Assembly (NCBI GenBank): GCA_001632425.1
Contig: KV425670.1
Span: forward strand, 1 to 59,523
Length of the DNA stretch: 59,523 nt
Source of the DNA: Neolentinus lepideus HHB14362 ss-1
Lineage: Eukaryota; Basidiomycota; Agaricomycetes; Gloeophyllales; Gloeophyllaceae
Reading direction: 5' to 3'
The position numbers were made by a program, and so were the translations under genes. Below, one piece after another: positions 1-59,523 of the stretch (within the stretch, counting starts at the first letter, position 1; each line of letters opens with the position of its first letter). The notes below the pieces were generated by a model. That model did no database searches and was not told where the DNA came from. It saw only the letters and a program-made list of their open reading frames with translations.

Positions 1-600
1 ACTCGAGATCGTCGTGTGGCTACAAAGCTTGTTTAACGCTGAGACTGAAGAATAGGCGCGGGTTGCACGACGCGGCGTAAAGTCAGTTAATGGGTGCATA
101 GGCCGGGGGTGACCATGCACACCACAATACACAGTGCAAACAATTTATTCTGGGTAGTTTAACTACTGGGACATTGTATCTACGAGAATATAGCAATCGA
201 TGAAGGAGGGGAGGAGTAGGATAAAAGCATGACGAGGTAAGGAAAGCTGAGTGGCAGGTAGAATGTCCGTGTGACAGGTTGACTATCTCTTGTGACATTA
301 TTCACTTTCGCAACGCCGAAGCTGGTTCAGCGAACTATGTGCGTCTGGGCGCTGGCGCCTTCACGGCTTCGTCGATGATATTAGCGAAGTTGACCCCTGT
401 TGATTCATTTACTTTGAACGACAGCTGTAGACTCTATGCAAGGATGTACCCAGTGCCTAAACCCGACACCGTTGATCTCCAGCCGCAATCAAACAATCAT
501 TGGTTTCATTGTCAATATGTTCAGAGATGTTTCCCGTACGTCTTCCCACTCGCAATCATCCTGACTATCAAATATCAGGGTACCCTAACGAGGATGCTCC
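1..600. other. Left-edge stretch with no supportable gene
   Basis: Open frames here (for example 279-635 on the plus strand) have no recognisable domain, no signal peptide and no intron signals. I see no tRNA and no transposon end. It adjoins duplicated block A. Confidence 0.5.
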
Positions 601-639
601 TATTAGTCTATGCGCCAGTTCAAGACGGCCAATGACTGT

Positions 640-800
640 ACCAGGGCACTTCCAATGATCGTAAGGCGTCTTACGCTTAATGTGATGCCCGTCCTTCCAC
701 TTCGGAGGACATGTGCACAAGGAAAGCTTGTGCTTGTCTTCCTTGACGCAATGCCCATCAGTGCGACGTCCGGGAGTGTGAAGACCTGCTTACTGAGTAT
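640..800 (-). pseudogene. Broken small secreted cysteine-rich peptide gene (block A)
   Basis: The minus strand matches the plus-strand pseudogene at 5328-5500, including the promoter (TATAAAA complement at 849-855) and the leader region. The initiator that is ATG in the other copy is ATA here (798-800). A frame change after the Ala-Ser codons is needed to reach the cysteine part, which reads CTCPPKWKDG and later KCPG, the same C-x-C-P-P ... C-P layout as the intact peptides. It has therefore lost its start codon and its frame. What is seen: homology to 5328-5500 and the residual cysteine motif. What is inferred: that it was once a secreted peptide gene. Confidence 0.6.
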
Positions 801-1264
801 GGTAAGTTGGTAGATGTGACTCTTTAGTTATTTGATTTTTACGAGCTCTTTTATACTTGTATGTCACTCTGGGAGTGCCATGTAAGTGCAGATGACGTTC
901 CGCAAGTAATTTTAATACTAGGATCCTTGGTCCCGCTTTGTTTAGCTGAGGACTCCACGGTCCGAGTCGACCTAGCTCGCAGTGTTGGCTATTTTTTCTA
1001 TCATCGTACTGCTGTTTGATACTTGAGTGACTAGGTGTTTTTCAAACTCCGTAGATACAATTCATGGAATCAAATACACGGTTGTGCTGTGATCTCTTCC
1101 TTCCGCATACATACGTAAATGTCCCCCACTCCCTCCTTGGATGCTCTATCCAGGGTTTCTCTCAGTGACCCAGAAAAGCTGAAGTAGAACATCCTCCTGC
1201 CAAGGCAAACTAATAGCATCGTTGTTAGCCCTTTGCGCAGAAGTAACAAAGCAAGATCATACAA
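801..1264. other. Intergenic DNA inside block A
   Basis: This holds the duplicated 3' flank of the 1265-1459 gene (minus direction) and the promoter of the 640-800 pseudogene. Part of it (about 915-960) matches 6515-6565 and 10625-10670 in inverted form. No other gene is visible. Confidence 0.5.
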
Positions 1265-1459
1265 TCAAAGTGGGCAAGGACCGGGTCTACACGTCGACTC
1301 TGCGCGAGCTACGATAGGCACGGGGCTTCCTGCTCGAAGTGGCCCAGGCGGACAACTGCACCGTGGTAGCAGGGCTTCCGTCGTTGTCGGCGTAGGTGAC
1401 GCCGACGATAGACCCACCAATGCGATGAGAAGAAGCGTGACGACTCTGGTGAATGTCAT
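1265..1459 (-). CDS. Small secreted cysteine-rich peptide, type I (block A)
   Basis: A 64-residue precursor of unknown function. Residues 1-21 form a signal peptide (MTFTRVV, then a Leu/Ile/Val core, then GLSSAS). A SPTPTTTE linker follows, then RCSCPPGP, a spacer, and a C-terminal CRPGPCPL ending. That gives four cysteines as C-x-C and C-x3-C, with CP close to the stop. An in-frame ATG 13 codons upstream lies only about 20 bp from the TATA box, so I chose the downstream ATG, which sits about 54 bp from it as in block B. Paralogs in the window are at 6026-6217, 10137-10334, 19952-20146 and 21591-21773. I do not recognise the family. It is not a hydrophobin (too few cysteines) and not a CaaX pheromone (no terminal CaaX). 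Secretion is inferred from the leader. Confidence 0.75.
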   Translation of the reverse strand: MTFTRVVTLLLIALVGLSSASPTPTTTEALLPRCSCPPGPLRAGSPVPIVARAESTCRPGPCPL

Positions 1460-1512
1460 GATGATGACACAGAGGCTATTTGGGATTGTTTCATCCATTT
1501 CGCGCTCAGTTC

Positions 1513-1519
1513 TTTTATA
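1513..1519 (-). promoter_or_regulatory. TATA box of the 1265-1459 peptide gene
   Basis: The complement reads TATAAAA about 54 bp upstream of the chosen ATG. The same element lies at the same distance in block B (5972-5978), and as CATAAAA in block C (10084-10090). Confidence 0.6.
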
Positions 1520-1843
1520 CTCGCAGACTGCGTCCCAGATCTAGTCCCCGTGTTGGTGGCAATTCTCCGATGGAGATGGAATCCCGCAGATCAAAGGGGC
1601 TAAACCAACTGCGACGGCTAGCGCATTCTACAGTCCAGCACAGGGAGACTTAGGTACGCACGCAGTTGCTCGTTGCTGCTGTCAAACATCCTACTGAGTG
1701 CAGTTCGGTGACAATGCAGTCGAGGCCGGAACTCTCAAGTGTAATCGCCAATGGTGGTGTTCTTTTATTTCATCGCATGACATTCCTGCTGAATGCGTAG
1801 TTGGGTGAGTGCGAATCAAGACCGTCGCTCTCGAGTCCGCTTG

Positions 1844-2065
1844 TCAACTATAGTATTCGTCCCATGACGAACATGACTCAAACTCTGGACGCTGGCTAGG
1901 TGCAACGTGCTCTCCAGTTATCCCGCAGATATCGGCGCACATGCCGTGTTCGCAAGGACCGCATTCTATGCTGGGACCGGTCATCACTGTAGTCGTTGTA
2001 GTAGTAGTGGGCATCGCGAAAACATGGGTGCCAAGCGTTAGGAGGATGATTGTCCGGAAGTGCAT
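1844..2065 (-). CDS. Small secreted cysteine-rich peptide, type II (block A)
   Basis: A 73-residue precursor from MHFRTIILL; an ATG 11 codons further upstream (2098) is also in frame. The leader is hydrophobic and ends near VFAMP. A run of Thr follows, then IECGPCEHGMCADICG, with four cysteines as C-x2-C and C-x3-C, and a polar tail with one more cysteine (FESCSSWDEYYS). The block C counterpart (9492-9635) keeps the leader and MCADICGIT but has lost the first cysteine pair. Upstream, a CCAAT motif in GATCCAATAAGACC is shared by all three blocks; no TATA box is evident. Function is unknown; a secreted peptide or effector-like protein is inferred only from size, leader and cysteines. Confidence 0.65.
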   Translation of the reverse strand: MHFRTIILLTLGTHVFAMPTTTTTTTVMTGPSIECGPCEHGMCADICGITGEHVAPSQRPEFESCSSWDEYYS

Positions 2066-2220
2066 GACGGTAGTTTTCAGCGGTAACTTCGAGCGCATGT
2101 TGAAGCACTAGTCGCTGACCTGCACTTTCCTGTTTAGGTCTTATTGGATCGCATCATTGTCGCCACAAAAATGTAGCGCTGGTGACACGCAGTCCATCGA
2201 TTTGTTGCCAGATATCTCAG

Positions 2221-2510
2221 CTCTTTACGTGCTGGTGGGGAACTGCGGTCAAGGCACATAACTTGAAACGTGCCCCTCCGGTCCCGTTAGCACCCATCTC
2301 AACTGTCGTCCATGGTATACCCCAGTGGCTTGCAATGATGCTCATATTATGAATCGTGTGCATATCGCTGATACAGCAGGACTACCGTATGGGCCATTCT
2401 GAATTTTCCTTTTCTCTCCAGGATATAATTAACTTCGCAGTCTTGACATCGTACACCTGTCTGATCTAGCGCGAGTAAGACCCAACCCTACACTTCGCCT
2501 CCCCTCCTGT
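2221..2510 (-). repeat. Non-coding spacer of the duplicated unit, block A copy
   Basis: Inverted, it matches 5470-5760 almost end to end, and its left end matches 9310-9360 (shared GGTCAAGG or GGGACATAAG stretches next to TGCGGTCAAG). No gene lies in it. It ties the three blocks together. Confidence 0.75.
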
Positions 2511-2566
2511 GCAATTAAAGCGCAGATTTAGTCTACAATGAATCGCAAGTTCATTCGGGCTCACTA

Positions 2567-2755
2567 TTATATTGAGGACGTGGCGGTGGCAGACGTGCTC
2601 AGACAATACATCGGGCACGTAGGTGGACTTGGACAGGGACAGTAATATCCAGGGCCTGATACGGTGGTCGGGCCAATGGTAGTTGTTGGAATAGGGCCGG
2701 CCAAGGCCACAATTGCGACGACGAGCGATCCGAGGAAGGGTTGGAACAGGAGCAT
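2567..2755 (-). CDS. Small secreted cysteine-rich peptide (PIPTTT type)
   Basis: A 62-residue precursor. The hydrophobic leader (MLLFQPFLGS then a Val/Ala/Leu core) ends near ALAGP. A PIPTTTIGPTT linker follows, then YYCPCPSPPTCPMYCLS, which gives C-x-C, x5, C-x3-C. The tail is rich in Ser, Thr and Ala. The leader, linker and two-pair layout match the other peptides here, although sequence identity is low. It lies just beyond block A and on the same strand as the block A genes. No clear TATA box is seen upstream. Function unknown. Confidence 0.65.
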   Translation of the reverse strand: MLLFQPFLGSLVVAIVALAGPIPTTTIGPTTVSGPGYYCPCPSPPTCPMYCLSTSATATSSI

Positions 2756-3381
2756 GCTAGTTTTTGTTCTCTTAGCAATGCAAGAATATTGTGAGCCGAT
2801 TTAGTTGTGCCTGCTTATGTATGCCGATTCAGTATCCTGCTGCGAACGTGTGTCTTCTAACACAGCCTTCACTAGGTGCTAGTTTGCTTGGACACACCAG
2901 TCTATGCGTAAGGCGATCAGTCCCTCCCTCTGCGTTTCCTAAGGTGTTGATTAATGCGCATACACCCAATTGTACCTTGCCATCGCTGTCTTGATTCGAC
3001 AAACGGATAGAGGAACAAATTCAGGTCAAACTTTGTGATAAGTATATCTCTTTCACCTTTTGACAGTTTGCAATGTTCACCCTACAACTCATGACAAATA
3101 GAGCTCCCTTACAGCAGCCAATTTCCTAGTACCTCGGAAGGCGGGCATCTCAGCGTATATGGCCACGGTCAAGTGCGACGACACGGTTTTCACGGCATGA
3201 TACTGCGGTCCTTGGAGCTTTTCGATGCGCCGCCTGTCACCGGACTTCGGCTGAGAGACGAGCAATCGATTGTTTATTGTCCGGAGAAGAAAGCCACAGG
3301 AACCATGAATGACATACTACTCCCTGGACCTGTACCGCGATCAAGCATCAAGCGATGCTTGTAGTCTAACTAGAGCCTAAA
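2756..3381. other. Intergenic stretch without a supportable gene
   Basis: Short open frames are present but none has a recognisable domain. This is the turning point where peptide genes change from minus to plus strand. Confidence 0.4.
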
Positions 3382-3585
3382 ATGTCTAGTCTTCTTCAAT
3401 TCGCCGAAACAATGAACCCGATTCCCGCTACACAAATCATCCTTCTGGCTTTCGCTGGGATTGCATTGGCTTCTCCCACTCCTCACTTCTCAGGCTACTA
3501 CAACCACCATTACATATAATGCGGTACACCCTGTCCACCGGGCTACATGTGTCCGGACTACTGTACCGTCGCTATTGCTGTTTGA
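3382..3585 (+). pseudogene. Small secreted cysteine-rich peptide gene with one in-frame stop
   Basis: From ATG at 3382 (or 3412) the frame gives a hydrophobic leader (QIILLAFAGIALAS), then PTPHFSGYYNHHYI, then TAA at 3517-3519. The same frame then continues without a gap as CGTPCPPGYMCPDYCTVAIAV and a TGA at 3583-3585. The part after the stop matches the intact gene at 4047-4202 (CAPCKPHEVCPDYCIV). So leader and cysteine domain are both preserved in one frame and are separated by a single nonsense codon. No GT lies between the leader and the TAA, so splicing out of the stop looks unlikely. It is either a young pseudogene or a case of readthrough; I favour pseudogene. Confidence 0.7.
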
Positions 3586-3973
3586 CCACAGGTGAGACGT
3601 CTTGGACGATGCGGAACGACAATTATGTTCTCACTATCACTCAGACGAGCGAAACTAGCGCACAAACTTCGCAGACAATGACGTGAACAAACAAAAAATG
3701 TCGGTGATGTGGGGTCATTAAGCGATTTACAGAGTTGTACCGCCACAATGTCTCAACTAAGCCTTTTAAATACTGTTTTCAATTTACCACCCATGGTCTT
3801 GATGCCAATTCATATAATCTATTGTCGGGCGTTGTTCCGCGCTGTCATCGCCGCTGCATAATCTCCTTGCGCATTTCACACTCCAGACCACGGGAAATAC
3901 AGGATGCGCCACAGAGACGAAAGTAAGCCAGTTCATGCAGATACTGCTATATGAGACATGACAACCCAGAGGG

Positions 3974-3980
3974 TATATAA
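3974..3980 (+). promoter_or_regulatory. TATA box of the 4047-4202 peptide gene
   Basis: TATATAA lies 73 bp upstream of the ATG, within GGGTATATAAGCC. Confidence 0.6.
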
Positions 3981-4046
3981 GCCACAATCTTTGCTGCGCA
4001 GGAGTCCACGATCAGTTTCCACTTCATCCGCCCTGCCTGAAGAACC

Positions 4047-4202
4047 ATGAAATTCATTCGCGCTGTACAATTCGCGATTCTCGCTTTAGCTAAGCTCGCG
4101 TCGGCTAGCCCTACGTCCACATACGCTTGTGCACCATGCAAGCCTCACGAAGTTTGCCCTGATTATTGCATTGTGACGACGCTCACACCGGTAAATGGAT
4201 AG
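4047..4202 (+). CDS. Small secreted cysteine-rich peptide
   Basis: A 51-residue precursor. The leader is MKFIRAVQFAILALAKLASA; a short SPTSTYA linker follows, then CAPCKPHEVCPDYCIV (C-x2-C, x6, C-x3-C) and a TTLTPVNG tail. If cleaved after ASA, the mature peptide would be about 31 residues. The nearest relative in the window is the nonsense-broken locus at 3382-3585, which shares the MCPDYC or VCPDYC core. A good TATA box lies 73 bp upstream. The single ATG and compact layout make the start certain if the gene is real. Function unknown. Confidence 0.75.
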   Translation: MKFIRAVQFAILALAKLASASPTSTYACAPCKPHEVCPDYCIVTTLTPVNG

Positions 4203-5217
4203 GTGAGACATGCTGTAAACTCGAGAATGATAATCGGCTGACTAGTCATACTGTGATCACTGATAGATGTTCGAAGTACAGATGTTCGCGGGAAGCACCC
4301 AGAGGATAGTAGGAGAGGGTTATTGGGTCGTGGAAACGAGAGTGCAGCAGGTACCGGATGGCCGCCTGCACAAACATGTCTCCATTAGAAAGTAAACGCG
4401 GGGCAATTCAGAACCGGGCACACTGTAGTCACAGTAACTATCCACGTGAGTGGATTCAGTGGAATAGATCACGGTGGCGGACGACGGCAGACCTGAATTA
4501 CTACTGCGAAGTCAGACTTGGGAGCTTAGGACGTGGGTTTGAGTATTGTCAAAGATATTGAGAGTCGTAAATCAAGCCTCATTTGCCCCTAGAATAATTA
4601 GCTGAAGGCGTCAACGGTTACGGCTTGTAGACCGAAAAGTTGGTCAAGAAATGGACAGACTCGAGTCGGTGCTCTCCTTGAATGCCCTTGAGAAACATCG
4701 CACACAGACCTGGTACGAACAGGAATCAATTCCGAAAACACGAAAAGCCGACGAGAGACAACAGAACCTTCAACTACCGATGAACATACCGCTAGGGAAA
4801 CCAATGATATTTTGGATAGTCAGCTGAGCCGACACCAAGCATGCCAAGCACGTCCACTGACGAGTGTGCACAAGACATTCATGGCTGCAGTCGTCCAATT
4901 TCACGAAGGCTTCTCCAGGCCATGACAGAATGGATACGCGAATCAATATTAGTCCGACTGTAGAGCGTAGAGCGGATGTGCTGGATGATTCAGCGAGGTT
5001 CATCGTCACCTGGCACCTGGTCATGGCCACCAAAACTTCAGTAGTTCCAATTGCCTAGGTGATTATGCGAATCGGCGTATGCGTCAGAAGGCTCGGTGTC
5101 CGCAACTTGAAGGAATGATGGTTGATAAGTGAATAGGCAGACACTCGGAGTGCCTGGCCCATACCAGCGCGGATTTAGTGCTGCAGGGGGTTTCGATTTC
5201 TGACAGTCAGACTATTA
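4203..5217. other. Intergenic stretch, no supportable gene
   Basis: Open frames of 60-90 codons occur on both strands but overlap each other and show no domain, leader or splice pattern I recognise. No repeat match to the flanking blocks was seen. Confidence 0.45.
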
Positions 5218-5327
5218 GAATTGCTTGCGGAGCGTCATCTGCACTTATATGACACTCCCAGAGTGACATACAAGTGCAAAAGAGCTCGAAAACCAGAAAA
5301 CTAACGAGCCACATCTACCAACTCACC

Positions 5328-5500
5328 ATGCTCATGCTCACTAGACGAGTCTTCATACTCCTTGTCATTTTACAGATGGAGACTGCGACCGCGTCACCCT
5401 CTCCAGGTGACAAAGAAGACAACCACGAACTTCCCTAAGCTTGTGCACATGTCCTCTGGAGTGGAAGGATGCGTTTTTATTTCACAAGAGGGGAGGCGAA
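5328..5500 (+). pseudogene. Broken small secreted cysteine-rich peptide gene (block B)
   Basis: ATG at 5328 opens a leader (MLTRRVFILLVILQ, ending near ATASPSP) that stops at TAA 5436-5438. The cysteine part, SLCTCPLEWKDA, begins in another frame at the stop. The promoter position that is TATAAAA in the block A copy is TGCAAAA here. This copy therefore kept its start codon but lost its frame and its TATA box, while the block A copy (640-800) lost the start codon and its frame. Confidence 0.6.
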
Positions 5501-5971
5501 GTGTATGATTGGGTCTTACTCGGACTACATCAGACAGATGTACGACATCAAGACTGCGGAGTTATATTCTAGAGAAAAAAGAAAATTCAGCGTAACTATA
5601 CAGTAGTCCTGCCGTAGAGGCGATATGCGCACGATTTGTGATAGGAGCATCGTTGCAAGGAACAGGGATGTACCTTGGACGACAGTTGAAATGGGTGCTA
5701 ACGGGACCGGAGGGGCATGTTTCAAGGTATGTCCCTTGACCGCAGTTCCCCACCGCACCTAAAGAACTGAGAAATCTGGCAACAAATCAATGAACTGCGT
5801 ACTACCAGCGCCACATTTTTGTAATTGCAATGATACGATCCAATAAGACCTAAACAGAAAGTGTAGGTCAGTTAGTTTGGCCCTTTGATCTGCGGGATTC
5901 CACTTCCATCGGACAATTGCCACCAACACGGACGCGGACACGGGGAAGAGACCTGGGACGCAGTCTGTGAG

Positions 5972-5978
5972 TATAAAA
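5972..5978 (+). promoter_or_regulatory. TATA box of the 6026-6217 peptide gene
   Basis: TATAAAA, 54 bp upstream of the chosen ATG; same position as in block A. Confidence 0.65.
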
Positions 5979-6025
5979 GAGCTAAGAGCAAAATGAAGGA
6001 AGCAATCGCGAACCTCATCGTCATC

Positions 6026-6217
6026 ATGGCCTTCACAAGAGTCATCGCGCTTCTTCTCATCGCATGGGTGGGGCTATCGTCGGCGTCGCCTGCACGAACG
6101 ACCACGGAAGTCTGGCTACCACCGTGTACCTGTCCGCCTCTACATCGAACAGCCTCTCTCGTACCTATCGGAACCCGAGAAGAGTTGACGTGCATGCCCG
6201 TTGCTTGTCCATATTGA
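6026..6217 (+). CDS. Small secreted cysteine-rich peptide, type I (block B)
   Basis: A 63-residue precursor: leader MAFTRVIALLLIAWVGLSSA, linker SPARTTTEVW, then LPPCTCPPL, a spacer with VPIGTRE, and the ending CMPVACPY before TGA. The four cysteines (C-x-C ... C-x3-C) and the terminal CP-aromatic are conserved with 10137-10334. Aligned by eye to that paralog, roughly 13 codons differ by replacement and 8 silently, including silent TGT/TGC changes at two cysteines. An upstream in-frame ATG at 5993 is only about 20 bp from the TATA box and is probably upstream of the transcript start. Function unknown; secretion inferred. Confidence 0.75.
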   Translation: MAFTRVIALLLIAWVGLSSASPARTTTEVWLPPCTCPPLHRTASLVPIGTREELTCMPVACPY

Positions 6218-6960
6218 TGGTATGATCTTGCTTCGTTACCGCTGCACAAAGGGCTGATGACGATGCTATTAGTCTGCCTTGATAGAAGGATCTTCTACTT
6301 CCACTTTTCCGGGTCACGGGAAGGGAATCGGCAGGAGAGAGCGGAGGGCACTTCGATGCGTATCTGTGCAAAAGGAAGAGATCATAGCTCAACCGTGTAT
6401 CCGATTCTATGATTTGTATCTGCGATCTGCCGAGTCTGAGGAACACCTTTCGCTTCAGCGAAGTAGGCACTCAAATGTCAAATGGCAGCATGATGATGAA
6501 AAACGACCAACGTCGACTGGGACCGTGGAGTCCTCATCCCAACAAAGCGGGACTAAGGATCCTAATCAAGAGCTACATTCCCTAGGATGAACACGCACCA
6601 TATCATGCCCCCCTAACTCAGAAGCGAGTTCACCACTACGCCTCTCATCCTACTACCACGCAGCGAGAGTGCCACGCAACCACACCAACAACGGATCGCA
6701 GGGAAAATAAGAGCGTATCCAAAAATCAGAAACGGCGCGCGATATCGGAAACAAGCCCCCCGACTTTCTGTATACATCATGATATTCGACGCCTCGGTCG
6801 GTTGCGGATCCCAGGGTGACCGGATGCAAAGCTGGTGGGGTTGTATCACCTCACAAGGTAGAGATATCGAATATCCGACCGCCGCTCCTTCCACAATTAT
6901 ATCGGGATGCATGCCGTGTAGGTTCCAACTAGGTATGTCGCTGTATTGCGTATACAACTA

Positions 6961-7254
6961 GAGCATCTTAAGGCGGTTTAGCGTGAACTCACCGATGTCA
7001 TGGCCTGATCGACCAATCACTAATCATTCGTTGCGTTCGTGAACCAAGATAAGAATGTGGGTTAGTGAAGGTAATGTGGCGAGGTATGATGGTAGAGACC
7101 ATTTTATAATTGAAGTCCTTAGTCGTCATAGGGCTTCCCGTCAAGGAACACGTTAATCCCTCTCCTTCAATATCTTGACCAGATATCCAAGCCGATAACT
7201 ACGAGGGATATACTACCAAATCTGCACATGTGCCGTCTGCCTGCTCGCGACTGA
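6961..7254. other. Intergenic, 3' of the carotenoid oxygenase gene
   Basis: Lies between the end of block B and the stop codon of the minus-strand oxygenase. Nothing recognisable. Confidence 0.4.
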
Positions 7255-9052
7255 TTACCTAAGGCCAGTAAACACGCCATGGAAGCCGAGAGGAAAATGG
7301 GTGCCCATATATGCTCTCGCAACTTCTGTCAAGTCCTTAGCATCAAGCATGACAAGCATGCTCTTCTGCGTCTTCCCGTCGAGAACAACGCTCAGTAATA
7401 TCCCATCGTCTTCCTGCGTCTCTGGAGATGACCCAGGCCTCGGCACGAATATGGGTTCTCCTGGCGCTGTCCCAGGTATCGCCCATATCTTCGGTTCGGA
7501 CTCGGGTGCCGACATGTCGAGCTTCACGATTCTGTCCGCGAAACCGACAGACCTCGTGAAGTCTTCTTTATTTATACCATACCTAAACCAGCAATCAGGG
7601 CTGTCAGCGTATGTTTAGTGCACTCAAGTAATGCGACGAGCGTACGTATAGCGATATGGTTTATGATACAAAGCCGGATGCACTGTGCAAAGCTCGATGC
7701 TCGAGCTAGGCGGAAGTGTATACTCGACCTTCGCTTGGCGCGTGGACTCTACTGAAGAGTGCTCTCTGATATCCTTCAAGACGAATCGTCTTGCTCTCGC
7801 CAAAGGAGTCGGTGTTCCGCTCTTCAGAATGTCGACATAGAGAAGTTGTAAGATGCTGTGATCGTCGTAGACCGCAATGTCGATGACAATGTCATCGCCA
7901 GAGTCGTAAGCGTTGATGTAGTGGAAAGCGAAGAAAGGCTGAGTCTAAGATCTTCTGGGTCAGTTTTAACGTCCAAAGTAGATGAAAACGAACTCTACCT
8001 CGAATTTAGCAACTATCCCACCTGCGTGCCTGTCGATCACATAGAAAGTGGATGATTGTTTCGGCTTCCATGCTCCAATAGAAGCTGCGACGCTACGATT
8101 GAGCCGAATGTTTGCCCCGTTCCTGCAACACCCACATCAGCGCCTACATCAACGGTACCATCCCGTGCCGAATTCACAACATATAAACTTACATAGTGAA
8201 GTCCCCCTGCCATACACTCAATACGACATATTTCTCTGTCATTGTGAGGGCGTGCAGGTACGCAGCAGGCGCGTCCTTGATCTCCGCCAATATATCAACC
8301 TCATAGTCCTTACCACTCTCTGCCCGTGACAGACGGCGAATCCGGAAGACCTTATACACAGCGGTGCGGCCAAACTTCAGAGTGTAGTTATAGAACTCCC
8401 CGGTCTCCTTGTCTTGGCAAGAGTGCGCTGCACTCAATGCGCCGTCCAGACGAGGGTCAAGATAGTTGTACGTAGTGTAATGAAGAGGTCGCAGCGTATC
8501 CGGGTCGAGAATTTGGAGGGCGTCATTGTCGCTCTTCGCGACGATATAACGAGGGCTAGCAGATGAAATGCCCGATGGGATAGCATGGTGAGAAGTGAAC
8601 CCAGGCATGTCTGGTGTCAGAGTAACAGATACGTTGCGGTCGTCCGGACCACACTGTTCGGCAGGTGGACGATCGACTTCGAGTGGCTTAAACGCGGTGA
8701 AGAATTCAGAGAAGATCGCCTCGCACGGGTCCTGTTTGCCAAACGTAGTGCCAACAGCCTTGCCTGCTTTCTCGTAGCGAGCCTGCACACCCAGCGCGGT
8801 CGAGTGGTTGCGATACTTGACCTCGCCACTAGGGGTAATTTCGAAGCAGTGAGTCATGCCGAGTCCGTCGAACCAGTGCTTTAGGTTGATGCTACCGGAT
8901 GGTGCATTATTCGAAGGTATGTTCCAAGTCCCTGGTCCGGTCCTGTACAATCTACCAGTTAACCATGAAGGAATGGTCCCCGTAACCTGCAGTTTCACAG
9001 GTTCTCGCTGTTCGACGGCGTTCTCGTAGCCAATAGCGATTCCTTGAGCCAT
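7255..9052 (-). CDS. Carotenoid oxygenase (carotenoid cleavage dioxygenase / RPE65 family)
   Basis: Non-haem iron oxygenase that splits carotenoid or related polyene double bonds. The first exon (from MAQGIAIGYENA at 9052) carries the family start PSWLTGRLYRTGPGTW and HWFDGLGMTHCF. Candidate iron-binding histidines are seen in LSAAHSCQDKETGEFYNY, AAYLHALTMTEKYVVL, FFAFHYINAYDSGDD and the C-terminal FPLGFHGVFTGLR. The C-terminal exon also has EPIFVPRPGSS and LVMLDAKDLTEVARA. Introns I can place: after GDFTM (GTAAGT), after AKFE (GTAGAG) and inside YRYTYGINKEDF (GTACGC). The family histidines and length suggest an active enzyme. Substrate cannot be told from sequence. It stands between peptide blocks B and C, but nothing links it to them functionally. 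Confidence 0.93.
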
Positions 9053-9491
9053 CCTAGTGGGTAAGAATATACGATGAGCGACAGAACGAACACAGGCGAA
9101 GGCAATATATAGGGGCATTACACTTACTCTGATGTGCGGATTGTGATAGTTGATTCAGTTATCTGGTGATGGCTTTCTCGTCCGAAGCAAACGGGTTCGC
9201 TTCACGACTTGGATGACATTGCCTGTTCTGCTATATAATTCAAAAATACTGCTATAACGCCCAAGTTGCAGCTTATTCTGCGTGTGCGTGCGACCAACCG
9301 TTGTCATGTGACCGGAGGACATGTTTCAACTTATGTCCCTTGACCGCAGTTCCCTACCCGCACCTAAAGAACTGAGAAATACGGCAATAAATCGATGAAC
9401 TGCGTGTTACCAGCCCTGCATTTTGTGATGAAAATGATGCGATCCAATAAGACCTAAACAGAGAGTGCAGGTAAGTGACTAGTGCTTCACC

Positions 9492-9635
9492 ATGCGCTGG
9501 AAGTCACCGCTGAAAACTACCGTCACGCACTTCCGGAAAATTATCCTCCTAACGCTTACTGCCTTCGCAATACCCACTACTGCCACAATGACTGAACGTG
9601 ACATGTGCGCCGATATCTGCGGGATAACTAGATGA
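9492..9635 (+). CDS. Shortened small secreted peptide, type II (block C)
   Basis: A 47-residue frame: MRWKSPLKTTVTHF, then a hydrophobic stretch (IILLTLTAFA), IPTTATMTERD and MCADICGITR. Compared with the block A gene at 1844-2065 it has lost the Thr run plus the first cysteine pair (the GPSIECGPCEHG part) and gained an early stop after GITR. Only one cysteine pair (C-x3-C) remains. It may be a degenerating copy or a reduced functional form. The upstream CCAAT context is shared with block A. Confidence 0.45.
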   Translation: MRWKSPLKTTVTHFRKIILLTLTAFAIPTTATMTERDMCADICGITR

Positions 9636-10083
9636 GCACGTTGCATCTGGTGGTAAGTAATCCTCACGGATAGCGCTGGAGGGGTATTTTGGGATGCGAA
9701 AGCTAAATGAAGTGCGTTTGCCACGCATGAGACCAGTCCAGATTCCAGAGTTTGAGTCACGTTCATCACGGACGAATACTAATAGTTGACAAGCAGATGC
9801 GAGAGCGACGGTCTTGAGCCATTCGCAATCACACAGCTGCGCGTTCAGCGGGAATGTCATGCGATGAGGTAAAAGGACACCGCCATTGGTGATTAGACTT
9901 GAGAATTCCAGCCGCGACTGCATCGTCACCAGACTACGCTCAGAAGCAACGAACGACTGCGTGCGTACCCAGGTTTCCCTGTGCAGCACTGTAGAATGCG
10001 CTAGCCGTCGCAGTCATTTGATCTGCGGTATTCCACCTCCATCGGAGAATTGCCACCAACGCGGGGACGAGCAGTCTGCGAGC
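9636..10083. other. Spacer inside block C
   Basis: Holds diverged sequence between the type II and type I genes; 9890-10020 resembles block A 1640-1740 in inverted form. The type I upstream region (GATCTGCGG, TTCCACCTCCATCGGA) begins near 10020. Confidence 0.5.
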
Positions 10084-10090
10084 ATAAAAG
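10084..10090 (+). promoter_or_regulatory. Altered TATA box (CATAAAA) of the 10137-10334 gene
   Basis: At the position where blocks A and B have TATAAAA, this copy has CATAAAA, 53 bp upstream of the ATG. Confidence 0.5.
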
Positions 10091-10136
10091 AGCTCAGAGA
10101 AAAATGAATAGAGCAATCCCGAATAGCCTCGTCATC

Positions 10137-10334
10137 ATGGCCTTCACCAGAATCATCACACTTCTACTCATCGCATTGGTGGGGCTATCGTCGGCGTCGC
10201 CTACACCAACAACGACCACGCAAGTCCCGCTACCACCGTGCACGTGTCCGCCTTTGCCAGGACGAACAGCCTCCATCGTACCTATCGGAACTCGAGCAGA
10301 GCCGACGTGTAGGCCCCATGCTTGTCCATATTGA
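10137..10334 (+). CDS. Small secreted cysteine-rich peptide, type I (block C)
   Basis: A 65-residue precursor: leader MAFTRIITLLLIALVGLSSA, linker SPTPTTTTQVP, LPPCTCPPLPGR, VPIGTRAE, and the ending CRPHACPY. Four cysteines in the family layout. It is the sister of 6026-6217. An in-frame ATG at 10104 is only about 20 bp from the TATA-like element, so the ATG at 10137 is preferred. Function unknown. The Thr/Pro linker could carry O-glycans, which is inference. Confidence 0.78.
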   Translation: MAFTRIITLLLIALVGLSSASPTPTTTTQVPLPPCTCPPLPGRTASIVPIGTRAEPTCRPHACPY

Positions 10335-11000
10335 TGGTAATGATGTTGCTTTGTTACTGCTGCACAAAGGGCTGACGACGACGCTATTAGTCTGCCTTGA
10401 TAGGAGGATGTTGTACTTCCCCTTTTCTGGGTCACGGGAAGAGAATCTGAGGAGGGAGCGGAGGACACTTGCGTATTTGTGCGGAAGGAAGAGATCGTAG
10501 CTCAACCGTGTATCTGACTCCATGAATTGTATCTGAGGAGTCTGAAAAACACCTAGTCACTCAAGTGTCAAACGGCAGCACGATGATGGAAAAATGACCA
10601 ACACTAGTGCGAGTTTGGTCGACTCGGTCCGTGGAGTCCTCATCCCAACAAAGCAGACCTAGGGATCTACGCCTCCTAGGAGGAACACGCACCATATCAC
10701 GCCTCCTAACTCAGAAACGAGTTCACCGCTACACCTCCGGATGACATTCCAACCACAGCGAGAGTGCCGAGCCACGACATCGCAGGAAAAGTCAGAGCAC
10801 ATCCCAACACCAGAAACGGCACGCGATACCGGAAACAAGCCCCCGGCTTTTTGTATGTTCGACGCCTTGGCAGCGTGACCTGGTGCAAGGTTGGCAGATG
10901 GATCCAATAATCTTCGGGAGGATATGGTACATATGGGTAAGGGTTGTATGATCTCGCAAGGTAGGAAGATCCGATCCTTCGTTCCATGCATGTGGACACG

Positions 11001-11533
11001 CATATAGGAGGTCAGATGATAGCCAAGACGAGTGAGAACCTGTTAGTGGTCACAGAAGAACGTGAGAGTGAGATCCGTAGCCAGTTGGCAGGATTGGCGG
11101 ATCCGCAATCAGAAAAACGTAGAGCGCATATAGGAACTCAGAGGGGCGAGAATACGGCGGAGTGCAAGATAGCGAAAGCATTGTTCCTCGGAGACCAACT
11201 TTCCGCTTTGCACTTCCGGCCAATCGGTGCTGCTTTCAAGTCAATTACCGAACTTCTGCCTTCAGTCGTTCCAACAATGGAGAGTATAAAATCTATTGCG
11301 AGCGCGGGGTAATCTTTATTTACAAGTGGTATGCGAGGGAACACTAGCTAGACGCGCGACCAGGCGTATTATGCTATGGCTACAGAGGGGGTTGTGCGAA
11401 TCGATGATCCTACAAGAGGAGCATCCAATGCAAAGCGACGACGATGCGTGGTACGATTACAAGACAAAAGCAAAAGGAAGCGGCAAATGTCATCAATAGC
11501 AGACGAGAGACAGCGCGAACGGAGAAAAGGCAA
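11001..11533. other. Intergenic between block C and the HAD gene
   Basis: Contains the 3' region of the minus-strand HAD gene. Small open frames have no recognisable product. Confidence 0.4.
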
Positions 11534-12802
11534 TCATAGGTGCACCGTGAACTTGAGCTTCATCCCCTCCCCCTCGCCCACGCGCGTGCAGCTCACGCGC
11601 TCCATATTCTCCACAATATAATGCGCGCCGCAGTTCTCGATCTTCTTCCTCTCGTGGCTCGTGCACACCGCGATGACCGTCGCGCCGCTCGCGACGCCCG
11701 CGCGGATGCCGCTCGGCGAGTCCTCGAAGACGAGGCAGTTCTTCGCGTCGAAGCCGAGGCACTCGGCTGCGAGCAGGAAGGGGTCCGGCGCGGGCTTGCC
11801 TGCTTTGAGGCGCTTGTCGTCGGCGGTAATCGTGACAGGTGGCGGGGTGATGCCGACGCGGGTCATGCATCCGTAGGCTGAGGGAGAGACAAGTCAGGAT
11901 AACGCTCAGATGTCGAGAAAGAGGCAAATGCTCACCGTATGTCTTTGCGCCGGATGTAGCGACAGCGTACCGTCCCGCTGGGAGCGACTCGATCATCTTT
12001 TTCACGCCGGGGAGGATCTTCACCGAGCGGTTAACGCTCGCGGCTTCGAGCTGCCACGCCTGAAGCATGTGCTTCGCCTGCTTCGAGTCGGCGGCGACGA
12101 CGTCCTGCTGGTCCTCCTCCATGATCGGGTCCTCGAACACCGCGCCCTCGGACTCGGGCACGACGGTCATGCGGAGCATGTTGTTGAGGCGCGTGCCGAA
12201 GGAGTGGCGGCGGAGCTGCTGCGAGGGCTGCATGGGCGTGAAGGCGAGGGAGGGGCGCGACTGCACGGAGAACGAGCCGGAGCGCGAGGGCGGCGCGGAG
12301 GAGCCGGGCGTGCGGGAGAGCTCGGGGGTGGCGGCGCCGGAGGAGAGGGGCGTGGAGACCATCGGCGTCCAGGAGTCAGGCGTGGCGGGCTGCGAGCCGG
12401 GCCCGTGGAGGTTGTACGCGTCGGCAAAGTAGAGGATGGACTCTTCAAATTTGCGGACCTCGTCCTCCATCTCGTGCGACTTGATATCGGGCTTGAACTC
12501 GGAAAGGTTGTCGACGGCGCGTTTGCCGTGCGTGGCGGCGATAACGTGCTTCGGGTCCTGGCCTATGTCTTTTGCGACTTTGCCCCAGGCGGCCTCGACA
12601 GCGGCGATGGAGTCGGTCAATGTACCGTCCTGTCAACACACTACCGTAGTTAGCGAGCAGTTCCTGGGAGACGAGCGCATACGATGAAAGGAAGGATACA
12701 CACCATATCGAAGAGGACGGCATCTACGTAAAATTCGGCAACGTTGTCGCTCTTGGGGGCAGTAGTTGCTGATGAAGACGTTGAAGACATTGTAGTAGAC
12801 AT
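11534..12802 (-). CDS. HAD-superfamily phosphatase, glycerol-phosphatase-like, with a Ser/Pro-rich insert
   Basis: Predicted small-molecule phosphatase of the haloacid dehalogenase fold, most like fungal glycerol-1-phosphatases and 2-deoxyglucose-6-phosphatases. Exon 1 (12802-12704) ends in VLFDM; exon 2 begins DGTLTDS, so the nucleophile motif DMDGTLTDS spans the first intron. Other motifs: VIAATHGKRAVDNL, AVATSGAK (motif II), KAGKPAPDPF (motif III lysine) and VFEDSPSGIRAG (motif IV). Exon 3 starts after a GTGAGC intron following KTY. A region of about 110 residues rich in Ser, Pro and Thr (from LHGPGSQPATPDS to AADSKQAKHM) interrupts the cap domain, which is unusual for the family. The gene is markedly richer in G and C than its surroundings. 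The substrate is not determined by the sequence. Confidence 0.9.
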
Positions 12803-13698
12803 CGTTGTTCGTCGAGTAGTTGTGTGTTTTGAAGAGTGGATGTGTTTAGACGAGTAGGTGTCTGTGATTTCTGCATTGGCAACGACAGAGGGTTATATAC
12901 TTGCAGGACGGCCTAGTGACGTAGGGGGTTGTAAAAGCGGAATACAAACCAAGGGAGATGGTTGCAAGGACGCCGATCCAAGGGGGCGGTTCCGAGGATG
13001 CCGGAAGGTTCGCGCACCTCGCCGAACAGGAGCTTGAGACTTGGCCCCTCTGATCTTGCCTTTTCCGGCGAACATACGAGGAATCGATGGAGGACTGCCG
13101 CCACAAAAGGAAATTTACGGGTGTCTGCGATCGTTCCAATTTGTAGTGTCGTGGAGCTTCAAACGTTTGACGGGACTCTGCTTATCCGAACGCACCCTCC
13201 TCCGCTCCACTGGCTAATCTCACTCGTGCCGCTCTATCTTTCGACGTTCGGCACTCGGTTTCAGGGTACAAAGGTCAATGCCATCAAATTGCAACGGCAT
13301 GTTTTGAATACGACGTTGATAACGAACTCAATGCAAGAGGGTCTGTACTGAAGCGACGGGATTTTTTTGACTCGAGCACCAGCGTTTAAATTTACAGGGC
13401 CGTCGAGGACACTATTGAAAAATGAACACGTGGCGCCGATAGTTTTCGGCTGAACGGGAGGCTCCAGTGGCTGTGCAGCTTCGCGAAGTTCAGAAGGATG
13501 ACGCATACTCCACTGCCATATCGGGTACACCGACAAAGTTCACAACGGTGCTCGACTGCAGCCATACTGAACGCCAGCGGCCACACTTGACAGATATTTC
13601 AAATGGGGCGTCCTGCGGTTTCTATTGTGCTCGCGTTCCTTTAGGGTGCCACCCTCTATATATCACCCCACTCGACGTAAATCCATCTGTACGTACAA
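12803..13698. other. Intergenic between the HAD gene and the CACTA element
   Basis: Contains the divergent upstream region of the HAD gene. No gene is supportable; frames of 90-130 codons here lack domains. Confidence 0.45.
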
Positions 13699-13701
13699 AA
13701 G

Positions 13702-13733
13702 CACCGCATAAAATGGAAAATTATCCACCCGGC
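13702..13733 (+). repeat. Left terminal inverted repeat of the CACTA element
   Basis: Begins CACCGCATAAAATGG and ends CACCCGGC. It differs from the right end at one base (TCC here versus TGC in the complement of the right end). Preceded by AAG. Confidence 0.93.
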
Positions 13734-14205
13734 GAATTTTGAGTGTATCATATAATACCCTAGAAATATGCTCAGAATATGCCATCCTGAGAATATTCCC
13801 TCAGCACATTTTATGGTATCTTAGCATATGATTCAATACTCCAAAAAAATGCCAAAGCAGATTGCACGTGACAGACGCGTCGAAAGAATATTGAGTGTAT
13901 AATGACAAGTCGTGTCACGGCCAGCGCGCATACACTAAGCTTTGCTCTCTACATGTCCACACTCGCTGTTCCACACGACGACAACGATCCTGCCTGCATA
14001 AGCTGTACAGATTGCAACATTTAAGGAGAGGCTTGGAGATGGCTCATTCGGCAGTGAGTGCCTGTCTACTTGCCCTTCATTTCCGTCATTTACCAGTCAT
14101 CCTTGAATTTATAGAGCTCTCTACGGGTTCCATGCTATTGCGCAAGGTGCTCCGCCCACCCGGATGGCTTTGTGATTCAGACAAAGAAAAATAACCGCCT
14201 ACACA

Positions 14206-15690
14206 TGAAAGCCTATCCTCTCCGTGCTCCCGAACCAGCAACATCCACTACTGTCAACTCTCCAATCCCTCTGGTATTTGACTCTGACTCAGAAGATGGT
14301 GCCCGACTCTATGGCATGAGCTCTCCGCCTCGTATACCATCCCAGGAGCCTACTGTCGGTACTCCATCACCCGTCCCTGACCGGAATGCCCGAACATCAA
14401 CAGTTCCTTCGAACCAGCAGCCTCCATTTCGATCCTCGGAGTCTGGAGACACACCTGACATTTCCTTCCAGCCGGTTGTGTTTCCAGATACACCCACGCC
14501 AGGCAGTGATCAAGACGAAGCTGATCAGCCGGCAAGTATTGCTCCAGCATTTCTCGAAGAGCCTTTTATTCGATTAGCCTACCTAGAGGCTTGCTTGGCA
14601 AATATATACAGTAATGTCACTGTCGAACAAGCCATGAATCAGCTGAATGGAGCGCTCGATGCCCTTTTTATCGCTGGTGTTCTGCCCCTTGTCCCTCGCC
14701 CTGTTCGGACACTGGTGAGCGCCAAGCGGCGTCTGGGAATCGATGCTGATCAGTACATCACACAATACGCTCTCTGTACTGAGTGTTGGAAGCATTATAC
14801 GCCAACGGAGCTCTGGGACTTACCTTCGCCATATTGTATATTACCAGAATGCAGTGGGGAAGTATTCGAACAACTTGAAGACTCGAAAGGCAAGATCAAA
14901 AGGCGTCCACTCAAGATAATGCCGCATACATCAATTATCGCAACACTACGACGCTTTTTCAGGCGGCCCGGGTTTGCACAGATGATCCGGGATAGCCGTA
15001 ACGATGTACCAGGCAGAAATAACAATGAGAACTTTCTCATGAAGGACATGTCCGACGGTGATATTTGGCATATGAGCCGAACGGGAATCTGCCGAGAAAT
15101 CGGAGACTGCGGAACTGTGCGCGACGTCCCCATTGAAGGAGGTGGACGCAACTTATCAAGTCATCGGTTCGGCCTACATTTAACCATGAATGCTGGCTGG
15201 TACGTCTAAGGAATGTTGATTCATCTTATGTTTATCATATAACATTAGGTTCGGCATGTTGGAACGCCCTCACTCCACCGGCCCGATATACTACTGTATC
15301 AATGATCTGCCCATCCACGAGCGCTTCCTCCAACGCAACATGCTATGCTCCTGCATAATGCCTGGACCAAAGGAACCATCAGCTCAGCAAATTAATCACT
15401 GTATGGAGCCGTCTACAAAGGAGATTGCAGAACTTCAGAATGGTGAGCAGTACCTGGAATTCATTCTCTGGATTAACAAGGATTCTCCTTTCGTCAGGTG
15501 TCGAGATGGAGATCTATGGTGAGGGGCTGCAGAGGGTCTTCGCAGATGAGTCTTTGGATGACTGCGATACCCCTGGCGCTCGAAAAATGTGTGGCTTGGC
15601 TTCCCATACGCATGGAATGCACCCGTGCCCCTGGTGTCAGGTTACGAGCGTGGATATAAATAAGCCAACGGGTTATGACAGGGACAGTAA
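14206..15690 (+). pseudogene. Tnp2-type CACTA transposase, 3' truncated
   Basis: Transposase of the Tnp2 family. A Ser/Pro-rich N-terminus (from MKAYPLRAPEP) is followed by the family's zinc-like segment CTECWKHYTPTELWDLPSPY. Exon 2 continues FGMLERPHSTGPIYY, CSCIMPGPKEPSAQQ and GVEMEIYGEGL, then CDTPGARKMCGL and HPCPWCQ. Two introns are clear: 15200-15248 (joining AGW to FGM) and 15443-15497 (joining ELQNG to VEMEI). After about TGYDRDSK, near 15690, homology ends and the frame runs into the 3' end of the opposing gene. The rest of the catalytic domain is absent, which points to an internal deletion of the element. No frameshift is needed up to that point. Confidence 0.85.
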
Positions 15691-17182
15691 GCCTCTCACT
15701 TGCTCATCTAAGAGTTTTCTCTTCTTCTCCTCAAGTGTCTCTGGATCTTCTGCATCACCCCATGCTCTGCCGCTCTCAGCAATATGAGATGGAATATCAA
15801 ATTCCTTATTACCGTCTCTCTGGAGCCACTCCGGTGATACCATCCATCTTCGGGCTCGATTCTTCAAGGTTGTGGCGATTGGCGGCGGTTCTTCTTTAAC
15901 AGGGCCTGATACGCGAGGTGTATACTTAGTGGCAGGTTTCGGATCGGCAACTTGGTCAACGGTATCGAGTAAGTTTCGCATCTAGGCAGGTAAATAAGAA
16001 TCATTTGACTGTTTCATTCTTATGGATGGCTCACCGTTTCCGATCTCCACGCCAGACAGCGCGAAATAAACCTGCCAGTCTTGCCACCATGTACGTCGAG
16101 CTCATCTTCATCATCGGACATCAATGTTGAAGTAAACGCAGCATCGTACTTTGGAAGTAGGTACTCTGAGCCCTCTGGAAGCTTTTCCCGCTTACGGATC
16201 CTAACATCGAGTTTCTGCACAGCATTTAAGTCTTGTTACACCAGGAAGTCCAAATTTACTTACCCCTTTTTGCCGGCTCTGTCGCTGTGCCTTCCAATTC
16301 TTTGGGAGTGCCGACTTTTGTGCTACTACTGTCACTGGTGCCGCACCATTGGCTCCGTCAACATCACCATCAGGAGTGGAAGATGGTTCGTTAGTTGACT
16401 CCTTCTTCTTCGCACCCCTCAAGTTTTTCGCCAGATCTTTGACTTTTTGAACGACTTTTGACTCTAGATCATCATCAGTGATGTCCCGTAATGCCGGAAT
16501 GGCTGAAGGTGCACGCGCTCCCCCTTTAGTCCAAATATATTCAACTATGTCTTGTATTCCAGCCCAATTCGCATTTTCGGTCGGAGGCTCCTCCCACTTG
16601 AAACGCACCAATCGCGTATTTGTAGCCTTGTCGATAGGCCATTCCGCCTCATTCTCCGGCCAAGCTGGAAGTACATCTGGCATCAAGCAGCCGACACCCA
16701 TGCGCAACTGGAAAACAGTGCGAATCAATTGCTGTGGACAGTAAGTACGTCTGTATAAGTTTTGTCCAAGTCCCAGACTGACTTACCCTTAAGTTTGGGT
16801 CTTTCATTGCCAATACGCTCCTCTCGAGGCGCTCGAGGCGCTCCTGAGACTGCTCCACACCGTCCAACTCGTCATTCTCAGAGCTCTCCCCGGGCTTCTC
16901 TCCGAATCGATCTTCCAGCTCTCTTATACGAGTCTCCAGGTCCTGCGTCCTGTTTTCTAGTCCATCGTTGGCTTCTTCGAGGTTCTCAATCCTGTCTTTC
17001 TGGCGCTTTACTTCCTTCTGGGTCTTGTCGAGCTGCTTCTCCAATATCTGAATAGTCTTTTCGGCATCTGCAAGATTATCTTCTAAGTCACTCATCTTGG
17101 CGATCATTGCCCTGCCGGTGGCTCCTTTGGCTGAAGTTTTACCGGAATCCCCCATGGATGAAACAGTCTGATCTGCTGGCAT
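15673..17182 (-). CDS. Coiled-coil companion protein of the CACTA element
   Basis: An accessory gene carried by the transposon, converging on the transposase. From MPADQTVSSMGDS at 17182 it has a long coiled coil (residues about 30-130, rich in E, K, R and L heptads such as LEKQLDKTQKEVKRQKD). A region NEAEWPIDKATNTRLVRFKW ... RDITDDDLESKVVQKV follows, then a basic stretch. Later exons carry KLDVRIRKREKLPEGSEY and WMVSPEWLQRDGN. Introns follow PNLR (GTAAGT), RQKG (GTAAGT) and WRSET (GTGAGC). It resembles second genes of agaricomycete CACTA elements that I know only as hypothetical proteins, so I give no biochemical role. The stop at 15673-15675 lies at the deletion junction, so its own C-terminus may also be altered. 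Confidence 0.7.
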
Positions 17183-17550
17183 TCTTGAGAATGTGCTGCT
17201 CACGATGTAAGGATGGATAGGAGGGCAGGATTCAATCCAATGGTCTGCTACGAGTACATGACTATGTTTTGAGCTATTAGAGAATATGTATCTAATATCG
17301 AAGGTGGCTATGAAGCATTTAGAATCATGATTGCCGAATTGGAAAGATGAGAATCCGAGCAAGAACGAGGAGCGCACCAGCAGATGCTCCAGGCCTGGGG
17401 GGAATGTGAGCATATTGTGGGGGTATTCTACGGTGTATTCCGGGGATATTGATAGAAAAATGTTCCAATACCCCGACATTACCATCCAGGGGTATTGGGA
17501 GGATATTGTCAATATATTCCGGGCGTATTCCCACAATTTGCTAGCAATAC

Positions 17551-17582
17551 GCCGGGTGCATAATTTTCCATTTTATGCGGTG
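17551..17582 (-). repeat. Right terminal inverted repeat of the CACTA element
   Basis: Inverted copy of 13702-13733 with one mismatch; followed directly by AAG, the second copy of the target duplication. Confidence 0.93.
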
Positions 17583-18632
17583 AAGGCTCCCCTGATGCAT
17601 CAACGTCCTTCGAAGCCAGCAACACCCATCACAATTAATATTGCGACATGGGTGGCACCACCGGTATTAATATTAATCTGAATTACAACAGAAGTCAGAG
17701 CGGGATGGATATGACTGGTCTGCACACACTCTGTACGTAACACTGTTAATTCTGTCCTGGAGCCCACCAACCAACGGAGAACAGAAACTGCCCTCGTCCG
17801 AGTCGTCCGAATTTCCCCCACTCCGCGGCCCTCTGAGTCTCAGATCTCAACAACCACTCATGACCACGCACGCATGCACACCACGCCATGTGATTCCCCA
17901 CCAGCCAATGAAGCACGCTCACGCTTTCACCGCGGAAGCAATTTATTGTGGCACACGCTCCAATCTGGCGAAGCGCGGTGATTTGGAGGATAACGAGGTC
18001 ACACCACTTGCTTTAACGAGCACTCTCGCTAGGTTTTCTTACATCTGCTTGTTTATGGAGGAAGGCTAGACGCGGGACTAGTGCGGGAGCGCGTTTCGAG
18101 GGCGTCTTCGAAGATAGTTCTGAACCTACGAAGAGATCGCGAGCGGCAATATGAACGTGATCGCGAGAGGTAGTGTGGGTGCATACGCGTCGGAGGAGGA
18201 CAAGTCGCGCCAATGGCACTACTCGCATCATTAGCTCAGCCCTTAAAGGGTATCAGTGTCAACGGTGCATGTGCGGGCGTCCGGCTTCGCGCAGCTATGA
18301 TAAGACAGGCCGGTCAGAATAGAAAGTAGCACCTCTCCTAAGAAACACCGGAGAACGCGCGCAGTCGATCGCATACATCGGTGCTGCACAATCTGTCCAG
18401 TGTACAGATCAAGAATAGCATCAATAACTCGATCATCTCACGTTCATACCGCACCGCTCGCAGCTCACGTCCGATTGTTACATGCTGAACTAGCTATGGC
18501 CCGCTCATATCCTCATCTCCCGGACCATCTCCCAGGCGCCAGCTGATCCCACTCAACCCGGACGAAGTTGTCAATCACATACGCCCGACCGAGGGTCATG
18601 GTGCAATTCAGTCGGCTCTCCACGAGACACTA

Positions 18633-18668
18633 AAGAAGACGCGACACGGAAAGAAGACACGACACGGA
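18633..18668. repeat. Two-copy 18-bp tandem repeat
   Basis: AAGAAGAC[G/A]CGACACGGA occurs twice head to tail, followed by a GGAAGGAAG tail. Confidence 0.7.
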
Positions 18669-19267
18669 AGGAAGGAAGACTGCAAGATGAAAGAGAGACA
18701 TATGCAATTACGCTATTCAGTGACAGCCATGAGACTCTGCGGCCAAGAAGAATTATGAGGGTCACGAGAAGGATTATAGTTTTGCTAGCGGACGTCGGTT
18801 GGTTTTGGGATACCGTGAATAGATAGATGGTCAAGCCGAGCATACGGGACAACACGTATAGCAAAGTGCGTTGTGATCATAAGCCTCGGGAGTCTCAGTG
18901 AATCCAGTACCCAACGAGAGCGAAAACCCCCTGCCGACGCAACTGCGAAGGGTGGGTCGCAGTTCGTACATCCGCAGGCCCAGGTACGTTCAATAATCCA
19001 GCCTCGTTCAGAGAGAGCAAGTCCACCCTGAGCAGGAAACCCATCTAGAGACCACAGTAATCGCGAGTACCTCGTCGCTGGCAGACTTGATCCACGGACG
19101 AGCTCGTCTAGGGAAAAGTGGCTATCATTGACGGAACATCGAGGTTTACGGACAGGCTACATTGGACGATTCGAGTGTCGCGTTGGAATATACGACAGTC
19201 TGGGTGAGCGGGATAATCACGTCCGTCGAGGCGAGTGTATGCTGGGCCATAATTACAACGATGCGCG

Positions 19268-19681
19268 TAGGACGTCGAGGGCGAAGACGAATAGCTGGGT
19301 AGGGGTCACAGAGGCATAGAATAAAAACGATGTGCGTACGCTGCTGATGGTCTGGGAGCGATTATGGTCGCGAGACATGCTGGCTGAATGGTACCGCGCG
19401 GGGATAGTCACTTCCGTTGAGGGGTCGGAATCAAGACCACACGCGTGCGCTGTCGATGATCGCGGTGCAGTCGTTACGGTCATAAGCAAGCTGAGGGATA
19501 CCGCCGCGGAGATGGTTCCTGTGCTATATGCATCGAGCGACATTCCATGTCCTGGAGAAGAGTACACGAGTCGAAGGACGAGCAGTTTTGGGTAGGACGT
19601 CGAGGGCGAAGGTGAACTATAGTCGGGTAGGACGCAGAAAAACGCGTCTGCGTCTTAATCGCACTCCGTCACAGAGGCATG
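19268..19681. repeat. Diverged local duplication
   Basis: GTAGGACGTCGAGGGCGAAG begins both 19268 and 19593, and both are followed later by GTCACAGAGGCAT (ending near 19317 and 19681). The second copy is longer by an insert that contains two further short related motifs. Confidence 0.7.
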
Positions 19682-19903
19682 TTTACACGAAGCTGCGTCG
19701 TTACCGCACCACGAGACGCGGGAGCCGAGAAAGCGTGCAGGGATGAAGGCCCCCAACATCTGTCCAGCCTATAACCTGATCGTAGCCATCGCAGTCATCG
19801 AGACCGACACATCATTGTTCAACTGCACCTATGTTCTTGTGGCGGGTTCTCGGGTACTACTGCGAACACTGCGAAGAAGGCACAGCTCGCACCGTCCGCG
19901 TCG

Positions 19904-19910
19904 TATAAAG
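19904..19910 (+). promoter_or_regulatory. TATA box of the 19952-20146 peptide gene
   Basis: TATAAAG, 48 bp upstream of the ATG. Confidence 0.55.
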
Positions 19911-19951
19911 AAACCATAGACATACCATGTACCACAATCACGTCCATCACC

Positions 19952-20146
19952 ATGACCGCTAGACGCGTATCCGTATTCATGCTTCTCCTCGTAACACTGG
20001 CGGGGCTGTCGTCCTCCTCGCCGACGCCGACAACGACAGCGACCTTGCCGCCGTGCAGCTGTCCGCCGCTGTACGCTCGCTCACTGTCCCTGTCTGTTAT
20101 TCCTCGTGCGGAGGAGACGTGCACACCTCACGCTTGCCCGTTGTAA
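19952..20146 (+). CDS. Small secreted cysteine-rich peptide, type I
   Basis: A 64-residue precursor. The leader (MTARRVSVFMLLLVTLAGLS) ends in SSS; the linker is SPTPTTTAT, then LPPCSCPPLYAR, a spacer with IPRAEE, and the ending CTPHACPL. All four cysteines and the terminal CP-L match the block genes, 9-19 kb away, although its flanking DNA does not match those blocks. This copy therefore moved or diverged separately. The ATG is the only sensible start. Function unknown. Confidence 0.78.
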   Translation: MTARRVSVFMLLLVTLAGLSSSSPTPTTTATLPPCSCPPLYARSLSLSVIPRAEETCTPHACPL

Positions 20147-20680
20147 AGGTATGGCCTTGATCGGCTCGATAATATCAATGCTGCTGCTGACTGTGACTCG
20201 TCGCTATGGTCTAGCGAAATAACACCCTAAGGATGAGTCCTCGCGGGATGGAGGTTGGCAGTGACTTAGAGGATTTGGAATCGTCGAGGTCGAAAGCGAA
20301 AATATAGAGCACTCAGTACTCAGCTGTGATCGATTGATCATTCAATGACATGCATCAATGACATGCAGTACTGGACAAAGTGAAAATCGAAGCTGTGGCG
20401 TGCCTTACCACAAGAGGGCAAAAGAAAAAGCAAAAACAAATAGTTGCAGAAAGATGAATTCTGAAACGCCTTGTTAGTCGCAAGATAATATCACTCCTAC
20501 TCAGCACTAGTACTGCGTATATTCATTGACTCCCATCGCTATTCAGTTCTCACATCTAACGTCCCTGGATCTTTATCTCAGTTATGTTGTGAAGGGGGAA
20601 CGCTTTCGATTTGCCCCGCGAGAGGGGCTGCCCTGTTGATCATGAATGGTTTGCAAAATCAGAACCCAATGTTGAAGATA
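20147..20680. other. Intergenic between two peptide loci
   Basis: No gene seen. A 13-bp near-tandem CAATGACATGCA[T/G] occurs at about 20345-20370. Confidence 0.4.
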
Positions 20681-20848
20681 TCAGCGTCTCCACTTGCGTG
20701 TTCTCGTACTGTCGTACAGAACATGGTGCTGTTGCATCAGCTGATGGCAGGACGTCAGAACATCAGGTACTGCTGCCCGTACTGGCAACACCGACCAGAG
20801 GTCGACGAGAGCGACAATAAGGAGGGTGATCACTCGGTTGAGTCCCAT
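20681..20848 (-). pseudogene. Degenerate small secreted peptide gene
   Basis: The leader MGLNRVITLLIVALVDLW clearly matches the 21591-21773 gene (MALGQVITILIVALVGLS), and the flanking DNA upstream of both is also similar (a TATAAG element, GAACGCAGTCC). After the leader the frame departs from the family: the SPTP linker is lost and only one cysteine follows (TSCHQLM). Probably frameshifted. Confidence 0.55.
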
Positions 20849-21590
20849 GAGCATGACGAGGCGCCAAGGGCCTCTCCTGCTCCTTCCACTTTTCCCCTGC
20901 ACTCTCTTATACTCTCATGCTCATTACAATCACGACGGATACGGTAACTCAGGTATGGCATCGCTTGCTTAGTTGCGTGAAGCTCACCACTGAACGCAGT
21001 CCAGTGAGTAATGTGGTCGCAACTATTGTTGTCGAGCGCAATCGGCAAGCGATACTTTCCCAGTTCTTTCTACATCACTACTCGCGACTACCATCGAGTC
21101 TTTATCACTACTCGATGGCGAACATCTAACTTCGTCGCTGGATGCTGGCTTTCCCCTCAGCCGTAGCTGCAGCGAACAACAGTGCGATATTCACGACACA
21201 TTCTGGTGTCTGCTGCGACTTCGGCGACCTTTCAAATTGTCAGGGAGACGGCTGTTCATTTGACTGGCTTTCGTAAGTCTGGACCGAATGTTGAAGATAT
21301 GCCCCTCATTATTATTCAGAATATATAAGCTTCAGATGCAATACAATTGCCGAAACACGGTGAGTTCCGCCTTATCCGGTTCGGTTGCAGTCTCGTTGAA
21401 CCATCTACATTAGATAAGTAGAAGTGAGTATTCAATATTTCGGCTGGTCCTTAAATGCCTAATGTCAACTCTGTTCATGTAGTCCCAACGTCGAGAAATA
21501 ACCCCACTTTCATGTCGTACGACAGGCTTATGAACTGGTTGATCGCGTCGTCAGTCCTACCGCACAGAGGACTGTAGGAAGACCGTACCG

Positions 21591-21773
21591 TCAAGGGCAG
21601 TTAATTGGCCTGCACGTCGGCGTTGCTCGAGCTACCAATGCAGTTCCTTGCGCTAGATCGGATATGCAGCATGGTGGTAGCTGCGGTTCAGGCATTGCTG
21701 TTGGTGTCGGCGACGCAGATGAGAGGCCCACCAGAGCGACGATAAGGATAGTGATTACTTGACCGAGTGCCAT
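21591..21773 (-). CDS. Small secreted cysteine-rich peptide, type I variant
   Basis: A 60-residue precursor: leader MALGQVITILIVALVGLSSA, linker SPTPTAMPEPQ, LPPCCISDLAQG, VARATP and the ending CRPINCP. One residue is missing between the first two cysteines, giving CC instead of C-x-C, and the last residue after CP is lost. A TATAAG element (complement at 21831-21836) lies about 60 bp upstream, at the same distance as in the related broken copy at 20681-20848. Function unknown. Confidence 0.7.
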   Translation of the reverse strand: MALGQVITILIVALVGLSSASPTPTAMPEPQLPPCCISDLAQGTALVARATPTCRPINCP

Positions 21774-21836
21774 GAGGCTAAGAAGGCGTTAATGGGTTGT
21801 CTTTCCCTGTTCTACATTTCTCTATCTTTTCTTATA

Positions 21837-22736
21837 TCCTCATGCTTCATTCCAAATCACTGCGGATGTATCAAATTAGGTATGCATCATTTACTTAATA
21901 CCGTGAGCCAGCCGTTGAACGCAGTCCGGCGACTTGATGCAGTTACAATCACCGTTGCCAGGTACTGATGTTGGGACTGGCTAATCACCTTCTCGAATAG
22001 GAGGGCCAGGTTGACGGATACTTCAATTGGGGGTGACCGTTTGTCGTAGCCATCGCGGATTTGAGATAGTGCGCGGGATCATGAGGAAGATCTACGCTGC
22101 ACAGCTGCTCACAGCACTTCTGACGGCGGTCTTCCCGGATCGCAATATTTATTCTAATGTATGTCGTCTGGAAGATGCAATCGAGTGATAATTGACCATA
22201 CACGGACGACCGATGCATACATCTCTGCTACTGCGTGATGAACGCACCGTTCCAAGTCACAAACCGCCACCTGAGCGCTGAGCCTTGATCAGGAAAAGAC
22301 CGTTCTATGTCGGCTCATAGCCACGGTTCTTCAACAGCACTAAGATATTGGTCCAGTGTTCTGTCAATACCCTGTGGATCACGAGCTAACTAAGCTGAGA
22401 AGACCATACTGCCCTCGTACCTTTGCATTCGTCGTCGCACAGTAATCAACTTGAAGTCGTGTACCACAACGCGTTCTTCCTTACCAGCCCTTGGAAAGGT
22501 CTTGTGAATCGTGTGTGAACGACGAGCCATTCGATACTGAAAAGGATGTGCATTCCATGCTCAACCATGAAGCACAACCAGGCCAATATGAACCATATTA
22601 ATCACTGACAGTAGCCATCATAGCAAGGTCGACGTAATAGGTCATACCGGAGACAAGCTTAGCATTTCATAATGATACATAGATCACGCATACCATACGA
22701 TACCACATAAAGGGAAAAAGTACTTAATATTTCACT
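21837..22736. other. Intergenic, with one doubtful short leader-like frame
   Basis: At 22081-22188 (+) a 35-codon frame starts MRKIYAAQLLTALLTAVFPD and has one cysteine. It could be the leader of a decayed peptide gene but has no cysteine pairs. Nothing else is supportable. Confidence 0.35.
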
Positions 22737-24474
22737 TCAGACTATGCAAACGCACCTCAAAGGCGATTCCTGCGACAACGAACGCATGCAAGTAGCTGAC
22801 ACCCTGCACATCGCTAAATAACGCGCGTTGTAATCATCTATTCTGAAGGTAATTAGGTGGGTGTACTCACGAGAAGGAATATAGGGAGATAGTGTCCACA
22901 TTCCTCGCACCGTCCGCCGCCCGAGCGATAGCCCCATCTTGTATGCGCACAATCGTGATTGTAACGCAGATTATTCACAGCCTGCGCAATGCGTTCGCGG
23001 TATAGAGGCACTTGGGCACGCTGAGCGGGGCGGCCAAACTCTGCGCGGACCTGCTGCTGGGCTCGATCGAGAAGCCGGTCTTCGTCCCACTGAGGACAAT
23101 CACAAGTCTTCCAGAGTGCGCCACATCTGTAGCAGAAGTCCGTCCTACATGCACATGTCCTGAAAAAATGTATCTCAGTCAACATCATAGCATGCATGAA
23201 CGCTCGCAACCAGTGACGTGACACACATGTGATAGCAGCCATGAGTGAGCTCCGTAAATCGCCGGCACGCAGGACATCTCTGATATCCTTCTCGCCTTGC
23301 TAGTTCCAGCAACGTCTCATCACCAAAGTTTGGATGACACTCTCCATACAGATGCTCGAGACCTTTGCAGTCGGGACAGACTCGTGCCGCGCACTTGTAG
23401 CACGTGACTATCCCCCTGGACTTGTCCGCTGCACCAAGGAATGCAGAACACGTCGCCTTCGGGCAGTACAGCCTGTTCGACGTGTTGTGCTCTAACTCCT
23501 TGGTGCGGTATTCCATAATCTGCTGCTGTGAGAGGTGTGGGCGAGCGAGATCGAGAGGGATATGCTGCTTGCAGCATCGAGCAGGGATGAGGCTCTCATC
23601 CTTGGTCGCTTGCAGGAAGAGCTCGATGAGGCAGTCAAAGTCGTAGTGGCTAATCAATTAATCGAGCCTATCATCCGATGCTCAAGGACGATGGCTAGGA
23701 TACGTACTGTCCACAGGGGACCTTGACTGCCTCATCTGTGCTCACAGCAGTCATACAAATAACGCACTCGAGCTTGATTACGGTCTTGGTGGTTGTTCTA
23801 CGGAAATCATGCGGTATCAGAATGATGCTCTGCTGATGCGATTATATAATTTGTGCGCACCTGGAGGAAAAAGCGGCACTCTGGACGAATATAGATGCGC
23901 CGAGTTCTTGCTTTGCTGGCGGGGCTGCGGTCACTAAGGTTGACTGAGACGATCCCGCTGAAGAGTGAGAGCTTGTTCCCGACGGGCCAGCCGAAGAATG
24001 AGAGCTCATTCCCGACGGTCCAGCCGAAGAACAAGAGCTTGTTCCCGACGGTTCAGCCGAAGAATTAGGATCCGCTGGAGGCATCTCACGACCCTCTGAA
24101 AGCGCGATGGCTATTTGCCGGTCACGACGAGCGACATATTCCTCTCGCGCGAATGTCTCCAGAATACCTGCATCCTCATTCATAGCAGAGTCAATGCTAC
24201 GAGCGATCTTCTGATCGGCCAGATACCGCTGCAACGCCATCAGCTCCTCCCTGTAAAGACTATACGCAGTCGTCGCATCGTCCCCTGTGTCTTCCCGACA
24301 CTTGCCTTTGGATTCACGCTCAAGGGCCTCCAGATCTTCCAGCTGGAGGGAGATAAGGAGGTTGGACAAATCGTCAACGTCCTCGTCCTCGTCCTCGTCT
24401 CCCTCGACTGCGTCTCCCTCGTCATCGAAGACGGGATCCACAACGACAGTAGAAACCCTTGAGCTAGAAGCCAT
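22737..24474 (-). CDS. RBR-type (RING-IBR-RING) E3 ubiquitin ligase
   Basis: Transfers ubiquitin from an E2 through a RING/HECT hybrid mechanism. From MASSSRVSTVVVD: an acidic N-terminus, a Ser/Gly/Pro repeat tract (about residues 137-174), then RING1 (CVICMTAV ... VPCGHHYDFDC ... CC). The IBR part follows (RLYCPKATCSAFL ... CYKCAARVCPDCK). RING2 reads RCPACRRFTELTHGCYHMTC ... CRTDFCYRCGALW. The cysteine in HGCYHMTC is the expected catalytic thioester residue. Introns follow AAFSSR (GTGCGC), PCGH (GTACGT), inside HM (GTGTGT, joined to TCAC) and after PIFLL (GTGAGT), with a short last exon ESPLRCVCIV. Fungal genomes often carry several such proteins. The substrate is unknown. Confidence 0.93.
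23954..24066 (-). repeat. 33-bp coding minisatellite in the RBR gene
   Basis: About 3.5 copies of a 33-bp unit encode an 11-residue repeat of the form SSAGPSGTSSH. The repeat keeps frame and lies in the low-complexity linker before RING1. Confidence 0.8.
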
Positions 24475-24839
24475 GAAACACCGTAGGGTTCATAAGATCT
24501 ATAGTTTGAGGGTGAAAGTGCAATGCAGGAAGAGAAGGAAAACAATGGCGATGAGCTCAAAACCTTATAACGCGGGACATACCGGCTCGGCTGTGCTATT
24601 CTTCCTGAGACCAGCCATAGTCAGCAGCCATATGACCACAACGGCAAAGATGATCCAATGAAATATTTCCTATACCAAGTGATTCACGAAGGCTGAACTC
24701 GAAGAGTAGTGTATGAGAAACCTAGTTTACATGTGCTTTGGCTGAGGAGTACTCTTCTCTGAGGCCTCTGCTAGATAACAGCATGGAGCTCAGTGCGTCT
24801 CAGCGGCCGATGGGCAACCCAGAGCCGAGTGACAGCCGT
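24475..24839. other. Upstream region of the RBR gene
   Basis: No further gene seen; probably promoter and 5' UTR of the minus-strand RBR gene. Confidence 0.4.
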
Positions 24840-25017
24840 CACTTCGGGATCCGTTAATTGCACTCTTTTGGACCCCGCAAAAGGTTGATCACACTTCGGG
24901 AGTTGCACTCTTTTAGGCCTAGCAAAAGGTTGATCAAAATGCATCCCTAAATATTATCTTTTCGATATCCCTTTTGATCAACCTTTTGCTAGGCCTAAAA
25001 GAGTGCAACCCGAAGTG
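24840..25017. repeat. Near-perfect long palindrome with an extra direct copy
   Basis: Arms 24892-24939 and 24972-25017 are inverted copies, identical except for a 2-base AG insertion in the left arm (CACTTCGGG ... TTGCACTCTTTTAGGCC ... AAAAGGTTGATCAAAA), with a 32-base AT-rich loop. Just left, 24840-24891 is a diverged direct copy of the same unit (CACTTCGGG, TTGCACTCTTTT, CAAAAGGTTGATCA). This looks like a foldback or MITE-like element or a recombination product; no target duplication was identified. Confidence 0.85.
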
Positions 25018-25660
25018 CGTGATACCAGATTTTAACGTGGTATGACGCACAACCTGCGGAGTTCTATTCGTGCATTATTTGAGGTGCGATGAATAGAATC
25101 AAACAGGAAGGTTGCGTGAGAGGAGAAGTCAGTTATGGTTCTTTCTTTAGCACCAAAAGACCCGAAAATCATGGTTCCGTCGATGAGTGCAGGGAACAAT
25201 TGTAAGTACTCGGGTACAAGCTGAAAGACTGAGGCAGAACGACCAAGCAACCGACTAATAGGGAATGATCGTGAGGAGTAAGAGGAAGACATAAATCCGC
25301 ATTTTATGCCAGCGACACGTCCAATGCAAGCGGGGGACGGAAACGGCAGTGAGTGGTGAATCCGGAGGCCAGAACAAGGATATGCGAGACACTTCTAGAT
25401 CTCCATGTGAGGGGTTCCCCGTACCGAGCATCATCGCCATCCGCCGGCGAATACGAGGGATATGCTCTGTCGACTGTCTTGCACTGGCGTTCACAATGGC
25501 TGAAAGGCTTGCTTGACTCTAAACAAGTAAAGCTTGACTGTACCTCTGTTTGCGCCAAGAGGTAGCAAAACAGGTAAACAAACAAGCTAGCAATCGCCAT
25601 GCGCAGGTGAGTTGACGTACCTTCGTCGGATAGTTCCATAGCTGGGTATGAACGACATCA
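25018..25660. other. Intergenic 3' of the TPR gene
   Basis: Minus-strand frames of 80-110 codons occur (for example 25304-25639) but have no recognisable domain; they may include the 3' UTR of the TPR gene. Confidence 0.4.
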
Positions 25661-26266
25661 TCATGACGCGGTTCTAGACTTGTCTAACTGACTGTATATC
25701 GCGCCATGATACTTCGCCAATGAATCGTGATAGTATTTGATAGCTGTCGGGCTGTCACCGAGCTTGACGAAGGCGCTGCTCATGGTGCTGAAAGCTTCTG
25801 CGCTATATGTTTCGCTCTCGGTGCGCTAGATAGGTGGATCAGTTGGTCTTCAGGGGCCGGTGCTAACGAGATAATGCCTTACCTCGTTGCTCAGCTCGAT
25901 CACTTTCTCGCAGACTGCTATACTTTTCTGATAATCTTTCGTGTTCAAGTATGCCCCTGCAAGATGCACAAGTCGACCCTCGCCAACTCATCATGACACA
26001 TAGGCGCACGTACCAGCAAGGGCAACCAAGATCGAGACGTCCTCGGGCCAAATTTTTCGCGCCTTCTCCAAATGTCGAATTGCAGGTTTATAATCTTTGT
26101 TCTTGTACGCAGCCAATCCGGTCTTGCGCTCCCGCTCCACCCTCTCGGCCTCACCCGTCTCTGCCTTTAACATCTGAGACTTTGAGGGCCTGACCGCGTG
26201 TATCGTCGCGTTGGAACAGGAACAAGGATTCGAGCGATAAACTTTGCCGCCCTGACTATCTGACAT
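25661..26266 (-). CDS. Short TPR protein resembling a Sti1/Hop TPR domain
   Basis: Three exons join to a protein of about 160 residues. Exon 1 ends KTGLAAYKNKDYKPAIRHLE ... WPEDVSILVALAG. Exon 2 reads AYLNTKDYQKSIAVCEKVIE followed by LSNE. Exon 3 reads RTESETYSAEAFSTMSSAFV then KLGDSPTAIKYYHDSLAKYH. Introns have GTACGT and GTAAGG donors. The spacing of the helices (GxxAYKxKDYxxAIxHxxKA; KxGDxxxAIxYYxxSL) is that of the three-repeat TPR domains of Hsp90 co-chaperones such as Sti1. Full Sti1 has three such domains and DP repeats, so this is either a stand-alone domain or a truncated gene ending SRTAS. The start is uncertain: an inner Met (MLKAETGEAERVER) is equally possible. Confidence 0.65.
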
Positions 26267-29200
26267 CAGTTATGGGCGACGGCTATTGGTACCGTGCGTG
26301 TCATCTGTACATACGTCAGTGGGGGCCAGGCCCCAAAGGCCGCTCTAGCACGGAATGTCCTCGGCACATGACGTCTGTTGTGCTACGTCCGTACGGATCA
26401 CTGGGCGAACCCCGACGGCTATGACACATCTCGGTTCGAGCACTCATGTCGTTGAAGTATTATAGAAGAGGAAACATGTAACACACCGAGCAAGATGTCG
26501 ATGTACACGTCGGCTATTGGATGAATCTGCGCTTGACGGAAGGTGCTGACTGACGAGTTCCTAGATATAATGTGATCATATGTGAACACCGCTGGAAAGA
26601 CGTGTATAACAGAGACGCACATGTTCACAAAGAAGGTATCGCCGGCCCGATAATCGTTGAATTCGGTGGCATCCTATTAGCCGCAAAACACGATACATGA
26701 CTGCAAGAGGTTCATGGAGGCCATGACGTACTTGGATTGCAGACGGAGAAATAAATATTGTGCTAACTAGTGGTCCTCGGGCAGGTTAATCTTCGAGATG
26801 ACCCAGACGTAAGCACTTCGACCCAATCATGTGGCAGCCGAATTGAACGTCATGCATGGAGTCCAAATGTATGCGTTTGGGTTTGCTGATACTGTTCCAT
26901 GTACCATTTGGAGTATGAGGCAACCCTGATGCATTGATGACCGACACAATCCATGCACTGCCGACGTAAGAATAGAGCCTGATATATGAACGTGATAGAA
27001 TTGGGTGGAGCAGTACTAAACGTCTACTTCTGTCATCATTCCAAGGCTATAAGGTATAAGTTGTGCAACTAGATTAAAATCAAGTACAGACGGAGTGGGT
27101 GCTTACTTGAGCTTCTCCAATGTCATACGTCTACGTAGAGTAGATCAAACCTAACACCGTCAATCCCCAGGATAGACTCAGTCAAATGGAAGTACAGCTT
27201 TAGGGATATTCCTAGGCCTATTGTGTCGTGTCATATGCCAATTGCCCAAGAGAGTCACGATTCCTTCGATGCGATCAACATTCTTCCGGATCCCGTCAAC
27301 TACGTCCTATGTGAGGCGAGATGCTGGCTTGACTACAGTCTGCAGATGCAAGCTGGAGAACAACAGTGTTGAACTTGAAGCCCACAGATACGGTCAAGAG
27401 CTTGAACTTGTCGAGATGGTCAAGAGAAACCGCCTGCGGACAGCTGCGGCCGGTCCGGTACGTTCCGGAATGGAAACTTCGAGCTGACCGAGTACTTGGG
27501 TGCGCTTGTGCATATAGTTTGCCATCAGGCAGATGTTCAGGAGACAAGGTCCCTTTCATTACTATTCCATGGAATCCTTCAAGGACTTCTGAATCGCATG
27601 CAACCGCCGTGCAGTAGCGGAACGAACAACGCAGGTCAGTCTGACTAAAATGACATCTTCGGGAGACCTGTAATACTTTGATTATTTTATAGGACAATTT
27701 TCCGACAACGCCCAAATGACCCGAAGAAAATGTAGCGACTGTCCACAAATCCAACGAAATATCGACGGTTTTTACGGCCTGTGCCTTCCGTAGACTCCAG
27801 GATTATTGGTGACTGGGTTAGCCGCCACTTGCAGACCATTTGCTACGCATCACATACCTCATCACGACGGGCATGCGCAAACAAGGTATTATCGAACTGG
27901 GTTTGTATCTATGGCCGCGATTGTCACAGGCGCAGCATATATGGTTGTTGGACAAGGACAGCACACCAATTTCGCAGGTGCCGGAGAGGCCCATGTATAG
28001 CCAGCGATCGCAAGGAGGACGTGAATGACACGTTTTGCAAGCATTCTCTCACTTCAAGTGGAGCTCAACTGACAGTACTTGATAGTATTATAGGGGCGAC
28101 TTGGTATGCATTACAGGAACTCGAGACAGTTTGTGAATGAGGGGATAGTCCCAACTTCAGCGGAACCTACATGAGAACGGCTTTGTTCCTGGTTCCCGTC
28201 GACCACCTACTAACAACGTATCTTTTAGCACCTACCATTGTGAGGGACTGTCAGGAAAAAGACACCGCGTGTATTCCATATTCATTTAGCCTGAACAAGT
28301 GGTCACTACTGCCGCTCCGAACCGCCGAACTCAACTTGGGAATGCGATGTAAACAGGTGAACCATTTTCACTGAAATATTTCTCAAGGTATAGAGCTGAC
28401 CATTTTGTATCCGTTTGGATAAAATTTCGATACAAAGACATTTTGCCCAACTCAGACTCAGCCTATACAGCGCTTGGGTTCTCGGACCGCATTACGTGCT
28501 ATAGATACCGTATGCTGATTCAAACACGCCGGACAGTGAGTTCTTTTAATGGCACTGGTCGGGCATCATTGATGAAGAACTTGTCCATCCATTATTGTTG
28601 AACCCCGGAGATGATGTTAAGACGACGTGGGAACTTCCGTTGTCTCCTCCGTTACTGACCGCCTGTGAATCATGAACATGATGATTTAATTACATCATAT
28701 AGCTTCAACGACATTGACAGGTGCCAGTGAGTCCGCAGTGATTGCTATGTTGAGCGCCACAGGCACAATCAGTTCCGTTCGTCTTAGCCTCCCGACTTCA
28801 TCACCGCCAGAAATGCACGATATTCAGGCCAGTTCGACCGGTTGAGAGCACGCACGTGCTCTGCCGTGGAAAGTCACGGAGGTGCCATAAATCCGCTGGG
28901 CCGGCCAAGACCTCCTGTGGCGCTTGAATCGGGAGACTCCTGATCGGAGTTATTTCGTGGGCGACCTCGTTCATCGACTTGGTTATTCGCTCCAGCTAAA
29001 ATCGTTATACCGGTACGTGAGCTCCTGTTTTGATCCACCGATGCCTACAAAAAAAGTTCCTGGCGGCAGCAATGTCGTACGTATGTTCTCAAGACGAAGA
29101 TGTGAGGCCTTCTGTCTCGGTCAAACCGATCTTCCGAATATGCCAGGCCGATTCAACAATAATCATAGCTCCTCTTTGGGAAGTGTCTGTTCGATCTTTG

Positions 29201-29542
29201 AACCTCGATTACCTGACTGAATCGCCGGCCTAACCAGAAGACGGTCCTTGCATTCCCGCGGTTTGGATACGTGAACACTCGAGCGTACACACATTGGCAT
29301 TAATGTCTCTCGCAAATAATACATGTATGTGCCACATCCCGTCTCGCCTCCTCCCACTCTGACGCTCGAACAAATCGTCTCGAACACCCGTTCAGTTTCC
29401 TAAACAATCACGTCGAGCCACTGTCGAACGTCCGTGTCGAAGTTTCAGGCCCTTCGGGAGCGAAACTCGATCAAAATCTGTAAGGCGAATCAGGAATCCT
29501 GCTATTATAATTAGGATTAAGTATTGCTTACATCGAAAAGTT
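26267..29542. other. Long gene-poor stretch
   Basis: Several frames of 60-150 codons occur on both strands (for example 27296-27754 minus, 27781-28140 plus, 28924-29220 plus) but none has a domain, signal peptide or consistent splice structure that I recognise. The stretch is likely decayed accessory DNA. No transposon ends were identified. Confidence 0.45.
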
Positions 29543-29710
29543 TTAGCTTGAAGGGCACGGTCCACAATCTCTGCATACTGGACCAACACCATACTTGATG
29601 GGAGGGCATGGGCAACACTCCAACTCGGTTTGAGGCGAGGCAGTCGCACTGACTGAGGCTACTGCAGCAATCGCGACGAGCAAAGCTCCTACGAGGCGAC
29701 TGATGAACAT
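29543..29710 (-). CDS. Small secreted cysteine-rich peptide with six cysteines
   Basis: A 55-residue precursor: leader MFISRLVGALLVAIAAVASV, then SATASPQTELE, then CCPCPPIKYGVGPVCRDCGPCPSS and TAA at 29543-29545. It has six cysteines (CC-x-C ... C-x2-C-x2-C) and ends PCPSS. The ASP motif after the leader and the CPCPP core place it with the other peptides. A TATATAA box (complement at 29773-29779) lies about 65 bp upstream. Function unknown. Confidence 0.72.
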   Translation of the reverse strand: MFISRLVGALLVAIAAVASVSATASPQTELECCPCPPIKYGVGPVCRDCGPCPSS

Positions 29711-29772
29711 GATGATGATGTAATGAAGGCCTTCGTTGTTGACTTACATGTCTCAGATGAAGGCGGCCCTCT

Positions 29773-29779
29773 TATATAG
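29773..29779 (-). promoter_or_regulatory. TATA box of the 29543-29710 peptide gene
   Basis: The complement reads TATATAA, about 65 bp upstream of the ATG. Confidence 0.55.
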
Positions 29780-31257
29780 ACTGAGGTAGGCTTTGTGACA
29801 TATTGGTTGTATCTTTTAGCGTCACGGTTCCGATGGATATCATGTTTCAACTTATAATCAAGATAACCAAAACACTTACCTGAAACTCTTGATAGGTCTA
29901 GTCCTGACCCATGTAGGAGATGACCTCACGCAGGTAAGAGACGCCGGGTCCGTGTAGTCAACTCTCGGCGATGTGAATCACTTGTGACTAGTTCCGGCGT
30001 ATCATATGGCTGCACCGCCTCCCAGGGACCCGTCATTTCAGTGGTACTCAGACACCGTCCTATTGCGGGGAACTAAGCACTATTGGATGAGTCGGTTGAA
30101 CGGATTCTGCGTCCTGGGTCTACTACGAAACGAACACATGTGCCCACTTCTCCTGTGCACGCACAGCCGACCGGATTCACCGAGTCCATGGAACGTGCTA
30201 TGCTACCAATATAGAATCAATGAAACGGCAATGCAGGTGCGCCCGTGTCGGACTTTGGGGAGTCAGCTCAATTTATTACGGAGACACGGACATTCCTGGC
30301 AGCCCTCCGGCATTGAACGTGCCTCGAATTGAGCATTAGCCACCGTGCGGACTCGATCATGCCTACACGCTTCCCTATAGTGAGGCCCCACGGCCAATGT
30401 CACGTCAGGTGCTCAGGCTGTCCAAAAAGACTGCGTCGCACCCGGCGGCGGCCATATCCAAATGTCTTCTATGCTGCGCTGTCTTTTCATAGCATCTGAC
30501 TATCTTTGGTACCTTAAAAAGCAGGTTTTAGACCCCAACTGTCTTGACAGGCCGAGGTTATGTGCAATGAAGGCCTGCCACAAATTACAATTTATTGGCT
30601 GCCACACTTGCCCAAGTGCAGTACTTACGACCTTCATCATTCATCCAATCATGGTAGGAAACCTTATCTCGGCCCTCAATCTCGTAAATCGAGATCTCAC
30701 TCGATAATATGGGCCCAATATACCTTGAACAATGCACGGCTGAATATTGGCGGAGCGCGTCAAACAAATCAACCGCCAGCTGGAAACACCGACAGTACCG
30801 AGTACCTTGATGACGGTGGGCCAGGCCCAGGTGCGCGTAAAAACAATAAGTACTCTACCAGGCGGAGAGCAGGGACAGTGGCTGCTGCAAGAATGATCAA
30901 ATAGCAATAGAGAACTCAAAGGCAGATGCACATACTGAAGTGGATGTGCTTGCTACTCCTTCCTTGCCAGATTTAGCGGCGGATAAAGCGTGGCCTAGTT
31001 GTATAACCCTCCGAGTCCATGGCTAGTCCTGATAGCTCTTCCATAGGTTTACGACTTGAGCCATACAACCATCCGCTGAAGTGGAAGCTTACGAGAAACT
31101 GTTTTGATTTTCAGAACTCGGATATGGATTAAAGGTTTTCAAGTGACACTGAATACAGAAAACGAGTCCGCTGGTAAAAACAATACATGCAAGCAATAGC
31201 AGTACAGAAGTAAAACTAAACCCTCCACCCCAAGCAACATTATATTACAACAACCTA
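29780..31257. other. Gene-poor stretch
   Basis: Frames such as 30006-30332 (+, 108 codons) and 30641-30931 (-) have no domain or signal peptide I can defend. Nothing else is seen. Confidence 0.45.
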
Positions 31258-31910
31258 TTAATTGGCAGTGGGTGGTACGATAGGAACAGGCTTCGCCACG
31301 ATGACCTGGTTGAGAGCTGAAACCTTTCGGTAGTCGGGGAGCCTGACTGGGCCAGGTCCTCCAATGAATGGAGTCTGCCTTGTACTCGTACTAGATAAAG
31401 GCGTAGGTTCGATATGGGGGTATTGTTTGATTCTAGAGAGGGTGAGTCCATCAGCCAAAGACTATTGACAACGTCGATGATAGCTTACACAACGTTCACA
31501 GAAGAGGTAGCAGTGCTAGCCTCGGCACCCCCGAAGACTCGCAACTCGCTGTAGTAAGTGGCTTCGTAGAACACCCCGACGGATCCCGCCTACAAAACAA
31601 CCAAAGATATTTAATTGCATGGTACAATATATGGCCACAACGAGCGCACCTTAGTGGGAGCATTTGCATCACTTGGGACTTCTACGGCACCGTCGTATTT
31701 CACGGTAGCTGAGGCCTCTAAAAATCCTTCGCCGTGCAATTGCTGCTTGTATTGGGCGACAGACGTCGAGATGTCATTGACAGTAATGACAGCATCGGGG
31801 GCGATGAAGGAATCAAATGCTTGCTCAAAGTCTTGAGCAGTAGTGGCTTCAAAGATGGCCGACAGGTGCTCTTCGGTCCATTGAGTAAGACTCGGAGGTA
31901 CGATAGACAT
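31258..31910 (-). CDS. NTF2-like (SnoaL-type) small protein
   Basis: Three exons give a protein of about 175 residues. Exon 1 (from MSIVPPSLTQWTEEHLSAIF) contains FEQAFDSFIAPDAVITVNDI and YKQQLHGEGFLEASATVKYD, a helix-helix-strand pattern of the NTF2-like fold. Exon 2 reads AGSVGVFYEATYYSELRVFG. Exon 3 reads IKQYPHIEPTPLSS and ends VIVAKPVPIVPPTAN. Introns: GTGCGC after APTK, and GTAAGC ending CTCTCTAG before ATCAAACAATACC. Folds of this kind serve either as enzymes or as binding domains; no catalytic residues are diagnostic here. Fungal genomes carry many such small proteins of unknown role. Confidence 0.75.
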
Positions 31911-33913
31911 GGTGGTTCTGGTAGTGGGCGTTGAGGACGACTGGGAGGATGCACGTATCGGCGTCTCAGGGAATATATACGCCTGCGAGCGCCAGGCGCC
32001 TCTGTTCTTGATCAGCCTACCTGTGCTAGATCCTCTTGGCGCAGCCCAGCGGTGAAAGAGGCCATCCACGGGAACCGAGCTTCATCGGCGGACGAACGTG
32101 TTGGGGCTAGAACGTGTGCGTAGTAAATATGACATTAGTACTCAGGGCCCATAGAATGCAATGATACTTACTTTTACGTAGAATGGGCGTTGTGGGCCAC
32201 GGCTGTGTCGGAGCTTACAGTAGACCGACTTCATCATCTGTAAGCTTTCGACCCCCTTGATGCTCGGAGGAGCAGACTGATGCCACACAGCGCCTAGTGT
32301 AACTCTATCTTGTTTGAATACCGGACTGCGCCTGAACTCCCTGACCCACACCATTTACGCAGCGACGGAGGAAGAATTTGATTCTATTGAGTGCATTTGC
32401 CTTCACTATAATAAGGCAAATCACGTTGATATCCCATGTGAAAGTTAAGGGGGGGGCGTGACCGCTGGAGTTGGACGGTGGTGCGGGAAACGACCTAGCT
32501 CTGGCGCCTATACCGACATCGTCCCTTACGTCCGATTACGTCGGCAACAGAACAGTCTGGATACGACGGCCAAGTCTGGTGTCAAGGGTCCATTTTCATG
32601 TCAGAATTGCACTGTCTAAATTACGTGTTTCTCAATAACAAATGATTTGTACAAACCCTCAGGCCGTGAAATGACATGTAGTTTTGTTTTATAAAATACA
32701 TTTTCGCACACTTCAGGCATCACGTGACTGATGCGCGCATCGACAAATGTGATTTCGACACGTGCGGCGGCCCTTTCCACGCCCTGCAACGAAACTGAAA
32801 GACCTTGGTAATGCATTCTACACCCTATCTGAGGGCCGTAATTGCATATGAGACTCAACGGGGAGTCGATACCTTTACATCCTTTTGACATCGATGGGAA
32901 CGTTCCATCAACAATCTCTCTAATGTCTTACTTAATGATATAGTTGACCTATATGCATAATATGTTCTATAGTATATGGTACATCGTGATATAGCTGTAT
33001 CAAAACGTAAAATGCATATATATCTTCATAATGCGACGTCGCGCCACAGATGCGCCGAGGTACTGTCCTAGTACGGAAAACAGACTGTAGGTACCTAGTT
33101 TCCAGGGTCCTACAAAATACCGGAGTCAGTGTCGCGAATTATAGTTTTTGCCTCCGATGGCGCTGGTCGCCGACTCTCAGGACCTGATCAGGTGAGGGCG
33201 GATCAGTGCTGTCATATAAATAGTCTCAATAAACCGCTCTCCGTGGGCGTCAGCCTAGGGGTATTATGACAAGTACCTGTCATCAGCATAAAAGATAGTC
33301 AATCAGCTCAGAGTCTTACGTACGTAAAATGCGCGCTGACTGGAAAGGCGGCGCATGGTCCTCGTGCTTGCTCCGAACTATACGCTCTGATTCGCCGACA
33401 GTACATCATCATTTCAATGTGGCATCGCGCAGGCTCCATATAGGATGCTGACGACTCACTGGTAGATCGGTGAAGTACGTAGTGCCAATCCGCTGTGCAG
33501 GTTCTCTCATGGGGCTATCAAGATCCAAGGAACAACAAGTTTCAGTTTCAAAGATGATGATCAGTACAGAAAGATCAAGACGCAGACATGACCGCGAGTT
33601 ACCTCGTGAAGCTACAGCGCGTTCCTAGAATGAAACGGATGCCGGCGGTTGAACAGTCGCTGTTCCTGATTAAAATACGCACCGTTTATCCGACGCAGCC
33701 GCATTTGACGTACTGCCTGCGAGGGGGTGGCTGACGGTGGAACGTTTGATGCGCTCTATGGGCCGAACTTGGTCGCACTAGCCAATGCACATGCTGCGAA
33801 CGTGAACAGTAGCCGGTGGAACCTAGAGAAAAATAGCAATGGCCGATATGCGCTTATGAGTCACACAAGTTGCATTCCGGGCAGCGGATGTCACAGACCT
33901 ACGGCAGTCCAGA
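31911..33913. other. Gene-poor stretch
   Basis: Minus-strand frames at 32142-32354 and 32616-32891 have no recognisable domain. AT-rich sequence at about 32930-33030. No gene supportable. Confidence 0.45.
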
Positions 33914-33914
33914 G

Positions 33915-33921
33915 TATAAAA
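33915..33921 (+). promoter_or_regulatory. TATA box of the 33986-34225 peptide gene
   Basis: TATAAAA, 71 bp upstream of the ATG. Confidence 0.6.
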
Positions 33922-33985
33922 CGGGTGCCACAACATGACCGTTCTACCAAGAATCAAAGACTTTACCCAAGCACCAACACCAGAT

Positions 33986-34225
33986 ATGCGCACCACTACA
34001 TTCCTTGCTTCCATGCTCGTCGCTTTCGCGAGCCTGGCTATGGCCGCTCCTCAGACTACCGCTACCTGCGATTGTTCTAATCCGCCTGCTCTTCGCCCAC
34101 GGGACATAATTTGCCACTGCCCATACGAGCCTGTTACCACCTCCACCACAGCAACATGCGACTGTTCGTCTACCGCGTCGCTGCGTGCCCGCCAACAGTG
34201 CAACTGCCCCATTCAAACTCTGTAA
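33986..34225 (+). CDS. Small secreted peptide with a doubled cysteine module
   Basis: A 79-residue precursor. Leader MRTTTFLASMLVAFASLAMA, then APQTT and two tandem modules. Module 1 is ATCDCSNPPALRPRDIICHC; module 2 is ATCDCSSTASLRARQQCNC. Each module is C-x-C, an 11-12 residue spacer with Leu-Arg, then C-x-C-P. A Thr-rich joint (EPVTTSTT) separates them. There are eight cysteines, but not in hydrophobin spacing (no adjacent CC). The repeat shows that the unit of this family is a pair of short cysteine pairs. The in-frame ATG at 33935 is too near the TATA box, so 33986 is preferred. Function unknown. Confidence 0.78.
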   Translation: MRTTTFLASMLVAFASLAMAAPQTTATCDCSNPPALRPRDIICHCPYEPVTTSTTATCDCSSTASLRARQQCNCPIQTL

Positions 34226-34679
34226 TGTGAGTACTGATCGACCAAATGAGCTTCTCGAATCTGACTCCATCGTTGTCGAAGGGCACTGCACATCGGGACA
34301 CGTCATAAATGCGCCCCACGTCAAGCTGAAGTCTAAAATATTTCATTAATCAGGATATATGAAGAGAACTGGGAGAATCGGCAGTGTACTTACGGGCATG
34401 TTTGTAATGAATGCAACTTTCTAATCGGGATGGACGTCCTAGACATAACTAAATCTGCACAACGCCTCAGGCGCAAATCCACCGCCTAAGCCAATCAACA
34501 TGACCATGCGCCCATGTGGAGGCGCGTGAGTGGTCAGACAGTATCCACTGACCACGGGACGTGGAGAAGGCTAAATTTGTGAATGACATGACTTGGGTGT
34601 AAATGGCCGGCGTGCCCTCACGAGTTTCTAGACCTGTTAACCGTACAATGGAAAGTTGATGATCGCCTAGACGCCCGCC
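34226..34679. other. Intergenic between peptide loci
   Basis: No gene seen. Confidence 0.4.
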
Positions 34680-34889
34680 ATGGTCAGCTTCCGCCTAGAG
34701 ACTGTAGTATTCTTGCCGTCCGTCCTCGTCACGACATCAGCTACGGTCACTTCTCCGTGTTGTCCTTGCACTCGACCTACTGCTGCAATGCAGAAACGAT
34801 ATCCGCGACAATATTGCAACACGTCAAAATTGCCCGTCGTAGAATCGTGCGGGACGTTCGTGCGGTGCATTCCCACAAAAATAGCCTGA
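34680..34889 (+). CDS. Possible small secreted cysteine-rich peptide
   Basis: A 69-residue frame from MVSFRLETVVFLPSVL, with a moderately hydrophobic start, TTSATVTSP, then CCPCTRPT and later QYCNTSK, ESCGTF and VRCIPT. CCPC resembles the CCPCPP core at 29543-29710, but the leader is weak and no TATA box is seen. It could be a diverged member or chance. An overlapping minus-strand frame of 91 codons exists and has no recognisable feature. Confidence 0.35.
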   Translation: MVSFRLETVVFLPSVLVTTSATVTSPCCPCTRPTAAMQKRYPRQYCNTSKLPVVESCGTFVRCIPTKIA

Positions 34890-35673
34890 AACACGAACAG
34901 GCTGATGGGTATTTCAAGCGCGAGGAGCGGGAGAACTAGCATAGACAGAGAGCCAATATTTGCCAGATACGCCTAAGAAATCTCCGACCTTCTCTCAGTA
35001 TGCAATGATTTACCGATATGCTGAAATTATGCATGCTTGCAAGATGAATGCCGGTACTACTTACCTGACGATTAGATTACTTACTCGGGGGTTTTAGTGG
35101 GTATCAATCTACCTGAGCATGGTCGCCGACAACGAGAGCCTTCATAGTTGAGACGGTTTTTTGGAGCCCCACACGGCTGCAACATATTGTTGCGGCGTGT
35201 GTAATGGCATTTCCTCCGGAGGACTTATAACGACTATTTGGTTTATCTTTTGTACCAACACTTTGAACGGATACCTGAGGGTTAGCGCAGTCTAACTGCC
35301 CAGGTGTTATATCGTTCCTCAAAAAAACAAAAAAAATAATGAACGCCGATATTGGAGAGAATATCAAGGAACGGCTTTTGAGTCCCGGGAACAGGAATGT
35401 GATATGACAAATCATTATCTGCGCAGAGACCAGTAAATTGTCAGGAACAGATACGATAATATGGTCGTACCTCAAGTATATGGTGTATGCTCGATTATAC
35501 GTTTGACGACGTACCCGTCTATGCAACCCAACGTAATGTCGTCTCCAACACAACCACAACTGAGTTGACAGGGCGCCCATGTCTTTCTCATGGCATTCAG
35601 CCATACACAGCACTGATTAACCTTCACCAATAAATATGAGCCAGAGAGGACTTCTCGGTTCACCGGGCTTGAC
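34890..35673. other. Intergenic, no supportable gene
   Basis: A minus-strand frame of 169 codons (35104-35613) has no domain I can name; a weak ankyrin-like look near its end is not enough to call. Confidence 0.4.
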
Positions 35674-35840
35674 ATGATCACCCTTCGCTCTTTGCACTCG
35701 CCCTCTTAATATTCGCGGGACTGTCTCAATTTCTACCACAAGCCACGACCACATTATCTTGCTCTCCATGGTCTCAGCCAACCAGAAATTTCAGTCGCAC
35801 TGCAGAAGCAACCTGCAAGATATGTGATTGTCCATTCTAG
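35674..35840 (+). pseudogene. Small secreted cysteine-rich peptide gene with a disrupted start
   Basis: A frame ending at TAG 35838-35840 reads PSLFALALLIFAGLSQFLPQ, then ATTTLSCSPW and ATCKICDCPF. That is a hydrophobic leader, a Thr linker and a C-terminal C-x2-C-x-C-P, as in the family. The frame has no ATG: the only nearby ATG (35674) is one base out of phase. A single-base change in the leader would explain this; an upstream coding exon is the alternative. Confidence 0.5.
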
Positions 35841-37253
35841 CCAGCAGTTCGGAGTCAATGCTTCCAGCGTTCTAGATTGTAGATCTGCCGCATGATGACT
35901 CAGAGCAGCGTCAGACAGAGCGGAAAAAGTCAGGCAGTACCCAGAGAAATGTGCAATGAATGAAACAGGTCGTCATTCAGAGATAGAACGCGAGTACAGC
36001 AACAACATGTTCCCCGTCTGCTTACGTACACATGATTCTCAGTGTTCAGATTACTTCCGAGCCCGCGTGGGAAGGCCCATCAAGTTGTCGCTACAACACC
36101 ATTACTGCTATGAGCAATCATCTCGTGGCTCTCAGAAATGAACTTTGCTATGGTGATTGGAAATCTCGTCCAAAAGTGGTCCAACTCTTCATCCTCCCAG
36201 GTACAAGAAGAGGCACTTTTTCCTGGCAGTCACACTTCCTGCACCAGAGAATCGGATGTAATTTCCACAGACATAGATAAACACAAGCTAACAGTATAGT
36301 ATGAGTCAACTGCTGATTATACAGTATGGCCTTGCATCGGTGCGACTAGCCACAGGCCGACATTTCCAGAACGTACAGCTCCTCAGCCAAGACGCGGTCA
36401 AGGCCCTTTGGGGGCGCGGCTGTGCATCCGAACGGAGCCTTAGATAATAATGAGCTCTAGTCAAGGCGGGATGGCTGGATGAAGCAAAGATGAGCTAGAA
36501 CATTGAGTCCAGGTGCAGACGAGGAGACTGGTTGCATCGAGGTCGACAAACAGAAAAGAACTATTCCGGTTCTCCGTACTCTGACGCTCCAGTGTGGGTG
36601 TACACTAACGCTCGACTGGATAGTGCTGCCAGCTCTCCTCGGCTACGCTAGAGGTCAGCCGCCACCGTCGCTCATCTGCCGTGCTGCTATATGTCTCAAT
36701 AATGTATGCAGTATTCGCATCTTAGGCCCAGGAACCTCTATAAGTAGCCTCTCTCAAGAATCTCCCGATGCGCTGTGTCTACACCGAGAAGTCTTGTAAT
36801 TAATCTATTCAGACTGTTTTCAAGTCTCTATCCGAGTGCATGTTGCATCACTACCAGACTTGTAAACATGCAAACACGGGCAAGAGAGACGATTGGCCAG
36901 CGAGATGTGTTTCTGGCAAGGTCACGACAGAAATCATGAATTATTAAGAGATGCACCTTTGTACTTTATATCTTTTGAATTTCGAAGTACATACCTCAAT
37001 GTGATTCAATGATTGCCTCGAAACTCGACGCAACGGGTAACCGGGCCGGAATACCGATGTCTCACCCCGCACCTGTACAGCATTCTCAGTTCGCGAGAAT
37101 GGACCCACACGTACCAGCATCTCTCCTTTGACGCGAACTCCATCAGCTTCAAGGACTCACAAACGCATTGCCTATAACACAACGCTTCCATCATTTTGTA
37201 CTCGGCACGGTTTTCGGTTTGGGCCGCTTCCACGTCCATATCAAGTGCGCGCT
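35841..37253. other. Gene-poor stretch ending at the NTA1 promoter
   Basis: Frames at 36503-36799 (+) and 37006-37239 (-) have no recognisable domain. This is the border between the accessory left part and the core right part. Confidence 0.45.
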
Positions 37254-38494
37254 ATGGCATCGCACCGTCCTGCATTGCGCATAGTTCTTGCGCAGTTCTG
37301 GCCGAAAGTGAGTATAGATTACTCGCGGATTTTAATTCATCAAGCTCATCATTGGTATGGAAAGTTCGGGGATGTGGAGCATAATATACAGAAAGCACGG
37401 CAACTCTGCGCCAAGTGCGTGAAAGTTCGCTGTAACCTCTGCAGCCGAAGGTCGACATGATCTTTGGGTAGACTAGAACCTCACTCAGTGGACTTGATAT
37501 GTTTTCCAGAAATGATCTTCACTGGTATGTGACCGATCCCGACACTAAATTTACGCACTTCTGCATCGTATTTTTCCAGGATACGTCTTTCCAGATGCGC
37601 CGTCGATCTTGGCGTATCTGGAAGAACCTAGAAATGGACCTACATCCACGTTCTGCTCAGAGCTTGCGTCTCGACTGAAATGCTACGTGGTGGCTGGCTA
37701 CCCTGAGCGTCTGGCGCCTGACGAGGTCGAAAGAGGGGTCAGAGTAGAGGTAGAGACTGATCCAGCACTTAGTGACTGTGAGGAAGCGTTTGAAGATGTA
37801 AAAGAAATTGAGATTGATAGGGTTGGTGCGAATAGTGTAGTGCTGTGTGGTCCTGACGGTGAATGGGTAGGCGGATACCGTAAGACGAATCTGTTCAGGA
37901 CAGATATGACTTGGGCGAAACCAGGTAGATAACTATCAACCCTATTCTCATACCTAACCCACTTATTTCATTTTCAGGCACAGGATTCGCAACTTTCCGT
38001 CTCCCACCACCCATAGGGAGACTCACCATCGGCGTCTGCATGGATCTCAACCCGTTACCTCCGGCGAACTGGCGACTCGAAGAAGGTCCCTACGAGCTCG
38101 CCGATCATGCAATCAAGACAGACTCGGACACGGTAGTGCTCCTTAACGCGTGGCTAGCGTCAAGGGAGGGAGAAGAGGAAGAGGAAACGAGCGAGGATTG
38201 GCGTGTCGTGCAGTACTGGGCAGCACGGCTCAGGCCGCTTTGGGCCAAGAAGGAGGGACAGGAGGGCGGGAAGGAAGTGTTGGTTGCGGTGTGTAATCGG
38301 TATGGGGAAGAGAATGGTGAGTTCGCTCACTTCACTGCTCAAGATCTCGTTAGTTCCGATAGTGATAGATCATCGTAGGCGTCACGTTTGCCGGATCCTC
38401 GGCTATGTTCAGTATGAACAAGTCTCTGGGCCGGCCGAGGTTGTTGCACGTCATGGCTCGGAGAGAGGAAGGCGCCCAGGTGTGGAGTGTTTGA
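37254..38494 (+). CDS. NTA1: Protein N-terminal asparagine/glutamine amidohydrolase (nitrilase superfamily)
   Basis: Deamidates N-terminal Asn and Gln, feeding proteins into the Arg/N-degron pathway. Joined by eye: MASHRPALRIVLAQFWPK, FGDVEHNIQKARQLCAK, DLICFPEMIFTGYVFPDAPS (Glu of the nitrilase triad in FPEM), GGYRKTNLFRTDMTWAKPG (Lys), GFATFRLPPPIGRLTIG then VCMDLNPLPPANW (nucleophile Cys), VVLLNAWLAS, and a last exon VTFAGSSAMFSMN ending GAQVWSV. The Glu, Lys and Cys triad is present. Introns have GTGAGT, GTAACC (short exon join inferred), GTATGT, GTAGAT and GTGAGT donors. An acidic Glu-rich insert (EGEEEEETSED) lies before the C-terminal part. Assignment is confident from the ICMDLNP-like active site. 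Confidence 0.92.
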
Positions 38495-40074
38495 AGGCAG
38501 ACATTGAGCTCATCGGATGCCGCTATGAGGAAATAGTCCCGACGATACACTATGTCCATCGGCCACAGAATGCCTGCCCTCAACGTAACTCTCACTCACC
38601 ATTTCCATACTCTTGCTAGGAGTCAGGTCATGACTGTATGGCGAAATATATAGGTCTAGAATGATCTCAGTAGTTCGTTCTTCGACAACGTGACGAGCGC
38701 CAGGAGACATCCATTCCACCGAACGCGGATGGCATCAATGGCTCCGTAGTTCTGCCCAACTCAACGGAGACTAGGATTAGAGTGGGAGATGTCGCCTACT
38801 ACACAGTCAATCCCATCCGACGAAGGTAGACATACTGCTCCGAGGACGCCAGCCATTTGATAAAACACCATTATTGTGTCATCGCCTAATATTTCAGGAT
38901 CGCCAATGATGACGATAAGGATACACATCCAGTATGTTCCTCCACATTCAATGCTAATGAATACCTCAGTTTGTGGGTTCACTGGAGAGTTGCCCGCTAC
39001 GTACATGAAATATGTCAACCATAAACAGTATTGCCGGGACGTCTGAGCAGTGATGCGTTTCATGGCGCCATTGGCGCAGAGTATGGCTGCAGAAATAAGC
39101 AACACAGCAGAATGAGTTATATAACACTGACTTGTCGACCATATGAACAGTCCGACGGTGACTGAGAACACAGATGTCGTGACCGCGCGATGTGCTGCTC
39201 GGGCCAGAGGGGATAGATGGATGGCGGTACCGAAGGGTACGACAGAGCTTCGCGAGTTCAATTCCAGCCTGAATCGTGTACAACGTGATGTTGCATGTCC
39301 TACCATCTATTATGCCTCAAAAACTGGGATTTGCCAGGTTACGTCTTCGCTCGTAGTGCCATATGAAAATGATTGATCTCTTACCAGAAAACCGATGGCA
39401 TAACTCTAGACGTGGTTCGAAGTTATGCCCAGCCGCGGAGAAGCTATGTACCTACAGAATTAACAACGGCTTCTGCAGGTTTCCATAACATGGTAAGCAG
39501 CGATAGGTTACTGAAGAGTATCACGCACTCCCATTACGAACTCGCTGGTCATCGTGCAGACCATGCTCGTAGTGAGCAATCGCTGGAGGGCTCCTTGATA
39601 ACAGCGATTTGGCCGATCGTGGTTCAATTTCGAGCCTTATAGCCGGAGGAGACAGTGATAATCCGTCATTTAAACAACGTTTGTCAAGTCAGTAAATCAC
39701 GGCTTCCCGCTTCGCAAAGACACCTGACACGATCCAACGGCGTCGCTGTGTAATCCAGAGACTAGTAGATGCTTATACTGCACATCAAGACTCTGTCAGA
39801 ACCTCTGTATGTTCCAACCGCAATTGAGTTTGAACATACCACACTCCCCAAGACGGCCTCACGATTTTACGGAGCTGGTGCAGGCACGAGTGAACAATTA
39901 CCAAGATCACAAGAGACTGCTTGTATGCCTGCAGGAGACGACATACGTGATCCACCAGCCTGAGCCTAGCTAGAATTCACGAGAGTCATCTGAGCTCGAG
40001 TACAGATGCATCCATCGGAGGCATCTGAGCTAGAGCAGAGATTTTATTCGTCAATGTGACACTGGTGTTGGTGG
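38495..40074. other. Intergenic with a decayed membrane-protein-like frame
   Basis: The minus-strand frame 38761-39306 has hydrophobic segments (for example SVTVGLFIWSTS and MCILIVIIGD) but no family I can name and no clean splice structure. It may be a pseudogene. Nothing else is supportable. Confidence 0.35.
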
Positions 40075-40082
40075 CTTGGGGC

Positions 40083-40601
40083 CAAGGGGCCGACACCGGG
40101 AGTTGCCGGCACACGGGGTAGGGGGAGGGGGGGTCCTTCGAGGTCTTTATCAGGACTTTCTGCAGACCCCCTTATTTGGACTGCTAGTGACCACAGATAG
40201 ATGATTCGAAGCCCATACAATCTCAAAATAGTGTAAAATAGCTATAGTGGACTACCAGCTGCATTTTTTTCACTGGCAGGCAGGTCGAGGAAGACGTGCC
40301 ACTGTGCTGTTTGACCTTGTTTGGCGTCGTCGCTTAGTTGCCCATTAATGAAGGCTGGCTAGAAAACTTAGTCTTCATTCATGTCATAATATTATCTGAT
40401 GTATGTTGCTTTAATAGAGACCAATGATACTTGTTTACTCCAACTTGAGATATGTTGAAATGACAGAATAAGACGGATTTGGTAATTTATTTACTCAATA
40501 TGGGTCGTGTGAAGATTACGTAGGGGAGGGGGGGTCCCTCTCGGGGCCTTAGTCGGACTTTCTGACGTCGTGTATAGAACTTTCTTTCTGTCGGCCCCTT
40601 G
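40083..40601. mobile_element. hAT-like MITE with perfect TIRs and 8-bp target duplication
   Basis: A 519-bp non-coding element. Its 13-bp terminal inverted repeats are identical (CAAGGGGCCGACA at 40083-40095; complement at 40589-40601). An 8-bp direct repeat CTTGGGGC flanks it exactly (40075-40082 and 40602-40609). Eight-base target duplications and short TIRs are typical of the hAT superfamily. Inside, a G-rich motif followed by GGTCC ... GGACTTTCTG occurs twice (about 40120-40165 and 40520-40565). It sits in the upstream region of RAD4, about 150 bp from the start codon. Confidence 0.93.
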
Positions 40602-40757
40602 CTTGGGGCAGCTAAAAGGCAAATTTGATGGTGACGTCACGCGTCCCAGCGGGCCGGCGGTGGCTCAGAGTTTGATTAATTGGCGTGTACCCTGAGTCTT
40701 CGTCGTCGCCGTCCGCGTCGTCGACGCCCAGTTAATATCTCTAACTCCTTCTCGACC

Positions 40758-43700
40758 ATGGCTTCCCTACCCGAGTACGAAATTCGAGACGATGATAACG
40801 AAGAGATGGAATGGGAAGAAGTTGATGTACCTACAGCTATGGCTAATGCCAGTACGAACACGAGCGCAAGTATAAGCCACGATACTAGCCCTGCTGCAAC
40901 CCCAATGGGCAGCGGTAGGAATATAGAAATTACGTTGAAGAGCGCGAAGGGAAACGGCAAGGGCAAGGAGAAGGAGGCAGCGAGTCAGTACGTCCTCTAC
41001 CTTACGTGAAACTTGTCTCCACTTCCGTTATTATTTCGAGCAATAAAGGCCTTCTAGTGCTGGACTCTGGTCTATCATGCAGAATGCAGAGCCTCTCCAG
41101 ATTCCTCGTTGCTCGCTCAACCGTTGGAGGCAGACTCTTATCTTCGGATATGCCCTGTCGAAATCAAAGCCCATCACTTCCACTCAGTTCTACATTTCTT
41201 GCCATGATCGTCTTAACGACACTGATCTCCGAACTCTTTTACAACTAACTTTCCTATCAAACACTAATATCTCATGCTAATGCGCGCACTTCCAGGAAAG
41301 CCAAACAAATCCAAGCCACCCGTCTCTCCCGCATCCGCTGCCACAAGATCCACACCCTTTCACTCCTCTCCTCCGCTGCCCACCGCAACTCCTGGCTAAA
41401 TGACCCTCTCCTGCACGCTCGCCTCCTCTCACTCGTCCCCATGCACCTTCAACAACCGCTCTCATCCCCCCCAGGCAGGCGCGCGGTGCCCTCGCAGGCG
41501 CAGCGCGGACGCATGTTCGAGCAAGCAGTGGAAAGGCTCCTAGATTGGTGGATAGAATACTTTGATGTTGACAGCGTGGGGGTAAGGAGGTGGGGGTACG
41601 AGGAGGTGCGGAGGGTGTTGGAGGCGTACCCGCCTAAGAAGCCCGAGACGCAGCCTGGGTCCGTCCTGCCAATAGATCAGCCCGAGATAATCATACCCAA
41701 ACCTGCGCTATCGCTTCTATCCACTGAGCCGCCACTCGCGTCAGGATCAAAGTCGCTGCAGAAGCACCTACTGATGCGGAGGGGGAGCCGCGACGTGAGC
41801 GCGTTGCTTTTCACGGCGCTGTGTCGCGCGCTCGGCGTACCTGCGCGGCTGGTGGTGAGCTTGCAGAGCGTCGGATGGTGGGGAGAGAAGCCGAAGGCGA
41901 AGAAGAAGGGGGCGGGCAAGAAGGGCGAGAAGGGTGAGGGTAAAGTGGATGATCCGGATGATCCGGGTGAGGAAGAGGATGACGATGACGACATGGAGGA
42001 GGTGGACATTCCTGGGCCGTCGAGGTCGGTGTCGACGCCGGTGCGGGACATCAAAGGGAAGGGCAAGCCTGAGACCTTTCCTGGAGATGGGGAGAGGCTG
42101 GATGGAGGATACATCCCTCCAGCGAACGACAAGGGTAAAGGGAAACAAAGGGCGAAACCGGTTGTCAAACTCCGAAAGTCTAAAGGCAGGGGACGAAGGC
42201 TGAACGGTGCGTTATATTTCCCATACCGAATACCCCTACTCAAACTGTCACACTTCTCCAGAATCGCCACCACCACCGTCTTCCAGCTCGTCAGGCCCGT
42301 ACCTAACTCCGCACCCAAACCCACTAATCTCGTCGCCAGTCATGTGGACTGAAGTCTTCAGCAGGGCAGACGGGGTGTGGATGCCGGTTGACCCGGTAAG
42401 GGGTGGTGTGAATAAGCGACAGCGGTTCGACCCCGAGTGGGAGTTCCAGAAGAAGGGCGGCAAGCGGCGGGAGGAGGCAAATCGGATGGTGTATGTGGTG
42501 GGATTTGAGGAGGACGGGTGAGGCGTTCATGTGCTTTGTGTTCCCTCGCTTGCAAGGGCTGAGATTTGTTGCATTGATAGGTATGTACGGGACGTGACAC
42601 CAAGATATGCGGCGAACTTCTTGTCGAGGGTGTCGCTGATACAGGGCGCGGCGGCGACTTCGGAGACGGGTGCTAGTGGGAGTAGTGCTGCTGACCGCAG
42701 GAAGTGGTGGGACCGGGTTATGGGAATCGTCAAGAGGTGTGTCTTGTCTCGAGGACGTGAATGACCGATTGTTTGATTGCAATTGATAGGCCGTATACGT
42801 TGAATCGGGATGAGGTCGAAGACGAGAGCTTCCGCGAGTTGCTTAGGAGGGAGGGTATGCCGAGCAGCGTCGCGGGGTTCAAGGGACACGAGCTGTACAT
42901 CCTCGAGCGCCACCTCAAGCAAACCGAGACCATCTATCCGCTCGAAGAGCTGGGTAAGTTCAGAGGGGAGCCTGTCTACCCTCGTTCGAACGTCGTCGAG
43001 CTCAAGACGGCGGAGAATTGGATGAGGCGCGGGAGAGCGGTGAAGGCCGGCGAGCAGCCGCTGAAGACCGTCAAGATCAAGGCGAGCACGATTACTAGAA
43101 GGAGGGAGGTTGAGCTGTTCGCCGGCGGAGGGGCGGATAAGGGGGGAAAGAGAGCGAAGGGGGTGGATGGCGAGGGGATTGAGGAGGGGTTGGAGATTCA
43201 ATTGGATGGGGACATTCCCGGGCAGAGGACACTGGGCGAGGAGGGTATTATGCAGGGGTTATACGGGGAGTTCCAGACGGAGGTGTACAGGCCTCCACCC
43301 GTGGTCAACGTGAGTGCATTCATAACAGTCGCTGGTCTATGTATCCTCGGGCTAAGGTGTACGGACGGACGGGCTTCTGGATTCACTCCGTAGGGCAAGA
43401 TACCCAAGAACAACTTCGGGAATATCGATCTGTATGTGCCGAGTATGTTACCTGAAGGAGCAGTGCATGTCCCTTGTACGTACTCTCATCTAACTGCTCA
43501 TATTGTTGTTAAACTGCATTCCTGTCTTCAGTTAAAGGTACGGCGAAGATAGCCAGAACACTCGGGTTTGATTATGCCGAGGCTGTGGTGCGTGCTACCC
43601 CTATCTATGTGAGGCAACACTTGAGGAGTAACGTTCATCGTGTAGACCGGTTTCGAATTTCGGAAGCGTCGTGCTACGCCGATCATCACGGGCGTGGTAG

Positions 43701-44754
43701 TAGCCGCGGAGAATGAATCCGCACTTCTAGAGGTGCGTTGTCTCGCCGAAAGCACTTGGCTGCTTTACTTACATACGTGCTCAGGCTTATTGGGAGACCG
43801 AGCGTGATGCTGAAGAGAAACGACAAGTCAAGAAGCACGAACAAGTGCTGAAACGATGGACTCGGCTGATCCATGGCTTAAGAATTCGAGATAGGCTGAA
43901 GAAGCAGTATGCTGGTGGCAGTGCTAGTGCCTCACCTAGCAAGCAACATGTTGAAGGGGATGAAATGGAGAGAGAAGAAGAGGAACAGGGAAGAGTTCGT
44001 CAAACGATTATCATTATATTGACTTTTCACTCACAGTTTGTCTCTTTCGCTGTAGGAAGCTTTCTTTGAACCTGGAGGATACCTTACTGCCGTCGATGAT
44101 ATTATTAAGCCTTTTACATTACCGAAGTATCAGCATGCTACGTTTCAATCAGCAGGCCCGTCAAGACGTTCATCGCCTGAACCCCCTAATGCGGAAGAAG
44201 ACCATAATGAAGGACCTACAACACCTAATGGTGCGGTTGCATTGACGATGGAAACTATTGGCGATGAGGACGCGGACCAAGAAATGGAAGAAGTCCAAGT
44301 CTCGGAGCCCGTCCTTTCTGGGGTACCGAAGACGATGCTTGAACTTGCAGAGGCATCTGTCCAGCAAGCACAGGATAACGCTCGAAGAAGGAGTCTTGCA
44401 CCTCAAGCAATATCGTCTCCAGTTCCCTTGGCAAACGAGACACAAAGGCGCTCCTCGCGCACGAATAGTACTAGACGCACACTTTCAACTACAGGAAACA
44501 AGAATACTATTACTCTTGACGGACGACGGAAACGTGCTCGTGAAGATCCTTCCGACTCGTATGGGGACGCTGTCAAAAGTCCTGGCGAGGCATCGCCTAC
44601 CAAGCGGGCAAGGGGTAGGAACGATGTCCCTGTGGCGTCAACGACCCCTGCCATATCTGATAGGGTGTTGCGGACTCGGAAGTCTAAGACAACCGCAGAG
44701 CTAGAGGCGGAGAGGGAGAAGGAATTGGCGTATCGAAGAGCTATCGCGGAATAA
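40758..44754 (+). CDS. RAD4: DNA damage recognition protein Rad4/XPC
   Basis: Binds distorted DNA to start nucleotide excision repair. Exon 1 begins MASLPEYEIRDDDNEEMEWE. The transglutaminase-like core follows (RIRCHKIHTLSLLSS, WWIEYFDV, SRDVSALLFTALCRALGVPA, MWTEVFSRADGVWMPVDPVR). The beta-hairpin domains are seen as RHLKQTETIYPLEELGKFRG (BHD1), EIQLDGDIPGQRTLGEEGIM (BHD2 region) and FGNIDLYVPSMLPEGAVHV with KIARTLGFDYAEAVTGFEF (BHD3). A long acidic and basic linker (residues about 210-300) splits the core, as in other fungal homologs. The C-terminus is a low-complexity tail ending YRRAIAE. I place at least nine introns, most 50-70 bp; the one after KEKEAAS is about 300 bp. All domains are intact. 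Confidence 0.94.
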
Positions 44755-45505
44755 TCTATTTGTATGTATATTCTCGATTTTTCTGTCTTCCTGTAGTCTC
44801 CACACTCGTAATCTCCGTTGGAGTAGATCGCTTACATTTGCTCTTGAGTTTCACGTTGCGATTTTAAGGTATATGGGTCTGGAATTATTGACGATCTGTG
44901 CCTCCCCGATCGTTTCTGACGTTGCAGTGTTGCCGAACGGGATGGTGAGTGCATTTGGATCTAGTCATAACTTCCCTGACGGATATCATGGCAAGGCTTA
45001 CAATCTTAGGCTGACCCGTGAATCCGTTGTCGGACTTACCAAACCCACCGGCGCGGTTAACGTTCTCCTTGCGTGATGCGTTCTTTGTAATTCTTCAGGG
45101 ATGCAACTCCCGACAAGCTTGAACCTGGAGGCGCCACTGGCAACCGCTATTTTTGATGCAGTGCATTATTGAAAATTTTCGCTTTCTCTGAGGATACTGT
45201 CTCCACAGCCCCTCCATATTGATGCAGGAATGGAAGCTTTGTCAAGTACACCAGCACCAGCTATATGAAGTGACATCGGTGTGAGCATCTAGGTGATGCT
45301 TGTTGGAGATGTGAACGGAGCCGTGTCCACAAATGATGCCGCTATCTTCGCCGTAAGCCCATCGTGCGAGGACATATGTTACTAGGCAATCCAAGGATTG
45401 TTCATTTCTAGGAACAGCGTCATAACCCAAAACATACGTGAAGATCATCGTTACAGCACTTCCAGGCTATACTTGTACTGTGCCTTGACGAGCGACGGTC
45501 AAACT
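44755..45505. other. 3' intergenic region between converging RAD4 and TRM61
   Basis: Frames at 44873-45076 (+) and 45242-45448 (-) are short and featureless; likely UTRs and spacer. Confidence 0.45.
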
Positions 45506-47605
<2,100 letters not shown>

Positions 47606-48251
47606 GGGGGCGAAAAGAGGCAGATGTTTGCTATCGGATTAGGCGCACTCACGCCAGATGCGGGAGAAAGCTAATCTGGTGCCGTACAAGAAAAAAGAAA
47701 GCCGGGCCGTGGTAGAGATTCGCAACAAAACTTGGATCTCGCGCGAAAGGTGCCGGGGTCTAGCGGTATGTTAGAAAACACACTACGACAAAAAAGGGCA
47801 GAAAATATCACCCACGCTTTGTTTTTTTCTGACAATTGGGGGTGAAACGATGCGCTGCCTGTGATATTCGCAAAGGCAAGCAGGAGGAGAGCGCCAAACG
47901 TCTGTAATGGTTACGGCACAGGGCCGGACGCAGAACCAGAGGCCGGCCAAGCGGAGCCGGGGATTCCGCCGGTAATATATGCAGTCTCGTATCTGGACAG
48001 CCTGCCAGTCACAGGCGTGCTGTCGTCTGCAATTCCTTCCTCTGCGTCCGTGCGCAGACACCGCCTGTTGCGTCGTCGTCGCCAACAACGAACACGGCCG
48101 AATTCGGCAGCAGAACGAGCATGATATAGGCGCCGACCCGGTTCTTCGAAGCACCATCGCCGTTTACGTTCGGGATCGTCTGTTCCTTTTTATATGCTGC
48201 ACAGCTAGTGCTCTCTCCCAAGCTATCCTCAGCCAATAACTTTGCGCAGTC
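47606..48251. other. Divergent promoter region between TRM61 and the PAS gene
   Basis: Holds the two 5' regions. Minus- and plus-strand frames of 75-124 codons here overlap and lack domains. A TTTTTATATGC element near 48188 could serve the plus-strand gene. Confidence 0.4.
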
Positions 48252-49760
48252 ATGGATTCCTCGAATCGCGTTTCTTTCAGTAAGTGCTGCCCCCGCTTCA
48301 TTTTATTTCTTCTGACGCACCTGCTCACTGCGTGTAGTCGGTATCGTGGATTTTACGGAGAACGTAAGACAATAGCTACCAGTAGCTCGCCAATAGGCCA
48401 TTTTAATGTACGTTTCATTAGGCGCGTTGGGTGTTTGCGACAGCTTCATGCTATGATTTATTGGGTGAGATAAACAAACAGCCGACGCGCACTCGAGCTG
48501 ATCCCTCCACCAGGTTACGAACCTCACGAACTGATCGGAACGCCCTCGCTGGACCTCGTCCATCCAGATGAGTTCCCTCAAGTTAAGAAAATGCATTAGT
48601 AAGCCGCTACTCCCTATATTACAGATGGATAATTCACGTCGGTGCAGCGACACCATTAGGCAGGACAAGGCCGCTGTCCTCGCCTACTTACGAATGAAAC
48701 ACAAGGACCCCTACAAGGGATACATTCTCTGCGCAATCGTGAGTAGTGTATCACCTTCATTTGGTCAACGGGCGAGCGATAACGTTGCCTCGATAGTCCC
48801 GTACGGTTGTGCACAACATCCTAGTCGGCAGCGTGTCCTTTGCAACTCCGGGACCCAAGGCGATGCATAATGCGTCGACGGCACAGGAAGTGACCATCAT
48901 CACTCCGACCGCAACCAACTTCCAGTTCCGGGTATGCACTGCATACCTCTACATTCACGCCCGGGTTGCCACTAACCCTCGTTACTGTAGCGCTGGAACG
49001 ACCCGTCGCCCATGCCCCCGAGTCCGATACCCGAGAACGCACCCACGCCTCCTGAAGATGAAGATGGAGATGGGGATGAAGATGAAGATGAAGACGAAGA
49101 CGGCGAGTCCGGCTCCGAGTCCGACGACACGCAGCGCGCACGTACGCCCGATCGGCGCAAGGGCACCACGCCCGTCATCCACTTCGACCCGCTGCCCAAG
49201 CAGTCGATGCGCGTCGCACTCATCCTGGACCGCTTCTCGATGTCCTGTCCTGTCATATACATATCTAACGACAGCCTGATCGCAACGACGCGCGCGATGG
49301 GCCGGAGCTTTTTCGATTTTGTGGCGAAAAAGGATGAAGAACTTGTCAGGAGCTGGATTGATGTGATCAAGAGCTGGGGCGTCAATGAGCGTGGCCAGCC
49401 TAGCGATGGTGGGTTTGGATTTGGCAAGTTCACGTGTTACACGCCGGGGAGGGATTCGAGGTTTGCTGCGCTCTTACATTACACACGTAGGATATTTCCA
49501 CTAACGTCTCACCTTGTAGTATCCGCTCGCACGACCCTCCCGCCTCGCGGCACCGCCAAGGCCCACGAGAACGCGATCGTGTCCGTCTGGGTACTACCCA
49601 CCACTCCACGACCTCCGGCCGCTCGTCATCCAACTCAGCACGAACCCGCGGTGGCCGCAACCGCGGCGCTTCAGACCCGAGCGGCGAAGAGATCGTTGTC
49701 GATGCCATCTTCTCCGCGCACTCGGACGGGCTCATGGTCATCCTACGCCGCGCGACGTAA
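48252..49760 (+). CDS. PAS-domain protein (light/redox-sensor-type fold, white-collar-like PAS)
   Basis: Joined by eye from eight or so short exons: MDSSNRVSFIGIVDFTEN, ARWVFATASCYDLLG, YEPHELIGTPSLDLVHPDEF, YDTIRQDKAAVLAYLRMKHK, DPYKGYILCAI, then AMHNASTAQEVTII, an acidic run (GDGDEDEDEDEDGE), and PVIHFDPLPKQSMRVALILD. A FFDFVAKKDEELVRSWIDVI segment then resembles a second PAS-like part, and the end is VDAIFSAHSDGLMVILRRAT. The first part is a clear PAS fold (LGYEPHELIG ... VHPDEF ... MKHKDPY). I see no GATA zinc finger and no LOV cysteine motif (GRNCRFLQ), so it is not a canonical WC-1 photoreceptor. Cofactor and partner are unknown. The last intron (GTTTGC donor) joins RDS to SIRSHDP. Confidence 0.82.
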
Positions 49761-50521
49761 GATCAATTGCAAGGATGGAAAAACACGCCTCAAAGTTGAA
49801 ACCATTATCTACGTCCTGGACTTTGGCGTTGAGGCCTCCGTCGTATACCACTCCCCTTCGCTCGTTTATACCTCGTTCTTTCCTACCTCCCGCTTCTGTT
49901 CTCGTCGCTCGAATTTCGACATGGTCGGTACTGTTTTTGCATTTTGTCTGTCACTCAGGTCTGGCTTGCTGTACTTGTATTCGTACCCCAGTCGCTCTGT
50001 TCTGTGTGTTCGCTGTTTATGTTTTCTTGGTCGGGTTCCTTTATGAGTATGTATATTGTATATATGGTGTTGGTTGTGTCATTGTCTAGCTATTCCGTGT
50101 TGTTCTGTTGCCGTTTGCTACTAGTTACCAATAGATCTCTCTTCAAGCCAATGTACACTAAGATATCCTTGACTTCAAGTCGACGTGCGTTGCTAACAGG
50201 GACGCTGGAATCTCGTATTGTCGGGCACCATGACAGTTTAGCCGTTTGTCACTACTTCCGCCGGTGTTTATTTGTATTCGAACCCTCGGGATTGACACAG
50301 ATCTTCTGACATGACATATGCACTCTATCGGCAACATCTGCTACGACAGCCGAACGCCAATCCTGAGGATATCAGGTGCCCACGCGTTCGGATTCGCGAA
50401 TTGAATTGTGTTATTCCGTCCTGGACGGAAGTCAGAGAGGCCCACTAAATATCCCGAGAACAGGATGTCCCAGCTCTGTCATGGTTAGCGCGAGGCGTTC
50501 ATTAACATTCCTCTGATTAAT
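49761..50521. other. Intergenic 3' of the PAS and alpha-galactosidase genes
   Basis: The two genes converge here. Frames such as 49944-50309 (+) are featureless and T-rich, consistent with 3' UTR. Confidence 0.45.
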
Positions 50522-52572
50522 TCATATTCGAGGCGTTGTCAGCGAGAAACGCACCTGGCCGGAGATGGGCATCTGCATCTGTTGCGCCGGTCCCCCGTTC
50601 ACACTGATGTATGCATTCCGACAGTTCGAGCAGTCTGTGTTCTGATAGGTGAAGTCGGCATTGATGTAGTCGATTGACACAAGCTTGGATCCGCCTGAAG
50701 AACCGCCGTCGATGCCGGTGAAGGTCAATGATCCGTTGTACCCGATGCCGCCGACGACAGTGATGGTTGAGTTTACCGAGCGTGAGGCGGCGCCGCCTGA
50801 CAATGTCGTGTTAGTGGAGGAGGCTGGATAGTAGGTGAAGGAGGGAGATGGCAAGGAGATGGTGTCAGAGAGACGCAGTACGAGGGAGGCGTGGCCGTCG
50901 AGGGTCGTGTTGTAACTAAGCACTGGCTTCTGAGAAGGCGTGATGGAGACACTATAAGAGACCTACGAATCCACTACTTTCCCTAGGGATTCGCCGGACC
51001 ACAGGTCAATAGCTGTGGCGGACTTGAAACTGACGTCAGATAGATCAAAGGTCAAGGGTCGAGTTTGGTTTTGCCAGTTGAGCAAAACTGAGAGAAATAT
51101 GAATTATTCATTACAGTGAAACAGAACTGAGGGCTTACGAGCGACAGTCGAACCATCTGCAAGAGGTCCCGACCACACATCATAGTCATTCGTGTATCTG
51201 CGTTTGAAGCTGATGGATTTCCCGAGACTGTCTTGCTGTTGGAATGCTGAGAAAACCCTCTAAAATGATGCATTACATAAAGCGCACGTTTAAACCAATA
51301 ATCCTGGTATTCCCCAATATATCCAATGTTGACTGAGCCGCATTCGATAGATTAGTTGAGATCAGAAGCGGCGACCTGCAAACTTATTTCAAATAACTAA
51401 ACGCTAATCAAGAAAAGCGGGCTTACTTCACCGCTGCCCAAAAGGCGAAATGACTTTGCTGCTCAGCCACACTTAGTCCGGTATTGCCCACCTCCAATAG
51501 ATCTAAGTCGTTCCAAGCACCAGGACCTGCGAACCCAGTGACCGGGACGACTTGGTTAATGATGCGGACAATGTTGGCCCAGGAGTTTGGAGGGCCGACA
51601 TCATTCCTAGGGATTAGTTAGTGTGGATTGACTAGAAGTGTGTTTGCAACATACGAAATGCGCCAGGAGTTTCCTACAGAGGTAGCCCACCGTGCGGGGT
51701 CTTGGACACCCCATTCGCAAACGGAGTAAACAACGGGACGGGAGGTAGAGTTAAGGGCGTCACGCATCGCAGTATAATGTGGCTACAGAGACATGGCCGT
51801 CTTGCGGCTAATCTCACCTTGACCTGAAAAAGGACGCACCTCAAGACTGAAGGGCGGATTGTAGTCCACGAAGTCGGTTGAGTTCACTGAGTAGCAATTG
51901 TCATACTGATGAAGTCTCCGGTTAGATAACGACACCATCATGAAGAGAATCTTGCCTTCAAATAGTCTGCACCCCAGCTTGTAAACGCGGCTGCGTCTGC
52001 TTTTTCATGACCTAGGCTGCCGAGCCAATGCGCTGATCCTCCCACGAAGTCGCATGAGTAGTAGCCACTACCAAGAGTTGATTAACGGATACGTTCATTA
52101 GTTCAGAGTAAACCTTACGCATCACTGTACACCCCGAACTTCAATCCTAGGCCGTGTACGTACGATGCTAACGCAGGCACGCCTGATGGAATCCGGGTTG
52201 CATCCCAGGTAAAGGTACCATTTTCAGTACGATTGGTACCCTGCCATCCACAATCGCTGCATTGTGACTCAGTCGTTAGTCTCTTACGGATTCCCGGAGA
52301 ACACCACGCTCACAGGTTGAAGTATTGATAACCCAGGGATGACAGCCCAGACTTTATGAGGGCCTGTGCAGCGGTGTGATACTGATCTTCGGTTGTATCA
52401 CACCTGGAGAGATCCTTTCAAGAAATCGGTTGTGGTAAAGGTGTTTCTGAACGCACAGGAAGACATTATACGGGTTCCAACCCATCGGCGGCTTGATTGC
52501 TAGCCCGTTTTGGAGAGCATGGGCAGCCGTAAACAAAGAGCCAGCTAAGAACAACAGTGCAGGAAATTGCAT
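50522..52572 (-). CDS. Secreted alpha-galactosidase, glycoside hydrolase family 27
   Basis: Releases terminal alpha-galactose from galacto-oligosaccharides and galactomannan, outside the cell. The signal peptide MQFPALLFLAGSLFTAAHA leads into LQNGLAIKPPMGWNPYN, the GH27 start. Further exons: ALIKSGLSSLGYQYFNL, DCGWQGTNRTENGTFTWD, YVHGLGLKFGVYSDAGYYSC, GADYLKYDNCYS (nucleophile Asp in KYDNC), PVVYSVCEWGVQDPARW, WRISNDVGPPNSWANIV (acid/base Asp in RISND), AGPGAWNDLDLLEVGN and FAFWAAVKSPLLI. The C-terminal part (from about GPLADGSTVALL) includes a beta-rich domain (GYNGSLTFTGIDGG ... FTYQNTDCSNCRNAY). Both catalytic aspartates are present. There are about ten introns. The last residues (SLTTPRI) are read from the final exon. 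Confidence 0.93.
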
Positions 52573-52964
52573 GGCAAATATCTCATCGCCTACCTCTGAT
52601 TGTGCTGGTGTTTTATGGGATCCTAGGTAACAGGCGACCTCGACTTCTTCGCTGTGCGGGCCGCACGGATTGATCGTATGACTGCAACGTCGTATATCAT
52701 ATGTCGTCGTTGCATGCGACGGCGACGACTAGGGAACTCACGTCGCAGATTACACATTTCGAGGATCCTGTTAGCGCCGGATGAAGGTTATCATGGTCTG
52801 CATCGATGCAGTTTGCAGTGGCTTGATTACAGTACTTATAAACGCGACGGACAACCGTGCCGGCGAGTCCGCTGATTGAGGGTGGCTGGTGTCCTACACT
52901 CGATTGATTGATATACCATCTCCTACGAAGATGCAGCTCACTCCTTGCACTTTCTGCTGCTATA
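52573..52964. other. Divergent promoter region of the galactosidase and MDE1 genes
   Basis: No further gene is supported. A direct read shows TTATAAACG near 52835, a possible TATA element about 130 bp upstream of the MDE1 ATG. Confidence 0.4.
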
Positions 52965-53994
52965 ATGACGAACCAGGACAACGATGTATTGATCACTTCT
53001 AGTGATCCTTTACACGTATGTTGTTCTTTTTCTTTGTCAGGATGGGCTTAAGGACCGTATGCCAGCCTGCGAACTTGATCCCAGAACTCTGTCGAGGATT
53101 CTACCAGTTGGGATGGGTTACTGGGACTGGAGGCGGGATTAGTATCAAACAGGGGTGGGCAGTTATGTTCCGTGAACAAATGTCGAATTGACATGCCACG
53201 GTATCAAAGAGACAAGGTGTACATCGCACCGTCTGGCGTGCAGAAAGAGCGAATCCAGCCCACTCACATGTTCGTCCTGCCCTATCCCCAGCCTTCGCCA
53301 CATACCGATCGAACTTTCCTTCGGCGCCCGACCGTTAATCTCAAGGAATCGGCTTGCACCCCGTTGTTCTGGAACGCCTTTGAGTTGAGGGATGCCGGAA
53401 GCTGCATACATACGCATTCGCAGAATGCGGTTATGGCTACTCTCCTCTGGCCGGAGAAGGAATTTCGTATTTCCCACCAAGCGAGTAGAATTTTACACTA
53501 AGTGGATCCACGGGAGTGCTGATTGTTGGTTCATAGGAGGTACTTGTCCGCACATGCGTGGGTTAGGCGTCGCCCAGTAACTTTGGTTGCAGATGATTAA
53601 GGGCGTCCGCATTGGTGGTACTGGCCGTGCACTGTCTTTCCTGGACACTCTGGTCGTTCCTATCATTGAGAACACGCCAAACGAGGAAGATCTCCGCGAC
53701 AGCATGCATGAAGTAATGGTCAAGTATCCTGACGCCGCTGGAGTATTGGTCCGCCGACACGGCGTATACGTTTGGGGTGCGTCCTGCAAATACAACGCAA
53801 TGCGAAATGTGACAGTGTTTCAATGACTGTAGGCGTTGACTGGGAGAAGGCGAAAGCACAGACCGAAGTAAGTAGCCTCATGCATCTCTTGCATTTCACC
53901 TCTGATACGGCAACAGTGTCTGGATTACCTGTTCGAAATCGGTGTCAAAATGAAGCTGGCGGGCCTGCCAACGATTCTCGAAAGCTACCCATAA
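52965..53994 (+). CDS. MDE1: Methylthioribulose-1-phosphate dehydratase
   Basis: Zinc-dependent class II aldolase-fold enzyme of the methionine salvage pathway. Exon 1 is [17 protein letters not shown]. Then [20 protein letters not shown] and [60 protein letters not shown] (His-x-His metal site), [61 protein letters not shown] (third metal histidine), then [30 protein letters not shown] and ESYP. All metal ligands are present. Introns are small; the last splits TEC from LDYL. Length (about 240 aa) matches fungal homologs. Cytosolic by lack of a leader. Confidence 0.93.
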
Positions 53995-54332
53995 ACGTTC
54001 GGGGTGAGTATCTCCTAAACGGCCATTTCACCAATAGTTGATCCAGGGATTGACATATCCACAAAATAGTAAGAAAGCAGTATTAATATGTAGCTAACAA
54101 TAAACCAGAACTAAAACAAAACAAAACATGTAGTTATTACTTTTGAATATATGCCAATGTCTTGGTTTGGTGGTCGGGGTCTCTGTAATTCACGTGATTC
54201 ACGCGTTTTGACGTGACTTGACGCGATCCATCGCCGCACGGTGCACGTCCAAGCCGCAGGATAGTGGACTTCTTGTGAACTTCAGTTACAAGGCAGCATA
54301 GCACACTACTCCTACGACTACGTACACAAAGG
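53995..54332. other. Intergenic between MDE1 and the RecQ gene
   Basis: Contains an AAAAC-rich tract (about 54110-54126) and several ACGTGA/ACGCG motifs (54190-54225). No gene seen. Confidence 0.4.
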
Positions 54333-57300
54333 ATGGACCCATCCGACTCTTCTTCCTCGTTGTGCACGCCGCCGCCGGCGGTGTCCTATCCCAATCTGGG
54401 ACCTAGCTCTAGCGTCAGGCCCAGAAAGTTGAGGAGGACACCCAGTGCGGTGGTTGACTGCCACTAGTGAGTGACAGCTATCCAGTGTGCTGCGGTATAT
54501 GGCTGAAAGCATACTGCGAATCAGTATTCTAACGAAAGGTACGTCCTCAGTTCGTACAGGAGTTTGCGGACCAAGCGTTCAGGCTTGGCGAAGTATTCGG
54601 ACACAAGGAGTTCAAGGGAAAGCAGAAAGCTATTTTGGAAGCTGCGGTGAAGGGAGCTGATGTGTTGGTGCTTGCGCCTACGGGGATGGGCAAGGTGAGT
54701 TTGTTCCCTTCAATGTATGGTGCAGGAAGGCTATATGCTCGGTAGAGTTTGTGCTTTCAAATCCCTGCGTTGGCAGACGAAGTAAGCGTTTATTACTATT
54801 TACCAGGCTGACTCTGCTGACAGACAGGTTGCAGCATGGCATTACTGTTGTCGTGTCTCCTTTGCTTGGTATGGATTAAATGCGGTTCCCATGAAAGCGT
54901 AGAATAACAGTGGTTGTGACAGCTTTGATGAAGAATCGTACGCCCCGCAAATATTATCCTCTTTCGACTGAATATGTATCCTCTGGATGTCCGTAGAGGT
55001 CTCGAAGCTGCGCGAGAAGCACGTCTGCGTGGCAGCACTCAACTCCGAGACTTCATCCGAAGAGAAGAAAGAGGTGCATTTAATGTCGAAGATGTGGGTG
55101 CAAGTTCTGACAGTTTGCTAGGTCATCAAGGACCTTTCGTCCGGTCATCCTGAGAGCCGCCTGCTTTACAGTTCGCTGTTTCCTTCGCACGTCTTCTGCC
55201 GAAATTAACGCAGGACTCTCTAGTTACACCTGAGCGACTGTGTAGTGCTGAAATGCTGAAACTGCTCGACAAAATTCATAGTCACAAGGAGTTGAACCGA
55301 TTCGTCGTAGATGAGGTGCGCGCAATGCTTTCTAATCATGGGATTGTTGAGATTAACGCATAACTCAGGCTCATTGTATTTCAGTACATTTATAGCAGCT
55401 TCTTTCCAGACGTCGAATGCACTGACGCTTGCCACAGGAGTGGGGCCACGACTTTCGCGCTGAGTATCGCCGGCTTGGGATGTTTCGAGAGAAGTATCCC
55501 GGTGTCCCTATAATGGCATTGACCGCCACCGCGACTCCTCTGTATGTAACTTTCCTTTGCAGCATCCCCTTGAACCGACTGTATATGGATGGAAGCGTGC
55601 AAGACGACATCGTGAGAAGCTTGAGAATGTCTCAAGAACACCTATACAAAGTCGTTCACCCCTTCAACCGCGCGAACCTCTACTATGAAGTGTGCCATTA
55701 TCTTCTCAGGTCACTTCCCTTGTACCGGCTCACGCTATGTAGATTCAATACTGGTCGTCTCCTTACCCCGGTACCAAGCTAGCCACCATCTTCGAATACA
55801 TCACAAACTTGTACGTCAAGCGGAACCGTCCGTCATCGGGGATTGTGTACTGTCGGGCACGTGCGACGTGCGACGAGTTAGCGGGATATTTGAGGGGGAA
55901 GGGGATCAATGCACGGCCGTATCATAAAGGGCTGAAGTGCGCAACATGACACAATGATTGGGGAACAGAGCGGCTGATGCCTGGTTCCTTTGGTTGCAGG
56001 TCGAATGTGTTGGACAGGACGCTGAAGGACTGGGAACGAGGAGGAAACGGGGATGATGGTGTTGACGTGGTTTGTACTTCTTCCCTTCTATTCGGATTGA
56101 CGAGCTCACTTCGCGGTGCAGGTGTGCTCCACAATAGGTGAGGCACGTCACGAATAATATGGGCCATGAATGACCTTGTTCGCGTAGCTTTCGGCCTTGG
56201 GATTGACAAGCCTGACGTTCGGTCAGTAGACACTTAATATTTTGGCTTATCTCAGTTTGATGGATTGAGGTTTTTTTAGATACATCATCCACTATGATCT
56301 ACCGAAGAGCTTCGAAGGTATGGTATGTTGCTGCTGCATATATAACTGATTGCATCATCTGCCTCTTCGTGTGCCGTAGGGTATTACCAGGAAACGGGTA
56401 CGCTCTCCTCCGCATCGATTCGGTAATTCTGTCGCTTTACTTTCCGAGCTAGGCAGAGCTGGCAGAGATGGATCCGTACGTTCTTTGTCTGTCCTGCCGC
56501 GCTGCATGTTAATGCTCACCATAATTATATCATAGCCCGCGAAATGTGTCCTCTTCTATTGTAAGGTCGCCCATATACGGTTATTGTCTTGGGATGCTGA
56601 TAATCTGTGCAGCAAGGGAGGACGCCTGTAAGGTTAAGAGGCTCGTGGGGATGGGTCACGAGAAACGAGTCTCAGCTGCAGATTATGCTGGTGGACCACC
56701 GCCCAGCCAAAGAGCAGTTGACAGTCTCAGCTCGGTACGTGACTCTCTCTGTCTTCATGTGCATTGATGAACAGGTATTACAGTTAATTGTCTTCGCAGA
56801 AGACGCGACGACATGTAGACATGTGGTGTGTGACTATTTTTGGTCTTGTCGTAGTTGGTACCAAACAAGATCGTCAGACGATATGCAAGTACTTTGGAGA
56901 ACCGATCGACGTGAAAAATACTGCTCTTGTCAAGCAGTACTGCGACAGGATGTGCGATGTTTGTCCCGCTATTCCTCAGCAGGCGTATACTTGGCCTCAT
57001 TTTTGCCTTAGGTCTGTAAATACCCAGGCAAAGTCAAGAGACGCAGAGAGAAGTTATCGTCCGAGGAATATATCGGGCCGCAGATTCAACATTTAGAACT
57101 GGATACGCAATACGACGACGAAGACGGACCACATTTCCGCCGACCGGTATTACGCCAAAATTCTGCTACGGCCTCCAATGTACCCAGAATCGCACCCAAA
57201 CCCGGATGGAAAAGAAACTTTCGAGAAGGAGACGACGACGCAGAGGATGAGAATACGAACGGTCACAAAGGAAATACCGAGATCGGGTGTGATCCGTCGA

Positions 57301-58325
57301 AAGTGAGGAACTACGTAGCCCCTGGTGTCATCCAGACACCGCACTATCCAGGATTGAAGAGGAGCTTGTCCGCGTCGACCTTGGCAACCTCTAGTACCGA
57401 TGCTTCTGCTAAACGCCCCAAACCCATCTATTCTACTACGTTCGGTTTAGGTAAGTTGCCATACGTTTGTCACGTGCCAAACTTGCAATTACTTGCTGTT
57501 CGTAAGGTCCTTCTTCCCGGTTGCGAGCACTTCGTTCGAAACCATTTCGGTCACCTTTACTCAGTGGTCCCAAAGAACCCCTGAACGAAATACTTGTAGA
57601 CTCTATCGGAAGTCCGACTGGCCCATCAACTTTGCGCAATTTTCACCCGTCTCAAGAAAGCGACGAGAACTGTGTCGGTAGCACTAGCCAGTCAGCAATC
57701 CCGATTACCACCGATGATGACTGTGTGCTCCTCGAAGTTCCAAGCTGTAAGCAATAAATTTCGTCTTAGAGAACGTTCTGACGTCATAATGTAGCGTCTC
57801 CCATAACCTTGCCTGACGACGCCATCGAGCTTGAGATGTCGGACTCGGGGAAGAGGATTGACGTACGTCGTAATAGTAGCTTGTGGTCGAAGACTAAATT
57901 GACTCTTATATGCAGGTTCATGTTCGCGAGGAAGGATATTTGCTCGTCCGTAGGACTCTACAGAAAGTATTGATGCATGGAGATGACCAGGACAAAATAT
58001 GGCATAAGGCGGGCCTCATATCAGGAAATCAAGAGACGAAGTGGGCTTTTTTCTACTTCCATGTGATAGGCTGCTGATACCGGTTGCCCTCAGAAATGGC
58101 ATCCTCAAAGTCGTCACGCAACAACTGGAATTATTGGTCCACTGCATGAGCGTCTCAGCAGGAGGGTACCAGGCTCGGTGTCAGGCTTTAGTACGGGTGG
58201 TGTCATCCCTCGTGATACCCGACGTTTGGGACCGTGGGGAACAGGACGAGGACAAGATGGAGGTCATTAGCCTTCTCAGACAGACCTGCCGTATGCGAGG
58301 GAGTGAGACAGGACAGGAGACCTGA
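54333..58325 (+). CDS. RecQ-family DNA helicase
   Basis: 3'-5' DNA helicase acting in recombination and fork repair. After [17 protein letters not shown] the helicase core reads [30 protein letters not shown] (motif I), [56 protein letters not shown] (DEAH), ALTATATP (motif III), [40 protein letters not shown] and YYQETGRAGRDG (motif VI). The RecQ zinc site is CRHV ... YFGEP ... [10 protein letters not shown] long, polar C-terminal extension of about 300 residues follows and ends [14 protein letters not shown] ... GSETGQET. No HRDC domain is seen. The join between the first exon and the core (54475-54550) is uncertain because the frames do not fit a simple intron. The other joins are clean, including one that bypasses the TGA at 58075 by a GTGGGC intron. 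Confidence 0.9.
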
Positions 58326-58697
58326 AATTCACATTTAGCTGAACTTCGCCGAGCACCGCCACTAACGATGGCTATGACCTGCACGCACGCAACGTGGAGA
58401 AGCTCGAGACGGCGGCATAGTTGGCTGAATTCAGAATCGAGACTCGTTGCTATGAAGGTGCTGCATCGTTTCTGGAAAATGAGTGGTGGACACGGCGAAC
58501 AGCTATCAACTTCCAGCAGTATTCGTTTTGGTGACGACCCTTACGAACCTGGCTCAATGGTTACGCCCCAAATTCTATGGAGTATTGGGTACATTGTTTT
58601 TCGACGGGGTGCTCTGCTTTAAGCCTCGCTCAGTACTCACGCAACCAGATGACTCAACCGGGAATGTATAGAGAGCACGGCAGAGATGCGCTTCAGT
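58326..58697. other. Intergenic 3' of the RecQ gene
   Basis: No supportable gene; an 84-codon frame (58368-58622) has no domain. Confidence 0.4.
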
Positions 58698-59523
58698 ATA
58701 GTGTTACCGTGGCTCAGCACGGTTCAGCTCAGCACGGTTGTACCGGCTTTCCTTAGATACCGGTCCGGCCCCACTCTGGAACCACCGGCAAACAACTCGG
58801 TTCTAAGCGGCTCCGCTCAACTCGTGGCTAAGTCGCCGCTCTTACCAATTCAGGATGTAGCATGCTTGTAACAGCTGTGACATATGTCACATCTCACACC
58901 AATGGGCTCCCGTACATCTGAGGTGGGCTCACGAAGGACAAGTAAGTAGTGGAATCATCCCGAGAGTATACATCTTCCATTCCACACCAAAAGAAAAAGT
59001 GTCCGAAGTTTCTGTAATAGGTTTTCTCCGGATTTCATTATGTCAGAGTGTGACAGAATTTATACATGTTTGTCTAGATGTCCTCACGAGCCGCGAGGGA
59101 CTGTACAAATGTAGTTACATCCTCAGGGATCATCTGCTCAAGGAAAGCTTTCATCTCCAGCTCCTTGAGCTCCAGGTCCTTCGCAGTGCCTGCCGTAAAA
59201 TCAAGACTACGACCATTACGCAATGAGAACTTCAGCATTTGAAGTGCCTCCATAAGCTCCGGTGAAAGACGGTTCCGCCTATCTGTAACGGTCTCTTTGC
59301 CAGATGAGAAGACCCGCTCGCAAGGTACCGCTGAACCTTGTATGGGAAGGATATCCATGGCAAGCTTGAAAATAGTGGGATATCGTAGCTGGTTCTCCTA
59401 GCAACAGCAGTGTCAGATCAATACCGACAATTTGTCAGATCACGCTGATATGCACAGACACACGACGAGACCCGCGGAAAAGAGACCTAAAGGGTAGACA
59501 CAACCACAAAGCAAACACCAAAG
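58698..59523 (-). mobile_element. 3' part of a hAT transposon, cut by the window edge
   Basis: Contains the end of a hAT transposase on the minus strand. A probable terminus begins near 58698 (TAGTGTTACCGTGGCTCAGC), followed by short repeats of CTCAGCACGGTT and ACCGG. Only one end lies in the window, so neither the inverted repeat nor the target duplication can be tested. The boundary is inferred. Confidence 0.55.
59074..59399 (-). CDS. hAT transposase, C-terminal dimerisation region (partial)
   Basis: The minus strand reads ENQLRYPTIFKLAMDILPI, then QGSAVPCERVFSSGKETVTD, RRNRLSPELMEALQMLKF and a short tail with LELKELEMKAFLEQMIPEDV. LAMDILPIQGSAVPCERVFS and LSPELMEALQMLK are the hallmark of the hAT C-terminal dimerisation domain (as in Ac/Hobo/Tam3 elements). 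An acceptor TTGCTAG lies just upstream of GAGAACCAG, so an earlier exon probably lies to the right of the edge or in 59400-59523. The stop is at 59074-59076. The catalytic part is outside the window, so activity cannot be judged. Confidence 0.88.

What the first reader, a model, noticed from the sequence alone, without database searches (positions are those of the whole stretch)
640..35840. A dispersed family of tiny secreted double-cysteine-pair peptides, 12 intact or near-intact and 5 broken loci
Seen: at 17 places between 0.6 and 35.9 kb a short frame begins with a hydrophobic leader ending near Ala-Ser-Pro, goes on through a Thr/Pro linker, and ends in two short cysteine pairs (C-x(1,2)-C ... 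C-x(1,3)-C), often with CP at the very C-terminus. Known: this does not match hydrophobins (eight cysteines in fixed spacing), CaaX pheromones or cerato-platanins. Inference: it is a lineage-specific secreted peptide family, possibly effectors, antimicrobial or metal-binding peptides, expanding in an accessory region. This is the best candidate for something undescribed in the window.
Basis: partly seen in the sequence, partly recalled or inferred. Interest (0 to 1): 0.88.

Follow-up and report, generated by a model that had tools for sequence, protein, structure and literature searches.

The report
Hidden family of tiny secreted peptides
A wood-rotting mushroom carries a clustered, largely unannotated family of very small, probably secreted cysteine peptides whose genes share an unusual layout, a predicted intron directly behind the stop codon, which may help to find such easily missed genes.

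Summary
A leader-plus-four-cysteine scan finds 8 ORFs in 1-36 kb, against mean 0.02 (maximum 1) in 60 shuffles, and none in the rest of the window. Database names point to Neolentinus lepideus; two relatives occur in Heliocybe sulcata. Five more open members lie on contig C8, a broken one on C70.

A TATA-like box upstream, one coding exon, and a predicted 48-66-nt intron starting 0-13 nt behind the stop. Both features: 12 of 22 loci tested, 0 of 672 background ORFs. A scan for the layout alone over 183 kb returned 12 ORFs, all family members, 11 of them already seen when the rule was made. Diverged pairs have dN/dS 0.16-0.46; recent duplicates 0.31-0.72. No Pfam, NCBIfam or convincing PDB relative.

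Function is unproven: near-neutral peptides with even cysteine counts; several share R-A-E before the last cysteines, suggesting processing. No expression data.

The parts
1265..1459 (-). A1, intact A-type peptide gene (64 aa), ends RAESTCRPGPCPL
   Evidence: TATA-like box at -60; predicted intron 1210-1262(-) (placed from offset and length)
6026..6217 (+). A2, intact A-type peptide gene (63 aa), ends REELTCMPVACPY
   Evidence: TATA-like box at -54; predicted intron 6220-6272
10137..10334 (+). A3, intact A-type peptide gene (65 aa), ends RAEPTCRPHACPY
   Evidence: CATAAAA at -54; predicted intron 10337-10390
19952..20146 (+). A4, intact A-type peptide gene (64 aa), ends RAEETCTPHACPL
   Evidence: dN/dS 0.19 against A3; TATA-like box at -48; predicted intron 20149-20214
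21591..21773 (-). A5, intact A-type peptide gene (60 aa), ends RATPTCRPINCP
   Evidence: TATA-like box at -63; predicted intron 21535-21588(-)
4047..4202 (+). B3, intact B-type peptide gene (51 aa), C-x2-C-x5-C-P-D-Y-C
   Evidence: TATA-like box at -73; predicted intron 4203-4266
2567..2755 (-). B1, intact B-type peptide gene (62 aa)
   Evidence: donor GTGAGC 2 nt behind the stop; no TATA match and intron model not met; not recovered by the scan
29543..29710 (-). C1, intact C-type peptide gene (55 aa), CCPCPP...CRDCGPC
   Evidence: dN/dS 0.29 and 0.21 against two C8 genes; TATA-like box at -68; predicted intron 29478-29531(-)
33986..34225 (+). D1, intact peptide gene with an internal duplication (79 aa, 8 cysteines)
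   Evidence: TATA-like box at -71; donor GTGAGT 1 nt behind the stop, intron model not met
1844..2065 (-). B4, open frame, doubtful member (5 cysteines)
   Evidence: no TATA, donor or intron match
34680..34889 (+). D2, open frame, doubtful member
   Evidence: no TATA, donor or intron match
3412..3585 (+). B2, broken B-type copy (one stop); predicted intron still matches, no TATA match
27862..28044 (-). C5, broken copy (one stop); donor still matches, no TATA match
20681..20848 (-). A5b, decayed A-type copy (not given to the layout tests)
35674..35840 (+). Q, frameshifted A-like copy; no layout match
9492..9635 (+). B4b, shortened copy of B4 in the duplicated segment
5334..5438 (+). E1, leader with the cysteine part out of frame; no layout match
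690..830 (-). second copy of E1, broken (not given to the layout tests)

Best explanation
A real gene family of Neolentinus lepideus and a near relative that makes very small, probably secreted peptides (precursors of 51-79 aa). Where the layout is complete, a gene has a TATA-like box upstream of the ATG (13 of 22 loci; 11 at 48-73 nt, two at 99 nt), one coding exon, and a predicted 3'-UTR intron directly behind the stop codon. After removal of a leader of about 20 residues a Pro/Thr-rich chain of about 30-45 residues (59 in D1) with 4, 6 or 8 cysteines remains, most likely held by disulfides. In the A group the two cysteine pairs are separated by a variable spacer, and a conserved Arg-Ala-Glu before the last pair (3 of 5 intact A genes; REE and RAT in the others) suggests cleavage that frees a peptide of about 12 residues with a C-x4-C-P ring. 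The post-stop intron probably serves mRNA accumulation without interrupting the tiny frame, and lies too close to the stop to be expected to trigger decay (distance rule recalled). Most likely role: extracellular peptides used against or between microbes in wood, kept under birth-and-death evolution. Shown by computation: family, layout, coding constraint in diverged pairs. Inferred: transcription, secretion, splicing, disulfides, cleavage, role. My odds: real genes 0.93; secreted disulfide peptides 0.85; cleavage in the A group 0.4; antagonism or defence as the role 0.35.
For: Shuffle control and interior controls. Layout: both features at 12 of 22 loci against 0 of 672 background ORFs; a layout-only scan of 183 kb returned 12 ORFs, all family members. 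The C8:615598 gene was found after the rule was noted and has both features. Constraint: dN/dS 0.19 (A3-A4), 0.16 (A4-A5), 0.21 (C1-C3), 0.29 (C1-C2); excess of third-position changes at P < 0.05 in 10 of 14 pairs tested. Heliocybe sulcata relatives: P0003, 84% to C8:621270; P0005, 69% to C8:615598. In the A group the spacer is 27% identical against 70% and 67% for the two cysteine blocks. Even cysteine counts in 15 of 15 sequences listed. Removing introns lowers mRNA of most tested genes in the basidiomycete Cryptococcus neoformans: PMC3744415 (abstract and passages).
Against: No transcript, peptide or splice evidence could be obtained. The layout rules were set after reading the flanks, and the TATA range and donor set were widened; under the strict donor the C8:615598 gene fails (GTGCGT), though it fits the looser GTRNGN noted. 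By my count, 6 of 21 loci had both features there. 11 of the 12 ORFs had been seen before. Loci are not independent (A1-A3 and C2-C3 are duplicates). Ten of 22 loci lack one or both features, among them two intact ORFs counted as firm (2567, 33986). Close pairs (A1-A3 0.72, A1-A2 0.52, A2-A3 0.43, A4 with the C70 copy 0.69) and A2-A5 (0.46) show weak or no clear constraint; 5 of 6 B pairs could not be estimated. In PMC3744415 the one 3'-UTR intron in the passages had a negative effect. Single-Arg sites are not the usual dibasic Kex2 site. Near-zero charge argues against a classical cationic antimicrobial. The doubtful B4 has five cysteines. AlphaFold2 gave only the leader helix (mean pLDDT 61.6 and 57.5).
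Confidence: 0.6

Rival explanations
1. Secreted signalling peptides: A-group precursors release a small cyclic peptide sensed by the fungus itself, comparable in layout to ascomycete alpha-type pheromone precursors but with one copy per precursor.
For: Leader, variable middle, R-A-E and a 12-residue end with two cysteines in A1, A3, A4 and the broken C70 copy; R-A-E also stands before the last cysteines of the C8:619121 gene. PMC6339444 reports alpha-pheromone-like features in some basidiomycete secreted proteins (passages).
Against: No KR or RR site in the mature part of 15 of 15 sequences and no tandem repeats except the duplication in D1. A2 and A5 have REE and RAT. The B group and most C genes lack the site. 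Rapid turnover is unusual for a core signal.
Confidence: 0.22
2. Cell-wall or surface peptides that tune hyphal surface properties.
For: Pro/Thr-rich, near-neutral chains in a multigene family fit such a role; surface-active small secreted cysteine-rich proteins are known (PMC8596622, search listing and start of abstract only).
Against: The hydrophobin pattern is absent in 15 of 15 sequences; surface activity was not testable.
Confidence: 0.18
3. Thiolate metal-binding peptides: the closely spaced cysteines of the C group bind copper or zinc outside the cell.
For: Six closely spaced cysteines in C1-C4, C6 and P0003.
Against: Extracellular thiols are usually oxidised (general knowledge); A and B genes have only four cysteines; no match to a metal-binding family reaching a cut-off.
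Confidence: 0.1
4. Chance or decayed non-genes: leader-like ORFs riding on duplicated DNA.
For: Seven of 18 window loci are broken; A1-A3 lie in blocks duplicated at about 73-79% identity, and these young pairs show little constraint.
Against: Shuffles, layout and diverged-pair dN/dS and relatives in another genus.
Confidence: 0.05

Closest known systems
Heliocybe sulcata OE88DRAFT_1657220 and OE88DRAFT_1657226; Neolentinus lepideus NEOLEDRAFT_920195 and NEOLEDRAFT_1129826 (all 'hypothetical protein')
   Same: Relatives by profile search. The two Neolentinus entries come from a contig of 632,387 bases, the length of C8; 920195 equals the C8:619121 peptide letter for letter
   Different: They belong to the C and B groups; for the A group the search returned only two proteins of the window itself. 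1129826 can only be reproduced with a 63-nt gap lacking GT-AG ends
Fungal small secreted cysteine-rich proteins (PMC4759460, passages)
   Same: Short, leader-bearing, above 5% cysteine, limited to related genera
   Different: Far smaller than the 300-aa limit used there; a shared intron behind the stop was not mentioned in the passages I saw
KEX2-processed repeat proteins and alpha-type pheromone precursors (PMC6339444, passages)
   Same: Leader, middle part, short cysteine peptide at the end in the A group
   Different: No KR sites, no tandem repeats, single Arg only
Cylindracin / PRI3 (PMC11532979, abstract and passages)
   Same: Small secreted cysteine protein of a mushroom; about half of one recombinant form was cut after an Arg ahead of its cysteine part
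   Different: 95 aa, eight cysteines, basic cysteine domain; sequence relation not tested
Vasopressin/oxytocin-type ring peptides (recalled)
   Same: C-x4-C-P ring shape near the end
   Different: No evidence of kinship; a resemblance of shape only

Membership tests
Small secreted cysteine-rich protein (broad kind) | 300 aa or less and 3-5% cysteine or more | tested here: met
   51-79 aa with 4-8 cysteines beyond residue 20 in 15 of 15 sequences; limits from PMC4759460
Small secreted cysteine-rich protein (broad kind) | N-terminal signal peptide | tested here: inconclusive
   Own hydropathy and cleavage-motif rule; no SignalP-type predictor available
Hydrophobin | eight cysteines with two CC pairs in fixed order | tested here: not met
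   Recalled pattern absent in 15 of 15; no Pfam match reaching a cut-off
CaaX lipopeptide pheromone | C-terminal CaaX box | tested here: not met
   Recalled pattern absent in 15 of 15
CBM1 (label a database gives P0003) | CBM1 cysteine pattern or Pfam match | tested here: not met
   Recalled pattern absent in 15 of 15; P0003 has no Pfam match up to E 10
KEX2-processed repeat protein | internal repeats separated by KR or similar dibasic sites | tested here: not met
   No KR or RR beyond residue 20 in 15 of 15; only RK in C3 and KK in C4
Cerato-platanin | Pfam domain match | tested here: not met
   19 sequences gave only weak sub-threshold matches, none to cerato-platanin
The family described here | single exon, TATA-like box upstream, predicted intron within 20 nt behind the stop | tested here: met
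   Both at 12 of 22 loci (open and broken), 0 of 672 background ORFs; three decayed relatives were not given to the test; splicing itself not testable

The most novel reading that the evidence does not exclude
The A group is a mushroom peptide-hormone-like system: precursors cut after a single Arg (R|A-E) release a cyclic C-x4-C-P peptide, from a fast-evolving gene cluster whose genes carry a post-stop intron, a compact expression format for micro-peptides that standard annotation misses genome-wide.
Probability: 0.12. Interest if true: 0.82.

Novelty: new variant of a known kind. Interest (0 to 1): 0.55.

Why it matters
Very small secreted peptides are easily missed by gene prediction. Of 13 members whose sequences stood in the three profile queries, 4 came back from the protein database (A1 and A5 of this window, the C8:619121 peptide, and the C8:614687 gene as a variant model), which suggests that most are unannotated. 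A layout rule that returned 12 family genes and nothing else in 183 kb (11 were known when it was made) could help to find more, and the post-stop intron poses a testable question about how basidiomycetes express single-exon micro-genes.

Tried and rejected
Chance ORFs: rejected by shuffles and interior controls. Transposon cargo: the 1.6-kb stretch around A3 has matches only within this contig by DNA search (which scores only the best candidates), so a dispersed repeat is unlikely. Hydrophobin, CaaX pheromone, CBM1: patterns absent. Known structures: 2 and 4 weak, unconvincing PDB matches, best E 0.051. Structure prediction: two low-confidence AlphaFold2 models, not used for fold searches. 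The leader-bearing ORF at 5872-6018(-), opposite the promoter of A2, has only two cysteines and was not counted.

Literature: no row listed described this family. Rows seen: 20 of 85, 20 of 38,479, 6 of 6 for Heliocybe sulcata, 12 of 12 for Neolentinus lepideus with transcriptom, 12 of 14, none found, 12 of 257, 12 of 9,623. These are listings of an open-access library, so absence from print is not shown.

Layout test 1: strict donor at 12 of 21 loci and 23 of 236 background ORFs; TATA at 10 of 21 and 10 of 236; both at 6 of 21 (my count) and 0 of 236. Test 2 used widened rules. Left out of both tests: the decayed copies at 20681-20848 and about 690-830, and C8:607587. dN/dS was computed for 27 pairs; 14 of them were given to the third-position test.
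Full report
What the window is. The window is the whole of contig C119 (59,523 bases) of a 33.8-Mb genome in 168 contigs. Two database proteins from a contig of 632,387 bases, the length of C8 in this genome, bear the names NEOLEDRAFT_920195 and NEOLEDRAFT_1129826 of Neolentinus lepideus HHB14362 ss-1, and the first equals the C8:619121 peptide. So the genome is very probably that fungus (Gloeophyllales).

The observation. Six-frame scripts, tblastn and reading of the flanks give 18 loci between about 0.69 and 35.84 kb: 9 firm intact ORFs, 2 doubtful open ones, 7 broken. A scan for a hydrophobic leader, a cleavage-like motif and four cysteines finds 8 ORFs in the first 36 kb; 60 dinucleotide shuffles give mean 0.02 and maximum 1; the rest of the window gives 0. 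The scan was written with the family in view and misses the firm member at 2567-2755. In 14 other stretches (123.8 kb) it finds 5, all in two neighbouring stretches of C8, and 0 in four 10-kb interior controls.

Groups. A (1265, 6026, 10137, 19952, 21591): LPPC-x-CPP (LPRC in A1; altered in A5), variable spacer, then R-A-E-x-T-C-x4-C-P in A1, A3 and A4 (REE in A2, RAT in A5). B (2567, 4047, broken 3412, C8:614687): C-x1-3-C-x5-C-P-x-x-C. C (29543, broken 27862, C8:619121, 621270, 623803, 615598): CC-x0-1-C ... C-x2-C-x1-2-C in the five open genes. D1 (33986) is an internal duplication. Sequences and places. C70 has one copy with a stop. C8:607587 holds a diverged relative of the 615598 gene.

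Reading the flanks (idea noted) showed TATA-like boxes upstream of the ATG and donor-like GTRNGN just behind the stop. Test 1: strict donor in the first 26 nt at 12 of 21 loci against 23 of 236 background ORFs; TATA-like box at -90 to -35 at 10 of 21 against 10 of 236; both in 0 of 236 and, by my count, 6 of 21. Test 2, with a wider donor set and TATA range and a full intron model (donor, branch-like CTNAY, YAG, 46-75 nt): donor at 17 of 22, intron at 13 of 22, TATA at 13 of 22, both at 12 of 22; of 672 background ORFs 92, 18, 30 and 0. Predicted introns are 48-66 nt long and begin 0-13 nt behind the stop; 11 of the 13 TATA-like boxes lie 48-73 nt before the ATG, two (C2, C3) at 99 nt. The rules were drawn up after seeing the flanks, were widened between the tests, and the loci are partly duplicates, so the P values printed are not to be taken literally. 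Three decayed relatives (20681-20848, about 690-830, C8:607587) were not given to the tests. Two checks are less exposed. The C8:615598 gene was found after the rule was noted; it has a TATA-like box at -60 and fits the noted donor GTRNGN and the intron model, though not the strict donor of test 1. And a scan for the layout alone, blind to the peptide, over the window and the 14 stretches (183 kb, ORFs of 25-130 aa) returned 12 ORFs, all 12 family members; 11 of these had been seen when the rule was made, so its weight lies in the absence of any other ORF.

Selection. Nei-Gojobori estimates (27 pairs). Pairs of intact genes with dS above 1: A3-A4 0.19, A4-A5 0.16, A2-A4 0.23, A1-A4 0.29, A1-A5 0.32, A3-A5 0.34, A2-A5 0.46, C1-C3 0.21, C1-C4 0.28, C1-C2 0.29. 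Young pairs: C2-C3 0.31, A2-A3 0.43, A1-A2 0.52, A4 with the broken C70 copy 0.69, A1-A3 0.72. Five of 6 B pairs, C2-C4, C3-C4 and A5 with the C70 copy could not be estimated; broken 3412 with 4047 gives 0.23. Excess of third-position changes: P < 0.05 in 10 of the 14 pairs tested (best 0.0013, A3-A4), not in A1-A3 (0.38), A2-A3 (0.2), C2-C3 (0.15) or A4 with the C70 copy (0.18); pairs share members. So the older members evolved as proteins; the recent duplicates are undecided. In the A group mean identity is 65% (leader), 45% (linker), 70% (first cysteine block), 27% (spacer), 67% (last block).

Relatives. Profile searches of about 5.8 billion proteins: group A, 2 proteins at E <= 1, both of this window; group C, 3 at E <= 10, two from Heliocybe sulcata and one from N. 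lepideus; group B, 1 at E <= 10, N. lepideus. The search needs shared five-residue words, so distant relatives can be missed. A group A query of the genome found the five copies, the C70 copy and a weak link to C8. Pfam and NCBIfam: no match reaching a cut-off among the 19 and 6 sequences given. PDB: nothing convincing.

Where the genes sit. The first 36 kb hold the family. Stop-to-stop frames of 100 aa or more cover 13% of 1-6 kb, 45-83% of the other 6-kb blocks and 60-83% of the four interior controls, so only the first part is clearly poor in long frames. Blocks of 0.1-1 kb occur in up to three copies, one inverted, at 73-87% identity, and the stretch 9300-10900 matches only within this contig. 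They carry A1, A2, A3, B4, B4b and the E1 copies: local duplication followed by decay.

How it may work. The leader, even cysteine counts in 15 of 15 sequences listed (the doubtful 1844-2065 frame has five) and lack of known domains point to secreted disulfide peptides. Net charge of -2 to +2 argues against membrane-active cationic peptides. R-A-E stands before the last cysteines in A1, A3, A4, the C70 copy and the C8:619121 gene. A cut after that Arg is plausible but unproven; about half of one recombinant cylindracin form was cut after an Arg ahead of its cysteine domain (PMC11532979, passages), whereas the Kex2 sites in PMC6339444 are KR (passages). Introns raise mRNA levels of most tested genes of Cryptococcus neoformans, though the 3'-UTR intron in the passages seen had a negative effect (PMC3744415, abstract and passages). 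I infer that a post-stop intron gives a tiny single-exon gene the intron it needs, close enough to the stop to escape decay (the distance rule is recalled).

Limits. No transcripts, no SignalP-type predictor, no whole-genome scan, no Heliocybe DNA. AlphaFold2 gave only the leader helix with any confidence. The role in nature is a guess; I rank microbial antagonism or defence first at about 0.35.

Noticed in passing
C8:614687-614842 (L024:5184-5342): The public model NEOLEDRAFT_1129826 can only be reproduced with a 63-nt gap lacking GT-AG ends; by hand count on the sequence a GT...CAG stretch of the same length lies 12-14 nt further on, just behind the stop.
   Followed up: partly
8189-9118: Exon of a carotenoid-oxygenase-like (RPE65) gene on the minus strand between the peptide genes.
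   Followed up: no
41441-46318: Transglutaminase-like and Rad4 beta-hairpin domains (41441-43393) and a GCD14 tRNA-methyltransferase match (45506-46318): conserved genes beyond the peptide region.
   Followed up: no
24902-25009: Fold-back repeat: two 50-nt arms, 90% complementary, 8 nt apart, possibly a small foldback element.
   Followed up: no
23948-24065: 33-nt tandem repeat, 3.6 copies, inside a 210-aa open frame on the minus strand.
   Followed up: no
1-317: The first 317 bases match C4:382104-382421 at 99.7-100%: a recent duplicate or an assembly break at a repeat.
   Followed up: partly
P0003 record: A database label calls the Heliocybe relative 'CBM1 domain-containing'; neither the recalled CBM1 pattern nor Pfam supports it.
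   Followed up: yes
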